Assembly: GCF_039724765.1 (NCBI RefSeq)
Contig: NZ_CP155730.1
Span: forward strand, 124,001-188,000
Direction: 5' to 3'
Length of the DNA stretch: 64,000 bases
Source: Sagittula stellata E-37
GTDB lineage: Bacteria > Pseudomonadota > Alphaproteobacteria > Rhodobacterales > Rhodobacteraceae
Position 1 is the first letter of the stretch. Every line of letters starts with the position of its first letter. A program made the position numbers and the translations under genes. Of this stretch, positions 1 through 64,000 are shown piece by piece. The notes beneath the pieces were generated by a model. That model saw only the letters and a list, made by a program, of their open reading frames with translations. It was not told the origin of the DNA and did not search any database.

Positions 1-1912
1 GCGCCCGAAGGGTTTGCGCCTGAAGCGCCGTGAGCGAGATGTGCGGCCTATCCGTGGCGCTTAGGCCGCAGTCCTGCCATTCCATCCCCAGTCCCGCCGC
101 TTCGAGATGATCGCCGATCTCCCGCCGGAGGTCAGCCAGAAGTTGCGCCAGAACCGCTCCGTCCTCCGCCGGGTTCGACACGATCTGTCGCAGGTCCGAG
201 AGGGTCTGTCGGATCAGCAGATCCTTCCGCTCCGGGTCCGAAGAGTGCAGCGCGCCCAGCAACTGAACCCCGATATTGTCATGCATGTCGCGGTTGATGC
301 GGCTGCGTTCGGTTTCGACTGCGGCGTCATGTGCGCGCTGGCGCGCGATGGAGCGGTCGAGCATTCCGACCACACTGCGCGCCAGTCGCTCATCGCGTCG
401 GTTGAACAAAGCGCGCCCCTGCCGCGCCCAGTGCAGGCGAATGCCCGGCAGACGGTGCGGCAACGGGATCTCGAGCGTTTCGCCGCCGTCGCGCAGGCCG
501 ACCGCATCGAAGGCCGGTGAGCCGTGCTCGATACGGAGCGGATCGAAAAGGCGACGCAACAGGGCATGAAGCGCGGCATCGCGGTCCTCCGCCCGGGTGG
601 CAAGAGCCACATCGCTGACCAGCGCGAATAGTTCTTCTTGCCCCAGTCCGCGGTCGTTGCGCAACCAGCGGCCCAGCACATCGCGAAGCGGCAGATAGAT
701 CAGGCCCACCACGGCGAGCGCGAGGCCGAACGCAGGCGCCCGGTCGAGCGCAAGTCCAAGGATCATTGCCGCGTCGAGTACCAGCAGCAGAAGAACGCCA
801 CCCATGTAGAAGAGTATGCGGAAGGACCAGTCCGACAACTCGAAGAGCCTGTAGCGCGCGATCCCCATGGCGAGGCCAACAAAGATCACGAGGAAGAAGA
901 GGAAGGCGTGTCCCTGCGAAAGGCGCGGCGGCGCGCCCATCATCAGGGGAAGCGTGACGGTCAGGCCGAAACCACCGGCACCCACCAGTACAGAAAGGCC
1001 GAACCATCCGAGCATTGCCCGCGCCGTGGGGTTGCGCCGGTTCACCACCGCCTGTGCCAGAACCGCGGCCAGCAGCATCAGCATTGCGAGGACGACGGGC
1101 GCCTGTCGGTTCTGCAGCGCATCCGGCCAGTCGACAAGGACGGTCAGGATGAAGACCGAGAACAGCGCAGCGACGGACCAGAGCGCCGCCCGCCCGGCAA
1201 GTCGTGCCGGATAGATCAGGAAAAGGTTGATCATCCCGATCCCGAAGACCAGCGTCCCTAGGTAGTTCAGCCGCGAAGCTATCGTGAAGACCTCGGTACT
1301 GAGCGCAAGCTCCCGGGTGCTGTAGAGCGCGGCCGCGTCAGCGGAGATCATCAGGCCGAGACCTGCAAGCCCGAAGCACTGAACCGCCCGGTCTTCGTGC
1401 CGCAATGCCATGACCCAGCCGCCCAGAACGATACCTGCGAAGCCCACGCCAAGCTGGACCCAGAAGACGCCCGGCAGGTCGCCAAGAGGCCGGGAAGGCG
1501 CCGGTCGGATCTCTTGCATGACGCGGTCGGGCGCGCCTTGGGGGTGCAACTTAAGATGGGTTGTGGGTGCTGCTATACGCGCGAGCAGCGCGTCCTGCTT
1601 CGCAAAGAAGGCGCGCATCTCTTCGGGGTCTGTCAGGGCGTCAGGCTCTTCGGTCAGGTCTCGCGCATTGACCGGCAGGGCCGGGAGGCCGGGCGCAGCA
1701 ACCGAGAGGAGCGTCGCGCCTTGGGGGACGCGGCCTTCGGCGGGACCGTCAGGATGGACCGCATAGACTATGGCGCTGTTGTCCGGCCCCGCGACGAGCC
1801 GCACCCCGAGCCAAGGCTGACTGAGCGCGATCCAGAGCACCAGGGTCGCGACGGCAAGCCCAAGTGCCAGCGCCGACGCAGCGAGCAGAGCCGGAGAATA
1901 GGTTTGCTTCAT
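1..1912 (-). CDS. Membrane sensor histidine kinase, N-terminal part (runs off the left edge)
   Basis: The frame is open from an ATG at 1912 to the window edge, giving at least 637 residues. It starts with a membrane segment (about residues 8-28), then a periplasmic stretch resembling a PDZ-like fold (WLGVRLV...DGPAEG), then a series of hydrophobic segments up to about residue 400. A dimerisation helix follows, with the phosphoacceptor motif NRDMHDNIGVQLL at His544, of the HisKA_3 (NarX/LytS-like) type. The ATP-binding domain lies beyond the edge. The protein should autophosphorylate at the membrane and signal to a response regulator, probably encoded further left. It is divergent from the surface-lipoprotein operon, and nothing shows that the two are functionally linked. 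The ligand is unknown. Confidence 0.82.
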   Translation of the reverse strand, partial: MKQTYSPALLAASALALGLAVATLVLWIALSQPWLGVRLVAGPDNSAIVYAVHPDGPAEGRVPQGATLLSVAAPGLPALPVNARDLTEEPDALTDPEEMRAFFAKQDALLARIAAPTTHLKLHPQGAPDRVMQEIRPAPSRPLGDLPGVFWVQLGVGFAGIVLGGWVMALRHEDRAVQCFGLAGLGLMISADAAALYSTRELALSTEVFTIASRLNYLGTLVFGIGMINLFLIYPARLAGRAALWSVAALFSVFILTVLVDWPDALQNRQAPVVLAMLMLLAAVLAQAVVNRRNPTARAMLGWFGLSVLVGAGGFGLTVTLPLMMGAPPRLSQGHAFLFFLVIFVGLAMGIARYRLFELSDWSFRILFYMGGVLLLLVLDAAMILGLALDRAPAFGLALAVVGLIYLPLRDVLGRWLRNDRGLGQEELFALVSDVALATRAEDRDAALHALLRRLFDPLRIEHGSPAFDAVGLRDGGETLEIPLPHRLPGIRLHWARQGRALFNRRDERLARSVVGMLDRSIARQRAHDAAVETERSRINRDMHDNIGVQLLGALHSSDPERKDLLIRQTLSDLRQIVSNPAEDGAVLAQLLADLRREIGDHLEAAGLGMEWQDCGLSATDRPHISLTALQAQTLRA

Positions 1913-1989
1913 GCGGTGGGTGCCATGTTTCGCGAAACACCAGAAACCAAATATTCCAAAAGTTTAGTGCCAGTATTTTTGCTTGAATA

Positions 1990-2003
1990 CCCCTGAACAG
2001 GGG
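1990..2003. promoter_or_regulatory. Short perfect hairpin in the divergent promoter region
   Basis: CCCCT-GAAC-AGGGG is a perfect 5-bp inverted repeat with a 4-base loop. It sits in the AT-rich gap between the histidine kinase and the lipoprotein gene and could be an operator or part of the lipoprotein leader. The function is not known. Confidence 0.3.
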
Positions 2004-2038
2004 AGAGACAGCGCAATTTCTGGGCGCCAAAAAGATTC

Positions 2039-2051
2039 ATTATCAATTATC
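2039..2051 (+). promoter_or_regulatory. Tandem ATTATC repeat, possible Fur-like site
   Basis: ATTATC-A-ATTATC lies 13 bases before the lipoprotein start. Fur boxes are built from hexamers of this kind (GATAAT / ATTATC), and TbpB-like lipoproteins are often iron regulated, so an iron-responsive operator is plausible. Only two hexamers are present, which keeps the call weak. Confidence 0.3.
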
Positions 2052-2064
2052 AAGGATACGAGGG

Positions 2065-2760
2065 ATGCGCATTGCAAATCTTGGGCGGCTTAGCCTCGCC
2101 CTGGTGCTTGGCACATCGCTGTCCGGCTGCCTGCAGGGCAGCAGTGGTGGCGGAGCTGGCGGTGGTGGAACTGGCGGTGGCGGCGGAGGAGGCGGTGGCA
2201 GCTCAAGCTTCGACACCGAGTTCGATCGCGTCACGGCCAAGGCGCCGACGTCGAACATGCCGACCGCGATCAACGCATCCTACGCCGGACGGCTTAAGGT
2301 TGACGTGACCGATCCTTCCAGCACCATCGGTGAGGTCGAGGGCGATCTGGACCTCGATGTGGCCTGGAATGATGGACAGGCCACCAACCCGTTCACCGGG
2401 ACCGCGTCGAATTTCACCGGCACGCTGGTGACCGGCCAAACAGGCACCATTGACGGCACTCTGACCGTAGACAACAGCTTCGGCGGGTCCATCAGCCGGG
2501 TGGTCAATCCCTCGATGAACGTGGGCGGGGTCACCATCCCCGAGACACAGATCGGGGCGCTGAGCGTCACTCTCACCGGTGAGTTGAGCCAGGGCGGGAC
2601 CGCTGCCGACACGCAGATAACGCTCGGCGGGTCGTTCTTCGGCGATGCCGGTGAGGCCGCGCTTGGGCCGGTGGTCGGCGGTTACAACCTGCCGAACTCG
2701 GGCAATCCGGCGGTGTTCGACGGTGCCATCGCAGGCACCTATTATATCGAACAAAAATGA
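2065..2760 (+). CDS. TbpB-like surface lipoprotein (Slam substrate)
   Basis: A 231-residue protein with a lipoprotein signal peptide and lipobox LSGC (Cys at about 22). A long Gly/Ser-rich linker (about residues 25-50) follows, and then a small beta-barrel domain of the transferrin-binding-protein-B C-lobe type, with the family's late GGSFFGDAGEAALGPVVGG signature. Lipoproteins of this family are exposed on the cell surface after export by a Slam protein, and some bind metal or haem carriers. The next gene is a Slam homologue starting inside this stop codon, which supports the pairing. The ligand cannot be told from the sequence. The start is set by an AGGATACGAGGG stretch and the signal peptide. 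Confidence 0.8.
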   Translation: MRIANLGRLSLALVLGTSLSGCLQGSSGGGAGGGGTGGGGGGGGGSSSFDTEFDRVTAKAPTSNMPTAINASYAGRLKVDVTDPSSTIGEVEGDLDLDVAWNDGQATNPFTGTASNFTGTLVTGQTGTIDGTLTVDNSFGGSISRVVNPSMNVGGVTIPETQIGALSVTLTGELSQGGTAADTQITLGGSFFGDAGEAALGPVVGGYNLPNSGNPAVFDGAIAGTYYIEQK

Positions 2761-4082
2761 TGACAAGGCTCGCGGCACTTGGCGTGCGGCGCCTGCTCGC
2801 GGGCCTTTTTCTTGCACTGGCGCTTGTGTCGCAAGCACCGGCGCAGCAGTCTGACGTGCTTGCCCGTGCCGAGGCGCAGGTAAATGCCGGAGACTATGGC
2901 ACCGCTATCTCCGCCCTGCAGAGAATGGGGCCTCAAGCGTTGCGCGAGGCCGAGTTGCGCCGTCTCTGGGCGCTGTCCATGGCGCATGTCCGGCAGGGCC
3001 GTCCACGCGCGGCACTGCCCTGGCTGGACCGACTGGTCTCCCTTGCGCCCGATGCCGTCACCTACCGTCTGGAACTCGCCAACACGCTCGAGGCTGCGGG
3101 GCAGGCAGAGCGCGCGCGCTACCACTATTCCCTGGCGCGCGGCGCCGCGCTGCCCCCGTCGCTGGCCGACGAGGTGACGCGGCGCATCGACCAGATTGAT
3201 CGTGCCCGGATCTGGGAAGGCAATTTCCGCTTCGCGATCGTGCCCGAGAGTAATCCCGCGAAACGAACCGCGGCCGACACCATCATGATCGGCGACCTGC
3301 CCTTCAAGCTCAAGGACGCCTCCCGCGCACAGCCCGCCCGGGGTGTCGAACTTGGCTTCGGGCTTGCCGCCCTGCCCAGGGTGGGACCGGATCTGAGGCT
3401 TCGGCTGGGGGCGTCCCTCGATGCACGGCTTTACGAAGAAGGTGCGCCCGACGACGTTCAGGCACGGGCGGAACTGGGGTTGCTGCACTTCGGCGACCGC
3501 AACCGCAGACTGGGCGCCGGGATCACTCTGGGAAAGCGCTGGATCGACGGCGAGGCATACGCCAACACGCGTGGCATCTATCTGACCTGGGGCCAGTCCA
3601 TCGACGCCCAGGCCCGGAGCATGCTTAACCTGACGCTGATCCGCGAGCGCACCGACTATGAACGCCCCGGAACCGAGCCCGCCACCCGATCCGTAGCAGC
3701 CGCATCGCTCAGCCACACGGTTACACCCCGGTTGCAACTCAGTTTCGGCTTGCAGGTGGAGCGGACCGAAAGCGCGCTTGCAACCGAAGCCGGGCAGGGG
3801 GGGGCGGTGACGCTTGGCGCGCGCTACGCCTTCGAGGGCGGGCTGCTCGCCGAGTTGTCACTGGCGCTTGGTCGGCACGAACGCGATGGGCCTGACCGCC
3901 TGCTTGGAATTGTACGTAAGGACCAGCGCGAGAGTCTCACCCTGAAGCTCACACACCGCGACTGGGCGGTCGCGGGCTTTGCGCCGGTACTCGAACTCGG
4001 AGCAGAGCGGCAGGACTCGAGCAACGACCTCTACAGCTACGAGAACAACCGTGTGCTGCTGGGCATCACCCGGCGGTTCTGA
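2757..4082 (+). CDS. Slam-type surface lipoprotein assembly modifier (type XI secretion)
   Basis: A 441-residue protein with a signal peptide ending near APAQQ, an N-terminal TPR-like helical region (about residues 35-145, AEAQVNAGDYGTAISAL and following), and a C-terminal outer-membrane beta-barrel with alternating aromatic strands that ends in RRF, the C-terminal Phe recognised by the Bam machinery. This is the architecture of Slam (DUF560), which moves lipoproteins to the outer face of the outer membrane. It overlaps the TbpB-like lipoprotein gene by 4 bp (or 1 bp if the second ATG, at 2760, is used), so the two are translationally coupled. The lipoprotein is therefore its likely substrate. 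Confidence 0.8.
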   Translation: MMTRLAALGVRRLLAGLFLALALVSQAPAQQSDVLARAEAQVNAGDYGTAISALQRMGPQALREAELRRLWALSMAHVRQGRPRAALPWLDRLVSLAPDAVTYRLELANTLEAAGQAERARYHYSLARGAALPPSLADEVTRRIDQIDRARIWEGNFRFAIVPESNPAKRTAADTIMIGDLPFKLKDASRAQPARGVELGFGLAALPRVGPDLRLRLGASLDARLYEEGAPDDVQARAELGLLHFGDRNRRLGAGITLGKRWIDGEAYANTRGIYLTWGQSIDAQARSMLNLTLIRERTDYERPGTEPATRSVAAASLSHTVTPRLQLSFGLQVERTESALATEAGQGGAVTLGARYAFEGGLLAELSLALGRHERDGPDRLLGIVRKDQRESLTLKLTHRDWAVAGFAPVLELGAERQDSSNDLYSYENNRVLLGITRRF

Positions 4083-4191
4083 GACATGCGGAAGGCGATT
4101 GCGGCACCCGCCCGTGCTATCCGTGGGTCATTGCGGCCGAAGTTTGCCCGTCACCGGACATTGCTGGTCTTCATAGTGAGCAGATCAGACC

Positions 4192-4494
4192 GTATCGAAA
4201 CGCAGGAACCTAGGCGCGGGCTTCAAGGCTCGCGTGGCGTCGAAAACCGTGAAGAGCGAGCGCACTGTGTCGGAGTTGGCCGCTATAATGCGGCGTGCAT
4301 CTTTGACGGACAGTGCATTCGCACAGCGAATGTCACGACAGGCGACTATGATCCACCAGCGGAAGACGGCTCTCCCCAAGGCGGCAACGGACATCTTTGA
4401 ACACGGCGGGAAGAAGAAGGCCGAGGTCGCCAAGGAGACTGCGCGGTCGTTGCACGCGGGGATCCGAGAACTGGCCACCCGCTTGCGAAAGGGT
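4192..4494 (+). pseudogene. IS3-family transposase OrfA remnant
   Basis: The reading frame from 4192 gives SKRRNLGAGFKARVA, then TVSELAA, TMIHQRKTALPKAATDIFEHG and GKKKAEVAKETARSLHAGI. These follow the order of IS3-family OrfA proteins (RRxxxxxFKAxVA, TVxELA, MIxxWK, FERG). The expected ATG reads GTA. About 16 extra codons containing a hairpin (CATTCGC-ACA-GCGAATG) interrupt the helix-turn-helix after ELAA. The frame then runs without homology into the antisense of the next gene, and OrfB is absent. It is a truncated, inactive remnant. Confidence 0.65.
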
Positions 4495-5342
4495 CATCCA
4501 TGCGTCCCTTCCTTCACGAGACCCGCGAAGTGGTCGCCAAGGCGACGCTTGCCAAAGCGCGGCGCGACCATCTCCATCCCGAGCGCGGTCAGGAAGAAGC
4601 GCGCCGGGCCGCTCATGCGCCGTGGCAGTAACGGCAGCACCGCGAGTGCTGCGCGACGAAGCGCATCGGGCAGATGGGTGATGCGCGGCGCGGTCCCCAG
4701 CGCGTCAAAGGCGACGCGGGCGATCGCGTCCTGGGTCATCACATCGGGACCGCCGACATCGACCCAGCCGTGCCCGGAATCGGTGGCGTCAGCGATGACC
4801 TCCGCCAGATCGGCTCCGTGAATCGGGTTCAGCCGTTGCGCCCCGTCGCCGAAGAGCCAGACACGGCCGCCTTTGGCCATCTCCAGGATCTCGCCCATGT
4901 CGGAGAAGTACCCCGTCGGTGCGATCACGGTCGCGGGCATGTCGGAGGCCTGAAGCGCCTCCACAAAGGCGGACTTGGCATCGATAAGCGGCACGCCCGC
5001 CATGGCATCGGCATGAAGCACATGCACATAGGCAAAGCGCCCGACGCCCGCCGCCTCCGCCGCGCGCAGCAGGTTGAGGTTGGCCTGATAATCCACGTCG
5101 CGATAGTCCAGCCCATCCGCCTGCCGCGTGATGCCCAGCGACGAGACGACGAGGTCCACACCGTCCATCACCCCCGTCAGCGTCTCTGGCCTGGTGGCCT
5201 CGGCCTCGACCAGCACATCGGCAAGCCCTTCGGCCCGGGCGGTGTTGCGAACCAACGCGGTGACGTGATGGCCGCGCCGCGCATATTCGGCGCAGAGAAA
5301 GCGCCCGAGGTAGCCAGTCGCTCCGGCGATGAGAACGTTCAT
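4494..5342 (-). CDS. NAD(P)-binding protein of the NmrA / atypical SDR family
   Basis: A 282-residue protein beginning MNVLIAGATGYLGRF, a Rossmann dinucleotide-binding motif (GATGYLG) typical of NmrA-like and NADH-ubiquinone-subunit-like atypical SDRs. A GGAGAAG ribosome-binding site before 5342 fixes this start over the longer upstream frame. The canonical YxxxK pair of classical SDRs is not obvious, as usual in this group. Such proteins act as NAD(P)H sensors, quinone or nucleoside-sugar reductases, or assembly factors, so the role is open. It is followed 5' by a small membrane protein gene on the same strand, 13 bp away, so the two probably share a transcript. Confidence 0.8.
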   Translation of the reverse strand: MNVLIAGATGYLGRFLCAEYARRGHHVTALVRNTARAEGLADVLVEAEATRPETLTGVMDGVDLVVSSLGITRQADGLDYRDVDYQANLNLLRAAEAAGVGRFAYVHVLHADAMAGVPLIDAKSAFVEALQASDMPATVIAPTGYFSDMGEILEMAKGGRVWLFGDGAQRLNPIHGADLAEVIADATDSGHGWVDVGGPDVMTQDAIARVAFDALGTAPRITHLPDALRRAALAVLPLLPRRMSGPARFFLTALGMEMVAPRFGKRRLGDHFAGLVKEGTHG

Positions 5343-5355
5343 GGGTCTTCTCCGA

Positions 5356-5736
5356 TCAGGACAGGCCGACACCAAGCGCGGCGGCAGCCATGAGAAACAG
5401 GACGGGCGTCCAAAGCAGGCGCTCCGGGCGCGAAGGGCTTGCGGCATTGGCGATCAGCGACAGCAGGGTCAGGCCGAGCGCAGGCCAGAACAGCGGTGCT
5501 AGCGGTACGGCCACGACACCGGACCGCGCGAGCAACGCCCCCGCCATAGTGCTGAGCAGCGCGGCCTGCACCAGCGCCAGCGCGCGCCAGACAGGAGGAA
5601 GCCGGCCGGGGAAACGCCCACCGACCGTCAGCCGCCCCAGCGGTGCACCGGCGGCGTTGGCAAAATGCATGAGCACCGGACAGGCGGCCAGCCCGGCATA
5701 GGCGATGGCAAGGGCAAATGGGAGAGGCTGCGTCAT
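5356..5736 (-). CDS. Small four-helix membrane protein of unknown function
   Basis: A 126-residue, highly hydrophobic protein with about four predicted membrane spans, starting MTQPLPFALAIAYAG. Its ribosome-binding sequence AAGGACC overlaps the stop codon of an upstream 58-codon ORF. That fixes the start at 5736 and suggests translational coupling. The NmrA-like gene follows 13 bp downstream. I do not recognise the family. Confidence 0.65.
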   Translation of the reverse strand: MTQPLPFALAIAYAGLAACPVLMHFANAAGAPLGRLTVGGRFPGRLPPVWRALALVQAALLSTMAGALLARSGVVAVPLAPLFWPALGLTLLSLIANAASPSRPERLLWTPVLFLMAAAALGVGLS

Positions 5737-5746
5737 TGGTCGGTCC

Positions 5747-5923
5747 TTACCAAAACCGCAGCCAAGATCGAAGGGAACGACGCGATGTGCGCGCCTGTTG
5801 ATCCCCAAGATCGATGTTGTGCCCAAGGTATCGGGGCGGATAGGTGCTTTGCCATCCCGGCTGGTGCGGTCCGCCAGTCAGCAGGTGGTGCAGACCGGCC
5901 ATGCGCGTGTGGATGTCATACAT
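5747..5923 (-). CDS. Small uncharacterised ORF (58 residues)
   Basis: It starts MYDIHTRMAGLHHLL after a strong GAGGGAGG ribosome-binding site. It ends TGGTAA so that its stop overlaps the ribosome-binding site of the membrane protein gene downstream. That arrangement favours a translated ORF, perhaps a leader or coupling peptide. The C-terminal half is rich in Arg and Ser and shows no motif I recognise, so a decayed gene is also possible. Confidence 0.4.
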   Translation of the reverse strand: MYDIHTRMAGLHHLLTGGPHQPGWQSTYPPRYLGHNIDLGDQQARTSRRSLRSWLRFW

Positions 5924-5934
5924 CGCGCCCTCCC

Positions 5935-6300
5935 TCAATTGACCACCGTGTGGCCACGGCCGCGCAGGCAGTTCAGCACGATGGTCTCGCGCGTATCGCT
6001 CGCCTCGGATGCACCCGCCGCTGCGCCTGCCAGCGCGCCGACCACAGCCCCGCCGAGTGCGTCGCCTTCGTCGTCCACTTCGCCCAGAATACCGCCGATC
6101 CCGGCGCCAATGGCGGCTGCGGCCATCGTCTCCTGATCGAGTTGCTTCTGACTGCGGGCAAGGCTCCGGCAGGCGGACAGGTCGCTCTGGAACTGCGCGT
6201 TCGGAGCACCGTCCAGGATCGGATCCACATTCGTGCCCATCTCTGTGCAGGCGCCCAGAAGGGCGGTCAGGCAAAGCGGGGCAATCAGCATCGGTTTCAT
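5935..6300 (-). CDS. Glycine-zipper lipoprotein
   Basis: A 121-residue protein with a lipoprotein signal (MKPMLIAPLCLTALLGAC, Cys18 as the lipid site). The central Gly/Ala-rich segment AAIGAGIGGILG...GGAVVGALAGAAAG is a glycine-zipper pair of membrane helices, as in small outer-membrane lipoproteins such as SlyB/Rick-17kDa relatives. It is likely inserted in the outer membrane as a structural or stress-response protein. The start at 6300 is chosen because it gives the lipobox; the longer frame has no signal sequence. Confidence 0.75.
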   Translation of the reverse strand: MKPMLIAPLCLTALLGACTEMGTNVDPILDGAPNAQFQSDLSACRSLARSQKQLDQETMAAAAIGAGIGGILGEVDDEGDALGGAVVGALAGAAAGASEASDTRETIVLNCLRGRGHTVVN

Positions 6301-6399
6301 ATCTTGTTTCCTTCGACTGTGTGTTTTGTCGAAGGGGGGTCTATGCGTCTGTATCGATCTGCGGCATGACCGCAAGGGCCAGAGGATTGACCTCCGGTA

Positions 6400-7410
6400 T
6401 CAATTATCGAGCCAGGCGGTGGGACTCATGCCCGTCCACCGCCGGAAGGCCCGTACGAAAGCCGAGGCCTCCGAGAAGCCCAGAAGATAGGCCGTCTCCC
6501 CGACGGAGACCTTGCGCGTGCTGAGATAATCCATCGCCATCCGGCGGCGCAGGTCATCATGGACCTCGGCGAAGGTGACGCCTTCGTCCTTGAGCCGGCG
6601 GTAGAGCGTCTGCCGGCTCATGCCGAGGTCACGCGCGATACGGTCCATCGAGAGCGTACCCTCGTGCAGATCGGCCAGCACCCGCGCTTCGACGGCGGCA
6701 CGCAGGGTGTCATTTTCCGCGAGGGCCTGCATCAGGCCATCGGCATGGCGCGTGAAGACGCCAAAGACATAGTCCTTGCCGCCGTCGAAGGCCTCGTCGA
6801 GCCAGACCGGATTGATCCGCAGCGCATTGCGCGAGGCGCGGAAGGTCACCGGCACGCGGAACAGGTCGGGGTAGCGATTGGCGTGTGGCGGCGGGGCGTA
6901 GGTCACCTCCAGCGCCAGCTCGAAGGGGTGTTCGGGGGCGGAGCGGCGGAATTCGGAGATGAACCGCGCGAAGCTCGCCTCCGTCGCATTCCAGCTTCCG
7001 TCGCCGGGGTGGTGATCGATCAGCCAGACCGTATCGCCTTCTCGCGCGATTTCGAAGCGGTCCCGCCCGCCGGGGATCGGCACGTCCGCCATGAGCCGCG
7101 CATAGCGGTTGAGCTGACCGAGGCTGTGCGGGAAGGAGGTGGAGGCATGTACGATCTGGCCCACGATGGACATGGTCTCCAGCCGGGTTTCCAGCACGTG
7201 GCGCAGAAGCAGCGAGGTATCGTTCAACGCCTCGATCCCCGCGGCGATAAGGGCCTGATAGGCGGCAGTGGGAATGCGGGTGTCCTGATCGGCGAGATCG
7301 TCTTCGCAGAGTCGCGCTGTCGCAAGCAGGCCCGCACGCGGCGCACCCTCGGCCACGGCATAGTCGAGAAAGGCCGAGGCGAAACCGGCGGCCATGGTCT
7401 GATCGGACAT
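6400..7410 (-). CDS. AraC-family transcriptional regulator (arabinose-binding-like N-terminus)
   Basis: A 336-residue protein. The first 190 or so residues match the AraC_binding_2-type ligand domain (RFEIAREGDTVWLIDHH, FRVPVTFRASRNALRINP). The last 100 carry two helix-turn-helix motifs, one around MDRIARDLGMSRQTLYRRL and one around VGETAYLLGFSEASAFVRAF, followed by the family ending FRRWTGMSPTAW. A GGAGACTGCCGC spacer puts the start at 7410. It stands alone; the target is not evident. The lipoprotein gene lies 100 bp downstream on the same strand. Confidence 0.88.
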   Translation of the reverse strand: MSDQTMAAGFASAFLDYAVAEGAPRAGLLATARLCEDDLADQDTRIPTAAYQALIAAGIEALNDTSLLLRHVLETRLETMSIVGQIVHASTSFPHSLGQLNRYARLMADVPIPGGRDRFEIAREGDTVWLIDHHPGDGSWNATEASFARFISEFRRSAPEHPFELALEVTYAPPPHANRYPDLFRVPVTFRASRNALRINPVWLDEAFDGGKDYVFGVFTRHADGLMQALAENDTLRAAVEARVLADLHEGTLSMDRIARDLGMSRQTLYRRLKDEGVTFAEVHDDLRRRMAMDYLSTRKVSVGETAYLLGFSEASAFVRAFRRWTGMSPTAWLDN

Positions 7411-8057
7411 GCGGCAGTCTCCAACCGTCAAGAACTTGGTCCGCCCGGTTATGCCACCACCGAACAGCCGTCGGCAGAATGAGACGAGACACAACGTGGG
7501 GACAAGCCCTATGCTGCGCCCCCTGATTGCATTGCCCGTCATCCTGCTCTGTCTCTGCATGCGGATCTTCGCATTCCGGATGTGGATCACTTGGCAGCCA
7601 CCGGAGGTCTGCGCGACCGCAATCGCTGCCCTGTTATCTTCGCCCTTGCCCGGGTCTGAAACCGGATTTGCGAACCCATGTTCATAACGTCTTGTTCATG
7701 GACTTTCAGAGCGCCGTTCGAAGACAGCGAAACGAAGATCGTGCGGACCTCTGGGTGGCCGATCGGCGCAGGGGGCGGCTTTGACAGCCATCATGGGAGC
7801 GCGGGCCCATGGGGCTGACGCGCCGGTTCCATAGGTGTGCCGTTACTGCAATTTTCCGCTTGCCAAAAAGTAACGTTATAAAATAACAATCCTCGACATG
7901 ACTGGATGGGCATGCCAATTTTACCTCGCTAAAGCAGTCCCTTGGCGGGCTTTACCATTGCGACCGACAGTCAGGATGAAACGAGAAAACGGCGCAAACT
8001 CTTCGGTACGCCTCGCCGGGCGTCCTGCCTTTCTGCGCCCAAAAGAGAGGGTTCACC
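7411..8057. other. Gene-poor gap carrying the promoter of the zinc-type operon
   Basis: I see no supported gene here. An ORF at 7511-7687 (58 codons, one hydrophobic stretch) has a weak ribosome-binding site and no recognisable family. The right part is AT-rich and holds a Zur-like palindrome described separately. Confidence 0.5.
7875..7887. promoter_or_regulatory. Zur-like operator palindrome
   Basis: GTTAT-AAA-ATAAC is a perfect 13-bp dyad inside an AT-rich stretch, 170 bp upstream of the COG0523-like gene. Proteobacterial Zur boxes centre on GTTATA-N-TATAAC, and COG0523 with DUF1826 genes belong to zinc-starvation regulons. The match and the context agree; binding is not shown. Confidence 0.5.
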
Positions 8058-8588
8058 ATGCAAGACAACGGGCTTCCGATCACGGCGTTGTCAGGCTTTC
8101 CGGGTGTAGGAAAGACCACCGTTGGGCGTTTTGACAGTCTGCTCATCGAATCCTTCGGGATGCCCGAGCCGTTCCCCGTGCCGACCACCCTCGCGTTTCG
8201 CGACGAGGCTGGCCACAGTCTGTCCGACGTTGCGCGGTTGCATAACATGGTCACGGTGGCCGACGCGATAAATCCGCTTCGCGACTTTTCCGGCCACCAT
8301 TGCCAGTCGGACAAGGGTGAAACCGCAGGCGGCGGCGACATGCGCACCGATGTGCATCTGCTCACGGACCAGAACGACTTCGCCGATGGGGTGGTGCTGA
8401 ACCAGGTCACGGATGCCGGCCCTCAGCGCGTCGATGCCGTGCGTCCGGTCGTCGAGGCGGGCATCGACATGCCCAAGTTGCAAAAGAGGCTGGACGATTG
8501 CCTGATGGACGGGGCCACCGGGCCGGACGTCCTGCCGGACCCGCCCGATCCCTTTCCGCTTTGGCGCCGCGCCGAGGAGGCGGCGTGA
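8058..8588 (+). pseudogene. Internally deleted COG0523 (ZigA/CobW-type) zinc GTPase
   Basis: The 176-codon frame keeps recognisable pieces of a roughly 400-residue ZigA-like metallochaperone GTPase. These are Walker A (SGFPGVGKTT, residues 12-21), the LLIESFGMPEPFPVPTT block, SLSDVARLHNMVTVADAIN, and the C-terminal LQKRLDDCLM...DPFPLW. About 70 residues after Walker A are missing, including the CxCC metal motif. A second gap of over 100 residues follows the VLNQVTDAGP block, which has Gln where the NKxD guanine-binding motif has Lys. The ribosome-binding site (GAGAGGG) and the overlap with DUF1826 (TGATG) are intact. It probably cannot work as a zinc chaperone but may still drive translation of the next gene. 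Confidence 0.7.
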
Positions 8589-9199
8589 TGCTGGATCTGC
8601 CCAGGATCGCCACGGCGATGAACGCCAGCGCTGACCCGCGCGTGTTGCAGACACTCGGGATGGACGGGGTCTCGCTGGCGCTTTGGCAGCGGGACTTGCC
8701 CGAAGGGTTGGCGGACTGGCTGGACTTACTCTCCCCCGACCAGTTGCCGCAAATGCGCGCCACAATGCCCGCGTCAAAGGTGGCCAAGGCGGTACGCGAG
8801 GCCTGCCATGCTGACCACGCGGCAGCGCAGGCAGAGTGCTTTGCCGAAGAGATCGCGACCATCGCGCGGCACGCGACATTGGCACTCGGCGCCCCCCTTC
8901 TGGAGGTCCGCCTGAAAGTCGCTACTGGCCAATCCTGCCCGAAATGGCACGTCGATGCGGTGGCGGGTCGGGTGCTTTGCACACTGCGCGGACCGGGAAC
9001 GGAATACGGCCCGATCGACGCGGATGGCCACGCGCAGAGCGTGCACCAGATGGCGCGGGGCGCGGTGGCGGCTTTTCGCGGCGCACTCTGGCCCGGGCGG
9101 GAACTGGCCGGGATCGTGCATCGCTCGCCGCCCGCAACCGACGGCGCACCGCGCCTGCTGCTGGTCATCGACCCGGTGGACGACTGGGGGCGCTGTTGA
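8588..9199 (+). CDS. DUF1826 family protein, zinc-regulon companion
   Basis: A 203-residue protein starting MLDLPRIATAMNAS, one base inside the upstream stop. The block CPKWHVDAVAGRVLCTLRGPGTEY is the conserved core of DUF1826, with His and Cys residues that could bind metal. From known genomes, DUF1826 genes accompany COG0523 genes in Zur regulons; the biochemical role is unproven. Here it is the middle gene of three overlapping ORFs and is likely expressed under zinc limitation from the Zur-like site upstream. It looks intact although its usual partner is decayed. Confidence 0.75.
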   Translation: MLDLPRIATAMNASADPRVLQTLGMDGVSLALWQRDLPEGLADWLDLLSPDQLPQMRATMPASKVAKAVREACHADHAAAQAECFAEEIATIARHATLALGAPLLEVRLKVATGQSCPKWHVDAVAGRVLCTLRGPGTEYGPIDADGHAQSVHQMARGAVAAFRGALWPGRELAGIVHRSPPATDGAPRLLLVIDPVDDWGRC

Positions 9200-9483
9200 T
9201 GCGACCGTGCTCGAACCTCGGGAAAACCCGCCAGCGCCAGAGCCGCCGCAGCGGCGATCCGATGCGCGCCTTTGATGCGCTGCCCGTCCCTTTGCGCCGC
9301 TGGATGGCTCAGGCCGCGCTGCCGTGGTCGCCCACCTCGTGTCGCCGCATCTGGACCCGCGCCCGCAAGCGCGGTGAGGCGGTGGAGGTCGTGCTAGAGC
9401 GACTGACCCGCGCCGAGGCCGCCTGCCTCGCTCGTGAAAGGTTTGCGCGCCAGTTCTCCGCCGGTGCTGAAGACAACACCTGA
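9199..9483 (+). CDS. Small basic protein, DUF6525-like
   Basis: A 94-residue, Arg-rich protein whose start overlaps the DUF1826 stop (TGATG). The core FDALPVPLRRWMAQAALPWS followed by SCRRIWTRARKRG resembles the DUF6525 family of Rhodobacteraceae, usually found beside COG0523 and DUF1826. There is no signal peptide or membrane segment. The family assignment is from memory of similar proteins and the function is unknown. Confidence 0.6.
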   Translation: MRPCSNLGKTRQRQSRRSGDPMRAFDALPVPLRRWMAQAALPWSPTSCRRIWTRARKRGEAVEVVLERLTRAEAACLARERFARQFSAGAEDNT

Positions 9484-9537
9484 AACAAGGATCCGGAAGA
9501 TAGAACGAAACGCCTCTCTCAAAGCCGCCCTGCTGGC

Positions 9538-9783
9538 ATGATTGCGGCCCTGCCTCTCGCTGTCATGGCGCAAGACGACACGTTGACCGTTGCCGCGCAG
9601 TTCGAGCTTCTGCGTCCGGAGCCCTCGACCTCCAGCTATGTCTTCGCCCGCTTGGGGCTGGTCGAGATGCTGGTGAATGCCGAACAGATCCCAAGTCCCG
9701 GCCAACAACTGGTAGATGCGCCCGCCCGTTGTGGGGTTGGACGTGATCGTCGACCGTTTCCAGACTATCTGCTGACGGGATAG
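9538..9783 (+). pseudogene. Peptide/nickel ABC transporter substrate-binding protein remnant
   Basis: The frame encodes a short signal-like stretch, then DTLTVAAQFELLRPEPSTSS and YVFARLGLVEMLVNA. This is the N-terminal pattern of family-5 substrate-binding proteins (mature start, then a region ending in VETLVxA). The homology stops abruptly after about 55 residues and the rest is unrelated. No permease or ATPase gene is nearby. It is a truncated relic. Confidence 0.5.
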
Positions 9784-9822
9784 AGCCGGGGCGGCTCCGA
9801 TCCGTCCCCGGCACTCCATGGG

Positions 9823-11094
9823 TCAGTCCTTGCGCAGGTCATCCAGCAGTTTGCGGGCTTCGGCCTCCGTCACGCGGCTATGGGCGCGCAGGCCAGCTGC
9901 GACGGCCTCGATCTCGTCGCCTTCCGCGCCGGCGGCGATGGCCACGTTCTGTGCGTGCAGCGCCATGTGGCCCTTCTGGATACCGTCCGTCGCCAATGCC
10001 CGCAGCGCGCCGAAGTTCTGCGCCAGGCCGACGGCGGCGGTGATGCGCGCCAGCTTCTCGGCACTGTCGGCACCGAGGATCTTCAGGGAAAGCTGTGCTA
10101 CCGGATGCACCCGGGTCGCGCCGCCGACGATGCCCAGCGAGAGCGGCAGTTCGATGGTCCCGGCAAGATCGCCCTCGGCGGTCTTCTCCCAATGGGTGAG
10201 CGGGCCGTACTGGCCACCGTGCGCGGCATAGGCATGGGCGCCGGACTCGATGGCGCGGGTGTCGTTGCCGGTGGCCAGCACCACCGCAGAAATGCCGTTC
10301 ATGATGCCCTTGTTGTGGGTTGTCGCGCGGTAGGGATCGGCTTCCGCGAATTCGGCCCCTAGCAGCATCGCCTCCACCACCTCCGGTCCGCCGATCTGGT
10401 CGGCGGGCCAGACGGCGCGGGCGCGGGTCAGGCGGCGGTCGGCAAGGTTCGACAGGATGCGCAGCAGAGGCCGCGCGCCCGTCCAGCCTGCCAGCACGGG
10501 CGCCACACGTTCGGCCATGGAGTTGACGGCATTGGCCCCCATCGCGTCCAGCGTGTCGACCACAAGGTGCACGATCACCATCGTGCCGGAACGCGCCTCC
10601 ACAAGCCGCACGTCGACCTCGCGCAGGCCGCCGCCAAGCGAGGTGAGCTGCGGGTCGACTTCGTCGCAGAGCGCGCGGATCTCGTCGGTGCGGCCAAGGA
10701 TCTGCGCGCGGGCGTTGCGCGGATCGCTCAGGCCGCAAAGCTGCACCTGAGCGATGGTCAGCGAGCCGGAGTAGGAAGTGAAGAAGCCGCCGGTGTCCCG
10801 GCAGCGCTTGGCGGAATTGCAGACCGCCGCGATGACGGAGCTTTCCTCGGTCGCCATGGGCACGAGCATCTCTTCGCCATCGACGATCATGTTGGTGGCA
10901 AGCCCGAGCGGCACTGGCATCACACCGATGGCGTTCTCGATCAGCCGGTCGACGAGGCCGCCCTCGATCGGGCCGAGGTTGTCAAAGAGCTGCAGCGCCT
11001 CGGCGTTTCCGCCAAGCCGTTCAGCGAGGATGCCGATGCGCTCTTCGCGGCTGGCTTGAGCGAAACCGGGCAGGCGGGACGTGTGGTCTGTCAT
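9823..11094 (-). CDS. mvaA: Degradative (class II) hydroxymethylglutaryl-CoA reductase
   Basis: A 423-residue protein, the usual class II length. It carries ENAIGVMPVPLGLATNM near the start, the catalytic Glu83 in ATEESSV, Lys263 in HNKGIMNG, Asp279 in ATGNDTR, and His381 in GHMALH; all four catalytic residues of the Pseudomonas mevalonii enzyme are present. Class II enzymes usually oxidise mevalonate with CoA and NAD+ to HMG-CoA. Alphaproteobacteria mostly make isoprenoids by the MEP route, and no other mevalonate-pathway gene is here, so a catabolic role is likely. It is the last gene of the TRAP-SDR-mvaA operon, 28 bp after the SDR, with an AGGAG ribosome-binding site. Confidence 0.92.
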   Translation of the reverse strand: MTDHTSRLPGFAQASREERIGILAERLGGNAEALQLFDNLGPIEGGLVDRLIENAIGVMPVPLGLATNMIVDGEEMLVPMATEESSVIAAVCNSAKRCRDTGGFFTSYSGSLTIAQVQLCGLSDPRNARAQILGRTDEIRALCDEVDPQLTSLGGGLREVDVRLVEARSGTMVIVHLVVDTLDAMGANAVNSMAERVAPVLAGWTGARPLLRILSNLADRRLTRARAVWPADQIGGPEVVEAMLLGAEFAEADPYRATTHNKGIMNGISAVVLATGNDTRAIESGAHAYAAHGGQYGPLTHWEKTAEGDLAGTIELPLSLGIVGGATRVHPVAQLSLKILGADSAEKLARITAAVGLAQNFGALRALATDGIQKGHMALHAQNVAIAAGAEGDEIEAVAAGLRAHSRVTEAEARKLLDDLRKD

Positions 11095-11122
11095 GAGGGG
11101 CTCCTGCGAGGGAAGGGCGGGG

Positions 11123-11887
11123 TCAGCCGCGAATGAGATAGCCGCCGTCCACGGGGATCGCGGCCCCCGTGACGAAACGTGCCGCCGGCGATGCGAGGAA
11201 AAGCACTGTGCCGGCCATTTCTTCCGGCAGGCCCCAGCGGCCCAGTGGCGTGCGGGAGGTGACGCGGGCGTCGAGCCCGGGCATGTCCTTGCGGGCCTGC
11301 AGGGTCAGCGGCGTGTCGATCCAACCCGGCAGAATGGTGTTGGCGCGGATGCCGTCCGACGCCCAGGACACGGCGAGGCTGCGGGTGAGTTGTACCACCC
11401 CGCCCTTGGCCGCGGCGTAGGCGCTGCTGGCCTCGTTCGCGAGAACGGACATCATGGAACCCACGGTCACGATGCAACCCTCGCCGCTTTCCTTCAACAG
11501 GGGATAGAGCGCGCGGCAGGTCAGGAAGACCGAGGTCAGGTTGGTGTCGATCACCGCTTCCCAGTCGTCTAGGGTCAGGTCCTCGGGCGGCATCCGGCGG
11601 TTGGTCCCGGCGGCGCAGACCAGCGTGTCGAAGCCGCCCAGAAGGTCCGTCACGGCCATTTCCAGCCGCGCCGCGCCGTCTTCGGACCCGGCGTCCCCGG
11701 CGACGAAATGCACCGTGCCGTGGGGCGTCAGGGCGGCGAGGGCCTCGGCGCCGCGCGCCTCCGACCGGCCGGTGATGATCACCTCCACACCGGCCTCGAG
11801 GAAGGCCCGCGCGATGGCGAGGCCGATGCCGCTGGTGCCGCCGGTCACGACGGCACGACGGCCTTTCAGGTCGAACAGGTCAGACAT
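11123..11887 (-). CDS. Short-chain dehydrogenase/reductase in the TRAP-mvaA operon
   Basis: A 254-residue classical SDR: nucleotide motif TGGTSGIG near residue 15, the NAG-equivalent CAAG, catalytic Ser in VGSMMSV, and YAAAK as the Tyr-Lys pair, ending with a dinucleotide-fold C-terminus (PVDGGYLIRG). The N-terminal region suggests gluconate-5-dehydrogenase-like or 3-oxoacyl reductase relatives. It lies between dctM (8 bp away) and mvaA, so it probably acts on the compound imported by the TRAP system or on a product of HMG-CoA reductase. The start at 11887 replaces a longer frame that overlaps dctM. Confidence 0.85.
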   Translation of the reverse strand: MSDLFDLKGRRAVVTGGTSGIGLAIARAFLEAGVEVIITGRSEARGAEALAALTPHGTVHFVAGDAGSEDGAARLEMAVTDLLGGFDTLVCAAGTNRRMPPEDLTLDDWEAVIDTNLTSVFLTCRALYPLLKESGEGCIVTVGSMMSVLANEASSAYAAAKGGVVQLTRSLAVSWASDGIRANTILPGWIDTPLTLQARKDMPGLDARVTSRTPLGRWGLPEEMAGTVLFLASPAARFVTGAAIPVDGGYLIRG

Positions 11888-11895
11888 GGATGTCC

Positions 11896-13239
11896 TCAGT
11901 TTCCAAGCGCCGCGGGCAGCCACAGCACAAGCGATGGGAACAGGATGCAGAGCATCAGCCCGAAGATCTGGATCAGCACGAAGGGCACGATGCCGCGGTA
12001 GATCTGGCCGATGCCCAGTTCCGGCGGCGCGATGCCCCTCAGGTAGAACAGCGCGTATCCGAAAGGTGGCGTCAGGAACGATGTCTGGAGGTTGACCGCC
12101 ACGAGCACCGCGAACCACGTCAGGGTAATGCCGGAGTTGCCCAGCCCGAAATCCAGCCCCGCGATGATCGGCGCAAAGAGCGGCAGCACCACGTAGGAGA
12201 TCTCGATCCATTCGAGGAAGAAGCCCAGCACGAAGATCAGCGCCATGATGAGGAACAACGTCTGGTAGGGACCCGACGCGATGGCCATCACCGCGTCCTC
12301 GATCATGTAGTCGCCGCCCACGCGCTTGAAGATCGCCGAGAAGACGGTGGCGCCGATAGCGACCGACAGGATCATGGCGCTGGTGAGCGCGGTTTCCTGC
12401 ACGCACTCGACGAGGTTCTTGCGGGTGAGCTGCCCCATGACGGCGGCGAGCAGCGTGGCCCCCAGCGCACCGATGGCGGCAGCCTCGGTCGGGGTGGCGA
12501 CACCCGCGACGATGGAGCCCAGGACACCCAGGATCAGCAGGACCGGCGCCACCAGGTGCTTGGCCAGCGTGACGATCAGTTCGCCGATCGGGGTGGCCTC
12601 GGACTTCGGTGCCGGGGGCGCCTTCGACGGGTCGAGCCAGGTGGTCACGAGGATGTAGGTGGCGTAGAGTCCGCCCAGCACGACGCCGGGTATCACCGCG
12701 CCCATGAACAGGTCGCCGATGGAGATCGACAGGATGTCCCCCACGAGGACCAGCATGATGGAGGGCGGAATGAGGATGCCCAACGTCCCCGCGGAACAGA
12801 TCGTCCCGGCGGCCAGCGACATGGAGTAGTTCTGCTTGATCATCACCGGCAGCGCCATCAGGCCCAGCATGACGACGGAGGCCCCGATGATCCCGGTGGA
12901 GGCTGCCATGACGACACCCACGATGGTCACCGACAGGGCAAGCCCGCCAGGTCGTTGCGCAAACATCTTTTCCAAAGACAGCAGCAGGTTCTTGGCGATG
13001 TCGGATTTCTCCAGCATCAGGCCCATGAACACGAAGAGCGGCACCGCCAGCATCAGCCAGTTGGTGAGCGTGCCGGTGAAGATGCGCGACGACACCGTGT
13101 TCAGGAACAAAAGCGGCACGTCGCCGATGAAGGTGAAGAGGATGCCGACACCCGCCAGCACGAAGGCGACCGGGTAGCCCGAGAAGATGCCGGCGATCAG
13201 CACCCCGACCATGGCAAGGGGAAGCACGTATTCAGCCAT
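11896..13239 (-). CDS. TRAP transporter large permease (DctM)
   Basis: A 447-residue protein with about 12-13 hydrophobic segments and DctM features such as the GxPVAF start (GYPVAFVLAG) and the TEAAAIGALGA loop. DctM couples sodium entry to solute transport in the inner membrane. It overlaps dctQ by 8 bp. From the operon, the solute may be mevalonate or a related hydroxy acid. Confidence 0.92.
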   Translation of the reverse strand: MAEYVLPLAMVGVLIAGIFSGYPVAFVLAGVGILFTFIGDVPLLFLNTVSSRIFTGTLTNWLMLAVPLFVFMGLMLEKSDIAKNLLLSLEKMFAQRPGGLALSVTIVGVVMAASTGIIGASVVMLGLMALPVMIKQNYSMSLAAGTICSAGTLGILIPPSIMLVLVGDILSISIGDLFMGAVIPGVVLGGLYATYILVTTWLDPSKAPPAPKSEATPIGELIVTLAKHLVAPVLLILGVLGSIVAGVATPTEAAAIGALGATLLAAVMGQLTRKNLVECVQETALTSAMILSVAIGATVFSAIFKRVGGDYMIEDAVMAIASGPYQTLFLIMALIFVLGFFLEWIEISYVVLPLFAPIIAGLDFGLGNSGITLTWFAVLVAVNLQTSFLTPPFGYALFYLRGIAPPELGIGQIYRGIVPFVLIQIFGLMLCILFPSLVLWLPAALGN

Positions 13240-13831
13240 TCCGGTCCTCGTGTGCTGCGTGTTCTGCGTGCGCGGGCGAGAAGATGCGCCCGAGATGGAT
13301 CAGGATGCGGCCGATCCCGGTGATCCCGAGAAAGACGAACCCGAGCGGCAGGAACGATTTGATCAGGTAACGGTCGGTCAGCCCGCCGTAGTCGGAGCGT
13401 TCGCCGGTGTTAAAGGAAAACTCCACGAAGTTGAGGCTCAGCCAGCCGATGATGACGCAGAAGGGGAGCAGGAAGATGACGTCGCCCAAGAGGTCGAGCA
13501 CCGCCTTACCGCGCGTCGAGAGCTTGTCATAGACAAGATCCACCCGGACGTGCTGATCCTGCGCGAGGGCATAGGACATGCCCAGCATGATGATGATGGC
13601 CAGAAGGTGCCACTGCAGCTCGGCAAGGCCGGTCAGGGTCAGCTCGGTGCCGAACAGCGGCAGGTCGGTCTGCCACGTGGCGATCTGGCCCACATGCATG
13701 AGCGACCCGATCACGGCCACGAGCACAAGCGCGATCATCGGCAGCAAGAGCCACGCCGCGGCGCGTCCTGGCCATGCGCCCGTTTGCACGAGCGCATGGC
13801 CGACGCGCTCCAGTCTGGAACGCGAAGTCAT
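13232..13831 (-). CDS. TRAP transporter small permease (DctQ)
   Basis: A 199-residue protein with four membrane segments, the DctQ motif HVRVDLVYDKLS after the second or third helix, and an acidic/His tail. It forms the membrane complex with DctM. It overlaps dctM by 8 bp, and the binding-protein stop is 7 bp upstream, so the dctP-dctQ-dctM order is tight. Confidence 0.9.
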   Translation of the reverse strand: MTSRSRLERVGHALVQTGAWPGRAAAWLLLPMIALVLVAVIGSLMHVGQIATWQTDLPLFGTELTLTGLAELQWHLLAIIIMLGMSYALAQDQHVRVDLVYDKLSTRGKAVLDLLGDVIFLLPFCVIIGWLSLNFVEFSFNTGERSDYGGLTDRYLIKSFLPLGFVFLGITGIGRILIHLGRIFSPAHAEHAAHEDRNG

Positions 13832-13838
13832 GGCAGGA

Positions 13839-14873
13839 TCAGTTCGCTGCGGGGATCTGCTGCAGGTCGTTCCAGACCTGTGCCTTGGCCATGTAGTCCT
13901 GGATGGACTGGTACGCCTCGGCGACGATCGGGTCGGCGGCGGCGGCCTCTTCCAGAACTTCGGTGGACGCTTCGCGCAGCGCGGCCAGAACCTCGTCCGG
14001 GAAGCGCTTGGTCTCGACGCCCATCGAGCGGAACTCCTCGATGATCTCGCCCTGCGGTTCCGGTGCCGCGGCCAGCGACCAGGTCACGGTCGCCTTGCAG
14101 GCAGTCATGATCTGCTCCTGCACTTCTTCGCCGAAGCCGTCCCAGACGTCCATGTTCACGATCAGGGAGTTCCAGCTTGCAGGCTGATGCCAGCCCGGGA
14201 AGTAGTAGTACTTCGCGATCTCGGCAAAGCCGAGCGACTTGTCCACCACGGGCAGCGAGAATTCGGTCGCGTCGATGCGGCCACGTTCGAGCGCGACGTA
14301 CAGCTCACCGCCGGGGATCAGCTGGGTCGATGCGCCCAGCTTGTTCAGCACCTGGCCGCCCATGCCGGAAATCCGCATGCGAAGGCCCTGCAGGTCCTCG
14401 ACGGTGTTGATCTCCTTGTTGAACCAGCCGCCCGGCTCGGGCGCGGTGACGTGGCAGGGCAGCAGTTTGACGTTCAGCGGGGTGTAGGCCTTCTGGACGA
14501 TCTCCATGCCGCCGCCTTCCCACATCCAGCCGGTGAACAGGTCCGGGCCGGGGCCGAAGGGCATGGCACCTGCAAGCGCGGCAACCGGGATCGTACCCCC
14601 CCAGTAACCGATGAAGTCCCAGCCCGCCGGGATCGCACCGGAACTGACCTGGTTCAGCACTTCCAGCGCCGGGACAAGGTCGCCCGCGCCGTGCACGCGC
14701 AGTTTCACTTCGCCATGCGTGGCAATATCGATGTTCTTCGCCAGAACTTCCGCGCCCTCACCGAGGAACGGCATGTTCTTGGGGAATGTGCTGGCTACGT
14801 CGAGCGTCTCGGCCTGCACGAAGCTGGCGGTGGAAATGGCGAGCGCTGCAGTCAGTGTCGCAACAGTTTTCAA
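13839..14873 (-). CDS. TRAP transporter substrate-binding protein (DctP)
   Basis: About 344 residues with a Sec signal peptide (MKTVATLTAALAISTASFVQA). DctP features include the conserved Arg region in LQGLRMRISGMGGQVLNKLG and the VALERGRIDATEF block that shapes the carboxylate pocket. The preferred start is the TTG at 14873, 7 bases after GGGAGGAC; an in-frame TTG at 14888 falls in that ribosome-binding site. Some roseobacter TRAP binding proteins next to HMG-CoA reductase genes have been shown to bind mevalonate. The same arrangement here makes mevalonate the leading guess, without direct proof. Confidence 0.88.
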   Translation of the reverse strand: MKTVATLTAALAISTASFVQAETLDVASTFPKNMPFLGEGAEVLAKNIDIATHGEVKLRVHGAGDLVPALEVLNQVSSGAIPAGWDFIGYWGGTIPVAALAGAMPFGPGPDLFTGWMWEGGGMEIVQKAYTPLNVKLLPCHVTAPEPGGWFNKEINTVEDLQGLRMRISGMGGQVLNKLGASTQLIPGGELYVALERGRIDATEFSLPVVDKSLGFAEIAKYYYFPGWHQPASWNSLIVNMDVWDGFGEEVQEQIMTACKATVTWSLAAAPEPQGEIIEEFRSMGVETKRFPDEVLAALREASTEVLEEAAAADPIVAEAYQSIQDYMAKAQVWNDLQQIPAAN

Positions 14874-15010
14874 GTCGTGTCCTCCCAAATAGGTCCGCCC
14901 GGTGTCTCCTCCCCGGGTCGGATAGATCTGATTCGCCCCAGCAAGGGGCCGGTGGCATCGCAGGTTTTCCTTGCCTCGCTTGACTTTGCCCTAGGCGCTC
15001 GGCACACTGC

Positions 15011-15021
15011 GATCTCAGATC
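15011..15021. promoter_or_regulatory. Small palindrome in the GntR divergent promoter region
   Basis: GATCT-C-AGATC is a perfect dyad 24 bp before the GntR start. A related AGATCTGAT sequence occurs near 14925, close to the dctP side. The 170-bp gap serves both operons, so an operator for the GntR protein is expected here. This is the only clear dyad, but it is short. Confidence 0.25.
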
Positions 15022-15044
15022 AACGATAACCAAAGGGCGCCACG

Positions 15045-15764
15045 ATGCAAGGCGATTCCGTCACCGGCCTCGATTCCATTACAACGCCCCTTCAGCGCGA
15101 CAGCCTTCAGCAACAGATCTACAACAGGCTCTTCAACGGGCTTGTGACGGGCGCCTATCTGCCGGGCGACGTCATCTCTTCGCGGCGGATGGCGCAGCAA
15201 CTCGGGGTCAGCGCGATGCCGGTGCGCGAAGCGTTGACGCGGCTCACCGCCGAAGGCGCGCTGGAACTGACGAGCAGCCGCACGCTTCAGGTCCGCACGC
15301 TCACACCCGAGAATTTCGACGAGGTCACCGCCCTCCGCATCGCCAACGAGGGCATGGCCGCCGAACGCGCCGCGCGGCAGGTCACCGCCGCCGACATCGG
15401 CCGTGTGCGCGCCCTCCACAAGGAGCTTTCGCGCGCCGCGGAAGGGCAGGAGACCGACCGTTACCTTGCCGCGAACGCTGCGTTTCACGGCGGGATCTAC
15501 CGCGCCGCGCACTGGCCGCTTCTGATGGACATCATCAAGCGGCTGTGGCTGGCGGTCGGCCCCTCGATCCGGGTGAGCGTGCCGGACCACCATCATATGG
15601 CGACCTCGATGACGTTTCACGACGCAGCACTTGCCGCGCTCGAAGCGCGCGACGCGGAAGGACTCCGGACCGCCATCGTCGAAGACATCCGTACCGCGGC
15701 CACCGATATCCGTGCCCGGCTCGAGGAAGAGGCCGGCCCGGCGCCCGACCAACAGGGCGGCTGA
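15045..15764 (+). CDS. GntR-family regulator, FadR/FCD subfamily
   Basis: A 239-residue protein. The N-terminal winged helix spans about residues 15-85 (IYNRLFNGLVTGAYLPGD, then QQLGVSAMPVREALTRL). The C-terminal all-helical FCD domain carries metal-binding His residues (NAAFHGGIYRAAHWP, TFHDAALAALEARD). Members bind carboxylates and usually repress neighbouring catabolic genes. It faces the TRAP-SDR-mvaA operon and heads the SDR/BKACE operon, so it likely controls both. AAAGGG upstream supports the start. Confidence 0.9.
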   Translation: MQGDSVTGLDSITTPLQRDSLQQQIYNRLFNGLVTGAYLPGDVISSRRMAQQLGVSAMPVREALTRLTAEGALELTSSRTLQVRTLTPENFDEVTALRIANEGMAAERAARQVTAADIGRVRALHKELSRAAEGQETDRYLAANAAFHGGIYRAAHWPLLMDIIKRLWLAVGPSIRVSVPDHHHMATSMTFHDAALAALEARDAEGLRTAIVEDIRTAATDIRARLEEEAGPAPDQQGG

Positions 15765-15815
15765 CGCCGTCCCGGCCATTGCGCCGGACATCACCACAGG
15801 GAGGACACCACAATC

Positions 15816-16595
15816 ATGAGCATTCTCGGATCATTGACGCCTGCCAAGGGCCTGCGCGTCCTGATCACCGCCGGGGCAGGGGGCATCGGTCAGGCCATTG
15901 CCCGCGGCTTTGTCGAAACCGGCGCCCGCGTTCACATCTCGGACATCGACGAGGCGACGGTCAATGCCGCGACCGGCGGCGCGATCACCGGCAGCGTGGC
16001 TAACGCCGCCGACGAGGCGCAGACGAAGGCCCTGTTCGAGGAAGCGCGCGAGCAGATGGGCGGTCTCGACGTGGTCGTCGCCAACGCCGGTGTGGCCGGG
16101 CCGACCTCCCGCGTGGGAGAGATCAGCCAGGCCGACTGGGACGAATGCCTCGAGATCAACCTGCGCGGTGCCTACCTGGCCGCCCGCTTCGGTGAGGCCG
16201 AGCTGAAGGCCAACAAGGGCCTGTTCATCGCCATGGCCTCGGTCGCCGGGCGGCTGCCCTATGCCTTCCGCACGCCCTACGCCGCGTCGAAATGGGGCGT
16301 GATCGGACTGGCCAAGAGCCTCGCCGCCGAGATGGGGCCGGACGGCGTGCGCGCCAACGCGATCCTGCCCGGCATCGTAAAGGGCCCGCGCATCGACAGG
16401 GTGATCCAGGCCCGTGCCGACCAGGTGGGCGTCTCTTTCGAAGAGATGCGCGAGCAGTACCTCGCAAAGGTCTCGCTCCGCCGGATGGTGACGGCCGAGG
16501 ACATCGCCGCCATGTGCCTGTTTCTCGCCAGCCCGGGCGGCAGCAATGTGTCGGGTCAGGCGCTCAGCGTCTGCGGCAACGTGGAGACGCTGTGA
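15816..16595 (+). CDS. Short-chain dehydrogenase/reductase
   Basis: A 259-residue classical SDR with TAGAGGIG (cofactor loop), the VVANAG motif, catalytic Ser in AMASVAG, and YAASK. The start follows a strong GGGAGG site. It overlaps the next gene by one base. Its neighbours, a 3-hydroxyacyl-CoA-dehydrogenase-like enzyme and a beta-keto acid cleavage enzyme, suggest oxidation of a hydroxy acid on the same route. The substrate is unknown. Confidence 0.87.
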   Translation: MSILGSLTPAKGLRVLITAGAGGIGQAIARGFVETGARVHISDIDEATVNAATGGAITGSVANAADEAQTKALFEEAREQMGGLDVVVANAGVAGPTSRVGEISQADWDECLEINLRGAYLAARFGEAELKANKGLFIAMASVAGRLPYAFRTPYAASKWGVIGLAKSLAAEMGPDGVRANAILPGIVKGPRIDRVIQARADQVGVSFEEMREQYLAKVSLRRMVTAEDIAAMCLFLASPGGSNVSGQALSVCGNVETL

Positions 16596-17539
16596 TGGCG
16601 GTGCCTTCGATTGCGATCGTCGGCAGCGGCCTGATCGGCTGCGCTTGGGCCGTGTCCTTCGCGCGCGGAGGCTGTTCCGTCGCGATGTACGATGCGACGG
16701 AGGGGGTGGCCGCGGCGGCCCCTGACCACATCCGAGCGATGGCGGAAGAGATGGCCGCCGCCGACCTGCTGATGGGTGAGACGCCGGATGCGGTCGCTTC
16801 CCGCGTCCGCGTCGCGACCGACCTTGCCGATGCGCTGAAGGGCGTGTCCCACGTGCAGGAAAACGTGCCGGAGAAGCTGGAGATCAAGCAGGCCGTCTGG
16901 GCCGAGCTCGACCGGCTGGCGCCCAAGGATGCGGTGCTGGCCAGCTCCACCTCGGCGCTGCTGCCCTCCGCCTTCACCGAGGGGCTGGCCGGGCGGCATC
17001 GCTGCGTCGTGGCCCATCCGATCAACCCGCCCAGCCTGATCCCCGCAGTCGAAGTTGTCCCGGCGCCCTGGACCGATCCGGAAGTGGTCGAACGCACCGC
17101 ACAACTCATGGAGCGGATCGGGCAGAAGCCCATCCGGATGAAACGCGAGGTCGACGGTTTTCTGATGAACCGCCTTCAGGGCGCGCTCCTGCAGGAGGCG
17201 TTCCGCCTGGTGGATCAGGGCATCGCCGCGCCGGAGGACGTGGACATCGGCATCCGCGAGGGGCTGGCGCCGCGATGGGCCGTAGTGGGTCCGTTCGAGA
17301 CCATCGACCTGAACGCACCCGGCGGCGTGCGTGACTACGTCGCCCGCTATGGCGGCATGTATAGCAACATGGCCCCCAGCCAGCGCGACCCTGCCGACTG
17401 GTCCGGCACCGCACTCGACCAGATCGACGCCGCGCGGCGCGCATCCGTGCCGCTCGACGATATCCCGAAGGCCCAGGCCCGGCGCGACAGCCGCCTGACG
17501 GCCCTGATGCAATTCCTGCGCGGCCAGAGCCGCGCCTGA
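16595..17539 (+). CDS. 3-hydroxyacyl-CoA dehydrogenase-like beta-hydroxy acid dehydrogenase
   Basis: A 314-residue protein with the NAD fold at the start (IAIVGSGLIGCAWA), the HPINPP motif holding the catalytic His (VVAHPINPPSLIPAVE), and the C-terminal helical domain (DGFLMNRLQGALLQEA). The length and motifs match the lambda-crystallin / L-gulonate and L-carnitine dehydrogenase group, which oxidise free beta-hydroxy acids to beta-keto acids. It sits just before a beta-keto acid cleavage enzyme, which would use the product. The start overlaps the SDR stop (TGATG); the longer frame upstream is an artefact. Confidence 0.85.
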   Translation: MAVPSIAIVGSGLIGCAWAVSFARGGCSVAMYDATEGVAAAAPDHIRAMAEEMAAADLLMGETPDAVASRVRVATDLADALKGVSHVQENVPEKLEIKQAVWAELDRLAPKDAVLASSTSALLPSAFTEGLAGRHRCVVAHPINPPSLIPAVEVVPAPWTDPEVVERTAQLMERIGQKPIRMKREVDGFLMNRLQGALLQEAFRLVDQGIAAPEDVDIGIREGLAPRWAVVGPFETIDLNAPGGVRDYVARYGGMYSNMAPSQRDPADWSGTALDQIDAARRASVPLDDIPKAQARRDSRLTALMQFLRGQSRA

Positions 17540-17562
17540 GATTTTCCCGGAGGAGAACGGGC

Positions 17563-18498
17563 ATGCCCAGAACCAGCAACAAGATCATCATCAGCTGCGC
17601 CGTCACCGGCGCGATCCACACCCCGTCGATGTCGCCGCATCTGCCGGTGACACCGCAGGAGATCATCACCGACAGCCTCGCCGCAGCCGAGGCCGGCGCG
17701 ACCATCCTGCACCTGCACGCACGCGACCCGGAAACCGGCAAGCCCACGCAGGACCCGGACGCCTTCCGCGCCTTCCTGCCGCAGCTCAAGCAAGCGAGCG
17801 GCGCGGTGCTGAACCTGACCACCGGCGGCTCGCCCCACATGACGGTGGCGGAACGGATGCGCCCGGCGGCCGAGCTGAAACCCGAGGTGGCGAGCCTGAA
17901 CATGGGTTCGATGAACTTCGGTCTCTACCCGATGCTGAACCGTTTCACCGAGTTCAAGCACGAGTGGGAACGCCAGCACCTCGAGAACAGCCGCGACCTT
18001 GTGTTCAAGAACACCTTCGCGGATATCCAGCACATCCTCGAGGTTGGCAACGCCAATGGCACGCGCTTTGAATTCGAGTGTTACGATACCTCGCATCTCT
18101 ACAACCTGGCGCATTTCGTGGACCGTGGCCTGGTGAAGGCGCCGTTCCTCGTCCAAACGGTCTTTGGCCTGCTGGGCGGCATCGGTGCGCATCCCGAGGA
18201 TGTGGCGCACATGAAGCGCACCGCCGACAGGCTTTTCGGCGACGATTACGTGTGGTCGGTGCTGGGCGCCGGCCGCAACCAGATGAACGTCGCGGCGCAG
18301 GCTGCGGCACAGGGCGGCAACGTCCGCGTCGGGCTGGAGGATTCGCTCTGGATCTCGAAGGGCAAGCTGGCGGAAAGCAACGCCGACCAGGTGCGCAAGG
18401 CGCGTCTCTTGCTGGAAGGGCTGGGTCTGGAGGTCGCGACACCGGAAGAGGCGCGCGGCATGCTGGACCTCAAGGGCGCGGACAATGTCGCGTTCTGA
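17563..18498 (+). CDS. Beta-keto acid cleavage enzyme (BKACE, DUF849)
   Basis: A 311-residue TIM-barrel protein. The zinc ligands appear as His50 and His52 in HLHARD, and a late Glu is in VGLEDSLWISKG. The substrate loop NLTTGGSPHMT and the conserved SLNMGSMNFG are also present. BKACE enzymes condense a beta-keto acid with acetyl-CoA and release acetoacetate plus a new acyl-CoA; members act on 3-keto-5-aminohexanoate, dehydrocarnitine and others. Pairing with the upstream dehydrogenase resembles carnitine-type beta-hydroxy acid routes. A GGAGGAG site fixes the start. Confidence 0.9.
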   Translation: MPRTSNKIIISCAVTGAIHTPSMSPHLPVTPQEIITDSLAAAEAGATILHLHARDPETGKPTQDPDAFRAFLPQLKQASGAVLNLTTGGSPHMTVAERMRPAAELKPEVASLNMGSMNFGLYPMLNRFTEFKHEWERQHLENSRDLVFKNTFADIQHILEVGNANGTRFEFECYDTSHLYNLAHFVDRGLVKAPFLVQTVFGLLGGIGAHPEDVAHMKRTADRLFGDDYVWSVLGAGRNQMNVAAQAAAQGGNVRVGLEDSLWISKGKLAESNADQVRKARLLLEGLGLEVATPEEARGMLDLKGADNVAF

Positions 18499-19228
18499 AG
18501 CCTTCCCTGTTGTCGTCACAGGCGGCAGCCGGGGCATCGGGGCGGCCACGGTCGCCCTGCTCGCGGCGCGCGGCCATCCCGTCGTGTTCTCCTACGCCTC
18601 CAACGACGCTGCCGCGCAGGCGCTCTGCGACCGTGTGGCGGAGGAGGGTGGCCAGGCAGTAGCCTGCAAGGGCGATGCGGCGGATGAGGGCGCGGTTGCC
18701 GCGCTCTTTGCCGCCTGTGTCGACCGCTTCGGCCCACCCGGCGGCGTCTTTGCCAATGCGGGCATCACCGGTCCGGCCTGCGGTCTGGACGACCTGTCGG
18801 CGGAAGATCTGCGCCGGGTACTGGATGTGAACGTCGCGGGCAGCTTCCTGACCGCACAGGCGGCCCTGCGCAGCATGCCCGACGGCGGCGCCATCGTGCT
18901 GATGTCGAGCCGCGCGGGGCGGTTGGGCGGCGCGGGCGAATGGCTGCACTACGCCGCCAGCAAGGGCGCCATCGACACGCTCTGCGTCGGGCTCGCGCAG
19001 GAGGCCGGACCGAAGGGCTTCCGCGTGAACGCCGTGGCGCCCGGTCTGATCGAGACGGAGATCCACGCCGCCGCGGGCCGGGGTGACCGGTTGAAGACCG
19101 CAGGAAGTTCCGTGCCGATGGGCCGGACCGGCACGGCGGAGGAGGTCGCGCGCACGGTGGCCTGGCTCATGTCCGACGACGCGTCCTACATCTCGGGAAC
19201 GATTGTGGACATCAGCGGCGGGCGCTGA
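18485..19228 (+). CDS. Short-chain dehydrogenase/reductase, end of the BKACE operon
   Basis: A 247-residue classical SDR with TGGSRGIG, the VFANAG motif, Ser in LMSSRAG, YAASK, and a C-terminal ISGTIVDISGG. It overlaps the BKACE gene by 14 bp, so the two are tightly coupled. Its relatives include glucose-1-dehydrogenase and 3-oxoacyl reductase types. It may reduce acetoacetate or oxidise a pathway alcohol; the sequence does not decide. Confidence 0.87.
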   Translation: MSRSEAFPVVVTGGSRGIGAATVALLAARGHPVVFSYASNDAAAQALCDRVAEEGGQAVACKGDAADEGAVAALFAACVDRFGPPGGVFANAGITGPACGLDDLSAEDLRRVLDVNVAGSFLTAQAALRSMPDGGAIVLMSSRAGRLGGAGEWLHYAASKGAIDTLCVGLAQEAGPKGFRVNAVAPGLIETEIHAAAGRGDRLKTAGSSVPMGRTGTAEEVARTVAWLMSDDASYISGTIVDISGGR

Positions 19229-19285
19229 GCGGAAGCCTTGATAACAGGGTCGCAAATAGACGCCTTCAGGTGCAGGAGGTCCTCC

Positions 19286-19474
19286 ACGGCCAGATCCGCG
19301 AAATTAGCAGCCGAGACGCTGGTGGAAGACGCCCGCGTCATTTCCGAACTGCAAAGCCGCTCGCTGGCCGGTCAGATCACCCATAGGGCCCGCACCGGCC
19401 GCGCCATCGAACGTTTCGGAACTTTCGATCACGCGTCGATGTCATCGCTGACCCTGACAACGCGGGGCCATTAA
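19286..19474 (+). pseudogene. ParD-like antitoxin with an ACG in the start position
   Basis: The 62-codon stretch ARSAKLAAETLVEDARVI followed by SRSLAGQITHRARTGRAIER matches the ParD-like antitoxin family (a ribbon-helix-helix-type core that normally contains AGQIEHWARLGRA). An AGGAGGT ribosome-binding site lies 6-7 bases before an ACG where an ATG is expected. Either rare ACG initiation or a decayed start is possible. No toxin gene follows; the next gene is a cold-shock protein. It is best read as an orphan, probably inactive, antitoxin. Confidence 0.5.
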
Positions 19475-19671
19475 AACTGCCGCTGCAATGAAAGGCCGCT
19501 ATTGCAAGCATAGCCTTGTAAACCTCGCAGTTAAGCACTACTTAACAACTGCTGACGTTTCTTCTCTTCGCTATTCCGCCGCCACTGGCTTGGTATCGGT
19601 TGATCGACTTGGATCGACTATGCCGGGCTGCCGCGATCTTGTGGGCAGCGTTTATCAAGGAGACCACGGAT

Positions 19672-19878
19672 ATGGCCAATGGCACCGTGAAATGGTTCAA
19701 CAGCACCAAAGGCTTCGGCTTCATCCAGCCCGAACATGGCAGCAAGGATGTCTTCCTGCACATCTCTGCCGTCGAACGCGCCGGGATCAACCGGATCGAA
19801 GACGGTCAGGCTGTTACTTTCGACGTCGAGAGCGGCCGTGACGGTCGCGAATCCGCCATCAACCTGGCACTCGCGTGA
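19672..19878 (+). CDS. Cold-shock protein (CspA family)
   Basis: A 68-residue single cold-shock domain: MANGTVKWFNSTKGFGFIQP with RNP1 (KGFGFI) and RNP2 (DVFLHIS), ending in NLALA. It binds single-stranded RNA and DNA and melts secondary structure. The ribosome-binding site AAGGAG and the position of RNP motifs fix this start rather than the upstream frame. It is followed by a small ORF whose GTG start lies within its stop. Confidence 0.93.
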   Translation: MANGTVKWFNSTKGFGFIQPEHGSKDVFLHISAVERAGINRIEDGQAVTFDVESGRDGRESAINLALA

Positions 19879-20114
19879 AGACAAAGCTGGAAGACCTGCT
19901 CAAAGGTGTTCCGGCTCGGGAGGGGAACGGTGGGCAGCTTTTGGCTCCCAGCGTTTCCGCTTCGGAGGCAAAATCCGCAGAGCGGGTCACTGCGCTTGAC
20001 AAGACCACCGCGAGCGCAAAGCGCTTGTTGGATGACGAGGCCTTGGCCCGTTCTGAAAAGACTGCGCGCCTGAAAGCTGCGCGCGAGAAACGCGACATGG
20101 GCGACGAAGACTGA
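19875..20114 (+). CDS. Small charged protein coupled to the cold-shock gene
   Basis: A 79-residue hydrophilic protein rich in Lys, Ala and Asp, starting with GTG inside the cold-shock stop codon (4-bp overlap). Its C-terminal part (LARSEKTARLKAAREKRD) is a probable amphipathic helix. Small proteins of this kind follow CspA in many Rhodobacterales; their role is not known. The coupling indicates co-translation. Confidence 0.65.
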   Translation: MKTKLEDLLKGVPAREGNGGQLLAPSVSASEAKSAERVTALDKTTASAKRLLDDEALARSEKTARLKAAREKRDMGDED

Positions 20115-20212
20115 TCTCAGTCCCCGCGACCTAGCTTTCCACGATACCGCCCGCGCGAAATTCCCTGAACGAATTTGCGCGGTACATCAAACCACGATGA
20201 CATTAGGAGACG

Positions 20213-20380
20213 ATGATGGGCTATTCCCAGCCGAAGAAGCAGCTCGATCTCAAGGAATTCTTGAGTACGCCTGCGAAAAAACGTCCCTACGGTCGCAAGT
20301 TTGGAGCGATGAAGCCGCAAGCCGCGACTGCCAAGCCGGACGAAACGCCGGCGGCTAAACAGGACGACGCGGCAAGCTGA
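20213..20380 (+). CDS. Small basic protein (55 residues)
   Basis: It starts MMGYSQPKKQLDLKEFL after a TAGGAGA site and ends in an Ala/Asp-rich tail (AAKQDDAAS). It has no membrane segment or known motif. The strong ribosome-binding site, the basic middle (KKRPYGRKFG) and its place after the cold-shock pair suggest a real small protein. It lies just before a run of five hairpins. Confidence 0.55.
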   Translation: MMGYSQPKKQLDLKEFLSTPAKKRPYGRKFGAMKPQAATAKPDETPAAKQDDAAS

Positions 20381-20396
20381 GCCTCGATAACTTTTG

Positions 20397-20547
20397 CCTC
20401 CGGAACCCGGAGGAGAACAACAGGATCGGTTCCGCTCAAGCGGAGCCGACAGTCTCGCCGATGCGAGACAGGGCGCAACCGTCGTTGCACCAGAAATGGC
20501 GATCCTTTCCATCTTCGATGAGGGGTGCTGACTGCCTTAGCAGGCAG
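20397..20547 (+). ncRNA. Run of five short-loop hairpins, candidate structured RNA
   Basis: Five consecutive inverted repeats are visible. They are CCTCCGG/CCGGAGG (20397-20413, 3-base loop), a 9-bp stem CGGTTCCGC/GCGGAGCCG with one G-T pair (20427-20448, loop TCAA), GTCTCGC/GCGAGAC (20452-20469, loop CGAT), GCAAC/GTTGC (20475-20488, loop CGTC), and CTGC/GCAG (20532-20543, loop CTTA). None is followed by a T-run. The pattern suggests a structured 3' UTR, a processed sRNA, or a sequence repeat family. No Rfam assignment is claimed. Confidence 0.4.
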
Positions 20548-20585
20548 GCCGTGCCGGGATCGCGTTACCAAACAAGGACAAATGA

Positions 20586-20837
20586 TTGATCGAAATACAA
20601 TGGGGCACGCCGATCGCCCTTTACACGCCGCATAATGATGTCGCCGAACGCTTTTGCACGATCGAGAAGGCGCGTCACTGGCTGCGCAGGAAGTGGCCCG
20701 TCGCCGACAATACGCGTCAGGCCGCGCTGGAAACAATCGACTCCGCAATGGACTGCATGTGCCCGGTGAAAGATGCACGCATCGCCTTCGTCGTTGCTGC
20801 ATTGTCCGCTGGATTTGTGCCGGTCCGTGCGTCTTGA
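20586..20837 (+). CDS. DUF982 family protein
   Basis: An 83-residue protein whose middle (CTIEKARHWLRRKWP, then AALETIDSAM) and end (DARIAFVVAALSAGFVP) follow the DUF982 pattern common in rhizobia and other alphaproteobacteria. The start is a TTG after AAGGACA. An ATG 4 bases upstream opens a different short frame. The function is unknown. Confidence 0.7.
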   Translation: MIEIQWGTPIALYTPHNDVAERFCTIEKARHWLRRKWPVADNTRQAALETIDSAMDCMCPVKDARIAFVVAALSAGFVPVRAS

Positions 20838-20915
20838 AGCGCGTAGCGTATGTAACCTATGCATTCAAAGCGGAGCCACCTATGCTCCACTAACTGTACC
20901 TCATCGACCAAGCGC

Positions 20916-22130
20916 ATGTTATTCGAAAGCGAAGCCCTTCATCAAAGTATCCGTCAGGTCGAGCTTGTCTCGGATATTTCCATGATCCTCGATGCCTGCG
21001 GCACCGCAACCGGCATGGGGTTTGTCGCAGTTGCTCGAGTCACCGATGACCGCTGGATGACCTGCGCGTCTCGGGACAACGTGAACTTCGGCCTGAAGCC
21101 GGGTGACGAACTCGACGTCGCATCGACCATCTGCTGCGAAGTAAGGGCCTGCCGTAGCATTATTTCGATCCCGGATGTGGATGATAGCGAGATCTACCGC
21201 AATCATCCTACGCCCCGGCGGTACGGCTTCAAGAGCTATATCTCGGTTCCGATCATCCGGAGCGATGACAGTATCTGGGGCACCCTATGTGCCCTGGATT
21301 CCGAACCGCACGAGATTGGCCCGCAGGCGGAACAGCTTTTTACGATCTTTGCCCGGATTATTGCCCGCGAGCTCGACCGCCAGGACGAATTGGCCGCAGG
21401 TCGGCAAGAGATCGAAGAGGGGCACGCGAGTCTTCAGACCGAACGCGATACCGCACGGCTGCGTGAAGAGTTCATCGCCATCGTCGGACACGACCTGCGC
21501 AATCCGATCGCAGCCGTCACCTCCGGCTTGCGAATGATCGAGGAACGCGACCTGTTGCCCGAGCGTAGGGCGATGCTGGTGCTAGAGATGCAGCGCGCGC
21601 TGACGCGGGCCAGCCAGATCATCACGAACCTGATGGATTTCGCCCGTGGCCGCCTTGGCGCCGGGATCGAGATGAATGCGCCCGCGCCGGTCGATCTTGC
21701 GCCGGTGTTCCGCGACGTGATCGGCGAGATCGAGCAGGTTGCCGGTCAACCCGTCTATTCCTCGATCGACCTGCCGCGAGCGCTGGTCGCCGATCCGCAG
21801 CGGCTCGGCCAGCTCTTGTCGAACCTATTGGGCAATGCCGTGACTCACGGCGCCCCCAGTCAACCGATCACCGTCGATATCGCCGAGCGTGACGGTGAGC
21901 TGGTCGCCAGCGTCACGAACCAGGGCGCGCCGATCCCGCCGGATGTGCAGGCGTCATTGTTTCAGCCGTTCTCACGCAATGAAAGCAAGCGGAAAAGCCT
22001 TCAAGGCCTTGGGCTGGGCCTCTACATCGCGTCGCAGATTGCCTTGGCGCACGGCGGACGGCTCCATGTCTCGTCTTCGGAGGAGGCAGGCACAACCTTC
22101 ACCCTGCGCATGCCGGCCAAACCGGCCTGA
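20916..22130 (+). CDS. GAF-domain sensor histidine kinase (soluble)
   Basis: A 404-residue protein without membrane segments. A GAF domain spans about residues 5-150 (GMGFVAVARVTDDRW, YISVPIIRSDDSIWGTLCALD). It is followed by a coiled linker and a HisKA domain with phosphoacceptor His192 in FIAIVGHDLRNP. The HATPase domain comes next, with N-box NLLGNAVTHGAP, a G1-type segment VTNQGAPIPPD, and GLGLYIASQIALAHGG. The GAF Cys-Cys near residue 73 might bind a cofactor. An earlier in-frame ATG at 20859 is possible, but the GAF alignment favours 20916. It ends 2 bp from the convergent receiver gene. Confidence 0.87.
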   Translation: MLFESEALHQSIRQVELVSDISMILDACGTATGMGFVAVARVTDDRWMTCASRDNVNFGLKPGDELDVASTICCEVRACRSIISIPDVDDSEIYRNHPTPRRYGFKSYISVPIIRSDDSIWGTLCALDSEPHEIGPQAEQLFTIFARIIARELDRQDELAAGRQEIEEGHASLQTERDTARLREEFIAIVGHDLRNPIAAVTSGLRMIEERDLLPERRAMLVLEMQRALTRASQIITNLMDFARGRLGAGIEMNAPAPVDLAPVFRDVIGEIEQVAGQPVYSSIDLPRALVADPQRLGQLLSNLLGNAVTHGAPSQPITVDIAERDGELVASVTNQGAPIPPDVQASLFQPFSRNESKRKSLQGLGLGLYIASQIALAHGGRLHVSSSEEAGTTFTLRMPAKPA

Positions 22131-22132
22131 GG

Positions 22133-22495
22133 TCACGAAACCGACAGAAGCGCCGCGACGATATCTTCGGCGACGAGGGGTTTTGCAAGAAACCGGCTGT
22201 GTCGCGGAATGGCGTGAGGCTCGGGGGACTTGCCGCCCGACATGATGATGATACGGCAGCCACCCGACCGCTGCCGCACTTCCGCCGCGAGGCCGAGGCC
22301 GTCCATTTCGCCCGGCATGTCGATATCGGTGACAAGTAAGTCGACCGCACCGCTGCCGTCCATGACTTGCAGTGCCGAGGCCGCATTTCCCGCTTCCAGA
22401 ACGTTGTATCCCAAGTCGCTAAGGCCAAGCGACAGATCCATTCGAATGATCGGCTCGTCGTCGACAACGAGGATCGTCAGGGTCTTGTCGGTCAT
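22133..22495 (-). CDS. Stand-alone response regulator receiver
   Basis: A 120-residue CheY-like receiver: acidic pair in VVDDEP, phosphoacceptor Asp57 in LLVTDIDMPG, and Lys in RFLAKPLV. There is no output domain. It faces the GAF kinase tail-to-tail with a 2-bp gap, so it is a likely phosphotransfer partner. TGGAGCG before 22495 fixes the start. Confidence 0.85.
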   Translation of the reverse strand: MTDKTLTILVVDDEPIIRMDLSLGLSDLGYNVLEAGNAASALQVMDGSGAVDLLVTDIDMPGEMDGLGLAAEVRQRSGGCRIIIMSGGKSPEPHAIPRHSRFLAKPLVAEDIVAALLSVS

Positions 22496-23153
22496 GCGGG
22501 CGCTCCAATGAAAAAGGTGAACTGCAACGCAGCCAGCACTCGAACGCCCTACGATACATGCGCTCAACGGCTCGGCGGGCACATGCGTTCCGGTCTCCTT
22601 TCGCGGCGGGGCGGTTTTGCAGGGGAGCCTGGCGGCAAAGGCCAAACAGAGGCCATCACGCCATTCCAAACGCGCCGCGATGGACAGTGCGGGCTGGAGC
22701 CGTGGCGGCGGCTTGGCGACACGTCCCCCCCAACAAAAATACCGTGCGCTCGCATTTTACGATCATTCGCTCAGCGCTCCCGGACGAAGCCGATTGTGAC
22801 CGTCTACGCAGTTGTAAATCGGGCAAGGCACCCCATCTTACATTAAATCCTGAAGTGCATATTCCGAAATGGGTGCATTTGAAAGAATATCGGATCCCGC
22901 CGATTTCCACTCATTTGCTGTCCGAATGCTGAATCTCTAACTGGACTGTGCGATCGACCGGGACGCGGCCGCACAGACTGCCACGACCGGTCGGACTGGG
23001 CTGCACGTTTCCGTGTAACGATCCTATCCTCAGACACTTTCAGGGCGCGCGTGGAAGCGCTTGGAAGGTACGGCTCTTCGGCAGATCAGATCTGCGTCGC
23101 CCACGATCAATCCACTGAAACGACCTCTTTCGAGGTGACTGAAAGGACCGTCC
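22496..23153. other. Gap without a recognised gene
   Basis: Overlapping short ORFs on both strands show no family features or good ribosome-binding sites. The right third is AT-richer and probably holds the promoter of the transglutaminase-like gene, including a perfect palindrome listed separately. Confidence 0.5.
23081..23095. promoter_or_regulatory. Perfect 15-bp palindrome upstream of the transglutaminase-like gene
   Basis: GCAGATC-A-GATCTGC is a perfect 7-1-7 dyad 58 bp before the start at 23154. A second small stem (ACCTC-TTTC-GAGGT) lies between it and the gene. The size fits a dimeric repressor site. The regulator is unknown. Confidence 0.35.
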
Positions 23154-24035
23154 GTGAACAAGGACACCCGCCCCTCGTCGATGGCAGACCGCAAACCGGC
23201 GCTGCGCATGAATATCGGGTGCCGCATCACCCACACCCTGACTCAGCCGACCCCTTTGATCGCGCTGCTGAATGTGCATTATTCGCGCTTCGGCGACCTC
23301 GAACGTGCGGATTACCTTGTCACACAGCCGAGCGTTCCGCTCGAAAGCTACCGCGACGGGTTCGGCAACTGGTGCACGCGCATGGTTGCCCCCGCTGGCG
23401 AGTTCACACTGACGACCGATGGGATCTTCCGGGATGCTGGCCATCCCGATCCCCATAGCCCCGACGCGCAACAACATGCCGTGGAGGACTTGCCCTTCGA
23501 TACGCTCGTCTACCTGCTGGGCAGCCGCTACTGCGATACCGACCTGTTGTCGGAGCGCGCCTGGGAGCTCTTCGGAACGACCGACCAAGGCTGGTCGCGC
23601 GTACAGGCAATCTGCGATTACGTGCATGACAGCATAGCCTTCGACTACATGAAGGCCGACTCAACCCGTACCGCAGCGCAGACACTGGCCGGGGGATACG
23701 GAGTCTGCCGCGATTTCACCCATCTCGGCATCGCGCTGTGTCGCTGCATGAACATCCCGGCCCGGTACTGTACCGGCTACCTGAGCGAAATCGGCGAACC
23801 GCTGCCCCATGCCGAAGACGACTTCGCCGCATGGATGGAGGTTTACCTGGGCGGCCAATGGTGGGTGTTCGACCCGCGAAACAACAAACGGCGTACCGGG
23901 CGCATCCTCGTGGCGCGCGGCAGGGACGCCGCAGACGTGCCGCTGACACAGATCTTCGGGCCGGGCACCCTGTCCGGGTTCGAAGTGTGGACCCAGGAAG
24001 CGCAAGGCGAATGGCCCGTGACCACCAATACCTGA
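23154..24035 (+). CDS. Transglutaminase-like cysteine protease family protein
   Basis: A 293-residue cytosolic protein. The N-terminal half is a beta-rich Bact_transglu_N-like region (DYLVTQPSVPLESYRD, FGNWCTR). The catalytic half has Cys in GGYGVCRDFTHL and Asp in WWVFDPRNN. The position of the usual catalytic His reads DDFAAWMEVYL, with Ala where HAW is canonical; several relatives in alphaproteobacteria have the same change. Such proteins may be peptidases or amidases, or may be inactive. A second member with a full triad lies 0.8 kb downstream. Confidence 0.82.
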   Translation: MNKDTRPSSMADRKPALRMNIGCRITHTLTQPTPLIALLNVHYSRFGDLERADYLVTQPSVPLESYRDGFGNWCTRMVAPAGEFTLTTDGIFRDAGHPDPHSPDAQQHAVEDLPFDTLVYLLGSRYCDTDLLSERAWELFGTTDQGWSRVQAICDYVHDSIAFDYMKADSTRTAAQTLAGGYGVCRDFTHLGIALCRCMNIPARYCTGYLSEIGEPLPHAEDDFAAWMEVYLGGQWWVFDPRNNKRRTGRILVARGRDAADVPLTQIFGPGTLSGFEVWTQEAQGEWPVTTNT

Positions 24036-24121
24036 CCGTCGGGACCAGAGACCACGGATCCCAGATTATGGAGCGCGTGGAGACCGGCCGTGTCCCGTCA
24101 ACATTTCCAAGGATATTTCAA

Positions 24122-24580
24122 ATGAACCTCCAAATCGATATGATGACTCTTCCGCGCATGTCGGGCGATTGCCTTTCTGGCAGACTTGCCCCGCCGGCCG
24201 GTGCTTTCGGTGACCGACCCGCCCCCTACGTACGAAAGGGTGAAACCGCCAAGCCTCCTCGTGCGCTGCGGCGGTCAGACCTCGTTGGAAGCAGCGTCAC
24301 CCAGATTTTGCCCACCTCAAAGAGCGCTGACGGTCAGGTTCAGGGCCGCGAACCGGACGCAATCTTCGTCGACCGAATGTTGGCCGATCCAATGATCCGC
24401 CTCGTAATGCTGGCGGATGGTGTGTCGGAACACGAGATCAGGACCCTTTACAGGACGCGCGCGCCCATGATGGTACACGGGCGCGGCCGATCCAATACAA
24501 TGGAATTGTCCTTGCAGGAGGGCGCCGTTACCGCACCGGGGCCGCGACCGGGCACCCTTCGCCCGGGTATCGGAGAATGA
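24122..24580 (+). CDS. Hypothetical protein
   Basis: A 152-residue ORF starting MNLQIDMMTLPRMSGD after AAGGAT. The N-terminal half is low in motifs. The middle has DPMIRLVMLADGVSEHEIR, a helical stretch seen in small uncharacterised alphaproteobacterial proteins. The tail is Gly/Pro-rich. It lies between two transglutaminase-like genes on the same strand. The function is unknown. Confidence 0.5.
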   Translation: MNLQIDMMTLPRMSGDCLSGRLAPPAGAFGDRPAPYVRKGETAKPPRALRRSDLVGSSVTQILPTSKSADGQVQGREPDAIFVDRMLADPMIRLVMLADGVSEHEIRTLYRTRAPMMVHGRGRSNTMELSLQEGAVTAPGPRPGTLRPGIGE

Positions 24581-24638
24581 CCCTTGCAGACGAACGCCTC
24601 GCCCACCGAGCCGCCACTGCGCAGCCTTCGTTGCGAGG

Positions 24639-24866
24639 ATGAAACGGCACATGACAGAAGAGTGCCCCGCGTCCCGATACGATACAATTGCGCGTGCCAA
24701 AGCGGACATCGCTGCGGACCGTTTCTGTCTATGTTGCCGCAGGACCTTTCCGAGCGAGGGCTTCGGGCAACGGATTTGCCCCCGCTGCAAAGGGTCGAGT
24801 GCCTGGCGAAGCGCCGTTCCGGATCGCGGTTCGAGCGGGCGCCAGCGCGGTATCCGGTCGTCGTGA
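24639..24866 (+). CDS. Small zinc-ribbon protein
   Basis: A 75-residue protein with CLCC and, after SEGFGQRI, CPRC; the four Cys form a zinc-ribbon pair (CxxC-x13-CxxC). The start could also be the ATG at 24651. The SEGFGxRIC block recurs in small alphaproteobacterial zinc-finger proteins of unknown role, probably nucleic-acid or protein binding. It ends 7 bp before the next transglutaminase-like gene. Confidence 0.6.
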   Translation: MKRHMTEECPASRYDTIARAKADIAADRFCLCCRRTFPSEGFGQRICPRCKGSSAWRSAVPDRGSSGRQRGIRSS

Positions 24867-24873
24867 TTTCGCC

Positions 24874-25776
24874 ATGACCCATCTCTCGATCACCCACAGG
24901 ACCCGTTATCGCTTTCACAACGCGGTGGATCTGGCCCCGCACCGCATGATGCTGCGCCCCCGTCAAACACCCGACCTGAGGCTTCTTTCTTTCAGCCTGG
25001 ATATACGTCCTGCAGCGGTCATCGACTGGTCGAATGACGTGGCAGGAAATGCCGTTGCTTTGGCAAGTTTCCGGTCCAGGGCGCACGAGCTTGAAATCAT
25101 CTCGCGGGCCCGCGTCGATTTGCGCGCGCCGGAATGGCCTGTCTTTCCCATCTCCGCCTCCGCAGCCTCCTATCCTTTCGCCTATTCGCCTGATGAGCGG
25201 ACCGACCTCGGCGCGCTCCTCTTGCCGCAGTACGAAGATCGCCGGAAACGTTTGCAGGCTTGGGTCGAGCCTATCGTCGCGGCGCGGCCGACCGACACAC
25301 TGGCCCTTCTGAAGGACGTCAGCAACGCGATCACAACGCAGATCGCCTATCAGGGACGCGAAACCGAAGGCACACAGGGCCCGCTTGAAACGCTGGACCG
25401 TGGCTGGGGCACGTGCCGTGACTTTGCCGTGCTCTTTGCAGAAGCCGTCCGGACCTTGGGATTTGGAGCCCGGCTTGTTTCGGGTTACCTGTTCGATCCA
25501 TTCGAAAACAGGGTCGGAACCACGGAGGCGGGCGCAACCCATGCCTGGGTGGAGGTTTTTGTCCCGGGAGCGGGCTGGATCCCTTTTGATCCAACCAATA
25601 GGTCCATCGGTTCCGCAAATCTCGTATCCGTGGCCGTTGCCCGGAACATCCACCAGATCTCGCCCGTTTCAGGCAGTTTCAGAGGCACGAACTCGGATTT
25701 CCGCGACCTCGATGTTACTGTAGATGTCCGCGCTGATGACAATCACCAGCAAGCAGGCGTGAGCGAAGAATGCTGA
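24874..25776 (+). CDS. Transglutaminase-like protein with a complete triad
   Basis: A 300-residue protein: Bact_transglu_N domain (MTHLSITHRTRYRFHNAV, PHRMMLRPRQ), then the catalytic core with Cys in GWGTCRDFAVLFAEA, His in ATHAWVEVFVPG, and Asp in WIPFDPTN. Family members in bacteria are probable cysteine proteases or amide-bond hydrolases and often cluster with each other. The start at 24874 gives the standard family N-terminus; a longer frame overlaps the zinc-ribbon gene. Confidence 0.85.
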   Translation: MTHLSITHRTRYRFHNAVDLAPHRMMLRPRQTPDLRLLSFSLDIRPAAVIDWSNDVAGNAVALASFRSRAHELEIISRARVDLRAPEWPVFPISASAASYPFAYSPDERTDLGALLLPQYEDRRKRLQAWVEPIVAARPTDTLALLKDVSNAITTQIAYQGRETEGTQGPLETLDRGWGTCRDFAVLFAEAVRTLGFGARLVSGYLFDPFENRVGTTEAGATHAWVEVFVPGAGWIPFDPTNRSIGSANLVSVAVARNIHQISPVSGSFRGTNSDFRDLDVTVDVRADDNHQQAGVSEEC

Positions 25777-26516
25777 TGTGTTGATACCGGATCGTTGGGG
25801 CGCAGCACACGCTCTCAATTCGGTTGCGTCACTTGTATCACCCCGCCCAGTTCCCGCTCTTCTATGCAGCGCAGGAACTCGGTCGAGAAAGTTTCCGCTT
25901 CGGATGGACCGCAGGCACGGCCCGGCACTTCGTGTTTGCCATCCTTGATGAACGCCCCGCGACTTGGCCGCCTCCGTCAACGAAAACGCCCTCTCGCCGG
26001 GCGCCACGGGCAGCGGCGAACACGCCATAAACTCCGGCAATCACAAATCCACGGAGAACGGGCACCATTGTGTTTGGGCCCTGAAGCGCCGCCCTGAGGC
26101 CGCCATCGACCCGGACGGCATCGTGATCCCCGTGAAGATGACGTGGTCCTGATCTGTTCCGCTTGTGCGCCACGCCGAGAGATTGGCCCGTTTCGTCGCC
26201 CGGTCCTCTTTGACCGATGAAACTCTTCCCGGTGGTGTGATCCGGGCGTGGTGCGCCATGTTTTGGAACCAGACCGGCAACCTGTGGCGCGCGGCCGGTC
26301 CGGCGGCGCATTTTCCGGAAATGACCTCTTGTCTGCAGACCTGCTCCGGGAACCCACGCCAATGGACAGCGGGACCATCCATGCCGCTCGGGAAACGCCT
26401 GGGCTGCTGCAAACCCGATGGCCTGATCGGCACATTTATTGGCCGGTCCCGTCATTTCCCGATCCGACCCTTCATGACACTTTCGGCACACCACGGAATG
26501 AGAAGAGTGTTTATCG
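25777..26516. other. Gap without a recognised gene
   Basis: Three frames stay open for 60-200 codons on both strands, but none has a known family, a signal or a convincing ribosome-binding site. It may contain a decayed gene I could not identify; the promoter of the following operon should lie at its right end. Confidence 0.45.
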
Positions 26517-27692
26517 ATGCTTCAGACGACCCGCGACCAAGACCCGGAAAACCCGCAAGCATCGACCCGGATAGATTTCATCTACCTGTCCGAGCCCGAC
26601 ATGATCCGCGCCGGTGTGACCGACATGGCGGCCTGCGTGGACACGATGGAAGAGATGTTCGGCCTGCTCTACCACGGCGACTATCGCATGGCGGGGGCCA
26701 ACAACAATTCTCATGGCTCCGTCATCGTCTTCCCCGAAACCTCGCCGTTTACGACCATGCCCAAGCCCACGCCCGACCGCCGCTTCATGGCGATGCCGGC
26801 CTATCTGGGTGGGCGGTTCGGCACGGCGGGGATGAAGTGGTACGGCTCGAACATCGAGAACCGCGACAAGGGGCTGCCGCGCTCGATCCTGATGTTCATG
26901 CTCAACGATGCCGACACCGCCGCGCCGCTGGCACTCATGTCGGCCAATCTGCTCTCGGCCTATCGCACCGGCGCCATTCCCGGCGTGGGCGCGCGCCATC
27001 TGGCGCGGAAGGACGCCCGCAGCGTGGGTATTCTGGGGCCGGGTGTGATGGCAAGGACCTCGCTTTCGGCCTTCATGGCGGTGCGTCCGGCGATCGACAC
27101 GGTTAAGGTGAAGGGGCGCGGCAAGGCCAACCTCGACGCCTTCCTGGGATGGCTCTCCGAAACCTATCCGCAGATCACCAACGTGACGGTGGTGGACACG
27201 GTGGAAGACGTCGTGCGGGGGTCGGACATCGTCACCTTCTGCGGTTCGGGCGCGACCGGCGACCCCTCGACATATCCGACGGTCAAGCGCGAGTGGATCA
27301 GCCCAGGCACCTTTCTGGCCATGCCCGCGCTCTGCAACATCGACGAAGCAATGGCGGCGCCCGAGATCCGCAAGGTCCTCGACAATCCGGGACTCTATCA
27401 CGCCTGGCACGAGGAAAACCCGAAGCCGGTCCACAAACACATCCCCGCCATAGGCATTCGCTGGCTGGATCTGGTGGACGAGGGGCGGATCGCGCTCGAG
27501 ACCCTCGAAGACCTCGGGCAGATCGTGGCCGGAGAGGCCACGGGGCGGTGGAATGACGACGAAATCATCATGCTTTCGGTCGGAGGTCTTCCTGTCGAGG
27601 ACGTGGCCTGGGGCACGGTGGTCTACCGCAATGCCATAGAGCGGGGTCTCGGGGTTTCGCTGAACCTCTGGGACGAACCGGAACTGAGATAG
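26517..27692 (+). CDS. Ornithine cyclodeaminase / mu-crystallin family protein (tyramine oxidase subunit B type)
   Basis: A 391-residue protein with the family N-terminal substrate region (FIYLSEPDMIRAGV, MPAYLGGRFGTAGMKWYGSN) and an NAD fold (SVGILGPGVMARTSLSAFM). The AYRTGAIPGVGARHLA block is diagnostic for the group annotated as tyramine oxidase subunit B. Members reduce imines or cyclise amino acids. It opens an operon with RidA, an FAD amine oxidase and an aldehyde dehydrogenase, so an amine or imino acid is a likely substrate. Confidence 0.82.
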   Translation: MLQTTRDQDPENPQASTRIDFIYLSEPDMIRAGVTDMAACVDTMEEMFGLLYHGDYRMAGANNNSHGSVIVFPETSPFTTMPKPTPDRRFMAMPAYLGGRFGTAGMKWYGSNIENRDKGLPRSILMFMLNDADTAAPLALMSANLLSAYRTGAIPGVGARHLARKDARSVGILGPGVMARTSLSAFMAVRPAIDTVKVKGRGKANLDAFLGWLSETYPQITNVTVVDTVEDVVRGSDIVTFCGSGATGDPSTYPTVKREWISPGTFLAMPALCNIDEAMAAPEIRKVLDNPGLYHAWHEENPKPVHKHIPAIGIRWLDLVDEGRIALETLEDLGQIVAGEATGRWNDDEIIMLSVGGLPVEDVAWGTVVYRNAIERGLGVSLNLWDEPELR

Positions 27693-27730
27693 CGCGCGCC
27701 GCGAAACTCTATCTGAACAAGGCAAGACCG

Positions 27731-28153
27731 ATGACCGAAATCGTGAAACTCAAGACCGGCTCGAAATTCGAGGACCATGGCAGCTATTCGCGCCTTGTGG
27801 CGGTCGACAATCTGATCTTCGTCTCCAACACAGCAGGGCGCAATCCGCGTACCAAACTGATCCCCGAGGATCTGGCGGAGCAGACCCGTCAGGTGCTGGC
27901 CAATATCGAGACCGCGCTGAAGGCAGTGGATTCCTGCCTCGAAGACGTCGTGCGGGCGCGCGTCTTCGTGCAGTTCACTGACGATATAGACACGATCATG
28001 ACCGCGTACGGGGAGCGGATGCGTGGGATCAACCCGACCCTGACCATGACCTGCCCGCCGCTGGGGTCCACCGAATACAAGGTGGAGATCGACGTGACGG
28101 CCTATCGCGGCGCGTCGAAGGCCGAGATCAAAGAGATGGTCATCACGCCGTGA
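27731..28153 (+). CDS. RidA family enamine/imine deaminase
   Basis: A 140-residue protein with the RidA core VVRARVFVQFTDDID, and YKVEIDVTAYRG at the end; RidA trimers hydrolyse reactive imines to keto compounds and ammonia. It follows the ornithine-cyclodeaminase-family gene by 38 bp and precedes an FAD oxidase that would form such imines. Variation around the usual Arg pocket means the exact activity is uncertain. Confidence 0.85.
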   Translation: MTEIVKLKTGSKFEDHGSYSRLVAVDNLIFVSNTAGRNPRTKLIPEDLAEQTRQVLANIETALKAVDSCLEDVVRARVFVQFTDDIDTIMTAYGERMRGINPTLTMTCPPLGSTEYKVEIDVTAYRGASKAEIKEMVITP

Positions 28154-28196
28154 GCCTCTTCCCGATTGCCAGCGATGTTTTCGAAAGGTCCGCGCC

Positions 28197-29489
28197 ATGG
28201 CCCCGGTGATCCGGCCCGTTCAGACGGCGCTCGACCCGCCGGCACAGACCAGCGTGGTGGTGATCGGCGGCGGGATCGTCGGCCTGAGCACCGCGCTGAC
28301 CCTCGCCGAGCGGGGAATTTCCGTCGTCGTGCTGGAAAAGGGGCATCTGGCTGGGGAACAATCGTCGCGGAACCTCGGCTGGGTGCGCAAGACCGGGCGC
28401 CACATTGCCGATCTGCCGCTTTCCGTGGAGTCCGACAGGCTTTGGGCCGAGATGCCCGAGCGGGTGGGTGCGGATGTGGGCTATCGCAAGGCGGGGATCA
28501 TGTATGTCGCCCGCAGCGAGGCCGAGATGGCCAAGCACGAGACCTGGATCGGCTCGGATGGCGGGCGGGCGCTGGATTCGCGCCTTTTGAGCGCGGACGA
28601 GATTGACCGGCAGGTGCCCGGCGGGGCAGAGCGCTGGTTTGGTGGCATCCACACGCCCTCGGACGGCCGCGCTGAGCCTACGCTCGCCAGCAGCGCGATC
28701 GCGGCGGCAGCGATTGCCAAGGGCGCGGTCATTGTCGAGCAATGCGCGGTACGGCGGCTGGTGACGTCTGCGGGGCGGGTTTCGGGGGTGATGACCGAGC
28801 GCGGCGAGATCCGCTGCGAGCATGTCCTGCTGGCGGGCGGGATATGGTCGCGGCGGTTCCTGGGCAACCATGGCGTGGACCTGCCAACGCTGCCGCTGGT
28901 CGCCTCGGTGCTGCGCACTGCGGCGATGGAAGGGCCGACCGAGACTGCCGTGGGCGCCGCCGATTTCTCGTTCCGCAAGCGGCTCGACGGGGGATACACG
29001 ATTACCCAGCGCGGCGCGCTGTTTGCGCCGCTGATGCTGGATCACCTGCTGATCGGCCATCGCTACCTGCCGGTTCTGAAAGCGGAATGGAAGAATGTGC
29101 GCCTCGCGTTCGGCCGCGATTTCCTGCGCGATCTTTCGATGTCGCGACGCTGGAAGGGAGACGCACGCTCGCCGATGGAGCACGTGCGCACAATGGACCC
29201 GCCGGTCAATGACGGGCTGAACGCCGAGGCTATGACGAACTTGTGCCGGGCCTGGCCAGTCTTCAAGCAGGCCGAGATCCGGCAAAGCTGGGCCGGGATG
29301 ATCGACGTGACCCCGGATTCGAACCCGGTGATCTCACCGGTGGCAAAGTTGCCGGGGTTGACGCTGGCCTCGGGCTTTTCCGGGCACGGCTTTGGCACCG
29401 CGCCCGCCGCAGGGCAGTTGGCGGCCGATCTGATCACCGGCGACACACCCATCGTGGACCCCAAGCCCTACCGGCTCGACCGGCTCTGA
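28197..29489 (+). CDS. FAD-dependent amine/amino-acid oxidoreductase (DAO family)
   Basis: A 430-residue protein with the FAD-binding GxGxxG (VVVIGGGIVGLSTALTLAE) about 20 residues in, then the acidic adenosine-binding end (VVLEKG). SSRNLGWVRKTGRH is a DAO-family block that contacts FAD, and the C-terminal SGFSGHGFGTAPAAGQLAAD completes the site. The enzyme oxidises a C-N bond to an imine; RidA beside it would hydrolyse the product. The substrate is not evident. Confidence 0.88.
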   Translation: MAPVIRPVQTALDPPAQTSVVVIGGGIVGLSTALTLAERGISVVVLEKGHLAGEQSSRNLGWVRKTGRHIADLPLSVESDRLWAEMPERVGADVGYRKAGIMYVARSEAEMAKHETWIGSDGGRALDSRLLSADEIDRQVPGGAERWFGGIHTPSDGRAEPTLASSAIAAAAIAKGAVIVEQCAVRRLVTSAGRVSGVMTERGEIRCEHVLLAGGIWSRRFLGNHGVDLPTLPLVASVLRTAAMEGPTETAVGAADFSFRKRLDGGYTITQRGALFAPLMLDHLLIGHRYLPVLKAEWKNVRLAFGRDFLRDLSMSRRWKGDARSPMEHVRTMDPPVNDGLNAEAMTNLCRAWPVFKQAEIRQSWAGMIDVTPDSNPVISPVAKLPGLTLASGFSGHGFGTAPAAGQLAADLITGDTPIVDPKPYRLDRL

Positions 29490-29527
29490 CGGGGGCGTGG
29501 CCACAGCCAAGCAGGAGAAGACTGACC

Positions 29528-31039
29528 ATGACGGCGATGATTGAACGGGCAGGCGGCCCGGCTCTGCGGATTCCGGCGGCCAGATTGTTGATCGACGGCG
29601 ATTGGTGCGACGGCGGCGACGGGCGCAGGATCGCGGTCTACGACCCCGCGACAGAGGAACGGATCGCCGAAGTGGTGGCCGCTACGGCTTCGGATGTCGA
29701 AAGGGCCGTGCAGGCGGCGCATCGGGCTTTCGAAAGTGCGGCGTGGCAGAAGATGCGCCCGCTCGACCGGGGCAGGCTGCTGGAACGGCTCGCCTTGCTG
29801 ATCGAACGCGACGCCGATGACCTCGCGCGGTTGGAAACGCTGGACAATGGCAAACCCTTCGCGGTGTCGCGCAACGTGGACATGCAGTTCGCCATCGACG
29901 CCCTGCGCTATTACGGCGGGTGGAGCTCGAAGATGGCGGGCGAATACATCCAGCTGTCCCCCCTTGGCGAGGATGGCGGCACCTATCGCGCCTATACAGA
30001 GCGCAGGCCGGTCGGCGTCGTGGGCGGGATCACGCCCTGGAACTTCCCCATGGGGCAGGCGATCCAGAAGATGGCGCCCGCGATTGCCTTTGGCTGCACC
30101 GTGTTGTTGAAGCCTTCGGAAGAGGCCTCGCTTACCACGCTGCGGCTGGGGGAGCTGGTGCTTGAGGCAGGCTTTCCCGAAGGCACGGTGAACATCGTCA
30201 CCGGCCATGGACATGAGGCCGGGCAGGCGCTGGTCGATCATCCGCTGGTGCGCAAGATCGCTTTCACCGGCTCGACGGCCACTGGACAGAAGATCCTTGC
30301 TGCCTCCGTGAAGACGATGAAGCGCGTGACGCTGGAGCTTGGCGGCAAGTCGCCCACAATCGTGCTGGCCGATGCGGATCTGAACGTGGCGATCCCCGGA
30401 GCGGCCAATGCGATCTTTCCCAATTCCGGGCAGATCTGCACCGCTGGCTCGAGGCTCCTGGTCGAGGCGCCGATCTACGACGAGGTTGTCGAAGGCGTGG
30501 CCGAGATTGCGCGGGGGCTGAAGCTGGGCAGCGGCTTCGACCCGTCGGTGCAGCTTGGGCCGCTGGTCTCTTCGGGACAGCTCGACAGGGTTTCGGCACT
30601 GGTCGGGCAGGGGATCGAGGAGGGGGCCGAGCCGCTCTGTGGTGGAGCGCGGGCGGCGGACAAAGGGTACTTCTACCAACCGACCGTTCTGGGCGGGGGC
30701 CGCACCGGGATGCGGGTTGCCCAGCAGGAGGTGTTTGGCCCGGTGGTTCTGGCGATGCCGGTGCTAGACGCGAAAGAGATCAGGATGTTGGCGAATGACA
30801 CCGCCTACGGGCTCGGTGCCAGCATCTGGACGCAGGACATCAATAAGGCGCATCTTCTTGCCGCGCAGCTCGATTGCGGGACAGTCTGGATCAACACCCA
30901 CAACGTCTTGGACCTTGCGATGCCCTTCGGTGGCACCAAGCTCTCGGGGCTTGGCCGTGAATTCGGCACCGAGGTGATCCACGCATATACCGAGCCGCGC
31001 GCTGTCTGCATGCGGCTGCAGGCACCCGGCTACGGCTGA
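29528..31039 (+). CDS. NAD(P)-dependent aldehyde dehydrogenase
   Basis: A 503-residue ALDH: TPWNFPMGQAIQKMAPA (cofactor), KPSEEASLTTL, FTGSTATGQKI, catalytic Glu in LELGGKSP, and nucleophile Cys in NSGQICTAGSRL. It ends the oxidative operon and would turn the aldehyde from the amine oxidase/RidA step into an acid. The start at 29528 follows GGAGAAG; the longer frame is antisense-like and overlaps the oxidase. Its 3' end overlaps the convergent AraC gene by 10 bp. Confidence 0.92.
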   Translation: MTAMIERAGGPALRIPAARLLIDGDWCDGGDGRRIAVYDPATEERIAEVVAATASDVERAVQAAHRAFESAAWQKMRPLDRGRLLERLALLIERDADDLARLETLDNGKPFAVSRNVDMQFAIDALRYYGGWSSKMAGEYIQLSPLGEDGGTYRAYTERRPVGVVGGITPWNFPMGQAIQKMAPAIAFGCTVLLKPSEEASLTTLRLGELVLEAGFPEGTVNIVTGHGHEAGQALVDHPLVRKIAFTGSTATGQKILAASVKTMKRVTLELGGKSPTIVLADADLNVAIPGAANAIFPNSGQICTAGSRLLVEAPIYDEVVEGVAEIARGLKLGSGFDPSVQLGPLVSSGQLDRVSALVGQGIEEGAEPLCGGARAADKGYFYQPTVLGGGRTGMRVAQQEVFGPVVLAMPVLDAKEIRMLANDTAYGLGASIWTQDINKAHLLAAQLDCGTVWINTHNVLDLAMPFGGTKLSGLGREFGTEVIHAYTEPRAVCMRLQAPGYG

Positions 31040-32169
31040 GCCCTTGTCGCGATATCATCGGTCTCTGGCGCGTTGGCCTTGCCGATTGAACGGCGGGCCC
31101 GACGCAGGGCCGCCATCGGCGTTTCGCCCGTCCATTCGCGGAAGGCGCGGGAGAAGGCAGACTGGTTTGCATAGCCCAGGTGCGCCGCAAGCTGGCTGAC
31201 CTTGATGCTGCCAGTGCTCAGCAGCATCTCGGCTTTTCTGAGACGTTCGCGGTTGAGGATCTCGGAAAAGCTGGTGCCGAAAGTGCCCAATTGGCGGCGC
31301 AGTGTACGCGGCGCCATACCGAGGATGTCGGCCAGAGTTTCAAGATCGACGCTCTCCCGCCCCAGCCGCTGGTCGACCAGTTGCGACAGCCGCTCGGGCA
31401 CAGAGCGAAATTCGTCTTCGGGCGGGCGCAAGAGGTCGAAGAGATGGGTCTCGACGATGGCTCGCGCCGGAGCGTTGGAGCTGACCCAGGTCTGCATCGG
31501 GCGGTCAAGGTCGGCGTCGCCGATCCAGATGATATTGGACGCGGCGTTGCCGCTGACGGGGCAGCGGAAAAACCGCTTCAAAGGGCCCTCGCGCCCGGCG
31601 ATGTCATGCTCGAAGCAGACCTCGACCGGGCTCCAGCGCTCAGACAGCAATTGCCGGATGAGCGCGCAGAGACCGGCGATTGAATTCTCGGCGTCCTGAA
31701 CCCGGGGCCAGATCTCCATGTCGTTGATCGCGTAACCGTAACGGGTTTGCCCGAACTCCTGATGCACGCTGCTGGTGGTGTGGCTTTGCCAGCTTGCCTG
31801 AAAGCGCAGGAACACCGCCAGTGCTTCGCGCAGGGTGGGCGCCGTGGCCAGAAGCGGGTAGACCGGCCCGATCTCCCAGAGGCGGAAGTTCTGGCCGAGT
31901 TCCAGCCCGAAGTAGGGCCTGTCCAGCACACGCGCGGCCTCTTCGAAAAAGGCGGCGTAGGCCTTGAGCGGGTAGGTGGCATAGGGATTTTGCGACTTGC
32001 CGGCCTTGAGGTTGAAACGTGCCAGGGCCTGCCGGGTCTCCGGCGCGGTGCGGGGCATCTCGCTGACGATCTGGTCGAGAAAGAACTGCCGAAGCGTTGC
32101 CTCCGCAGGCGCGGAGGCCTTGCGGCGTCCAGCCTGCGCTGTGTCTTGCCGTGCGCCCTGTTCGCTCAT
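31030..32169 (-). CDS. AraC-family transcriptional regulator
   Basis: A 379-residue protein with an AraC_binding_2-type N-terminal domain (PYFGLELGQNFRLWEIGPV, RPMQTWVSSNAP) and a C-terminal double helix-turn-helix (LADILGMAPRTLRRQL; QLAAHLGYANQSAFSRAF) ending REWTGETPMAALR. It has a GGAGGAGG ribosome-binding site. It is set between the amine-oxidising operon and the ABC importer operon, diverging from the latter, so it likely activates one or both. Confidence 0.88.
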   Translation of the reverse strand: MSEQGARQDTAQAGRRKASAPAEATLRQFFLDQIVSEMPRTAPETRQALARFNLKAGKSQNPYATYPLKAYAAFFEEAARVLDRPYFGLELGQNFRLWEIGPVYPLLATAPTLREALAVFLRFQASWQSHTTSSVHQEFGQTRYGYAINDMEIWPRVQDAENSIAGLCALIRQLLSERWSPVEVCFEHDIAGREGPLKRFFRCPVSGNAASNIIWIGDADLDRPMQTWVSSNAPARAIVETHLFDLLRPPEDEFRSVPERLSQLVDQRLGRESVDLETLADILGMAPRTLRRQLGTFGTSFSEILNRERLRKAEMLLSTGSIKVSQLAAHLGYANQSAFSRAFREWTGETPMAALRRARRSIGKANAPETDDIATRAQP

Positions 32170-32201
32170 GAAGCACCTCCTCCCGGTAGCGTAGTTTATC
32201 T

Positions 32202-32231
32202 ATGAAATATTGCAACGGCATATTGTTTCAT
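32202..32231. promoter_or_regulatory. 30-bp imperfect dyad, candidate AraC-regulator operator
   Basis: The site opens with ATGAAA and closes with TTTCAT, with inner arms ATATTGC and GCATATTG around an AACG centre. It starts 33 bp upstream of the AraC gene and lies in the 288-bp gap shared with the ABC transporter operon, suited to autoregulation and activation. Confidence 0.4.
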
Positions 32232-32457
32232 GCAGGCCTTGAGGGGCTGTTTCAGCCCCGAAATGGCCTCTTCCGCACAATTATCGGCCCTTGCTGACAT
32301 AGACCGGGGGTTTGGCGCGACATACCCTTGCTTCAGACCGCCGGAAAGGCGGGCGGGTTTTGGCACCCTCCAGCGGCCTGCGCCGGGCGGACCAAGACAG
32401 GCCCGGACTTTCCGAAGGCGGCACCGGATCGACGGACACATAAACAGGGAACACAAG

Positions 32458-33984
32458 ATGAAAACCATAGACAGACGTCTTTTCATGCAGCTTGCGGCGG
32501 TCGGCGGCGGTGCCCTGATGGTCAAGCCGGACTTCGCCTTTGCCGGCGAGATCGACAATCTCTCGATCGCATGGACGACGGATACCGCAAGCTGGGATCC
32601 GAACCAGCGGCTGTCCCCCGATCCGCAGACCATTCTGAAGATGGTCTTCGACCAGCCCATCGACATGACCAGCGACCTCAAGCTGGTTCCGGGCCTGCTC
32701 ACGGAGTGGGAACTGGCGGATGACGCGATGAGCTTGCATGTCACGCTGCGCGACGACGTGACCTTTTCGGACGGGACGAAAATGACCGCCGAGGACTTTC
32801 GTTATACCTTCTTCGAGCGCGTCCAGAACGGCGAGGAGATCGACCTTGCCGTGGGCTTCGGCAATGTGACCGACATCGAGGTCCTGTCGCCGACCGAGGC
32901 GGTGATGCGCTTTGCCAAGCCCTTTCCCATCGTGGCGCAATGGCTGAGCTTCAGCGCGAGCTACATCGTCTCGAAGGCCCATGCCGAGAAGGTGGGACCG
33001 GAGGGGATGAAGACCGATCCGGTGGGGACCGGCCCCTATGTGCTGACGGAGTATCAGCGCGACAGCCGTATCGTGCTGACGCGGCGCGACGACTACTGGG
33101 GCGAACTGCCCTCTGCCAAGCAGATCACCATCGAGATCATTCCCGACCCGACAGCCCGGCTGGCGGCGCTGGAGTCCGGCACGGTGGATATCGCCACCGA
33201 GCTTTCGATCCGGGACGTCAAGCGGTTGCAACAAAGCGGCGCCTTCAACGCGGTGACAAACCCGATTGCCCGCATCATCTACATCACCATCCGCGAGGAT
33301 GGCGTGTTTGCGGATCGCAACGTCCGTCTGGCGGCCCACCACGCGGTGGACAAGGCGCTGCTGTCGAAGGCCTTCTTTGGCGGCGATGCGGTGACGATCG
33401 ACCTGCCGACCATCCCCGGCATGCCCAGCTTCCTGCCCGATTTCCACTTCGACTACGATCCAGACAAGGCCATCGAGATGCTGGCCGCTTCGGGCTATGG
33501 TCCGGACAATCCGGTGACGCTGGAATTCGCCACGACGAACGGTCAGTTCCCCGGCGATTACGATATCGCCCGCGCGGTCGTGACGATGTGGGAGAAGGTC
33601 GGTATCAAGGCCAATCTGACGGTGATTACCGAGTCGCAATGGTACGATCTGAACGCTTCGGGCAAGCTGCCGGCGGCGTCCATGTTCGTCTGGGAAAACG
33701 GCACAGGCGACCCCGAGCTCTTTGCAGGCAACATGTTCGACGCCGATCTGCCCTTTGCCACCTATCGCACCGATGAAGTGACCGCGATGATCAAGCCGCT
33801 TCTGCAAGAGCCGGACTATGAGACGCGGATCAAGGGCTACGAAGAATTCAACAAGTACCTGATCGAAGAAGGGGCGATGATCCCGCTGTTGCAAGCGATC
33901 CAGACAATCGGCTACCGCAAGGGGATCGAGTTGCAGCCCTGGGCAAACGGCCTGATCCGTCCCGAAGCGATCACGGCCGATTAA
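32458..33984 (+). CDS. ABC transporter substrate-binding protein, family 5 (oligopeptide/opine type)
   Basis: A 508-residue periplasmic protein. The signal peptide contains DRRLFMQ and a long hydrophobic stretch ending AFAGEIDN, which fits Tat or Sec export. The mature protein follows the family-5 order: NLSIAWTTDTASWDPNQRL, then LVPGLLTEWELADDAMSLHV, VTFSDGTKMTAEDFRYTF, and DPVGTGPYVLTEYQR. It binds peptides, opines or similar solutes for the permease pair downstream. The AGGGAA site and signal peptide set the start at 32458. Confidence 0.9.
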   Translation: MKTIDRRLFMQLAAVGGGALMVKPDFAFAGEIDNLSIAWTTDTASWDPNQRLSPDPQTILKMVFDQPIDMTSDLKLVPGLLTEWELADDAMSLHVTLRDDVTFSDGTKMTAEDFRYTFFERVQNGEEIDLAVGFGNVTDIEVLSPTEAVMRFAKPFPIVAQWLSFSASYIVSKAHAEKVGPEGMKTDPVGTGPYVLTEYQRDSRIVLTRRDDYWGELPSAKQITIEIIPDPTARLAALESGTVDIATELSIRDVKRLQQSGAFNAVTNPIARIIYITIREDGVFADRNVRLAAHHAVDKALLSKAFFGGDAVTIDLPTIPGMPSFLPDFHFDYDPDKAIEMLAASGYGPDNPVTLEFATTNGQFPGDYDIARAVVTMWEKVGIKANLTVITESQWYDLNASGKLPAASMFVWENGTGDPELFAGNMFDADLPFATYRTDEVTAMIKPLLQEPDYETRIKGYEEFNKYLIEEGAMIPLLQAIQTIGYRKGIELQPWANGLIRPEAITAD

Positions 33985-34022
33985 GGCGAAGGCGCACCAT
34001 CATCCATGAGGGAGCGGCAGCT

Positions 34023-35039
34023 TTGATCTTGGCTATTCTACGCGTCATCGCCCGCAGGCTTCTGGCGATTGTTCCGGTTTTTGCAGTGGTGACGGTGCTG
34101 GTCTTCGTTGCCCTGCGCATCCTGCCAGTGGATCCGGCGCAGATGTCTCTGCCGCCCTCGGCGACCATCGCACAGGTGGAAGCCAAGCGCGAGGCGATGG
34201 GGCTGAACCAGCCGATCTGGGAGCAATATGCGATCTGGGCCAAGGGCGCGCTTGCGGGCGACCTTGGCAAGTCCTCGCAATACCGCATGTCGACGGTCGG
34301 TCTGGTGCTGGAACGCCTGCCGGCCACCATCGAGCTGGTGGTCAGTGCGCTGGTCTTTGCGGTGTGTGTCGGGATGGCGGGCGGGCTGCTGATCTTCGCC
34401 GCACGCGGGACGGTTCTGGAGTCGGCCGGGCTGGTGGTCACCTCGGCGGTGATGGCCTTGCCCGACTTCCTGCTGGCGCTTCTCTTCATCCTGCTCTTCG
34501 GCGTGCTGATCCCGATCTTTCCGGTCAATGGCCGGCTGGACCCCGGAATGCAGGTGCCGTCGCAGACCGGCTTCCTGCTGATCGACGCGGTGCTGACCGG
34601 GAATTTCAGGATCATGCTCAGTGCGATCGAGCATATCGCCCTGCCGGTCATGGCGCTGGGTCTCGCCTTTTCGCCGACCATCGTACGGGTGCTGCACGCC
34701 AGCCTCATCAATACCTATCAGCAGAGCTATATTCTTCAGGCGCGTCTCCGCGGCCTGAGCGGACGCGAGATCCTGTTCGGGCAAGCCCTGAAGAACGCCA
34801 TCCTGCCGGTCGTCATTCTGGTCGGCACGCAATTCGGAGGGCTCTTCGGCGGCACGCTGCTGGTCGAGATGATCTTTTCCTTTCCCGGGCTGGGCAACCT
34901 GATGGTCAAGGCGATGCAGACAGCGGATCTTTCGGTGATCATGGCCATCGCGCTGATCTATTGCGCGACCACTCTGATCTTCAACTCGATTGCGGATGCC
35001 ATGGCCTATCTGCTGAACCCACGATTGAGGGCCGGATGA
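34023..35039 (+). CDS. ABC transporter permease (DppB type)
   Basis: A 338-residue protein with about six membrane segments and the binding-protein-dependent permease loop (QARLRGLSGREILFGQALKNA), which contacts the ATPase. The N-terminus ILRVIARRLLAIVPVF is typical of DppB/GsiC proteins. It starts with TTG after AGGGAG. The stop overlaps the next permease start. The substrate is inferred only from the operon. Confidence 0.9.
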   Translation: MILAILRVIARRLLAIVPVFAVVTVLVFVALRILPVDPAQMSLPPSATIAQVEAKREAMGLNQPIWEQYAIWAKGALAGDLGKSSQYRMSTVGLVLERLPATIELVVSALVFAVCVGMAGGLLIFAARGTVLESAGLVVTSAVMALPDFLLALLFILLFGVLIPIFPVNGRLDPGMQVPSQTGFLLIDAVLTGNFRIMLSAIEHIALPVMALGLAFSPTIVRVLHASLINTYQQSYILQARLRGLSGREILFGQALKNAILPVVILVGTQFGGLFGGTLLVEMIFSFPGLGNLMVKAMQTADLSVIMAIALIYCATTLIFNSIADAMAYLLNPRLRAG

Positions 35040-35893
35040 TGGGCCGCAAGCGCAGATTTGCCGATCCGGGTCTGATCATCGGCGGTGGCTTTGCCGCTCT
35101 GGTGCTGATCTGCGCGATATTCGCGCCCTGGATCGCGCCGTATCAGCCCAACGACCAGGAGTTGCTCTATATCCTCGCGCCCCCGGTTTGGGTCGAGGGC
35201 GGCACCTCGGCGCATCTCTTCGGCACCGACAGCCTTGGGCGGGATACGCTCTCGCGGATGATATATGGCGCGCGCACGGCAATGACCGTGGCGGTCGCCG
35301 CCTCTTTCGGCGCGATGCTGCTGGGGGCGTTCTTCGCGCATCTGGCAGGGTATTTCGGCGGCTGGGTCGACTGGATCATCAGCCGGACTGTCGAGGTCTG
35401 GCTGTCCTTTCCGCCGGTGGTGCTGTCGATGCTGCTCATAACCGGCTTGGGCATCGGAATAGACAAGGTCATCCTCGCCATCGTGCTGGTGGACTGGACC
35501 CGCTTTTGCCGCGTCCTGCGCAGCGAGGTGCAGGTGGTTCGGGGGCAGGATTACGTGGCCTTTGCACGGCTCATCGGCCTCTCGCACATGCGGGTCATCC
35601 TAAGGGAGGTCTTTCCGGCGACCCTGCCGATGCTGATCACCCTGATGAGCTTGCAGATGGGCATTTCGGTGGTGGTCGAGTCGATCTTGTCGTTCGTCGC
35701 GATGGGAGTGCCGTCCGATGTACCGGCCTGGGGCCAGATGATCGCAGATGCGCGGATCGACATGTACTATGCGCCGTGGGGGCTGGCCTTGCCGATCTTT
35801 GCCATCTTCCTCACGGTCCTGAGCTTCAACCTGATGGGGGACGGGCTGCGGCGCACACTCGATCCGCGCCATCGTGCCGAGCGGGGGGCCTGA
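35036..35893 (+). CDS. ABC transporter permease (DppC type)
   Basis: A 285-residue protein: short cytoplasmic N-terminus (MMGRKRRFADPGLIIGGGF), FGTDSLGRDTLSRMIYGARTA characteristic of DppC/GsiD, then five further helices and the ATPase-contact loop (ARLIGLSHMRVILREVFP). Translation start at 35036 overlaps the DppB stop. A long open frame on the opposite strand is a shadow. Confidence 0.9.
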   Translation: MMGRKRRFADPGLIIGGGFAALVLICAIFAPWIAPYQPNDQELLYILAPPVWVEGGTSAHLFGTDSLGRDTLSRMIYGARTAMTVAVAASFGAMLLGAFFAHLAGYFGGWVDWIISRTVEVWLSFPPVVLSMLLITGLGIGIDKVILAIVLVDWTRFCRVLRSEVQVVRGQDYVAFARLIGLSHMRVILREVFPATLPMLITLMSLQMGISVVVESILSFVAMGVPSDVPAWGQMIADARIDMYYAPWGLALPIFAIFLTVLSFNLMGDGLRRTLDPRHRAERGA

Positions 35894-35896
35894 GCG

Positions 35897-37729
35897 ATGA
35901 CGCAGCCGGACGTGCTTCACATCAACAATCTCCAGATCGCGCTCAAAACCGGGCAGTGGATCCTGAGCGGCGTGGAACTGGCGCTTCAGCCGGGGCGGAT
36001 CCACGGCGTGATCGGTGAATCCGGTGCGGGCAAGTCGATGATCGGTAGCGCGATTGCGGATACGCTGCCCCGTGGACTGGGTATTTCGGCCGGGTCGATC
36101 GAATTCGACGGGCTGACCCTGACCGACATGACTGCCCGCACCCGCCGCGACCTCTTGGGGCGGGACATCGGCTTTATCCCGCAAGAGCCGATGAGTGCAC
36201 TCAATCCCAGCCTGACCATCGGCCATCAGGTCTGTCATCACCTCGCCCGGATTGGCCTGCGCAACGCCAGGGCCCGCACCGACCGGGCGGTAGAGCTTTT
36301 TGCCGAGGTCGGTCTGGACCGCCCGCGCGCCCTGTTGACCAGCTATCCGCACCAGCTGTCCGGAGGGATGCTGCAACGGGTCCTGATTGCCATGGCATTT
36401 GCCTCGAACCCGCGTCTGGTGATCGCGGACGAGCCGACGACGGCGCTGGATGTGACCATCCAGAAGAAGGTCGTCGAGCTGATCGCCCGCACCCGCGAAG
36501 CCCACAACACGTCGGTTCTGTTCATCACCCACGACCTGCAACTCGCGGCAGAGATCTGTGACGATGTCTCGGTGCTTTATGCCGGGCGGATCGTCGAGAC
36601 GGGCGCGGCGGGGGAGATCATCAACGCCCCCCGGCATCCCTATTCGCGCTGCCTCAACCTGGCGACGCCAAACCTGACGGGGCCTTTGTCGCGGTTGATG
36701 ATCCTGCCCAAAACGATGCCCGGACCGGCAGAGCGCTCTGCGATGCAAGGGTGCGAATTTGCAACCCGGTGCCCGCTCGCGCAAGATCCGTGCCATACGA
36801 CCCGGCCGTTGCTGGCCGAGATCGCGCCTGGACATGCCTCGGCCTGCCACTGGCCGGAGCGCACCGGATCGGTCGCCGTGCCAGAGGCAAAGGAGGCGCC
36901 GGAGGGATTTGCCCGTGGCAGCGCGCCCGTCTTGCGGGCGACGGGGCTGGGAAAGGCTTATCTTCAGCACGATTGGCTGGGCCGTGTGCGTGAGGTACAG
37001 GCGCTGCGGGACCTGAATTTCGAGATCCGCGAAGGTGAATTCGTCGGGATTGTAGGCGAGAGCGGCTCGGGCAAGAGCAGCCTGACCAAGATGATCGTCG
37101 GGCTCGAAGACGTGACTTCCGGCAAGCTCGAAGTGGCCGGGATGGACCGGACCACGACGCCCCGCGAAGCGTTCTTCGACAAGGTGCAGCTCGTCTTTCA
37201 GGACCCGCAATCGGCGCTCAACCCGCGCCGCAGTATCGCAAGCCTCGTCACTCAGGCACTGGAGGCGCGGCCCGGAAGCATGCCGAAAGCGGAGCAAAAC
37301 GCGCTGGTGACGGAGTTGCTGGGCAAGGTGATGCTGCCGCCCGAAGTGGCCGGGCGCTTTCCCGATCAACTGTCGGGCGGGCAGAAGCAACGGGTGAACA
37401 TCGCCCGCGCGCTCTGCTCGAACCCAAGCCTCCTGATTGCCGATGAAATCGTTTCGGGGCTGGATGTATCGGTTCAGGCGCAGATCCTGGAGCTGTTGCG
37501 CGCCTTGCGCCGGGAGGCATCGTTTTCGCTCTTGCTGGTCTCGCACGACCTTGCCGTCGTGCGCCACGTCTGCGACCGCACGCTGGTGATGTGTAAGGGC
37601 GAAATCGTGGAGCAGGGCCCAGTCGAAGAGGTCTTTGCGAATCCGCAGCACCCGTACACCCGCGAACTGGTGGCGGCGGCGCAGGGCATTTCGGATGCAA
37701 GCGCGGACACCGGGTACGCCTTGGGCTGA
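35897..37729 (+). CDS. ABC transporter dual ATPase (DppD-DppF fusion)
   Basis: A 610-residue protein made of two complete ABC cassettes. The first has Walker A GESGAGKSM, signature LSGGMLQR and Walker B LVIADEP. A Cys-containing oligopeptide-type C-terminal segment follows (GCEFATRCPLAQDPC). The second has GESGSGKSS, LSGGQKQR and LLIADEI. In most dipeptide systems these are two separate genes. The start is 3 bp after the permease stop. It completes a full importer with the binding protein and two permeases. Confidence 0.92.
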   Translation: MTQPDVLHINNLQIALKTGQWILSGVELALQPGRIHGVIGESGAGKSMIGSAIADTLPRGLGISAGSIEFDGLTLTDMTARTRRDLLGRDIGFIPQEPMSALNPSLTIGHQVCHHLARIGLRNARARTDRAVELFAEVGLDRPRALLTSYPHQLSGGMLQRVLIAMAFASNPRLVIADEPTTALDVTIQKKVVELIARTREAHNTSVLFITHDLQLAAEICDDVSVLYAGRIVETGAAGEIINAPRHPYSRCLNLATPNLTGPLSRLMILPKTMPGPAERSAMQGCEFATRCPLAQDPCHTTRPLLAEIAPGHASACHWPERTGSVAVPEAKEAPEGFARGSAPVLRATGLGKAYLQHDWLGRVREVQALRDLNFEIREGEFVGIVGESGSGKSSLTKMIVGLEDVTSGKLEVAGMDRTTTPREAFFDKVQLVFQDPQSALNPRRSIASLVTQALEARPGSMPKAEQNALVTELLGKVMLPPEVAGRFPDQLSGGQKQRVNIARALCSNPSLLIADEIVSGLDVSVQAQILELLRALRREASFSLLLVSHDLAVVRHVCDRTLVMCKGEIVEQGPVEEVFANPQHPYTRELVAAAQGISDASADTGYALG

Positions 37730-37796
37730 CCGCTGGTGCGGGCCGTGGGCACGGGCCGGCAGATGCACCGACCGAACGATGTCTCGACGCGATCCG

Positions 37797-38273
37797 TCAG
37801 AGATCGTGGACGCGGATCTTCTTCAGCATCGCCTGCAAGACGCGGACGCAGACTTCCAGATCCGCAGGGTCGATGCCTTCGATCATATGCTGGTAGTTGC
37901 GGCTGACAACCGGAACCGTTTCCTTGAGCTTCTTTCGGCCCTTGGCTGTCAACGAAACGCGGCGCACACGCTGGTCCGCCGGGTCGATCTCGCGCTGCGC
38001 CAAGCCCTGGGTAACAAGCTGCTCGACCAGGCGGCTTACGGTGGATTGCTCGGTCACCGACAGTACGGAAACCTCGTTGACCGTGAGCTTTTTGTAGGCT
38101 GCGAGGCAGGACATGATCCGCATCGTGGCGCCCTGAATGCCGATATCCTTGAGATCGGCATCCTGCTTTACGTGCCACCGATGGACCAATCGGGTCATGA
38201 GATACGGCAAATACCGCGAAAGCTGCTGTGCCGACTTGAACGTGACTTCGGAGGAAACCGGGTTGTCAGTCAT
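37797..38273 (-). CDS. MarR-family regulator (second of pair)
   Basis: A 158-residue winged-helix protein: LTVNEVSVLSVTEQSTVSRLVEQL is the recognition helix region and DPADQRVRRVSLTAKGRK the beta wing. MarR dimers release DNA on binding aromatic acids. It overlaps the other MarR gene by 8 bp, and the pair follows the IorAB-thioesterase genes. It is a likely sensor for the aromatic substrate of the island. Confidence 0.88.
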   Translation of the reverse strand: MTDNPVSSEVTFKSAQQLSRYLPYLMTRLVHRWHVKQDADLKDIGIQGATMRIMSCLAAYKKLTVNEVSVLSVTEQSTVSRLVEQLVTQGLAQREIDPADQRVRRVSLTAKGRKKLKETVPVVSRNYQHMIEGIDPADLEVCVRVLQAMLKKIRVHDL

Positions 38274-38754
38274 TGGCCGGTATCCCCTTGTCCCTGGGCT
38301 TGCGAATAATGGCTTTCAAGACGCCGGTCGTTTCAGCCAGATCCTCAGCGTTCAAGTGGCGAAAGCACTCTGATAGCACGGCGGCATGCACCTTGGCCGC
38401 CTCTTCGAACCGCTGCTGTCCTGCATCCGTCAGAACGGCGACAAAGGATCGCCGGTCTTCAGCCGACATCGACCGATCGACAAGCCCGTCCTTGCGCAAC
38501 CTGTTGACCAGCCCCGAGACATTGCCGTTGCTGACCTTCAATCTTGCCGAGAGATCGCCCATGCTCAGGCCGTCGGGATAGCGTTTCAGCTGTGCGAGGA
38601 CATCGAATTTGGAAACGCTGATACCCGACCGCTCCTTGAGTTGCCGGTTCAGTTCGGGATAGACGAAATTATATGCGTCGAGCACGCTGAGCCAGAGCCG
38701 CGTTTCGTCCTTGCGATAGTCTGAAGTGTCCTGGGCAGGATCACGCACCGTCAT
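38266..38754 (-). CDS. MarR-family regulator (first of pair)
   Basis: A 162-residue protein with the MarR helix-turn-helix (MGDLSARLKVSNGNVSGLVNRL) and wing (SAEDRRSFVAVLTDAGQQRF). It differs clearly from its neighbour, so the pair is not a recent duplication. MarR pairs are known in bacterial auxin-degradation loci. An AT-rich site sharing a motif with other promoters of the island lies just upstream. Confidence 0.88.
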   Translation of the reverse strand: MTVRDPAQDTSDYRKDETRLWLSVLDAYNFVYPELNRQLKERSGISVSKFDVLAQLKRYPDGLSMGDLSARLKVSNGNVSGLVNRLRKDGLVDRSMSAEDRRSFVAVLTDAGQQRFEEAAKVHAAVLSECFRHLNAEDLAETTGVLKAIIRKPRDKGIPAND

Positions 38755-38771
38755 GGATCTATCTGCATTCC

Positions 38772-38793
38772 CATAGATTTACTGATTAGGTAT
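38772..38793. promoter_or_regulatory. Candidate MarR operator before the marR pair
   Basis: It contains ATAGATTTA-N4-TTAGGTA, which shares nine identical bases plus spacing with a site before iorA (43033). It overlaps the end of the thioesterase gene and lies within 40 bp of the marR start, as expected for autoregulation. Confidence 0.4.
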
Positions 38794-39268
38794 TATCCGA
38801 GAACAGATACTGGTTCAATGCACTCCGTAGGTCGGACGGAATGTCGATCGGGCGGTGCGTTTCGAGGTCGGTGGTCACGGTTGTAAAGAGCCCGCGCAGG
38901 GCCTCCATATCGCCCAGCATCGCGTTGAGCTCCAGCGCGTATGACTTGCCGCCGATCCTGGTAACCCGGACGAAATACTCGACCTCCTGCCCCATCTTGA
39001 TCGGCGAAAAGAACTCGGCGTGGGCATTGACGTAGCCAAGCCCGATGCGGCGCGGGCCAAGGAATTCGTAGTAGGACAGCTTCAGGCAGTCGCCGAACCA
39101 GGCTTCGATGGCACGGTTGAAGACGTTGAAGAACTGGGGCGTGTAGACAATACCCGCAGGATCGCACTCGCCGTGCCTGAATATATGTTTGTAGCTCCAA
39201 TTCGGAAACGGAATATCGGTCCGAATAACGGGGCGGGGAAAGGAGGCCGGTTTATTTGATTGGTTCAT
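38786..39268 (-). CDS. 4-hydroxybenzoyl-CoA-type acyl-CoA thioesterase
   Basis: A 160-residue hot-dog protein with the 4HBT active-site block FRHGECDPAGIVYTPQFFNVF, in which Asp attacks the thioester. The ATG at 39268 lies inside the end of iorB (17-bp overlap); an upstream in-frame TTG exists but is less likely. It is translationally coupled to IorAB, which makes an aryl-acyl-CoA from a 2-oxo acid, so it probably frees the carboxylic acid from that product. Confidence 0.88.
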   Translation of the reverse strand: MNQSNKPASFPRPVIRTDIPFPNWSYKHIFRHGECDPAGIVYTPQFFNVFNRAIEAWFGDCLKLSYYEFLGPRRIGLGYVNAHAEFFSPIKMGQEVEYFVRVTRIGGKSYALELNAMLGDMEALRGLFTTVTTDLETHRPIDIPSDLRSALNQYLFSDNT

Positions 39269-40832
39269 TTGCCCGAAAACTCTCAATTGTCCTGATAGTC
39301 CCGTCCAAATCCTCGCTGGACGCGTCCTTTATCGCAGAAGTCAAAAGGCGCCGCGCCCATTCCGCCGCGTCGTCGCGATCGGCGATAGACTTTGTCGTCT
39401 GCATGGCTTTCTCGAATTTCGAATGGCCCCGGACATGGGTATCCGAATAGCCCTTGATCAGCCGGCGGAAGGTGAGCATCGCGACGCCGAGGGCGTAGTT
39501 TCGAGGCAGCGCCTGGGTGGCATCGGCCAGCCAGGCGTCGCGGTGTGCGGCTTCCGTCTGGTGACGCAGGGACTTGCGCCGCAGCCCCTTGAGAGCGCCC
39601 GCAACATGCAGCGGCAGGAAGCCGGATAGACGGTACGTGCTGATCCGGCGACCTTTGTCGATGCGGCGGTCGAGCCAGTCATAGAGGCGCTTTCGAGACT
39701 TCAGCCAGTTTGCCAGACCGACCGGTAGGGTAGAGGCGACCTCTTCCATGCGGGGGTGCATGAATTCGGTGGTATGCAGCACCTGATCGTCCTTCAGGCC
39801 CACCTCGTCGGCCACCCGTTGACGGCGCGCGCTTTGCGTCTTGATCCGGGCGACGCGGATCACATCGTCATAGACCATCGCATTGGCGAGGTATTTCGTG
39901 GCAGTCGCGGTGAATTCGAAGCCATGGGCCTCGCCTCCGGCCGCGCGGTCGGCCCGGGTGAGATCGCTCAGGATATCGAGGTATTCGTCGCCATAGGCGG
40001 CATCCTGAAAATCGACGACCTTTTGGAGCCCGAGCCAGGCCATTTCATGTGCCTGTTCGGGAAGCTCAGAGCGCAGGCGCGCGAGCAGGGCGTTGGCCCG
40101 TTTGTCGCGCAGGGTGGCGGGCAGGGCGGCTTGCGTGGGGGCGGGCTCGGGCGCCCCGGCGGGCGGGCGGGTCTCGGTGCGCTCATGGGCGGCATCGAAG
40201 GCGCGGATGCTGGCCTCCACGCCCTTGCCGCCCTTGCGGATCACCTCGTAATAGGCCTCCCGTGGAAAGGGCAGGGTGCCCGAGGCCGCGAGGCTGCCGA
40301 ACATGGACGACGAGATGACAGAGCCGTTCGCCACCGCCATCGCGTTCATGTCGAAGACGATCTCCTGTTTGGCCACCACGCCGATGGCCTCGGTCACGGC
40401 GCCGCTGTCAGCGATGCTGTCGCCGGGGGCCATCTTTTCGCTCACCGCCAGCGCGCGGTGACTGGAGGCGATCAGGGTCGTGCGGTCCGGCGTCACGATC
40501 CCGCGCAGGATCGAGCGGCCGGCTTCCATGAACTCGGAGGCGATCACCACATCCACATCGCCGGGCGTGGGCATCTGCGCCAGCACGGGCTTTTGCCCAC
40601 CTTCGCCTGGACGCATCATCTCGACGTAGTAGATGGTGGCCCCGGTGCGTTGTGCCACGCCGGGGACCGATGTGGATTGCGCCACCCAGCCGTGCGCTTC
40701 GGCCAACGCCACGATCCAGCCGGTCAGGACTCCGCCGCCCTGGCCGCCCATTGCGACGATGGCGATGGAGATCGGCCGTTCGGTGGCGGGGCCGCCGGGC
40801 TTCAGGCCCAGTTTCACGGTGTCGTCTTTCAT
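39252..40832 (-). CDS. iorB: Indolepyruvate ferredoxin oxidoreductase, beta subunit, long form (DUF6537)
   Basis: A 526-residue protein. The first 200 residues are the gamma-type domain of 2-oxoacid:ferredoxin oxidoreductases (AIVAMGGQGGGVLTGWIV, STSVPGVAQRTGATIYY). The C-terminal 300 residues are the DUF6537 extension (TKYLANAMVYDDVIRVA, RISTYRLSGF). It forms the enzyme with IorA, which decarboxylates arylpyruvates or arylglyoxylates to acyl-CoA with reduced ferredoxin. It is 4 bp from iorA. Confidence 0.88.
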   Translation of the reverse strand: MKDDTVKLGLKPGGPATERPISIAIVAMGGQGGGVLTGWIVALAEAHGWVAQSTSVPGVAQRTGATIYYVEMMRPGEGGQKPVLAQMPTPGDVDVVIASEFMEAGRSILRGIVTPDRTTLIASSHRALAVSEKMAPGDSIADSGAVTEAIGVVAKQEIVFDMNAMAVANGSVISSSMFGSLAASGTLPFPREAYYEVIRKGGKGVEASIRAFDAAHERTETRPPAGAPEPAPTQAALPATLRDKRANALLARLRSELPEQAHEMAWLGLQKVVDFQDAAYGDEYLDILSDLTRADRAAGGEAHGFEFTATATKYLANAMVYDDVIRVARIKTQSARRQRVADEVGLKDDQVLHTTEFMHPRMEEVASTLPVGLANWLKSRKRLYDWLDRRIDKGRRISTYRLSGFLPLHVAGALKGLRRKSLRHQTEAAHRDAWLADATQALPRNYALGVAMLTFRRLIKGYSDTHVRGHSKFEKAMQTTKSIADRDDAAEWARRLLTSAIKDASSEDLDGTIRTIESFRANEPIK

Positions 40833-40836
40833 GCGC

Positions 40837-43002
40837 CTAGACCTCGAAACTGACTGCGCGCTTTTCGCGGCGGGTTTGCAGGAAGCGGATCACCGAACCG
40901 GAGAACCGAGCGCCGAACCTGTCCCATGCGCTGGGGTTGTGGGTGACTTCGGCACGGAAGAAGGAGGGGCAGAGCACGGCGGCATCCGCGACCTCGCCGC
41001 AATTGCCGCAGGCCACGCAGGTGTCGTCGATGGAGGCGACAGGGTCATCGCGTAGTGGATCGTCCAATTCCTTGACCGAGAGCGAGGGGCAGCCCGACAG
41101 ACGCATGCAGGCGTGATCGCCGGTGCAGACATCTTCATCGACGCCGAATTTCTCCTTCACCACCCGCTTGCCGCCCTTGATCGCCTTGGCGACCTGCGGC
41201 TTCACCCGGCGTTGCTTGTTCAGCATACATTCGGAGGAGGCCACGATGATCTTGGGGCCCTCGGCCTCGGTGGTCAGCGCCTCCTTCAGCACATCGCGCA
41301 TGCGGGTCACGTCATAAGTGTGATCGACCTGGCGAACCCATTTGGCACCGATCCCCTTCACCGCATCGACGATGGAATTGTTGGTGTTGCGGCGCTTGTT
41401 CTCGGCGCGGGACGACAGGATGTCCTGACCGCCGGTGGCGGAGGAATAGAAGTTGTCGACGATGACGAAGACGCCGTCGTGCTTGTTGAACACCGCATTG
41501 CCGATTCCGCTGGTCAGCCCGTTGTGCCAGAACCCGCCGTCGCCCATGATCGAGATCGACCGCTTTGCCCCCTTCACGTTGAAGGCCGCCGCCGAGGCGG
41601 GCCCGAGGCCGAAGCCCATGGTGGTGGCCCCGAGGTTGAAGGGCGGAAGGATCGAGAACAGGTGGCAGCCGATGTCGGCCGAAACGTGGTGCGTGCCGGT
41701 TTCCTCGAAGAGCATCTTCATCGCGGCAAAGATCGGGCGCTCGGGGCAGCCGGTGCACAGGCCCGGCGGGCGCGCCGGCACCACCTCGGACAGCCGCTCG
41801 ACGGCAGGGTTGGTCAGGATCGGGACCGGATCGGGCACCGGGGCGCGGTTGCCGAGCTGTGCGGGTTCATGGTCATCGAGGAAGCGGCCGATGCCCTCGG
41901 TCAGCACGGCGGCGGTGTAGTCGCCGCCCATCGGCAGGTAGTCCTTGCCATGCACCTCGGTCGGGCTCTTGGAGCGGGCGAGTATGGTGGAGATGGACTG
42001 CTCGATATACTCGGGCTGGCCCTCTTCGACCATCAGGACGGCATCGAGGCCTTCGCAGAACGCATCGACCTCGGATTTGATCGTGGGGTAGGCCACGTTC
42101 ATCACGTAAATCGGCACGCGGGAATTGCCGTAGGCGTCGCAAAGCCCAAGGAACTGAAGCGCGCGGATCGTGCTGTTATACATGCCGCCGACGACGATCA
42201 GCCCGGTCTTGCCGGTCTTTTCTTCCCCGGTCGGGCCGAAGAATTCGTTGAGCTTGTGGTCGCGGATGAAGTCGATGGCCGTGGGCATGCGCACCTTGAT
42301 CTTCTCGACCTCGTGCTCGTAGGCGGCGGGCGGAAGGACGATGCGGCCGAGATCGCGCTTGGGGTTGTCCATCGCCTCGCGCAGGGAGACCTTGGGGCGC
42401 TGGTTGTTTTTGCAGGCAAACTCGCCCGTCATGTGGCAGGAGCGGACCCGCACTTGCAGCATGACCGGCGTGTTGGAGGCCTCCGACAGCTCGAAGCCCT
42501 TTTCGATCAGGTTGACCATGCAGGCCTGATCCGGGCGCGGATCGAGGAGCCACATCTGCGACTTCATCGCGAAGGCATGGGTGCGCTCCTGCATGATCGA
42601 GGAGCCTTCGCCGTAGTCCTCGCCAACGATGACCATCGCCCCGCCGGTCACGCCGCCCGAAGCGAGGTTGGAGAGCGCATCGGAGGCCACGTTGGTGCCG
42701 ACCGTCGACTTCCACGCCACTGCGCCGCGCAGAGGGTACATGACGGAGGCCGACAGCATCGCGCCTGCCGTGGCCTCGCTGGCTGAGCTTTGGAAGACCA
42801 CGCCGAGATCGTCGAGGATGTCGTTGGCGTCGGCCAGCACATCCATCAGGTGAGAGATTGGCGAGCCCTGGTAGCCGCCGACATAAGCGACGCCGGATTG
42901 CAGAAGGGCCTTTGTGATCGCCAGAATCCCCTCGCCGCGGAACAGATCACCGTCGCCCAGCTTCAGGTCTTCTACCTCTTTCGCAAAGGATCGTTCGGCC
43001 AT
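40837..43002 (-). CDS. iorA: Indolepyruvate ferredoxin oxidoreductase, alpha subunit
   Basis: A 721-residue protein with an N-terminal alpha-type domain (YVGGYQGSPISHLMDVL), the CoA/TPP region (TGCPERPIFAAM, VSADIGCHLFS, IMGDGGFWHNGL), and at the C-terminus two Cys-rich iron-sulfur segments (CTGDHACMRLSGCPS and CVACGNCGEV...LCPS). It oxidatively decarboxylates aryl 2-oxo acids to aryl-acyl-CoA, passing electrons to ferredoxin. In this island isatinate, phenylglyoxylate-like or indolepyruvate substrates are candidates. It is divergent from the nitrilase operon. Confidence 0.9.
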   Translation of the reverse strand: MAERSFAKEVEDLKLGDGDLFRGEGILAITKALLQSGVAYVGGYQGSPISHLMDVLADANDILDDLGVVFQSSASEATAGAMLSASVMYPLRGAVAWKSTVGTNVASDALSNLASGGVTGGAMVIVGEDYGEGSSIMQERTHAFAMKSQMWLLDPRPDQACMVNLIEKGFELSEASNTPVMLQVRVRSCHMTGEFACKNNQRPKVSLREAMDNPKRDLGRIVLPPAAYEHEVEKIKVRMPTAIDFIRDHKLNEFFGPTGEEKTGKTGLIVVGGMYNSTIRALQFLGLCDAYGNSRVPIYVMNVAYPTIKSEVDAFCEGLDAVLMVEEGQPEYIEQSISTILARSKSPTEVHGKDYLPMGGDYTAAVLTEGIGRFLDDHEPAQLGNRAPVPDPVPILTNPAVERLSEVVPARPPGLCTGCPERPIFAAMKMLFEETGTHHVSADIGCHLFSILPPFNLGATTMGFGLGPASAAAFNVKGAKRSISIMGDGGFWHNGLTSGIGNAVFNKHDGVFVIVDNFYSSATGGQDILSSRAENKRRNTNNSIVDAVKGIGAKWVRQVDHTYDVTRMRDVLKEALTTEAEGPKIIVASSECMLNKQRRVKPQVAKAIKGGKRVVKEKFGVDEDVCTGDHACMRLSGCPSLSVKELDDPLRDDPVASIDDTCVACGNCGEVADAAVLCPSFFRAEVTHNPSAWDRFGARFSGSVIRFLQTRREKRAVSFEV

Positions 43003-43032
43003 TGCAGTCTCCCAAAAAAAGTATGGTAATGA

Positions 43033-43055
43033 ATAGATTTATATGTAAAGTAAGT
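43033..43055. promoter_or_regulatory. Candidate MarR operator between iorA and the nitrilase gene
   Basis: ATAGATTTA-TATG-TAAAGTA contains the symmetric core TTTA-N4-TAAA and closely matches the site before the marR pair. It lies in the AT-rich 229-bp divergent region, about 35 bp from the iorA start. Confidence 0.45.
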
Positions 43056-43231
43056 CAACGATCAGTTTGCTCCGGCGTGTGAATAATTCAGAATCGCCGC
43101 GAAAAGCAAAGTTAGAACAATCTGTTAACGGGAGGCCCGGATGGTCGGGCGCGCGCTTACCGCGTAGCCCCCGACCGACTCTCCTGAGGGGAATTTTCAC
43201 GTGACGAACGAACGAGAGGGGGAAGACACTC

Positions 43232-44263
43232 ATGCTTCCATTGAATGATTTTCCAAGGTTCACGGCAGCAGCAGTTCAGGCAAGCCCCGTGTATCTGGAT
43301 GCCGGGCGGACCGTGGAAAAGGCGGCAAGCCTGATCGGTGAGGCGGCGGCGAATGGTGCGCGTCTGGTGGTGTTTCCGGAGGTCTTCATCCCCGGATACC
43401 CCTATTGGAACTGGATCACCGATCCGGTGACGGGCAGCGCGTGGTTTGAAGAGCTTGTCCGCGCGTCGGTCTTTGCCGACGGGCCGGAAATCGCCAGGGT
43501 GCGTGCCGCAGCCAAGGCGAATGATTGCTATGTGGTGATGGGCCTGAACGAACGCAGCCCCGTGTCGCTGGGCGCTTTGTACAATACCCTGTTGTTCATC
43601 GGACCCGATGGCGGGGTCCTCGGCAAGCACCGCAAGCTGGTGCCGACCTGGGCGGAGAAGCTGACCTGGACGGGCGGCGACGGGTCCAGCCTCAGGGTCT
43701 ACGATACCGCGATCGGCCCGCTGGGCGGTCTGGCATGTGGTGAGAACACCAACACCCTCGCCCGCTTCACTCTGCTGGCGCAGGGCGAGCTGGTGCATAC
43801 GGCCAGCTACATTTCGCTGCCGGTGGCCCCGCCCGATTACGACATGGCCGAGGCGATCAAGCTGCGAAGCATGTCGCACAGTTTCGAAGGCAAGGTCTTC
43901 ACGATCACCGCCACCTCGACGGTTTCGGATGAGATCATCACCGAGATGGAGAAGATCCGCCCCGATGCTCGGGCCCTGCTGGAGCGCAAGTCGAGCGCCT
44001 ATTCGGGGATCATCGGGCCTGATGGGCGCGAGGTGGTGCCCGGGCTGATCGACGACGAGGGCATCGTCTATGCCGAGATCGACTTGGGAAAATGCATTCA
44101 GCCCAAGCAGATGCATGACATCACCGGCTACTACAACCGCTTCGATATCTTCGACCTGAGGGTAAATCAGGCGCCGCAAGCCGCCGTTCAACTGAAAACC
44201 GATCCGGCCACCACGCCGGACGTAAACGCTGCGCCGATGCCGGACGACAGCGAGCAAGAGTAG
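43232..44263 (+). CDS. Nitrilase (arylacetonitrilase-like)
   Basis: A 343-residue protein with the full triad: Glu50 in VFPEVFIPGYPYWNW, Lys135 in HRKLVPTW, and Cys169 in GLACGENTN, the last typical of true nitrilases acting on aryl- or arylaliphatic nitriles. It would convert a nitrile such as indole-3-acetonitrile or phenylacetonitrile to the acid. It opens the plus-strand operon; GAGAGGGGGA sets the start. The C-terminal tail is extended and hydrophilic. Confidence 0.9.
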   Translation: MLPLNDFPRFTAAAVQASPVYLDAGRTVEKAASLIGEAAANGARLVVFPEVFIPGYPYWNWITDPVTGSAWFEELVRASVFADGPEIARVRAAAKANDCYVVMGLNERSPVSLGALYNTLLFIGPDGGVLGKHRKLVPTWAEKLTWTGGDGSSLRVYDTAIGPLGGLACGENTNTLARFTLLAQGELVHTASYISLPVAPPDYDMAEAIKLRSMSHSFEGKVFTITATSTVSDEIITEMEKIRPDARALLERKSSAYSGIIGPDGREVVPGLIDDEGIVYAEIDLGKCIQPKQMHDITGYYNRFDIFDLRVNQAPQAAVQLKTDPATTPDVNAAPMPDDSEQE

Positions 44264-44285
44264 CCAATCAAGGCAGGAGGAAGAC

Positions 44286-45404
44286 ATGGCTGATATTGCC
44301 AAGGAAGACGACATTCTGGGCCGCGCGCGAGTGCGCGATACGCCCGAGCTGGAAGCCTACTACGAAGATTTGGCCAAGCAGGAGACCGGCGCGCTCTGGA
44401 CCGTTGCCAACTCCATCGAACCCTGGCAGCCGACGCCCACATCCGCCCCCGTGCTCTGGCGCTGGGAAGACCTGCGCCCGCAGGTGCTGCGCGCCATCGA
44501 CCTGGTGCGCCCCGAGGATGCGGGCCGGCGCGTGGTCTACCTGCGCAACCCCAAGCGCAAGGAGGTCAGCGCGGCCTGCGGGTGGCTGTTCTCGGGCATC
44601 CAGACGATGAAGGCAGGCGAACGCGCCGGGGCGCACCGCCACGCGGCCTCGGCCTTGCGGTTCATCATGGAAGGCACCGGGGCCTACACGGTCGTCGAGG
44701 GGCACAAGATGAGCCTCGGCGCCAAGGACTTCGTACTGACGCCCAATGGCACCTGGCACGAGCACGGCATCGAGGAGGACGGCAGCACCTGTCTTTGGCA
44801 GGACGGGCTCGACATTCCGCTGACCAACGCGCTCGAGGCGAACTTTTACGAAGTCCACCCCGACGATTACCAGACCACCAACCTGCCGCTGGACGATAGC
44901 CCCGCCACCTACGGCTCACCGGCCCTGATGCCCGAGCTGGACAAGTGGGATCAGCCCTATTCGCCGCTGCTTAAGTTCCGTTGGGACCAGACTTACGAGG
45001 CGCTGCAAGCCTACGCCCGCGTCACCGATGGCTCGCCCTATGACGGGGTGATCATGCGCTATATCAACCCCAAGACCGGCGCCGACCCGATGCTGACCAT
45101 GGGCGCGAACATGCAGCTTTTGCGGGCGTCCGAGCACACCAAGGCACATCGCCACACCGGCAACATCATCTACCAGGTGGCCAAGGGCGAAGGCTATTCC
45201 GTGATCGGCGGCAAGCGCTTCGACTGGAAGGAAAAGGACATCTTCTGCGTGCCGCCGTGGACGTGGCACGAGCATTGCAACACCCAAGGCGGCGACGATG
45301 CCTGCCTGTTCTCGTTCCACGACCTGCCGACCATGAGAAAGCTCGGCTTCTACGCCGAGCAGGCTCTCGAGGACAACGGCGGCCATCAGGTCGTCACTGG
45401 CTAA
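44286..45404 (+). CDS. Bicupin ring-cleavage dioxygenase, gentisate 1,2-dioxygenase family
   Basis: A 372-residue protein with two cupin domains. The first has AHRHAAS and WHEHG (about residues 118 and 160). The second has AHRHTGN and WHEHCN. His ligands for Fe(II) are present in both. Family members cleave gentisate, salicylate or 1-hydroxy-2-naphthoate between adjacent carbons. The next genes, an FAH-type hydrolase and a maleate-isomerase-like protein, fit gentisate cleavage to maleylpyruvate. GGAGGA precedes the ATG. Confidence 0.88.
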   Translation: MADIAKEDDILGRARVRDTPELEAYYEDLAKQETGALWTVANSIEPWQPTPTSAPVLWRWEDLRPQVLRAIDLVRPEDAGRRVVYLRNPKRKEVSAACGWLFSGIQTMKAGERAGAHRHAASALRFIMEGTGAYTVVEGHKMSLGAKDFVLTPNGTWHEHGIEEDGSTCLWQDGLDIPLTNALEANFYEVHPDDYQTTNLPLDDSPATYGSPALMPELDKWDQPYSPLLKFRWDQTYEALQAYARVTDGSPYDGVIMRYINPKTGADPMLTMGANMQLLRASEHTKAHRHTGNIIYQVAKGEGYSVIGGKRFDWKEKDIFCVPPWTWHEHCNTQGGDDACLFSFHDLPTMRKLGFYAEQALEDNGGHQVVTG

Positions 45405-45420
45405 ATACAGGATATCAAAT

Positions 45421-46338
45421 ATGAAACTCGTTACCTACCGCGACGGCGCCGTCGCCGAGGGGCGTCTTGGCGCCGTGCTGGACGGTCTCGTCATCGACGT
45501 GGAATTTCTGGGCGATGCGGTCGGGACCGCCCTGCCTTCGGACATGCTGACGTTGATCGACCTCGGGCCGGATGCTTTGTCCGCGATCCACCGCGCCCTG
45601 GCCGAGACCGAAGGTGCCCGGCCCCCCGGCATCGCTGTACCCGAGGAAAACGTGCGCCTGCTCGCGCCGATCCCGCGGCCGCGCAAGAACATCTTCGGCA
45701 TCGGCCTAAACTATGTCGAGCATGTCGCCGAAAGCGCCAAATCGCTGGACACGTCCAAGGACCTGCCCAAGCAACCCGTGGTGTTTTCCAAGCCGCCGAC
45801 CAGCGTGATCGCCACCGGTGAGCCGATCCAGCACAACGCGTCGATGACGCAGATGCTGGACTGGGAGGTGGAGCTTGCGGTGATCATCGGCAAACGCGCC
45901 ACGCGGATCTCGAAGGATGACGCGATGAGCCATGTCTTTGGCTATTCGGTCATCAACGACGTCTCCGCCCGCGACAACCGCCGCGCCGGGCAGTGGATCT
46001 TCTCGAAAGGGCAGGACAGCTATTGTCCCTTCGGCCCGGCCATCGTGACCGCTGACGATGTGGCAGACCCGCATGACCTGACGCTGTGGCTCAAGAAGAA
46101 CGGCGAGGAAAAGCAGCGCTCCAACACCAAACACCTGCTGTTCGATATCCCGACGCTGATCTCCGACATCTCCTCGGGCATCACGCTGGAACCCGGCGAC
46201 ATCATCGCCACCGGCACGCCATCAGGTGTGGGCGCGGGACGCGATCCGCAGGAGTGGATGTGGCCCGGCGACGTGATCGAATGCGGGGTCGATGGCATCG
46301 GCGTGCTGCGCAATCCCGTGGTGAAGATCGGGGACTGA
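45421..46338 (+). CDS. Fumarylacetoacetate hydrolase family protein (maleyl/acylpyruvate hydrolase)
   Basis: A 305-residue FAH-fold hydrolase: FGIGLNYVEH, FSKPPTSVIATGEPI, metal-binding Glu/Asp in DWEVELAVIIGKRA and GYSVINDVSARDNR, and late IIATGTPSGVGAGRDP. It would hydrolyse the ring-cleavage product (maleylpyruvate or a homologue) to pyruvate and a C4 diacid. It follows the cupin gene by 16 bp. Confidence 0.9.
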   Translation: MKLVTYRDGAVAEGRLGAVLDGLVIDVEFLGDAVGTALPSDMLTLIDLGPDALSAIHRALAETEGARPPGIAVPEENVRLLAPIPRPRKNIFGIGLNYVEHVAESAKSLDTSKDLPKQPVVFSKPPTSVIATGEPIQHNASMTQMLDWEVELAVIIGKRATRISKDDAMSHVFGYSVINDVSARDNRRAGQWIFSKGQDSYCPFGPAIVTADDVADPHDLTLWLKKNGEEKQRSNTKHLLFDIPTLISDISSGITLEPGDIIATGTPSGVGAGRDPQEWMWPGDVIECGVDGIGVLRNPVVKIGD

Positions 46339-46339
46339 C

Positions 46340-47104
46340 GTGGACAACATGCACAAGACCCTGAAGATCGGGCAGATCGTGCCCTCGTCAAACCTGACGA
46401 TGGAACGAGAGATCCCGGCGATGCTGCGCGCGCGGGAAACCCTCTATCCGGAGCGGTTTTCCTTTCATTCCAGTCGGATGCGGATGAAGAAGGTCACGAA
46501 AGAAGAGCTTGCCGCGATGGACAGGGATAGCGACCGCTGCGCGCTGGAACTCAGCGATGCGGCGGTCGACGTGATGGGCTATGCCTGTCTCGTCGCCATC
46601 ATGTCGATGGGGCGGGGATACCACCGCGAAAGCCAGACGCGCCTGCATCAGGTGACGGTGGACAACGGCCATCCTGCGCCGGTCGTCAGCTCGGCTGGTG
46701 CGCTGGTCGACGGGTTGCACCTGATGGGGGCCAAGCGGGTGTCGATCGTGACGCCCTACATGCGCCCGCTGACCGACATGGTTGCGGATTACATCACGGC
46801 GGAGGGGATCGAGGTTTCCGACAGCATCGCGCTGGAGATCCCCGACAACCTTGAGGTCGCGGCGCAGGACCCGATGAACCTGACCGAGATCTACAAGAGC
46901 GCGGATCTCAGAAACATCGACGCGCTCGTGCTGTCGGCCTGCGTTCAGATGCCCTCGCTGGCGGCGATCCAGAAGGTCGAGGACGAATGCGGCATCCCGG
47001 TGGTCTCCGCCGCTGTGGCGACGACCCACCAGATGCTGACAAAGCTGAACCTCAAGCCGCATGTGCCGGGTTGTGGTGCCCTGCTGTCGGGCAAGTATGT
47101 CTGA
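46340..47104 (+). CDS. Maleate cis-trans isomerase-like Asp/Glu racemase family protein
   Basis: A 254-residue protein with the IVPSSNLTMEREIP N-terminus of maleate isomerases and arylmalonate decarboxylases. Cys83 (VMGYACLVAIM) and Cys201 (LVLSACVQMP) sit at the positions of the family's two catalytic cysteines. Isomerising maleate to fumarate would finish the cupin-FAH route. It may start at the GTG at 46340 or the ATG at 46349. It is last in the plus operon, with strong hairpins just after it. Confidence 0.8.
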   Translation: MDNMHKTLKIGQIVPSSNLTMEREIPAMLRARETLYPERFSFHSSRMRMKKVTKEELAAMDRDSDRCALELSDAAVDVMGYACLVAIMSMGRGYHRESQTRLHQVTVDNGHPAPVVSSAGALVDGLHLMGAKRVSIVTPYMRPLTDMVADYITAEGIEVSDSIALEIPDNLEVAAQDPMNLTEIYKSADLRNIDALVLSACVQMPSLAAIQKVEDECGIPVVSAAVATTHQMLTKLNLKPHVPGCGALLSGKYV

Positions 47105-47120
47105 ACGACACTGACCGGAT

Positions 47121-47149
47121 GCGGCCCGGCCGGATGACCGGCGGGCCGC
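47121..47149 (+). terminator. GC-rich hairpin after the plus operon, probable terminator
   Basis: A 12-bp stem with one bulged G (GCGGCCCGG... pairing ...CGGGCCGC) closes on an ATGA loop, 16 bp after the isomerase stop. There is no long T-run, so termination may be assisted or the hairpin may protect the mRNA end. Confidence 0.5.
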
Positions 47150-47242
47150 GTTCGACTCCGGCCCGGCTGCGGGCAAGGACTGGCGTTCGACCGCGTGGCC
47201 CGCACTCTGCAATCCCCAAATCTCTGAAACGACGCCCCCCAC

Positions 47243-47272
47243 CGCGCGAGATGACACTTTCGATCTCGCGCG
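47243..47272. terminator. Perfect 10-bp hairpin between convergent operons
   Basis: CGCGCGAGAT and ATCTCGCGCG form a perfect 10-bp stem around a 10-base loop. It lies midway between the plus operon ending at 47104 and the TRAP operon ending at 47401, suiting a bidirectional terminator. A further weaker stem (CCGCC-TTGCT-GGCGG) is near 47360. Confidence 0.45.
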
Positions 47273-47400
47273 ATAGGGGTCTTGGCTTGTGCCCTACCAA
47301 TACGACAATGGCGCGCTCGGGTCGGGCGGGCTGAACCCCGCCGCCGCAAGCCCACCGCCTTGCTGGCGGGCGCTTTCGGCGACGGGTCTCTTCAGCGGTG

Positions 47401-48876
47401 CTACTTGACCAGGCTCGGCAGCCAGGTGGCGACCGAGGGCACGAGGATCAAAAGCCCGAGAACGGCCAGTTCGATCAGGATGAAGGGAAGCGCAGAATTG
47501 ATGATCTGGCCGATCCTGATCCCATCCGGGGCAACCCCACGCATGACGAAAAGCAACAACCCGAAGGGCGGCGTCAACAACCCGACCTCCATGGTGATGA
47601 GGATCAGCACCATGAGCCAGATCGGGTCGATGTCGTAGACCGCCTGAAGCGAGGACGGCCCCAGCAGGAAGAACGGCAAGGTAAGCAGCAGCATGCTGAC
47701 CTGATCCATGAAGGCGCCGAGAAAGAGCAGGATGACGATCATGACCAGCACCACAGAGAGCGGCGAAAGATCGAGGGCGGTGACGGCTTTCAGCAATCCT
47801 TGCGTGGCGCCGGAAACGGCCATCGCCTGCGTGAAGACAAGCGACCCGGCGATGATGAAGATGATCATCGTGTTCACTTTCGCCGTTTCCATCAGTGCCT
47901 TGCCGATCTCGGCCCATCCGAAGTCGGCGCCTTCGATGCCGGTGATCGTGATCCTGTTCTTGAACAGCCGGAAGAACAGGCACGCGCCGAAAGCCGCGAG
48001 GCAGCCCATGGCCGCGGCCTCGGTCGGCGACGCAAAGTTCGTCAGGATGCTGCCCACGACAACAACGAAAATGCTGAACAGTGGAAAGATGTAGAGCAGC
48101 GTCGGCAGAAAACGGTTCACCGGTCGCAACCAACGGCCGGTGTATGTCCTCGACCACAGGGTGCGGCGCCGGCTGTTGATGGCGATGGTCAAAGGCCGGT
48201 CCAGGTAGCTGTAGTCGGTTTCGAACGGAGGAGCCAGATCGGGGTTGAGCCTGCACCGGATGATGACATAGGCGAAGAAGCTCATCGCCATCAGGAAACC
48301 CGGGATGATCCCTGCCACCAGCAGCAGGGCCACGGATTTCTGCGAGATGCTGGCCAGCAACACCGCCAAAGCCGAGGGCGGGATCAGCATGGCAATGCCG
48401 CCCACGGCCATGATCGGCCCCATGGCGATTGCCGGATGATACCCGCGCCTGAGCATGTCCGGCAAAAGCACCTTGCCCAGGATCGCGGTATTCGCAACGG
48501 TCGAGCCGGAGAGCGAGGAAAACACCGTGCCGCCGACGATGGAGACGATGGACAGCCGGCCCGGCACGCGCGAGATCAGGCGCTCGATGGCGCCGATGGC
48601 CTTGAAGGCCACGCCGGTCTCGAGCAGGATTTCCCCCATCAGAAGGAAGAGCGCGATGGTTGCAAGGGAATAGGATATCGCCTCGTGGAACTCCATCGGC
48701 ATGCTCTGCAGCGAAAGAGAGGCAATCGTCCAGTCACCCATGACAGCGAGGCCGCCGATGAACAGGGCCGTGCCGAAGATGTTGGCCGCCATGAATGCAA
48801 AGGCGACGGGCAGGCCTAGGAAGAGAAAGAAGCAAACGACGCCAAGCAGCAGCGTCAGGGCCAGATACCATTCCAT
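47401..48876 (-). CDS. TRAP transporter large permease (DctM), second system
   Basis: A 491-residue, strongly hydrophobic protein with about 13 membrane segments. DctM features include GLPVAFAFMAAN at the start, SGSTVANTAILGKVLLPDM in the middle, and TEAAAMGCLAAFG. The longer cytoplasmic loop around residues 215-250 is typical of the extended DctM group. It is the sodium-coupled channel of the system; the dctQ stop is 2 bp upstream. Confidence 0.92.
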   Translation of the reverse strand: MEWYLALTLLLGVVCFFLFLGLPVAFAFMAANIFGTALFIGGLAVMGDWTIASLSLQSMPMEFHEAISYSLATIALFLLMGEILLETGVAFKAIGAIERLISRVPGRLSIVSIVGGTVFSSLSGSTVANTAILGKVLLPDMLRRGYHPAIAMGPIMAVGGIAMLIPPSALAVLLASISQKSVALLLVAGIIPGFLMAMSFFAYVIIRCRLNPDLAPPFETDYSYLDRPLTIAINSRRRTLWSRTYTGRWLRPVNRFLPTLLYIFPLFSIFVVVVGSILTNFASPTEAAAMGCLAAFGACLFFRLFKNRITITGIEGADFGWAEIGKALMETAKVNTMIIFIIAGSLVFTQAMAVSGATQGLLKAVTALDLSPLSVVLVMIVILLFLGAFMDQVSMLLLTLPFFLLGPSSLQAVYDIDPIWLMVLILITMEVGLLTPPFGLLLFVMRGVAPDGIRIGQIINSALPFILIELAVLGLLILVPSVATWLPSLVK

Positions 48877-48878
48877 GA

Positions 48879-49400
48879 TCAGAACCCTATATCAGACGTG
48901 GTTTTGTGGTCGGATTGCCCCGCCCGCCGAAAGCGGTAGAGGAACTCGATGGCGAGCATGACGAACGAGACCGTGAAGACGGCGAGGACAATCCAGTTGG
49001 GGACTTGCAGGTCCTTGTCGGGCAGCGATCCGAAGGCATAGGCGCTGAGCGTGCCGTTGGCGCCAAAGTAGGCCATGCAGAAGCACAGCAGCGCACCGAA
49101 CAGATCCACCGCGCGCTCGACCTTCCTTGCCGCCCATTTCGGAAGCGCCGTCAGAAGGATGTCGACCCGCACATGGGCGCCCTTGTAAAGGACCCAGGAG
49201 GCCGAGAGGAACACGCCCGCGTAGAGGCCGTATTCCGCGCCTTCGTTCAGCCATTCCAGCCCGCGCAGGCCAAGCTTGCGCGAGAAGAAATCGAACGGGA
49301 CGAGCACCGCAAACAGCCCGATGGAACCGGCTACACAGATGGCGACAAAGAGATTGAACTTTTCGAAGAGGATTTCGAATCTGTCGATGAGCGAGGCCAT
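48879..49400 (-). CDS. TRAP transporter small permease (DctQ), second system
   Basis: A 173-residue protein with four membrane segments and the DctQ motif HVRVDILLTALPKWA. The start at MASLIDRFEILFEKF (49400) is supported by conserved family length; the longer frame upstream is not. It lies between dctP and dctM on one transcript. Confidence 0.88.
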   Translation of the reverse strand: MASLIDRFEILFEKFNLFVAICVAGSIGLFAVLVPFDFFSRKLGLRGLEWLNEGAEYGLYAGVFLSASWVLYKGAHVRVDILLTALPKWAARKVERAVDLFGALLCFCMAYFGANGTLSAYAFGSLPDKDLQVPNWIVLAVFTVSFVMLAIEFLYRFRRAGQSDHKTTSDIGF

Positions 49401-49480
49401 GAACGTCTCCGGCTCGTGTTGAAGGCGCAGCCGGCAAACCGCCGCGCGGACGGTCTGCCGGATTTCAGGATCGGATTGGC

Positions 49481-50479
49481 TCAGTCGGCGGCTGTGAAGA
49501 GCTCTTTCAGCTTCGGCCCGGTTTCGGGGTTCTGCTCGATGAACTCGTCCCAGGCGGTTTGACGCGCCATGCCGACCCATTTCTCGGCTTCCTCGCCCTC
49601 GAGCGTGATGGTCTCGATGCCGCTTTCCGCAAGCTTCTTGAAGGTTTCCTCGTCCAGCTGCTTTGCGTAGTCGCTGGTGCCCTCCATGCGCGTCTCCATG
49701 CCGATCACCACGTCATTGAGGATTGCGCGGGCCTCGTCGCTCAGGGAGTTCCACTTGTTCAGATTGGCGACCGTGTGGATCGAGGCGCGATAGACGCCGG
49801 GCTCTACCCGATACTTGGTGACCGGGATCCACGACGGAGAGATGCCGCGCACCGACCAGCCGTAACCGTCCACCGCGCCGCTTTCCATCAGCGTGTAGAC
49901 CTCGGGCATTGAAGAGCGCTGAACCGTCGCGCCGAGGGCCTTGAAGAAGGCGGTGTAGACGGGCGAAACCCGCAGGTTGAGGCCGGTCAGGTCGGCTTTG
50001 TCGATGGCCTTGCCTTCAGCGAGGAACAGATTGAATGCGCCATCGTCGTGGTGGCGGCCAACGAACTTGACGTTCTTCTTGTCGGCAATCTCTTGAAAAT
50101 AGTCTATGCCGCCGTTTTCGCGCAGCTCGGCAAAGGTCACCTCCTGAAGCCGAAGTGCCGGGGCTTCGGGGATGATGTTACCGAAGAAGGCTTCGGGGCA
50201 ACCGGCGATGTCATAGGCCCCCTGGGCCATACGCTCCACGACCTGAAACGGGCTGCCAATGGCGGGCGCGCCGCCCAGCAGATTGATCTGAACGACACCT
50301 TTGCCCTTTTCGTTGATCTCGCTTACCATTTCTTCGAAGGGCACGCCCGGAGGGGCGCCGATCGGAAAGCAGCTCACGCCGCGCAGCGTGACTTCTTCGG
50401 CGGCCAATGGTGTGGCAAGGCAGGCGCCCGTCGCGATGGCTGCGGCGAAGCCTTTCAAGAATGCGTTTCTGGTCATCAT
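49481..50479 (-). CDS. TRAP transporter substrate-binding protein (DctP), second system
   Basis: About 332 residues with a signal peptide (FLKGFAAAIATGACLATPLAAE) and the DctP ligand block (LTGLNLRVSPVYTAFFKALG, with the conserved Arg, then YTLMESGAVDGYGW). The start could be either of two ATGs after a GTG; the one at 50479 has the best spacing to GGGAG. The position inside the island suggests an aromatic or aryl-alkyl carboxylate as solute. Confidence 0.88.
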   Translation of the reverse strand: MMTRNAFLKGFAAAIATGACLATPLAAEEVTLRGVSCFPIGAPPGVPFEEMVSEINEKGKGVVQINLLGGAPAIGSPFQVVERMAQGAYDIAGCPEAFFGNIIPEAPALRLQEVTFAELRENGGIDYFQEIADKKNVKFVGRHHDDGAFNLFLAEGKAIDKADLTGLNLRVSPVYTAFFKALGATVQRSSMPEVYTLMESGAVDGYGWSVRGISPSWIPVTKYRVEPGVYRASIHTVANLNKWNSLSDEARAILNDVVIGMETRMEGTSDYAKQLDEETFKKLAESGIETITLEGEEAEKWVGMARQTAWDEFIEQNPETGPKLKELFTAAD

Positions 50480-50624
50480 CACTTTGTCTCCCTTTGGATG
50501 AGATCTTGAAGGGCCGATAGCGCTGCCGTTGTCTTTTTGAGCCTGAAACCAAGCTGTCCCGACGCGGCCTTTTTCATGTTCTTCTTGCGATTCCTTCTAT
50601 GCCAGTAAGGACGGATCGAATGTA

Positions 50625-50638
50625 TTTTACAAGTAAAA
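50625..50638. promoter_or_regulatory. Perfect palindrome, candidate MarR operator of the TRAP operon
   Basis: TTTTAC-AA-GTAAAA is a perfect dyad with the same TTTA-N4-TAAA core as the site before iorA. It lies in the AT-rich gap between the TRAP binding-protein gene and the NTF2-like gene. Confidence 0.45.
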
Positions 50639-50870
50639 ATATTGATTAGCATATTACATGCGAAGGGCATTCTTCCTTGCAGGGTTGGGTTACGGGGCTT
50701 TTCGACAGCCGGTATGCCGACATTTTTTTGGGCGTCAGACACAGGACTTGGTCCGACCGAAGTGTCGGGGCGGTAGGGCAGGTCGGTCTCCGGCTGACCG
50801 AATGCGCATGATAATCGGCCCAATCCGAAATGGACCGCGCTTTTGCCGGTGACTAGCCTTCTGGCTGGAT

Positions 50871-51449
50871 ATGCTCGGAGAGGTCAGAGAGATGTTGAAT
50901 GCGATCAAGGACAGGGTCCACGAACGGCCTTCGGAGGTTGGTGAAACGCCGGCGACCGCGGCAGGCGGCCTGACCCGCGCGGGGTTTCTCCGCCTCCTCG
51001 GGACCGGGCTTTTCGCCGGCGGCGCGGGTCTCTCGGCTACGGGGCTCTTTGCGCAGACATCGAGCGACACAGCGCCTGTCACCGACATCGACAAGGTTTA
51101 TGACGCGTGGCAAGACCGGTTCAATGCGGGCGACCTCGATGGGTTGATCGCGCTCTACGCCGAAGACGTCACCTACATCAATCCGGACGGAGCCGAATGG
51201 ATCGGCAAGGCGGCGACAAAGGCCGATTACGCCGAGCTTCTGGCCCTGAAGCCCAGGATCGAGATCGGCGACCGCATCCACGTGGTCCATCAGGACATCG
51301 GGCTTTCGACCAATCACTGGACACTCGAACTGACGGACCCCGAGGGGAAAGTGCAGACGCTGACGGGCGGCGGTATCGAGGTTCTGCGCGATTTCGGCGA
51401 CGCGGGTTGGCAGTTCATCATCGACGATGCCTCGCGCTCGGCTTCGTAG
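50871..51449 (+). CDS. Exported SnoaL/NTF2-like protein
   Basis: A 192-residue protein. A hydrophobic export segment (RLLGTGLFAGGAGLSATGLF) lies about 40 residues in, after a hydrophilic leader. A single NTF2-like domain follows: VYDAWQDRFNAGDLDGLIAL, YAEDVTYINPDGAEW and the sheet ending GWQFIIDDASR. Such cone-shaped domains bind or convert small hydrophobic ligands, often as SgcJ/DUF4440-type proteins. Its divergence from the TRAP operon hints at a periplasmic role with the same substrate. Confidence 0.72.
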   Translation: MLGEVREMLNAIKDRVHERPSEVGETPATAAGGLTRAGFLRLLGTGLFAGGAGLSATGLFAQTSSDTAPVTDIDKVYDAWQDRFNAGDLDGLIALYAEDVTYINPDGAEWIGKAATKADYAELLALKPRIEIGDRIHVVHQDIGLSTNHWTLELTDPEGKVQTLTGGGIEVLRDFGDAGWQFIIDDASRSAS

Positions 51450-51524
51450 AGTCTGAGGGCGCGCCCCGGTCCTCATGCCGCCGATGGGGCGCAGGATCGG
51501 GGTGCAGCTGGAAATCCCTCCGGA

Positions 51525-52298
51525 TTACAGCCCCTTGGGATGGGTCAGGAACTCTTCGATCACCTCCGGCGGCGCCTTCACGAAGTCTCCGGTGCGGCTG
51601 ACCGACTGGCCGTTGAGCTGCTTCAGGCTGACGGCCATTTCCGCCATCTTCAGCGCGATGGGGATGCCGTTGATCACCGGGGCATCGCCAACGGTGTGAT
51701 TGTGAAACTGCGAGAACAGCACCATCGGGATGCCGCCGCCCGGGATGACTACGTCGATACCCTGCGCCACCAGAGGCTCGGCCTGCGCGTCGAACAGCGC
51801 CTTCACCTCCTGAGCCTTGGCCGCGTCGCCATAGGCGCCAAGGATCTGACCCGGCTCGAAGTGCATCGCATGTACGCCCGTGACCCGTTCGCGCAGACCA
51901 TATTTGCCGATCTGCTGATGAAACCAGGGGATGAACCGGCGATTGATCGTGACGATCCCTAGCCGCTGGCCCATCTGGCAACACCAGAGCATCGTCGCTT
52001 CGCCCAGACTAATCACCGGAATGTCGACGACACTGCGCGCCTCGTACAACCCGGCATCCTGGAAATGCCCGACCAGAACGGCGTCATAGCCCTCGCGCTC
52101 TGCCTTGATCGCATTGGCGATCATCTCGCGGGCGCAGCGGAATTCGACAAGCGGGTGCGCGTAGCTGTCGAAGGGGGTGATGCCGTGAATTTCGACGGTC
52201 GTCCCCGGAGACTTTGCCGCGTCCAGATTTTCCCGCAGGTGCTCCCAATAGGTGGCGCCGTTTTCGTGATCGACATAGCTTTGATAGAAGATCTTCAT
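51525..52298 (-). CDS. Asp/Glu/hydantoin racemase-like protein lacking both catalytic cysteines
   Basis: A 257-residue protein of the racemase fold: MKIFYQSYVDHENGATYWEHL, LVGHFQDAGLYEARSVVDIP and VISLGEATMLWCCQMGQRLG. In hydantoin racemases the first catalytic Cys lies in CFGDPGL; here it is His (HFQDAGL). The second lies in GCAGM; here it is PGGGIP. A two-cysteine racemase mechanism is therefore not possible, and another reaction (hydrolase, decarboxylase, lyase) or a binding role is likely. It is last in the ligase operon, 90 bp after the cyclase. Confidence 0.78.
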   Translation of the reverse strand: MKIFYQSYVDHENGATYWEHLRENLDAAKSPGTTVEIHGITPFDSYAHPLVEFRCAREMIANAIKAEREGYDAVLVGHFQDAGLYEARSVVDIPVISLGEATMLWCCQMGQRLGIVTINRRFIPWFHQQIGKYGLRERVTGVHAMHFEPGQILGAYGDAAKAQEVKALFDAQAEPLVAQGIDVVIPGGGIPMVLFSQFHNHTVGDAPVINGIPIALKMAEMAVSLKQLNGQSVSRTGDFVKAPPEVIEEFLTHPKGL

Positions 52299-52388
52299 GT
52301 CAGCTGTTCCTTTTCAAATCGCGCAGGTCACGTCGTCAGGCCGCCAAAGCTGGTGCCGCCGCAGTTCCCCCGGTGATCGCCGACTTCG

Positions 52389-53180
52389 TCATCCGCGTGT
52401 GTCTTGCACCAGGGCGACCACGCGCAGTGGGCTGCCGGAGCCGCCTTCAATCTTGAGCGGGCAGGCGACGATCATCGCGCCGAAGGTCGGCAGCTTGTCG
52501 AGGTTGGTCAGGCATTGCAGACCGAACCGGCCGTTGCCGTGCAAAATCGAATGGGCGGGCAGCGGCGGGTTGAAGGCGAAAGCCTGTCCGGCGTCTGTAC
52601 CCACCGTCTCGACCGCGAGGCCCACACAGTCGCGTTCGTGGACGAGGAATTCGACAGCTGCCGCGTCGGGCCCCGGAGAATGGGCACCGTCTTCGAGCAG
52701 GTTCAGATATTCCGGCGTTCCGACGCGCTTGTACCAGTCGGTGCGCAGGGCGATCCAATGGCCCTTGGGGATGGTGCCGTTTTCCGCCTCCCAGGCCTCA
52801 AGGAAGGCGCGGGTGAGCACGAAGTCGGCATCCGCCGCTGCCTCGGCCGAGATGTCGATCACAACTGCGGGGGCGACGAACCGCTGCGCCGGGATGGCAT
52901 CCACAGTGTTTGAAGGCAGGTCCTTGCCCGTCACCCAATGCGCCGGGGCGTCGAAATGGGTACCGGTGTGCTCGTTCATAGAGATGTTGTTCCAGTACCA
53001 GGCCGGGCCGTTCTCGTCGTAGCGCGACAGGGTCTCCATCTTGAACGGGGGGCATTGGCCGAACTCGGCAGGCAGCACGATGACCGGAAAATCCGGGCTC
53101 AGGGTGTTGGTCAGATCGACGACGCGCACATCGCCCGAGGCGAGCGCCACGGCAAGGTCTGAAAGCACGGTATTGCTCAT
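52389..53180 (-). CDS. Cyclase family metal hydrolase (isatin hydrolase / kynurenine formamidase-like)
   Basis: A 263-residue protein with the family metal motif HTGTHFDAPAHW (about residues 72-83), RVVDLTNTLSPDFPV near the start, and KGHWIALRTDWYKRV. Members hydrolyse cyclic or formyl amides with Mn or Zn; isatin hydrolase opens isatin to isatinate. It overlaps the DUF35-SDR gene by 4 bp (ATGA), so it is coupled to the acyl-CoA steps. Isatin is a reasonable but unproven substrate. Confidence 0.85.
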   Translation of the reverse strand: MSNTVLSDLAVALASGDVRVVDLTNTLSPDFPVIVLPAEFGQCPPFKMETLSRYDENGPAWYWNNISMNEHTGTHFDAPAHWVTGKDLPSNTVDAIPAQRFVAPAVVIDISAEAAADADFVLTRAFLEAWEAENGTIPKGHWIALRTDWYKRVGTPEYLNLLEDGAHSPGPDAAAVEFLVHERDCVGLAVETVGTDAGQAFAFNPPLPAHSILHGNGRFGLQCLTNLDKLPTFGAMIVACPLKIEGGSGSPLRVVALVQDTRG

Positions 53181-54415
53181 CTGTTTTCCTCTCGAATGGT
53201 CAGAAGCGGGTCGTCCAGCCAGCGCGACAGGACATCTTTCGCCACCTCGTCGGCGCAGATGGTTTCCTGCCCTTGCTGCAAGGCGGTGACGACGGCGCGG
53301 GCGATCTGTGCGGGCGCGGTCTTGGGCGGCGGCACGTTCTGGTGCCAGCCGTCGTCGACCGGCCCGGTCAGGACCGACATCACGCGGATGCCGGTCTGCG
53401 CCATCTCTCCCCGGAGGCTCGCAAGGAGCGTCAGCCGCGCGGCGGCCGCAGCCGAGGTTCCGGCAAAGCCCGCCCTCCCGGTCAGGCCGTGGACGGATGC
53501 GATATCGACGAAGGCGGCGGCAGAGCATTCGACATCGTCGGACCGCGCAGAGAGCGCCGGGGCAAAGCCCTGAGCCAGTCGCATGAGGCCGGTCACTTCG
53601 AGATCCAGCCCGGAGTGCAGGTCGCTGGGCTTGCCGCCAAAGCCGACGCCGCCCGGGCGGGCAAAGCCGACGGTGTTGACGACGATCTCCACCCGCCCGC
53701 CGAGCTGCCCGGCAAGCGTCTCGACGCTGCGGGTGTCGGTGAGGTTCAGCTTCACGGGCTCGATCCCGTCCATGGCCTCGATCCGCTCTTGCCCCGGATA
53801 GCGCATCAGCGGGTCGGCATTGCCAAGGAACACCGTCCGGGCGCCAGCCTTGAGCAGGGCCTCGGCCACCGCCTGTCCGGTCGCGGTGCGCCCGTCGGTG
53901 ACGAGGATGCGCCGATATTTCGGGTCGGCGGTGAAGACCCGCAGTTGTGGATCGTCGGCCATATGCGGCGTCTCCTGTTCCGGCATGGCAAAAAGCGCCG
54001 GGGTTCCGGCCCTGTCGAGCTTCAGAGCGATCCTGACGCGGTCGCCCCGGCCCACATCGCGGTGCAGGTGAACGGTCGCCATCGGCCCCGCATCCAGCCG
54101 CGCGGCCCCGATGCGCCAGGGCAGGTGATGCTTGAAGAAGAGGTCGATCGAGCTGCGGATGGTCGTCTCCGCTTCGATCACCGCGCCGTCTGGCCGGTCT
54201 TTCCAGCTCAGCTCGCCCCAGCAGGCCGGGCACCGGTCGCGCTGGGGGTAGGTCGCCTGACCGCAGTCGCTACAGACCTGCAGCACGAACCGTCCCAGAC
54301 CGGCGCGCGCCGCCATTGCCGTGGCTGCTCGGCTGCGCAGGGCAGGGGGCACATGGCCAGCGCGGGTGACGACAAGCGGATCTTTTTTCTTCGGCGGTGT
54401 CAGCGGATCGGTCAT
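53177..54415 (-). CDS. DUF35 (zinc ribbon + OB fold) fused to a degenerate SDR domain
   Basis: A 412-residue fusion. Residues about 40-150 are a DUF35 unit: rubredoxin-like CSDCG...CPAC zinc ribbon, then an OB fold (AETTIRSSI, GPMATVHLHRDVGRGDRVRIAL). From about residue 165 a Rossmann SDR-like domain follows (RRILVTDGRTATGQAVAEAL), but YxxxK reads FAGTS and the glycine loop is altered, so it is probably not an active dehydrogenase. DUF35 proteins are obligate partners of thiolase-like enzymes such as Ltp2; the thiolase gene is directly upstream with a 4-bp overlap. Confidence 0.8.
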   Translation of the reverse strand: MTDPLTPPKKKDPLVVTRAGHVPPALRSRAATAMAARAGLGRFVLQVCSDCGQATYPQRDRCPACWGELSWKDRPDGAVIEAETTIRSSIDLFFKHHLPWRIGAARLDAGPMATVHLHRDVGRGDRVRIALKLDRAGTPALFAMPEQETPHMADDPQLRVFTADPKYRRILVTDGRTATGQAVAEALLKAGARTVFLGNADPLMRYPGQERIEAMDGIEPVKLNLTDTRSVETLAGQLGGRVEIVVNTVGFARPGGVGFGGKPSDLHSGLDLEVTGLMRLAQGFAPALSARSDDVECSAAAFVDIASVHGLTGRAGFAGTSAAAAARLTLLASLRGEMAQTGIRVMSVLTGPVDDGWHQNVPPPKTAPAQIARAVVTALQQGQETICADEVAKDVLSRWLDDPLLTIREENR

Positions 54416-55587
54416 CGCAGCACCTCCTGCTCCAGCGCGGCAGCCCCGGTACAGACGCCGCGATCGTAGTTCACCAGGCCAAAGCCCGAGATCAGGGCGC
54501 GTCTGGCCTCGGGCACCTGTTCACCCAGAGGCTCGTGCAGGATCTGGCGCAGACCTTCGGTGAGGTTCTGAAAGCCGCCCGCCGCCCCGGCCTGACCGGC
54601 AGATAGCTGCCCGCCATTGGTGTTGAGCGGCAGCGTGCCGGCGATGGTAAAGTCGGTCTCGGCGATGAATCGCGACAGGGCCGCCTTGTCGCAGAACCCA
54701 AGATCCGCAAGCTGCATGGCCACGATCACCGGGTAATCGTCATAGACCTGCACCGTGTCGATTTCTTGCGGGCCGAACCCTGAGGCGGACCAGAGATGGT
54801 CGATGTCGCGGGCCCAGCCTCCCCGCACCTGAACCGGATCTTCGGCAAATGCATTGTGCCGCTCGATCGTCGCGGCAACCCGCGCGGTGGAGAGGCCCAG
54901 CTCTTCGGCCTTTTCCGGCGTTGTCACGATGAATGCCTCGGCCCCGGCGCACGGCATGACGCAATCGAACAGGTGGATCGGGTCCGCGATGGGGCGGGCC
55001 TCCATATATTGCGCGTGGGTCAGCGGCTTTTTCATCAATGCCAGCGGGTTGGAGAGCGCATTGCTGCGTTGCGCGACACAGAGCTTGGCGAAGTCCTCGC
55101 GCGTCACCCCGTAGGCCTGCATGAAGTGATCGGCGATTAGCGCGAAGGTCGCGTTGGGGCCGCCAAAGCCATAGGGGTATGTCGCATCCTGCGAAAAGCG
55201 CGAAAAGCCCTGCAAGGTCTGGCGGAAGCTGTCGATCTGGTTGGTGTCGGCGGCGACGCAGGCCACCACCTCGGCATCGCCCGCCTGGACAGCACGGGCC
55301 GCGCGCCGCAGGGCCATGACGCCGCTCGCGCCCCCTGTGGGAATGTGATCCATCCAGCGCGGGCTAAGCCCCAGATGCTGGACCATACCGACGACCGTTT
55401 CCGGCCCGGCCGAGAAGCTGGCAAAGCAGAAGCCGTCGAAGTCCGTCGGCCCCAGACCGGTCCGGCGCGACAGGGCCTTGAGGGCACCGCCAGTCCACCA
55501 ATGCGCGGTCTTTTCGGAAAACCGAACATACGGAACGGTGACCGGGGCACAGACGGCAACGCCGTCATAGGGTTTTTGCCTGCCCAT
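54412..55587 (-). CDS. Thiolase-superfamily protein without the usual Cys/His residues (Ltp2-like)
   Basis: A 391-residue protein with thiolase architecture. The nucleophile region reads IPTGGASGVMALRRAA, with no Cys. The GHPxG block reads LSAGQAGAAGGFQ, with Gln for His. YDDYPVIVAMQLADLG holds paired Tyr residues where thiolases have the NEAF/HDAF loop. Together with the adjacent DUF35 protein this points to an Ltp2-type acyl-CoA retro-aldolase rather than a beta-ketothiolase. Its start overlaps the ligase stop by one base (TGATG). Confidence 0.82.
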   Translation of the reverse strand: MGRQKPYDGVAVCAPVTVPYVRFSEKTAHWWTGGALKALSRRTGLGPTDFDGFCFASFSAGPETVVGMVQHLGLSPRWMDHIPTGGASGVMALRRAARAVQAGDAEVVACVAADTNQIDSFRQTLQGFSRFSQDATYPYGFGGPNATFALIADHFMQAYGVTREDFAKLCVAQRSNALSNPLALMKKPLTHAQYMEARPIADPIHLFDCVMPCAGAEAFIVTTPEKAEELGLSTARVAATIERHNAFAEDPVQVRGGWARDIDHLWSASGFGPQEIDTVQVYDDYPVIVAMQLADLGFCDKAALSRFIAETDFTIAGTLPLNTNGGQLSAGQAGAAGGFQNLTEGLRQILHEPLGEQVPEARRALISGFGLVNYDRGVCTGAAALEQEVLR

Positions 55588-57200
55588 CAGGTCTTGCGCT
55601 TCTTCAGGTGCCGGGTGTCGATGAAACCATCCGCTTCGAAGGTCTTCACCAGGAGATCTTTCAACTGACCCCTTAGGATCTTCTGCGTGGCGGTCAGCGG
55701 CAGCGCATCGACGAAGGCGATCCAGCCCGGGGCCTTGTAATAGGCCATCTGGTCCAGCGCCCAGTTGACGATCTCTTCTGCCTTGGCACGGTTCCCCTTT
55801 GCGCCGTCGAGGATGACAAAGGCGGCCACTTCGTCGCCCCGCACGTCGTCGGGGGCGGCGGCCGCTGCGCAAGAGGCGATCTCGGGGTGGCGGCCAAGGA
55901 TCGATTCAACCTCCACCGCCGAGATGTTCTCGCCCGAGCGGCGGATCACGTTCTTCTTGCGGTCGACGAAGTGCAGCGCGCCGTCCTCATCCTGCTGGAC
56001 CACGTCGCCGGTGTGCAGCCATCCGCCCTGCCAGAGCGCGTCGGTGGCCTCCTGGTTCTTCAGATAGCCCGAGAAGAAGCCGTAGCGGGAATTGTCCCCG
56101 GCGCGCCGCACAAGCATTTCGCCACGAGAGCCCGGCGGGACGTCCTGGCCCGTGTCATCGACAACGCGCACCTCCACCTCGGCGGAAGGCCTGCCAAAGC
56201 AGGCGGTTCCGATCTTGCGAGGCTCTTCATTGGCGCAGATGACGCCGCCCGACCCGGTCTCGGTGCACGCCCATGCCTCGATCAGCGGAAAGCCGTAGCG
56301 CTCTTCGAAGGGCGCATGCAGCTTGGGTTCCACGCCCGCGCCAAAGCCGAAGCGGACGCTGTGGTTGCGGTCTTCCTCGGAGGGCTCGGCCCGCATCAGC
56401 ATGGGCGGCATGACGCCAAGGTAATGCACCACAGTCGCGCCGCTGTCACGGACCGAGGCCCACCAGCTGCGTGGGTGGAAGCGGTCGAGCAGGATCAGGC
56501 AGCCGCCCACCGTGATCATCGCCATCACCGAGACAGCCATCGCATTCATGTGAAAGACGGGCAGGGGGGTGAGCATCCGCTCGCCAGACCGTCGCAGGCT
56601 GATGTGGCCCCCGGCCTCGGCGTACCAGTCACCGGAATAGAGGTAGTACTCGTTGGAAAGGATGCAGCCCTTGGGCTTGCCTGTGGTGCCCGACGTGTAG
56701 AGCAGGGCGCATTCGGTCTGCGTGTCCGGCTGCGCGTCAGCCGTTGCGGGGCGTATCGCCTGCGGCAGAGGCCCGTCCGGCGTTGTGACAAGGGTGCGAA
56801 GACCGGTTTTTTTCACGGCGGCCTCCATTTCGTCGAGCCGGGAAGGCAGGACGATGGCCAGGATCATTTCGGAGTGTTCGGCCAGATACTCCAGCTCGGC
56901 CAGCCGCAGATCGGGATTGATCGGCACCACCGAAGCGCCGAGGGCGTTCAGCGCCAGCCAGATCTCCAGAAAGACCGGGCGGTTTTCAAGCAGCAGACCG
57001 ACGCGATGACCTGTGCCATATCCGGCCCCGGCAAGGCGTTCGCGCCAACGCTCCACCCGGTCCGCCATATCGGCGTAGCTGATTTCACCCGGCGGGATGT
57101 CATATGCCTTTGCGGTCTCATCCAGCACATGCAGGAAGGCTGCATCACCCTGCCGTGCGACCGTCTGGCTGAATCGGGTGAAGATCGTTTCGGTGTTCAT
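55587..57200 (-). CDS. AMP-forming acyl-CoA ligase
   Basis: A 537-residue ANL-family enzyme: LLYTSGTTGKPKGCILSN (P-loop), LPVFHMNAMAVSVMA, EAWACTETGSGG, WLHTGDVVQQDEDG, and DRKKNVIRRSGENISAVEVE, with the catalytic Lys near LTATQKILRGQLK. It activates a carboxylic acid to the CoA thioester. It is first in the coupled operon with the thiolase-like, DUF35-SDR and cyclase genes; an aryl- or indole-acetate derivative is the likely substrate. Confidence 0.92.
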   Translation of the reverse strand: MNTETIFTRFSQTVARQGDAAFLHVLDETAKAYDIPPGEISYADMADRVERWRERLAGAGYGTGHRVGLLLENRPVFLEIWLALNALGASVVPINPDLRLAELEYLAEHSEMILAIVLPSRLDEMEAAVKKTGLRTLVTTPDGPLPQAIRPATADAQPDTQTECALLYTSGTTGKPKGCILSNEYYLYSGDWYAEAGGHISLRRSGERMLTPLPVFHMNAMAVSVMAMITVGGCLILLDRFHPRSWWASVRDSGATVVHYLGVMPPMLMRAEPSEEDRNHSVRFGFGAGVEPKLHAPFEERYGFPLIEAWACTETGSGGVICANEEPRKIGTACFGRPSAEVEVRVVDDTGQDVPPGSRGEMLVRRAGDNSRYGFFSGYLKNQEATDALWQGGWLHTGDVVQQDEDGALHFVDRKKNVIRRSGENISAVEVESILGRHPEIASCAAAAAPDDVRGDEVAAFVILDGAKGNRAKAEEIVNWALDQMAYYKAPGWIAFVDALPLTATQKILRGQLKDLLVKTFEADGFIDTRHLKKRKT

Positions 57201-57376
57201 GCGGGCCTCAATAGATGAGCTGACTGTGGCTGATGGGCGCTCGGGGTGGCGTTCATCTCTCAACCACGAACATCGGCGCCGAAGGCTTGACGTCGATCCG
57301 CTTGCCAACTTCGGCCTCCTTCGAACTGGAGGTCATTGGATGACCGATAGCGGACAGAGCGCACCTTGATCTTTCT

Positions 57377-57392
57377 ATATGCATGAGCATAT
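57377..57392. promoter_or_regulatory. Perfect dyad upstream of the acyl-CoA ligase operon
   Basis: ATATGC-ATGA-GCATAT is a perfect 6-4-6 dyad in an AT-rich stretch 177 bp before the ligase start. A partial match to the island's TTTA-N4-TAAA core (TTTATACATGAA) follows at about 57395-57406. MarR-type operators of this size are common. Confidence 0.4.
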
Positions 57393-57513
57393 TTTTATAC
57401 ATGAAGAAAAGAGGCGTCAAGATAGTCTTTAGGGCGGATGCGTAGGCGCAGCGCTGTGAGATCAGGCCCACGTTTGGCGGACGCTCCACCAGTCCGGCCG
57501 TCACGGGCCTGCG

Positions 57514-57671
57514 CTATCGGAAAGTGACCAGCGCCTCAGCCTCTCCCAAGCGTTGAGACAAAGCCAGTTCGTCGGGGACAGGATCCGTCCAGACCGTCAC
57601 CTCGTGACCGGATGGTCGCCCACAGGGCGGCATTCCGCGCGACGTATCGAACTCAGCTTCGAGGATATGGA
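57514..57671 (-). pseudogene. D-isomer-specific 2-hydroxyacid dehydrogenase N-terminal remnant
   Basis: On the minus strand, the frame ending in TAG at 57514 reads VHILEAEFDTS... then GHEVTVWTDPVPDELALSQR and LGEAEALVTFR. This is the N-terminal pattern of phosphoglycerate-dehydrogenase-like enzymes (GHEVTxxxD...LxxxLxDAEALVxxR). Only about 50 codons remain and no NAD fold follows. It lies among other decayed genes. Confidence 0.5.
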
Positions 57672-57678
57672 CCTTCGA

Positions 57679-57891
57679 TCAAGGTTCCCTGGATGTGGGA
57701 ATGTGAGGCTCGGACTCCAGGGCCTGTAATGCGGCGCTGACCTTTTGGCGCTGTGCAAGCAGATGGTTGAACTGGGCGTCACATCCGGAAATCGGCGTCG
57801 GGTAGCCGGAGATCTCTGCGGCGATCTGTTGTCTGGCGGCCTGAAGTTCGACTTTGGCGAGCGTGATGCATTCGGAGATGTCGGGGATCAT
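57679..57891 (-). CDS. Small uncharacterised protein (70 residues)
   Basis: It starts MIPDISECITLAKVEL after AAAGGACG. The middle YPTPISGCDAQFNHLLAQRQ resembles a small conserved protein seen in Rhodobacteraceae; the function is unknown. An ATACTAT-GGTATAC-ATACTAT repeat lies about 17 bp upstream and may be its promoter or operator. Confidence 0.55.
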   Translation of the reverse strand: MIPDISECITLAKVELQAARQQIAAEISGYPTPISGCDAQFNHLLAQRQKVSAALQALESEPHIPTSREP

Positions 57892-58119
57892 GGAGGCGTC
57901 CTTTTCGGTATACTATGGTATACATACTATTGATCCGGTGCAATTCAAGTGCCGGAGCTGGTACTCTGGGGGCGAACACCTCGCCCTTTGCAAGGCGTCT
58001 TGCCGTGCGCAGCAAGACTGTGGATCGGCTCCATCCGGAAGTGCGAGGCACGGTTGGCATCAAGGTCGGCGCCGGTTTCGTGACCGGTCAGACCGAAGTC
58101 GGCGGCGCATGCGAGGACC

Positions 58120-58365
58120 ATGGGTTTGAAGTCGACCTCCGGTCCTCGATCGACACTTGCGGAAAGAAGCAATCGACGTCGGCATCGGCCGGGCGCGGCA
58201 GCATGGCCACCTTGGTGGTCAGAGCCGCCCCGCCACCGATACCGCCGATGTTCGGCGAATGGCCGGAGACCAAGGACTGCCACCAAGCACCTCATCCAGG
58301 GTTTCGCGTCCCTGGGACAGATCGGCGGGCTTGAAGTAGGGCCCGCGCGACGTACCGCCGCGCAG
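58120..58365 (-). pseudogene. PrpF / 4-oxalomesaconate tautomerase (GalD)-type remnant
   Basis: On the minus strand, LRGGTSRGPYFKPADL followed by RETLDEVLGG matches the N-terminus of the PrpF/GalD isomerase family (MRGGTSRGxFF). A frameshift leads to SGHSPNIGGIGGGAALTTKVAML and ADVDCFFPQVSIEDR, the next conserved blocks (GIGGxxxLTSKVAI, DVDYxFxQV). The start codon is not ATG, further shifts follow, and two thirds of the gene are gone. It is adjacent to a tricarboxylate-type transporter it may once have served. Confidence 0.6.
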
Positions 58366-58404
58366 GGAGTGGTAGGGGTCGCTGTTTGCGTCGCCACGGG
58401 GTTC

Positions 58405-60384
58405 TCACCGGATCGGCCAGGGCAGGTCGTAGGCACTCTGCAGCCAGCCCGACGGGAAGTTCAGGCTAAGCATGTAGGCCAGGCCCAGGATGAAGGCCGC
58501 GGCGCAGGCGGTCATCAGGATGGTCGTGGACCACGAAGCCTTGGCCCGCACTTGCAGGAAGGCCACGAAGAAGACGATCATCGCGATGTAGAAGCCCACA
58601 AGCGCCGTCATCACGACCAGCCCTGCGATCCAGGCAGGCCCGGTCCAGAACCAGCTGTTGCCCGCGTTGCCCACGTGATCGCCGACGATCTCGTAATCGA
58701 AGAAGGCCGGGTGGTCATCGTGACCGCGCCACAGGTGCACCAGCAGGATTGTGCCGTAGACCGCTCCGACGATGCCGACACCCATCGGGAAGACCGAGCC
58801 CAGCATCGAGTGCTGCGAGGCATCCCACAGCGCCATGCTGAAGAACGCTAGCATGGCGACCGCAAAGACGATCTGGATTCCACGGCTGGCGCGCGAGGTG
58901 ACGACGGTTTCGTCAGTGGGACCGGTATCGTCCACTCGGTTCTTGAGGCCGAAGTAGATCGAGGCCAGCGTCAGCGCGCCGATGATCAGCACACCGGGAC
59001 GGATCAGGAATTCCCAGCCGTTGAACTGGAGTGCCTGATAGAAGAACGTCTCGGCCTGCGGGGCCAGCACGTAGCCGATCAGCAGTGCGGGACGCGGCCA
59101 GCCGAACCGCTTCATCAGGATGCCGATCAGGCCGATGGCCAGCAGCGCCACGAGGTCCGCCAGATCGCGCGTCGCCTGGAAGGCGGCAAAGCAGATCAGA
59201 GCGATCATGCAGGGTGCGAGCAACTGGAACGGAATGGCAGTCAGGCGAGAGATCGGACGCGCCAGAGCAAGGCAGATGCCAGCGCCCATGATGTTGGCCA
59301 GCGCCAGCGACCAGATGATCGAATAGGTGATGTTGAGGTCGGGGCCGACCATCGACGGGCCGGGTTCGATCCCGATCAGGACCATGCCGCCCAGAAATAC
59401 CGCCATCGACCCGGACCCCGGAATGCCGAACAGCATCGTCGGAAGTAGCGCACCGCCCTGCATCGCGTTGTTTGCGCTTTCGGGCGCGACCACGCCGCGC
59501 GGGTCGCCCTTGCCGAATTGCGAGGTGTCCTTGGCGGTCTGCACCGCGTGGCCGTAGGCAATCCAGTCCACCACAGACCCGCCCAGGCCGGGAATGGCGC
59601 CGATCATGCAGCCGAAGCCCGAACAGCGGATCGACAGGAAGATGTTGCGCCACCAGTCCCGAAAGCCCATGGCCCACCCGGAGCCCAACGTATTGCCCTC
59701 GGCGATAGAGCTGTTCTTGCGCAGAAGGTCCGAGATCTCCGGGATGGCGAACAGACCCAGGCCGATGATGACCAGCGGAATGCCGTCATAAAGGTATTCG
59801 GTGTTGAAGATCATGCGGAATTCGCCGGTCGCCGGAGCGCCACCGATGGAACCGATCAACAGGCCCACGGCGCAGGCGGCCAGGCCCTTCGGCAAGCTGC
59901 GCCCCGCCAACACGGCCACCATCGATAGGCCGAAAAGCGCAAGCATGAACAGTTCGGCTGAGCCGAAGAGCAGGATGAGTGGCCGGGCGATCAGCACGAA
60001 CCCGGTCAGGATCACCGCGCCCACCACGCCCCCGAACAGTGAAGAGATGAAGGCCGCGGACAGTGCGCGCGCCGCCTGCCCCTGCTTGGCCATGGGAAAG
60101 CCGTCGAGCACGGTCGCTTGGCTGGCGCTCGACCCGGGTATTCCCATCAGCACCGACGAGAAAGTGTCAGAGGTGGGGATCACGGCAACGAGGCCGATCA
60201 GCATCCCAAGCGCCGAAATCGGGTCCATTCCATAAAGGAACGGCACCAGAAGAGAGAGACCGGCGATGCCCCCGAGGCCGGGGATGATGCCGATGACCAA
60301 CCCCAGCGAGACGCCGAGCAGCATGTAGGCAAGGTGTTGAAGCGTAAGCAGGGCGGCCAATGCCGAAAGCAGGGTATCCATCAT
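58405..60384 (-). CDS. tctA: Tripartite tricarboxylate transporter permease, TctA-TctB fusion
   Basis: 659 residues. The first 500 match TctA: GLVIGIIPGLGGIAGLSLLVPF, GIPGSSASQATVLDGFPMAKQG, AIPGLGGSVVDWIAYGHA and GIPGSGSMAVFLGGM. The last 150 residues hold about four further helices in the TctB style (IVFAVAMLAFFSMALWDASQ onward). No separate tctB gene is present, so this is a fusion. GGAG 9 bases before the ATG at 60384 sets the start; an upstream TTG is less likely. It moves a carboxylate across the inner membrane with sodium or proton. Confidence 0.9.
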   Translation of the reverse strand: MMDTLLSALAALLTLQHLAYMLLGVSLGLVIGIIPGLGGIAGLSLLVPFLYGMDPISALGMLIGLVAVIPTSDTFSSVLMGIPGSSASQATVLDGFPMAKQGQAARALSAAFISSLFGGVVGAVILTGFVLIARPLILLFGSAELFMLALFGLSMVAVLAGRSLPKGLAACAVGLLIGSIGGAPATGEFRMIFNTEYLYDGIPLVIIGLGLFAIPEISDLLRKNSSIAEGNTLGSGWAMGFRDWWRNIFLSIRCSGFGCMIGAIPGLGGSVVDWIAYGHAVQTAKDTSQFGKGDPRGVVAPESANNAMQGGALLPTMLFGIPGSGSMAVFLGGMVLIGIEPGPSMVGPDLNITYSIIWSLALANIMGAGICLALARPISRLTAIPFQLLAPCMIALICFAAFQATRDLADLVALLAIGLIGILMKRFGWPRPALLIGYVLAPQAETFFYQALQFNGWEFLIRPGVLIIGALTLASIYFGLKNRVDDTGPTDETVVTSRASRGIQIVFAVAMLAFFSMALWDASQHSMLGSVFPMGVGIVGAVYGTILLVHLWRGHDDHPAFFDYEIVGDHVGNAGNSWFWTGPAWIAGLVVMTALVGFYIAMIVFFVAFLQVRAKASWSTTILMTACAAAFILGLAYMLSLNFPSGWLQSAYDLPWPIR

Positions 60385-60525
60385 GACGAAAGTCTCCAAC
60401 CCGGCGCGGCAACGCCCCGGGCGATGTGGGATGCGGACAAAGGGTTGGATGGTCGGGCTTCTGCGGCCCGCTCACCTGGAGCGGGCCGGATTGATTGAAC
60501 CGATCCAGTCGGGGCCGATCAGGCC

Positions 60526-61638
60526 TCAGTCGTCGGTGCCGAGCTTGACGCCGTAATCGGTCGCCAGCATGTCGACCACCTGCTTGCGCAGCTCGGGGGT
60601 GATCTGCGTGCCCTTTTCGAAAAGCGCCTGCGCCGCCTGGCCGGTCACTTGCTCGTAGGTGCCAAGGACGGCTTCCTTGTTTTCCTGGTACTCCGGATCG
60701 GCCTTCATCGCCTCGACCGCTGCCTGATAGGCGTCGACGATCTCTTGCGGGGTGCCTTTAGGCAGGAAGACCATCTTCTGGGCCGGGAAACCGGCCGTGA
60801 AGAAAGCGAAGTAGGCGTCGTAGCCCGGGCCCTCCGGCGCCTTGCCGGTCACCATTTCATAGGCTTCGCCGAAATGCGGCAGGTCCGGGAAGGTCGGGTC
60901 GCGCATCAGGTTGCCGTTCTCGTCGAGAACGCCCCAGCTGAACAGCGGCACCGCGGTGCCCGCATCGACCAGCGGTTGGACGTTCTTGATGTAGGCGGAC
61001 GAGGTCTGGTAATCGATGTTGGTTTCGCCGCGCTCGAACGCCAGACGTCCGTCGCCGCGGCCCTTGAAACCAAAGACGTGCTGCACGTCCAGGCCCATCA
61101 GCTCGAAGCCCAAGAGCGGCACGAGATCCAGCGAGGTCGCGCCCTGGCTGGCGTAGACCAGCTTTTGGCCGGCCAGCTTGGCGATCTCTTCCGGGCTGGT
61201 GACGCCGGTCGAAGGCGACGTGTATGCGACACCGCCGGTCGGCGAGGCCATCACGATTTCCCAATCGGCATATTCATAGCGCACGCGCGGGTCGCCCAGC
61301 AGGTAGGGGAACTGGGTGGAGCCGGAGGTGCCGAGGATGGTCAGACCATCGGGCTTGGCACGGGCGGCAAACAGGTTGGTCCCCTTGGTCGAGCCGCCGC
61401 CGGGCTCGTTCACGACGACCACTGTGGGCTCGCCGGGCAGGTACTTGCCCAGAAGAGGCGCGTTGAACCGCGCCCAGGTGTCCGACCCGCCACCGGCAGA
61501 GAATGGAATGATCCATTCGATGGTCTTGCCTTCGAACGACACCTCCGCCATGGCCGACCCGGCCAATGCAAGGGACGCGGCGGCACCGAAGGTCATGGCG
61601 ATGGCGCCACGGCGGGTGGTATTGAGCAATGCTTTCAT
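60526..61638 (-). CDS. tctC: Tripartite tricarboxylate transporter substrate-binding protein (TctC)
   Basis: A 370-residue periplasmic protein with a signal peptide (MKALLNTTRRGAIAMTF...GSAMA) and TctC features: WIIPFSAGGGSDTWAR, VVVVNEPGGGSTKGTNLFA, and the ligand loop ILGTSGSTQFPYLLG. It binds an organic acid and delivers it to TctAB. The start at 61638 is preceded by GGGAGGAA; the longer frame is upstream of the signal. It precedes tctA in the same transcript and diverges from tctDE. Confidence 0.92.
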   Translation of the reverse strand: MKALLNTTRRGAIAMTFGAAASLALAGSAMAEVSFEGKTIEWIIPFSAGGGSDTWARFNAPLLGKYLPGEPTVVVVNEPGGGSTKGTNLFAARAKPDGLTILGTSGSTQFPYLLGDPRVRYEYADWEIVMASPTGGVAYTSPSTGVTSPEEIAKLAGQKLVYASQGATSLDLVPLLGFELMGLDVQHVFGFKGRGDGRLAFERGETNIDYQTSSAYIKNVQPLVDAGTAVPLFSWGVLDENGNLMRDPTFPDLPHFGEAYEMVTGKAPEGPGYDAYFAFFTAGFPAQKMVFLPKGTPQEIVDAYQAAVEAMKADPEYQENKEAVLGTYEQVTGQAAQALFEKGTQITPELRKQVVDMLATDYGVKLGTDD

Positions 61639-61817
61639 GCGGGTTCCTCCCTTTAAGCATAAACTGTTCGGATTTGCAGAAAGGGCGTCATCGCAGATGA
61701 CCGCAGCTTCCCATGCTCCTCCCAGACACGAGACTTCCGGACGTCCTGACATCCGGGCGACTTGATAAGCTGCACATTAATGCCGCATCCTGTCCAAAAC
61801 CTGTCCGGCTGGAAGAA

Positions 61818-62489
61818 ATGCGAATTGTCCTGATCGAAGACAACGATAGTCTGGCCAAAGGCGTCGTGAACGCCTTGTCCGACCAAGGTCATGCTGTCGA
61901 CTGGTTGTCGGACGGGTTCGAAGGCAGCCAGTTTCTGAAGTCAGAGGGCGCCGATCTCGCGATCATAGACGTCAATCTGCCCGGCCTCTCCGGTTTCGAG
62001 ATCGTGCGCACGCTGCGAGAACAGGGAAGCACGGTACCGGTGATCCTGCTCACGGCGCGGACCGACCTCGACGACCGGATCACGGGGCTGGATGCCGGCG
62101 CCGACGATTACCTCGGCAAACCGTTCGAGATGGGCGAATTGGCTGCGCGGATACGGGCCCTTGCACGGCGAAAATCCGACCTGCGGACCGGCGTGGTGAA
62201 GATCGGCCACATGCGCTTCGACCGCACGGCGCGCGTCTTGATCGGCCCCGCAGGCCCGATCGACCTCCCCCGGCGCGAACTCGCCCTGTTCGAGTGCCTC
62301 CTGGACCACTCCGGCCGCATCGTGTCCAAGGACCGCATTTCCGACACGCTCTACGGGGTGGGAGCGGACGTCGAGGCGAATGCCGTGGAACTGCTGGTTT
62401 CTCGCCTGCGGCGCAAGCTGGCGGAAACAGGGGCGACGATACGCACGGCACGCGGGTTGGGATATCTCCTGGACGACGGCTCCAAATGA
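61818..62489 (+). CDS. tctD: OmpR-family response regulator (TctD-like)
   Basis: A 223-residue regulator: receiver with Asp51 (LAIIDVNLPGLSG), acidic IEDND and Lys in LGKPF, then a winged-helix output domain (DLPRRELALFECLLDHSGRIVSKDRI, AVELLVSRLRRKLAETG, TARGLGYLL). It binds the divergent tct promoter in related systems. The start at 61818 gives the normal family N-terminus; it overlaps tctE by 4 bp. Confidence 0.9.
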   Translation: MRIVLIEDNDSLAKGVVNALSDQGHAVDWLSDGFEGSQFLKSEGADLAIIDVNLPGLSGFEIVRTLREQGSTVPVILLTARTDLDDRITGLDAGADDYLGKPFEMGELAARIRALARRKSDLRTGVVKIGHMRFDRTARVLIGPAGPIDLPRRELALFECLLDHSGRIVSKDRISDTLYGVGADVEANAVELLVSRLRRKLAETGATIRTARGLGYLLDDGSK

Positions 62490-63862
62490 GCGGCTTGTCG
62501 CTGCGAAGCCGGCTATTCGTCCTGATCATCCTGCCGCTGACCGCCATCTCGGCGCTTGCCGGCGTTGCGCGCTTTGTCATGGCCGAAGAAACCTCTCAGC
62601 GGCTCTACGACAATACGTTGCTGGCGGTCGCCCTAACGATATCGCGCGACGTGGTCCTCAGCGAAGGGGACGTGCTGACAGAGCAACTGCTGGACTCTCT
62701 GACCCAGGCGCTCGGCGACCCGGTATACTACCGCATTGAAGGCCCGGAAGGGCGTTTCGTAACCGGCTATTCCGACGCTCCCAAACGCCCCGAGGGTGCC
62801 GAAGTCCTCTCGGGTATCCCGTTTTTTTACGATGCGATGAGCTTTGAAGAACCGGTTCGCGTCGTCACGTTGCGAGAATTCATCGCCGAGCCGCAATTCG
62901 GCGGCTGGGTCACTGTCGACGTCTGGCAGACCGTCAACCAGCGCAGTGCCCTGAGCCTGTCGCTGTTGATGCAATCCGTCATCCTTATGGCAATCGTGGT
63001 TGCGGCGGCAGCGCTTCTTGTCTGGTTCGGGATCAATCGCGGGCTCAGACCGCTCCTGAACCTGCGAGATGCCGTCGCCCAGCGATCGCCCGATGATCTC
63101 GGCCCTATCAGGCGAACGGTTCCGAAAGAGGTAAGAAGTCTCGTCGCGGCAATGAACTCGCTGTTCGCCCGGCTATCGGAAGCCTTCACGCTGCGCGATG
63201 CCTTCATCTCGGACGCGGCGCATCAATTGCGCAATCCGGTCGCTGCCATTCAGGCGCAAGCGGAGGCGGCCACAACCGCGCCGAGCGAGGAAGAACTCCG
63301 GGTCCGCGTCGAAGAACTGGCCGAGACGGCGCGGCGCACAGGTCGCCTGACACAGCAGCTCTTGTCGATGGAAAAAGCGCGTGGACGCGCTGCCATCAAT
63401 AAATCGCAGGCGGTGAATGTCCGGGCGTTGTCGGAAACCCTCGTAAAGCGGTTTGCCGAACGGGAACTGCGGCGCGGTGTGTCCGTTTCGTTCCAGATGA
63501 GCGGCGAGGAACGTCCGGTTCTGGGCGATCCGGTCATGCTGTCCGAAGCTATCGAGAACCTTTTGGACAACGCCGGCAAGTACGGCTGCCCCGATGGGGG
63601 TGAAGTCGAGCTTTTGGTGGAATTTGACGATTCTGAAGTCGTTGTCCGTGTGTCGGATTCAGGACCAGGCATTCCCGAAGACCAGCGCGAACGCGTTTTC
63701 GACCGCTTCTTTCGAATGAGTGAAGATGCCTCGGGCGGGTGCGGTCTTGGCCTTGCCATCGTCCGGCAGGTCGCGGAAGTCCACGGCGGATCGGCCCGCG
63801 TTGCGGAGTCCACTGGCGGCGGGGCAGTTGAAATTCGCCTCCCGATCCCCCGGCACACCTAA
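62486..63862 (+). CDS. tctE: Sensor histidine kinase (TctE-like)
   Basis: A 458-residue membrane kinase. Two membrane segments (about 9-31 and 158-182) enclose a TctE-type periplasmic sensor domain (ALGDPVYYRIEGPEGRFVTG). HisKA follows, with His246 in DAAHQLRNPVAAI, then HATPase (NLLDNAGKYG, DSGPGIPEDQRERVFDRFF, GCGLGLAIVRQVAEVHGG). It likely senses the carboxylate carried by TctC and phosphorylates TctD. It overlaps tctD (ATGA). Confidence 0.92.
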   Translation: MSGLSLRSRLFVLIILPLTAISALAGVARFVMAEETSQRLYDNTLLAVALTISRDVVLSEGDVLTEQLLDSLTQALGDPVYYRIEGPEGRFVTGYSDAPKRPEGAEVLSGIPFFYDAMSFEEPVRVVTLREFIAEPQFGGWVTVDVWQTVNQRSALSLSLLMQSVILMAIVVAAAALLVWFGINRGLRPLLNLRDAVAQRSPDDLGPIRRTVPKEVRSLVAAMNSLFARLSEAFTLRDAFISDAAHQLRNPVAAIQAQAEAATTAPSEEELRVRVEELAETARRTGRLTQQLLSMEKARGRAAINKSQAVNVRALSETLVKRFAERELRRGVSVSFQMSGEERPVLGDPVMLSEAIENLLDNAGKYGCPDGGEVELLVEFDDSEVVVRVSDSGPGIPEDQRERVFDRFFRMSEDASGGCGLGLAIVRQVAEVHGGSARVAESTGGGAVEIRLPIPRHT

Positions 63863-63947
63863 TTCCAGCGAAGGTAGGTGGCGGGGTGATCCGTCACCGT
63901 CTCCCGGAACATCGCGGGATTGGCAAGTTAGGCTGGAAGAGCCGTAG

Positions 63948-64000
63948 ATGAAACATGGACCTGCTGCCCACACCCTGAAGACCGAAGACAAGATCGAACC
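63948..64000 (+). CDS. Possible start of a further gene at the right edge
   Basis: An ATG after GGAAGAG opens a frame (MKHGPAAHTLKTEDKIE) that continues to the window edge. There are too few codons to identify it, and a gene on the other strand cannot be excluded. Confidence 0.25.
   Translation, partial: MKHGPAAHTLKTEDKIE

Follow-up and report, generated by a model that had tools for sequence, protein, structure and literature searches.

Between positions 37797 and 57200 of the window - the 64,000 nucleotides of Sagittula stellata E-37 DNA analysed here - lie two MarR regulators, a 4HBT thioesterase, IorB, IorA, a nitrilase-family protein, a cyclase, a DUF35-SDR fusion, a Cys-less thiolase and an AMP-forming ligase, all as listed in an initial annotation of this DNA, which saw in them a new catabolic island (Table 1). 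However, 17 of the 24 genes compared from the iad locus of Sulfitobacter THAF37 are found in the window (74-96% identity) and in the same arrangement, and Ruegeria pomeroyi DSS-3, listed in PMC9613470 among the strains shown to degrade indole-3-acetate (IAA), has a similar, syntenic locus that includes the nitrilase-cupin-FAH-isomerase operon. Judged by sequence, the resemblance to iad loci goes far beyond chance, and the region almost certainly belongs to the known iad auxin pathway, as its CoA/isatin half, and is not a new island. A TRAP transporter, an Asp/Glu racemase-family protein and a SnoaL protein, left out of the route drawn by the initial annotation, also lie in this stretch.

Table 1. 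Features of the window (positions within the 64,000 nucleotides) with the matches on which their names are based
Feature	Position	Strand	Evidence
Member of the tyramine oxidase subunit B family (OCD fold), probably oxidising an aryl-ethylamine (tryptamine)	26517..27692	+	NF004848 676.8 bits, cut-off 362
RidA-family protein	27731..28153	+	'Rid family hydrolase' annotation at matching Shinella place; 71-80% copies in thiolase loci
FAD-dependent amine oxidase (DAO family)	28197..29489	+	PF01266; 66-77% copies in thiolase loci
Aldehyde dehydrogenase	29243..31039, homology from ~29.58 kb	+	PF00171
Probable AraC-type regulator	31030..32169	-	72% identical in Shinella; name from Shinella annotation
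ABC transporter (substrate-binding protein, permeases, ATPase)	32230..37729	+	66-81% to Shinella iad plasmid; names by that conservation
MarR regulator 1, IadR-like	37797..38273	-	best PDB match 7KYM, 144 bits; 85% to THAF37
MarR regulator 2	38266..38754	-	3BOQ 157 bits; 74% to THAF37
4HBT_2 thioesterase, proposed (5-hydroxy)anthraniloyl-CoA thioesterase	38786..39286, probable start 39268	-	PF13279; 78% to THAF37
IorB / IadB (DUF6537)	39252..40832	-	NF006179 674 bits, cut-off 348
IorA / IadA, TPP enzyme	40837..43002	-	TIGR03336 270.4 bits; 94% to THAF37
CN hydrolase ('nitrilase'), proposed maleamate amidase	43232..44263	+	PF00795; CGENTN at catalytic Cys
Bicupin ring-cleavage dioxygenase, proposed 5-hydroxyanthranilate 1,2-dioxygenase	44286..45404	+	3BU7 736 bits
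FAH-family acylpyruvate hydrolase	45421..46338	+	PF01557 242 bits
Maleate cis-trans isomerase	46340..47104	+	4FQ7 346 bits, both Cys present
TRAP transporter DctM	47401..48876	-	PF06808; 92% to THAF37
TRAP transporter DctQ	48879..49580, probable start 49400	-	PF04290; 80% to THAF37
TRAP substrate-binding protein DctP	49481..50482	-	PF03480; 87% to THAF37
Asp/Glu racemase-family protein	51525..52298	-	PF01177; 89% to THAF37
Isatin hydrolase (IadI-like)	52389..53180	-	5NNB 356 bits over 254 residues
DUF35/ChsH2-SDR fusion (IadH-like)	53177..54415	-	PF12172, PF01796 (24.5 bits, under cut-off 27.1), PF00106
Cys-less thiolase-like retro-aldolase (IadG-like)	54412..55587	-	no nucleophilic Cys
AMP-forming acyl-CoA ligase (IadF-like)	55587..57200, ORF open to 57308	-	PF00501; 84% to THAF37 from 57200

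Ligase, thiolase, SDR and cyclase are orthologous to those of known iad loci and, together with IorAB (IadA/IadB) and the two MarR regulators, are shared with the loci of Variovorax, Bradyrhizobium and Ruegeria; the structure matched by the first regulator, 7KYM, is presumably the B. japonicum IadR of PMC9613470. Where 7PXP has CSAG and 7YVY has CASG at the catalytic Cys, the window thiolase reads GGASG, so that the nucleophile of a catalytic thiolase is missing, and on the genes alone a Cys-less thiolase with a DUF35 partner would fit a retro-aldolase of the Ltp2 type. The same pairing is found in 6OK1, which we take to be the Ltp2/ChsH2 steroid side-chain retro-aldolase, but here DUF35 is fused to an SDR, and of 80 loci with relatives of the thiolase (58-88% identical), 76 also contain the ligase and 74 an isatin hydrolase. 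The cyclase itself is a close homologue of solved isatin hydrolases. The order of steps put forward by the initial annotation, from ligase through thiolase/DUF35 retro-aldol cleavage, isatin, cyclase, isatinate and IorAB to the thioesterase, is chemically sound and agrees with this homology and with the iad intermediates (dioxindole, isatin, isatinic acid, anthranilate) published in PMC9613470 and PMC12633357. The ligase would form dioxindoleacetyl-CoA and the thiolase with its DUF35-SDR partner would release acetyl-CoA and isatin (as the chemistry of these families and the iad pathway in the literature suggest), isatin hydrolase very probably yields isatinate, and IorAB may convert this to anthraniloyl-CoA and CO2. 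Set against these steps are findings reported in PMC12633357, that the nine-gene iadC-K2 region of Variovorax yields anthranilate, so IorAB may be dispensable for that conversion, and that C8H7NO2 (the dioxindole formula) rather than isatin was detected upstream of IadI. IorA scores below the cut-off (650.9 bits) of the IOR alpha model TIGR03336.

Unlike the Variovorax, Bradyrhizobium and Ruegeria loci, the window lacks IadCDE and IadJ. In agreement with the initial annotation, which saw no Rieske oxygenase for the first hydroxylation, IadC, IadD and IadE gave no tblastn match in the window (E 1e-3), and IadJ gave only 28-30% SDR matches at 11-19 kb; the absence of IadDE makes this locus an iad variant rather than a complete iad locus. 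IadD is equally without a match in the whole genome at E 1e-110, yet occurs in 25 of the 27 family genomes with IadG. Both PF00848 Rieske alpha subunits of the genome are on contig C3, and the candidate oxygenase found by searching beyond the window is of the IacA, not the IadDE, type. It belongs to an iac-like cluster on C3, presumably IacA/B/C/D/E/F/H by gene order and family and akin to the iac locus of the P. putida 1290 type; it lies outside the window, and the iac type differs from the iad set in the enzymes that act after DOAA. As a candidate replacement for IadCDE/IadJ, its IacA/IacE set would convert IAA to dioxindole-3-acetate; the cluster may also degrade IAA on its own. With IadCDE/IadJ missing, the iad genes might be a remnant in decay, or act on external isatin, oxIAA or other indoles, while IAA passes to catechol via C3. 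We find this rather doubtful, even with IadD gone and an iac-like set at hand, as the iad genes and the lower operon retain unbroken reading frames and an iac-iad combination does occur in Neorhizobium SOG26, where IacA/IacB/IacE adjoin the iad thiolase and isatin hydrolase (IacC/D/F being absent within the 21 kb compared). Moreover, PMC8383072 describes a Pseudomonas of the iac type that produced DOAA, isatin, isatinate and anthranilate. Co-occurrence lends no support to the pairing: among 295 family genomes, IadG and IacA meet in S. stellata E-37 only (1 against 1.1 expected). It should be said that a remnant is compatible with the lower route considered below, hence the odds of the two overlap.

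The catabolic unit seems to extend upstream of 37797, since copies (66-80% identical) of subunit B, RidA and the FAD oxidase (26517-29489) accompany the thiolase in 20 of 80 loci and the aldehyde dehydrogenase does so in 19; subunit B (71-80%) also has a copy in Shinella. These genes, which the iad loci above do not share, may feed the auxin route in that amine oxidase and aldehyde dehydrogenase (26.5-31 kb) would take an aryl-ethylamine such as tryptamine via the aldehyde to IAA. The dehydrogenase scores 612 bits with the StyD model, under its cut-off of 850.

A further addition to the iad set, shared with R. pomeroyi, is the lower operon, a single plus-strand run headed by the 'nitrilase' gene, whose cupin, FAH and isomerase the initial annotation omitted. 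It had let the route end at anthranilate; with these three genes it can be carried further. Following IorAB, a salicylyl-CoA-5-hydroxylase-type enzyme on C3 would form 5-hydroxyanthraniloyl-CoA, from which the thioesterase would free 5-hydroxyanthranilate; the two-site cupin may then open the ring to maleamylpyruvate, FAH may split this into maleamate and pyruvate, the 'nitrilase' acting as amidase may give maleate and NH3, and the isomerase, which has the homology and both Cys of a maleate cis-trans isomerase, would yield fumarate. Gene order, co-occurrence and chemistry point this way, and we put the probability of this lower route, with all functions predicted, at about 0.62; the region as a whole would be an iad-type auxin island that also carries an upper block for amine oxidation and a lower pathway. 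Streptomyces SdgACD, the salicylyl-CoA to gentisate route, likewise pairs a CoA-thioester 5-hydroxylase with a gentisate-type cupin but acts on a hydroxy rather than an amino substrate and has no part for the amidase and maleate isomerase added here. From the nicotinate lower pathway (NicD/F/E) the proposed route differs in its amidase (a CN hydrolase) and ring opener (a bicupin), while sharing the maleamate-maleate-fumarate logic and a 4FQ7-type isomerase.

Gene strings elsewhere are consistent with the proposal. Caballeronia has IorA-IorB-thioesterase-(acyl-CoA 5-hydroxylase)-cupin-FAH-CN hydrolase-isomerase-MarR-cyclase in one string, the first nine genes of which keep their order in two loci from two different families (L105 and L107, the IorA match in L105 being about half length). 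In Alcaligenaceae, one gene order, from the 5-hydroxylase end through cupin, FAH, CN hydrolase, isatin hydrolase, IadD/E and ligase to thiolase, recurs in all eight loci that extend as far as the cupin; the ninth locus, L075, is only 6.9 kb long and spans just IadD-IadJ. Counting against the lower route, the only close 5-hydroxylase homologue of the genome is on C3 inside a kynureninase cluster, whose classical product is not 5-hydroxyanthraniloyl-CoA, and anthraniloyl-CoA genes lie within ~10 kb in only 9 of 31 cupin-clade loci. In place of or alongside them, 17 of the 31 have a flavin reductase (at least 50% identity), so substrates may vary within the clade.

Alternatively, the amine could be lost before ring cleavage, with the cupin an ordinary gentisate 1,2-dioxygenase forming maleylpyruvate, FAH giving maleate and pyruvate, the isomerase fumarate, and the CN hydrolase serving some other purpose. 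FAH and maleate isomerase would suffice for this, the R. pomeroyi member of the cupin clade has been published as a gentisate dioxygenase, and Alcaligenes has been reported to pass from indole/IAA via isatin and anthranilate to gentisate. We nevertheless consider it unlikely: the Caballeronia string has no obvious deaminase gene, 18 of the 31 loci of the cupin clade, but none of 20 classical ones, have a CN hydrolase close by, and the cupin stays below the cut-off for gentisate 1,2-dioxygenase (TIGR02272, 289.4 against 442.1 bits), as it does for 5-aminosalicylate 1,2-dioxygenase (NF049978, 278.5 against 650). Furthermore, its six ligand positions are all His (HHHHHH), three metal ligands per cupin as in a 3BU7-type bicupin, and the second metal-ligand set is present in 54/54 clade members and 0/20 classical gentisate dioxygenases.

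Even less probable, in our view, is an independent aromatic-acid pathway merely adjoining an iad remnant. The operon does run on the strand opposite to the iad genes, Leisingera has it with no annotated iad genes within 31 kb, and 10 of the 24 cupin-carrying family genomes lack the thiolase, which also weighs against the lower route. Yet cupin clade and iad thiolase (24 and 27 carriers) occur together in 14 of 295 family genomes where 2.2 are expected (p=8e-11), and in 13 against 2.0 with S. stellata itself left out (p=5e-10), and the strings are common to Alcaligenaceae and Caballeronia; with IacA the cupin clade showed no co-occurrence (1 against 1.0 expected). Since only 3 of the 14 carry the two genes less than 25 kb apart on a single contig, close linkage alone does not explain the association, although the assemblies are fragmentary.

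As for the 'nitrilase', its use as an arylacetonitrile entry, as first annotated, appeals to the CN-hydrolase fold but is very improbable, given that it opens a ring-cleavage/C4-acid operon, that 26/26 copies of at least 59% identity carry CGENTN at the catalytic Cys where the other nitrilases compared have CWE, and that it scores 211.8 bits with the Nit6803 nitrilase model TIGR04048 (cut-off 502.6). A maleamate amidase fits this context better, the more so as the Caballeronia copy lies between FAH and maleate isomerase.

Returning to the 5-hydroxyanthranilate route, we lean somewhat towards the broader view that bacteria mineralise auxin by this ring cleavage, using IorAB, 5-hydroxylation, a thioesterase, a two-site bicupin, a CN-hydrolase maleamate amidase and maleate isomerase. 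The iad pathway ends at anthranilate in the published accounts considered here, and a 2018 review states that the functional gene had not been revealed for the gentisate branch, which was put forward in 1983 for a strain of Alcaligenes (PMC6221969). If true, our proposal gives genes for this anthranilate-to-'gentisate' branch, the gene strings supplying candidates for the entire lower half and suggesting what a cupin of known structure (3BU7), one subfamily of CN hydrolases and IorAB may do. The entry oxygenases of iac and iad may be interchangeable, as this genome suggests. S. stellata appears to have a known auxin-degradation gene set without its first enzyme, joined to a possibly undescribed second half that would convert what remains of the ring into common nutrients.

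The CN hydrolase ('nitrilase'), cupin, FAH hydrolase and maleate cis-trans isomerase of the window form one compact operon (table), the isomerase matching 4FQ7 at 346 bits with both Cys residues kept. Around relatives of the window thiolase (80 loci, representing 80 of 111 relatives; flanks up to 10 kb, neighbour counts being lower bounds), the cupin (at ≥55% identity) and FAH each occur in at least 16 of the 80 loci, the nitrilase in at least 11 and IorA in at least 30. All eight Alcaligenaceae loci that reach the cupin share one order: the end of a salicylyl-CoA-5-hydroxylase/2-aminobenzoyl-CoA-monooxygenase homologue (the 5-hydroxylase), truncated where the locus stops, is succeeded by cupin, FAH, nitrilase, isatin hydrolase, IadD, IadE, ligase, thiolase and IadJ. 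L075, the ninth of these loci and 6.9 kb long, spans IadD-IadJ only. Caballeronia sp. SBC1 carries a single string of IorA, IorB, thioesterase, 5-hydroxylase, cupin, FAH, CN hydrolase, isomerase, MarR and cyclase, whose 'bifunctional salicylyl-CoA 5-hydroxylase/oxidoreductase' matches NF006101 at 1333 bits (cut-off 1078). The first nine of these genes stand in the same order in two genomes of two families (L105, where the IorA match covers about half its length, and L107), MarR being oriented with the string and no cyclase occurring in the 20 kb examined.

Coordinates of the features discussed (window positions unless another contig is named; C2, the window's contig; C3, another contig of the same genome)
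Feature	Contig	Positions	Strand
Amine-oxidation block	window	26517-31039	
Island of the initial annotation	window	37797-57200	
Nitrilase, cupin, FAH, isomerase	window	43232-47104	+
Asp/Glu racemase-family protein	window	51525-52298	
TctA(B) and TctC transporter	window	58405-61752	
Second cupin match	C2	105842-106780	
Kynurenine/anthranilate CoA cluster (L091)	C3	34001-46000	
Rieske alpha, iac-like cluster	C3	58408	
paa-type region (L004)	C3	66001-80000	
Rieske alpha, 3VCA/4QUP type	C3	136061	
Second ligase/thiolase/OB-fold set, THAF37 (L093)	NZ_CP045377.1	82-89 kb	

A string of the SBC1 type is the gene set expected for a route from isatin to fumarate via 5-hydroxyanthranilate. Isatin would pass through isatinate to anthraniloyl-CoA, this through 5-hydroxyanthraniloyl-CoA to 5-hydroxyanthranilate, and this through maleamylpyruvate to maleamate and pyruvate; maleamate would then yield NH3 and maleate, and the latter fumarate. 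The CN hydrolase would act as an amidase, needed for an amino substrate and not for gentisate. According to PMC3534580, a monooxygenase/reductase yields 5-hydroxyanthraniloyl-CoA under NADH limitation. Among the titles, opening lines of abstracts and passages covered in the open-access literature, we found neither a 5-hydroxyanthranilate/maleamate branch of auxin degradation nor a description of 5-hydroxyanthranilate cleavage, PMC3534580 and PMC8383072 included; 'gentisate', 'nitrilase' and 'cupin' are absent from the main text of PMC12633357 and PMC11630574, and 'gentisate' from PMC9613470.

In a phylum sample (398 genomes, 51 with a cupin match), the cupin matches are clearly bimodal, with 12 at 61-100% identity (our own included), 51 at ≤39% and none in between. 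For comparison with 20 of these 51 classical gentisate-dioxygenase-type matches, 31 loci of the window's clade were used (11 from the phylum and 20 from the family sample; our own and those of genomes G653 and G553 left out; four shorter than 17 kb). A CN hydrolase belonging to one or the other of two subfamilies, the query for the second being taken from L102 (one of the 31), lies within ~10 kb in 18/31 clade loci (eight of the window's subfamily, ten of the other) versus 0/20 classical ones (p=1e-5). Likewise, any IorA, a 5-hydroxylase at ≥50% or the CoA ligase of the C3 cluster L091 at ≥70% was found in 9/31 versus 0/20 (p=0.008), the name '2-aminobenzoate-CoA ligase' for the last coming from context, as its best model is the benzoate-CoA ligase family (351 bits, below the cut-off of 375). 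A distant 5-hydroxylase relative (37-39%) occurs in 6/20 classical loci, as a salicylyl-CoA/gentisate route would have it. Both sets of metal ligands (six positions) are kept in 54/54 clade sequences (51 HHHHHH, three HHHHEH) versus 0/20 classical ones; two ferrous centres are described for the S. pomeroyi enzyme in PMC10306065. All 26 module CN hydrolases of ≥59% identity show CGENTN at the catalytic Cys (a 34% match with a CWEH motif, L059, being excluded), and the second subfamily has CWENYM in those copies where the motif was read, the pattern search being misplaced in two. Among 295 family genomes, nearly one per genus, the thiolase occurs in 27, the cupin clade in 24 and both in 14 (2.2 expected, p=8e-11) or, minus our own genome, in 13 (2.0 expected, p=5e-10), p values that ignore kinship and genome size; cupin with IacA, a gene of the iac type of auxin locus, occurs once (1.0 expected). 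Both genes lie on one contig within 25 kb in 3 of the 14, most assemblies being fragmentary. A second cupin match on the window's contig, 17 kb outside the window, is 36% identical and has an in-frame TGA.

Several points speak against the 5-hydroxyanthranilate route. The cupin may be a gentisate dioxygenase, the activity given for the R. pomeroyi enzyme, whose structure is 3BU7. The R. pomeroyi cupin, 81% identical to that of the window, bears this name in the title of Chen et al. 2008 and in papers citing it, and Alcaligenes is cited as forming gentisate in PMC6221969 and PMC8383072. Moreover, an anthraniloyl-CoA gene was not seen in 22/31 clade loci within the stretch examined, and 17/31 hold a flavin reductase homologue at ≥50% (the query coming from L099, one of the 31), some with an acyl-CoA-dehydrogenase-type gene. 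Because of such neighbours and the few anthraniloyl-CoA genes, the clade may act on more than one substrate. In L102, L108 and L144 the neighbours of the clade cupin are a flavin reductase, a protein of the acyl-CoA-dehydrogenase type and a protein of 350 aa, two copies of which (L102 and L144) lack a Pfam match; this set possibly belongs to a different N-aromatic pathway. The 5-hydroxylase homologue of this genome (50-55%; 1303 bits, cut-off 1078) lies on C3 beside a kynureninase and a benzoate-CoA-ligase-type protein.

The upper half of the locus is of the iad kind known for degradation of auxin (IAA), lacking its oxygenase, and is ordinary. The initial annotation had read the whole as a candidate new aryl- or indole-acetate island entered through a nitrilase; every gene family it listed is in the window, and cupin, FAH, isomerase, TRAP, racemase-family and SnoaL genes within its coordinates went unused. 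The novelty of the upper half did not survive comparison by tblastn with 24 genes of the Sulfitobacter sp. THAF37 plasmid locus, 17 of which have counterparts in the window at 74-96% identity, arranged in the same way. At E 1e-3, THAF37 IadC, IadD and IadE have no match in the window, and IadJ and a second ligase/thiolase/OB-fold set have paralogous matches only (28-56%). This second set lies within the THAF37 iad locus, its thiolase being 56% identical to that of the window and 68% to that of Neorhizobium sp. SOG26. The predicted role of the cyclase, encoded on the − strand, in opening isatin is backed by homology to solved isatin hydrolases (5NNB, 356 bits). Its neighbour in iad loci, the Asp/Glu racemase-family protein, is 89% identical in THAF37, 79% in Ruegeria ANG-R and 41-43% in nine other loci. 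The thiolase, likewise on the − strand, is indeed Cys-less, with GGASG at the site of CSAG (7PXP) or CASG (7YVY) and YDDY where both show HDAF, residues unchanged in 14/14 aligned homologues, and its partner is a DUF35/ChsH2 domain joined to an SDR in one protein. Lipid-transfer proteins 9MYR and 6OK1 (the latter an Ltp2-type protein) are among the nearest structures of the thiolase. The POR_N model, used to look for IorA, had no match in this genome at E 0.001.

According to PMC12633357, Variovorax iad enzymes (IadF ligase, IadG thiolase, IadH dehydrogenase, kynurenine-formamidase-like IadI, IadJ dehydrogenase and Rieske oxygenase IadCDE) are assigned to the conversion of IAA via dioxindole-3-acetate to anthranilate; as iadC-K2 is enough for anthranilate, IadAB are dispensable there. 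The same source reports C8H7NO2 (the formula of dioxindole) upstream of IadI, in contrast to which a retro-aldol step would predict isatin directly. Both results also speak against the route proposed above. IorA/IorB and two MarR regulators are also given for iad loci in PMC9613470, from whose accession list and solution history we infer that 7KYM, nearest to the first MarR of the window (144 bits), is B. japonicum IadR. Fragmentary iad-like clusters have already been recorded in Sphingomonas (PMC11630574). R. pomeroyi DSS-3, among the strains reported as IAA degraders (PMC9613470), has MarR-MarR-TE-IorB-IorA, then ALDH-aminotransferase-nitrilase-cupin-FAH-isomerase-Tct and, about 14 kb past the isomerase, IadJ-cyclase-DUF35SDR-thiolase-ligase-IadEDC; no MarR gene beside iadC was evident by eye in 36-40 kb of this locus (L092). 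The tricarboxylate-type transporter of the window lies on the ligase side, where relatives carry IadCDE, and its TctA shares only 30% identity with the TctA found in the R. pomeroyi locus.

Regarding an oxygenase elsewhere in the genome, a genome-wide Rieske alpha search (PF00848) gave two matches, both on C3, and brought up an iac-like cluster with a Rieske protein and none of the IadD type. One match is of the 3VCA/4QUP type; the other matches 7YLS/8H2T, which we take to be IadD, partially (116 bits) and is part of the iac-like cluster. This cluster comprises an amidase, an acyl-CoA-dehydrogenase-type monooxygenase, a small protein about the size of IacB, the two Rieske subunits (alpha and beta), an SDR, a reductase and a TRAP transporter, for which we assume the names IacA-H from gene order and family. 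IadD occurs in 25/295 family genomes, all with IadG (27 in total), leaving this genome and one other with IadG alone. IacA occurs in 12/295 (one at just 36% identity) and overlaps with IadG in this genome only, so that the statistics neither favour nor disfavour a functional pairing. Within flanks of up to 10 kb, just one of the 80 thiolase loci holds an IacA homologue at ≥40%, that of Neorhizobium sp. SOG26, where IacA, IacB and IacE homologues (55-65%) lie ≤8 kb from the iad thiolase, DUF35-SDR and isatin hydrolase, with none of IacC/D/F in the 21 kb examined. Near the iac-like cluster, L091 (some genes named by eye) holds kynureninase, thioesterase, RidA, benzoate-CoA-ligase-type ligase, acyl-CoA dehydrogenase, enoyl-CoA hydratase, SDR and a 2-aminobenzoyl-CoA monooxygenase homologue, read as a kynurenine/anthranilate CoA cluster. 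L004, adjacent to the iac-like region, holds phenylacetate genes and an intradiol dioxygenase/maleylacetate-reductase-like pair (translations, by eye).

The upper end of the locus carries genes for tyramine oxidase subunit B (677 bits to NF004848, whose cut-off is 362) and RidA, then for an FAD-dependent oxidase and for an aldehyde dehydrogenase; a regulator gene and ABC transporter genes come next. Copies of the first three (66-80% each) occur in 20 of the 80 thiolase loci and the dehydrogenase (≥45%) in 19; oxidase subunits and dehydrogenase come together in 16, mostly of Sphingomonadales, and also in Shinella, which has counterparts of the ABC genes at 66-81% identity as well. The aminotransferase/ALDH/Tct block adjoining the R. 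pomeroyi operon has its nearest match here on C3. We read both blocks as feeders from aryl-ethylamine to arylacetate, a substrate assignment that is putative. As to the window locus itself, its interest lies in the lower half.
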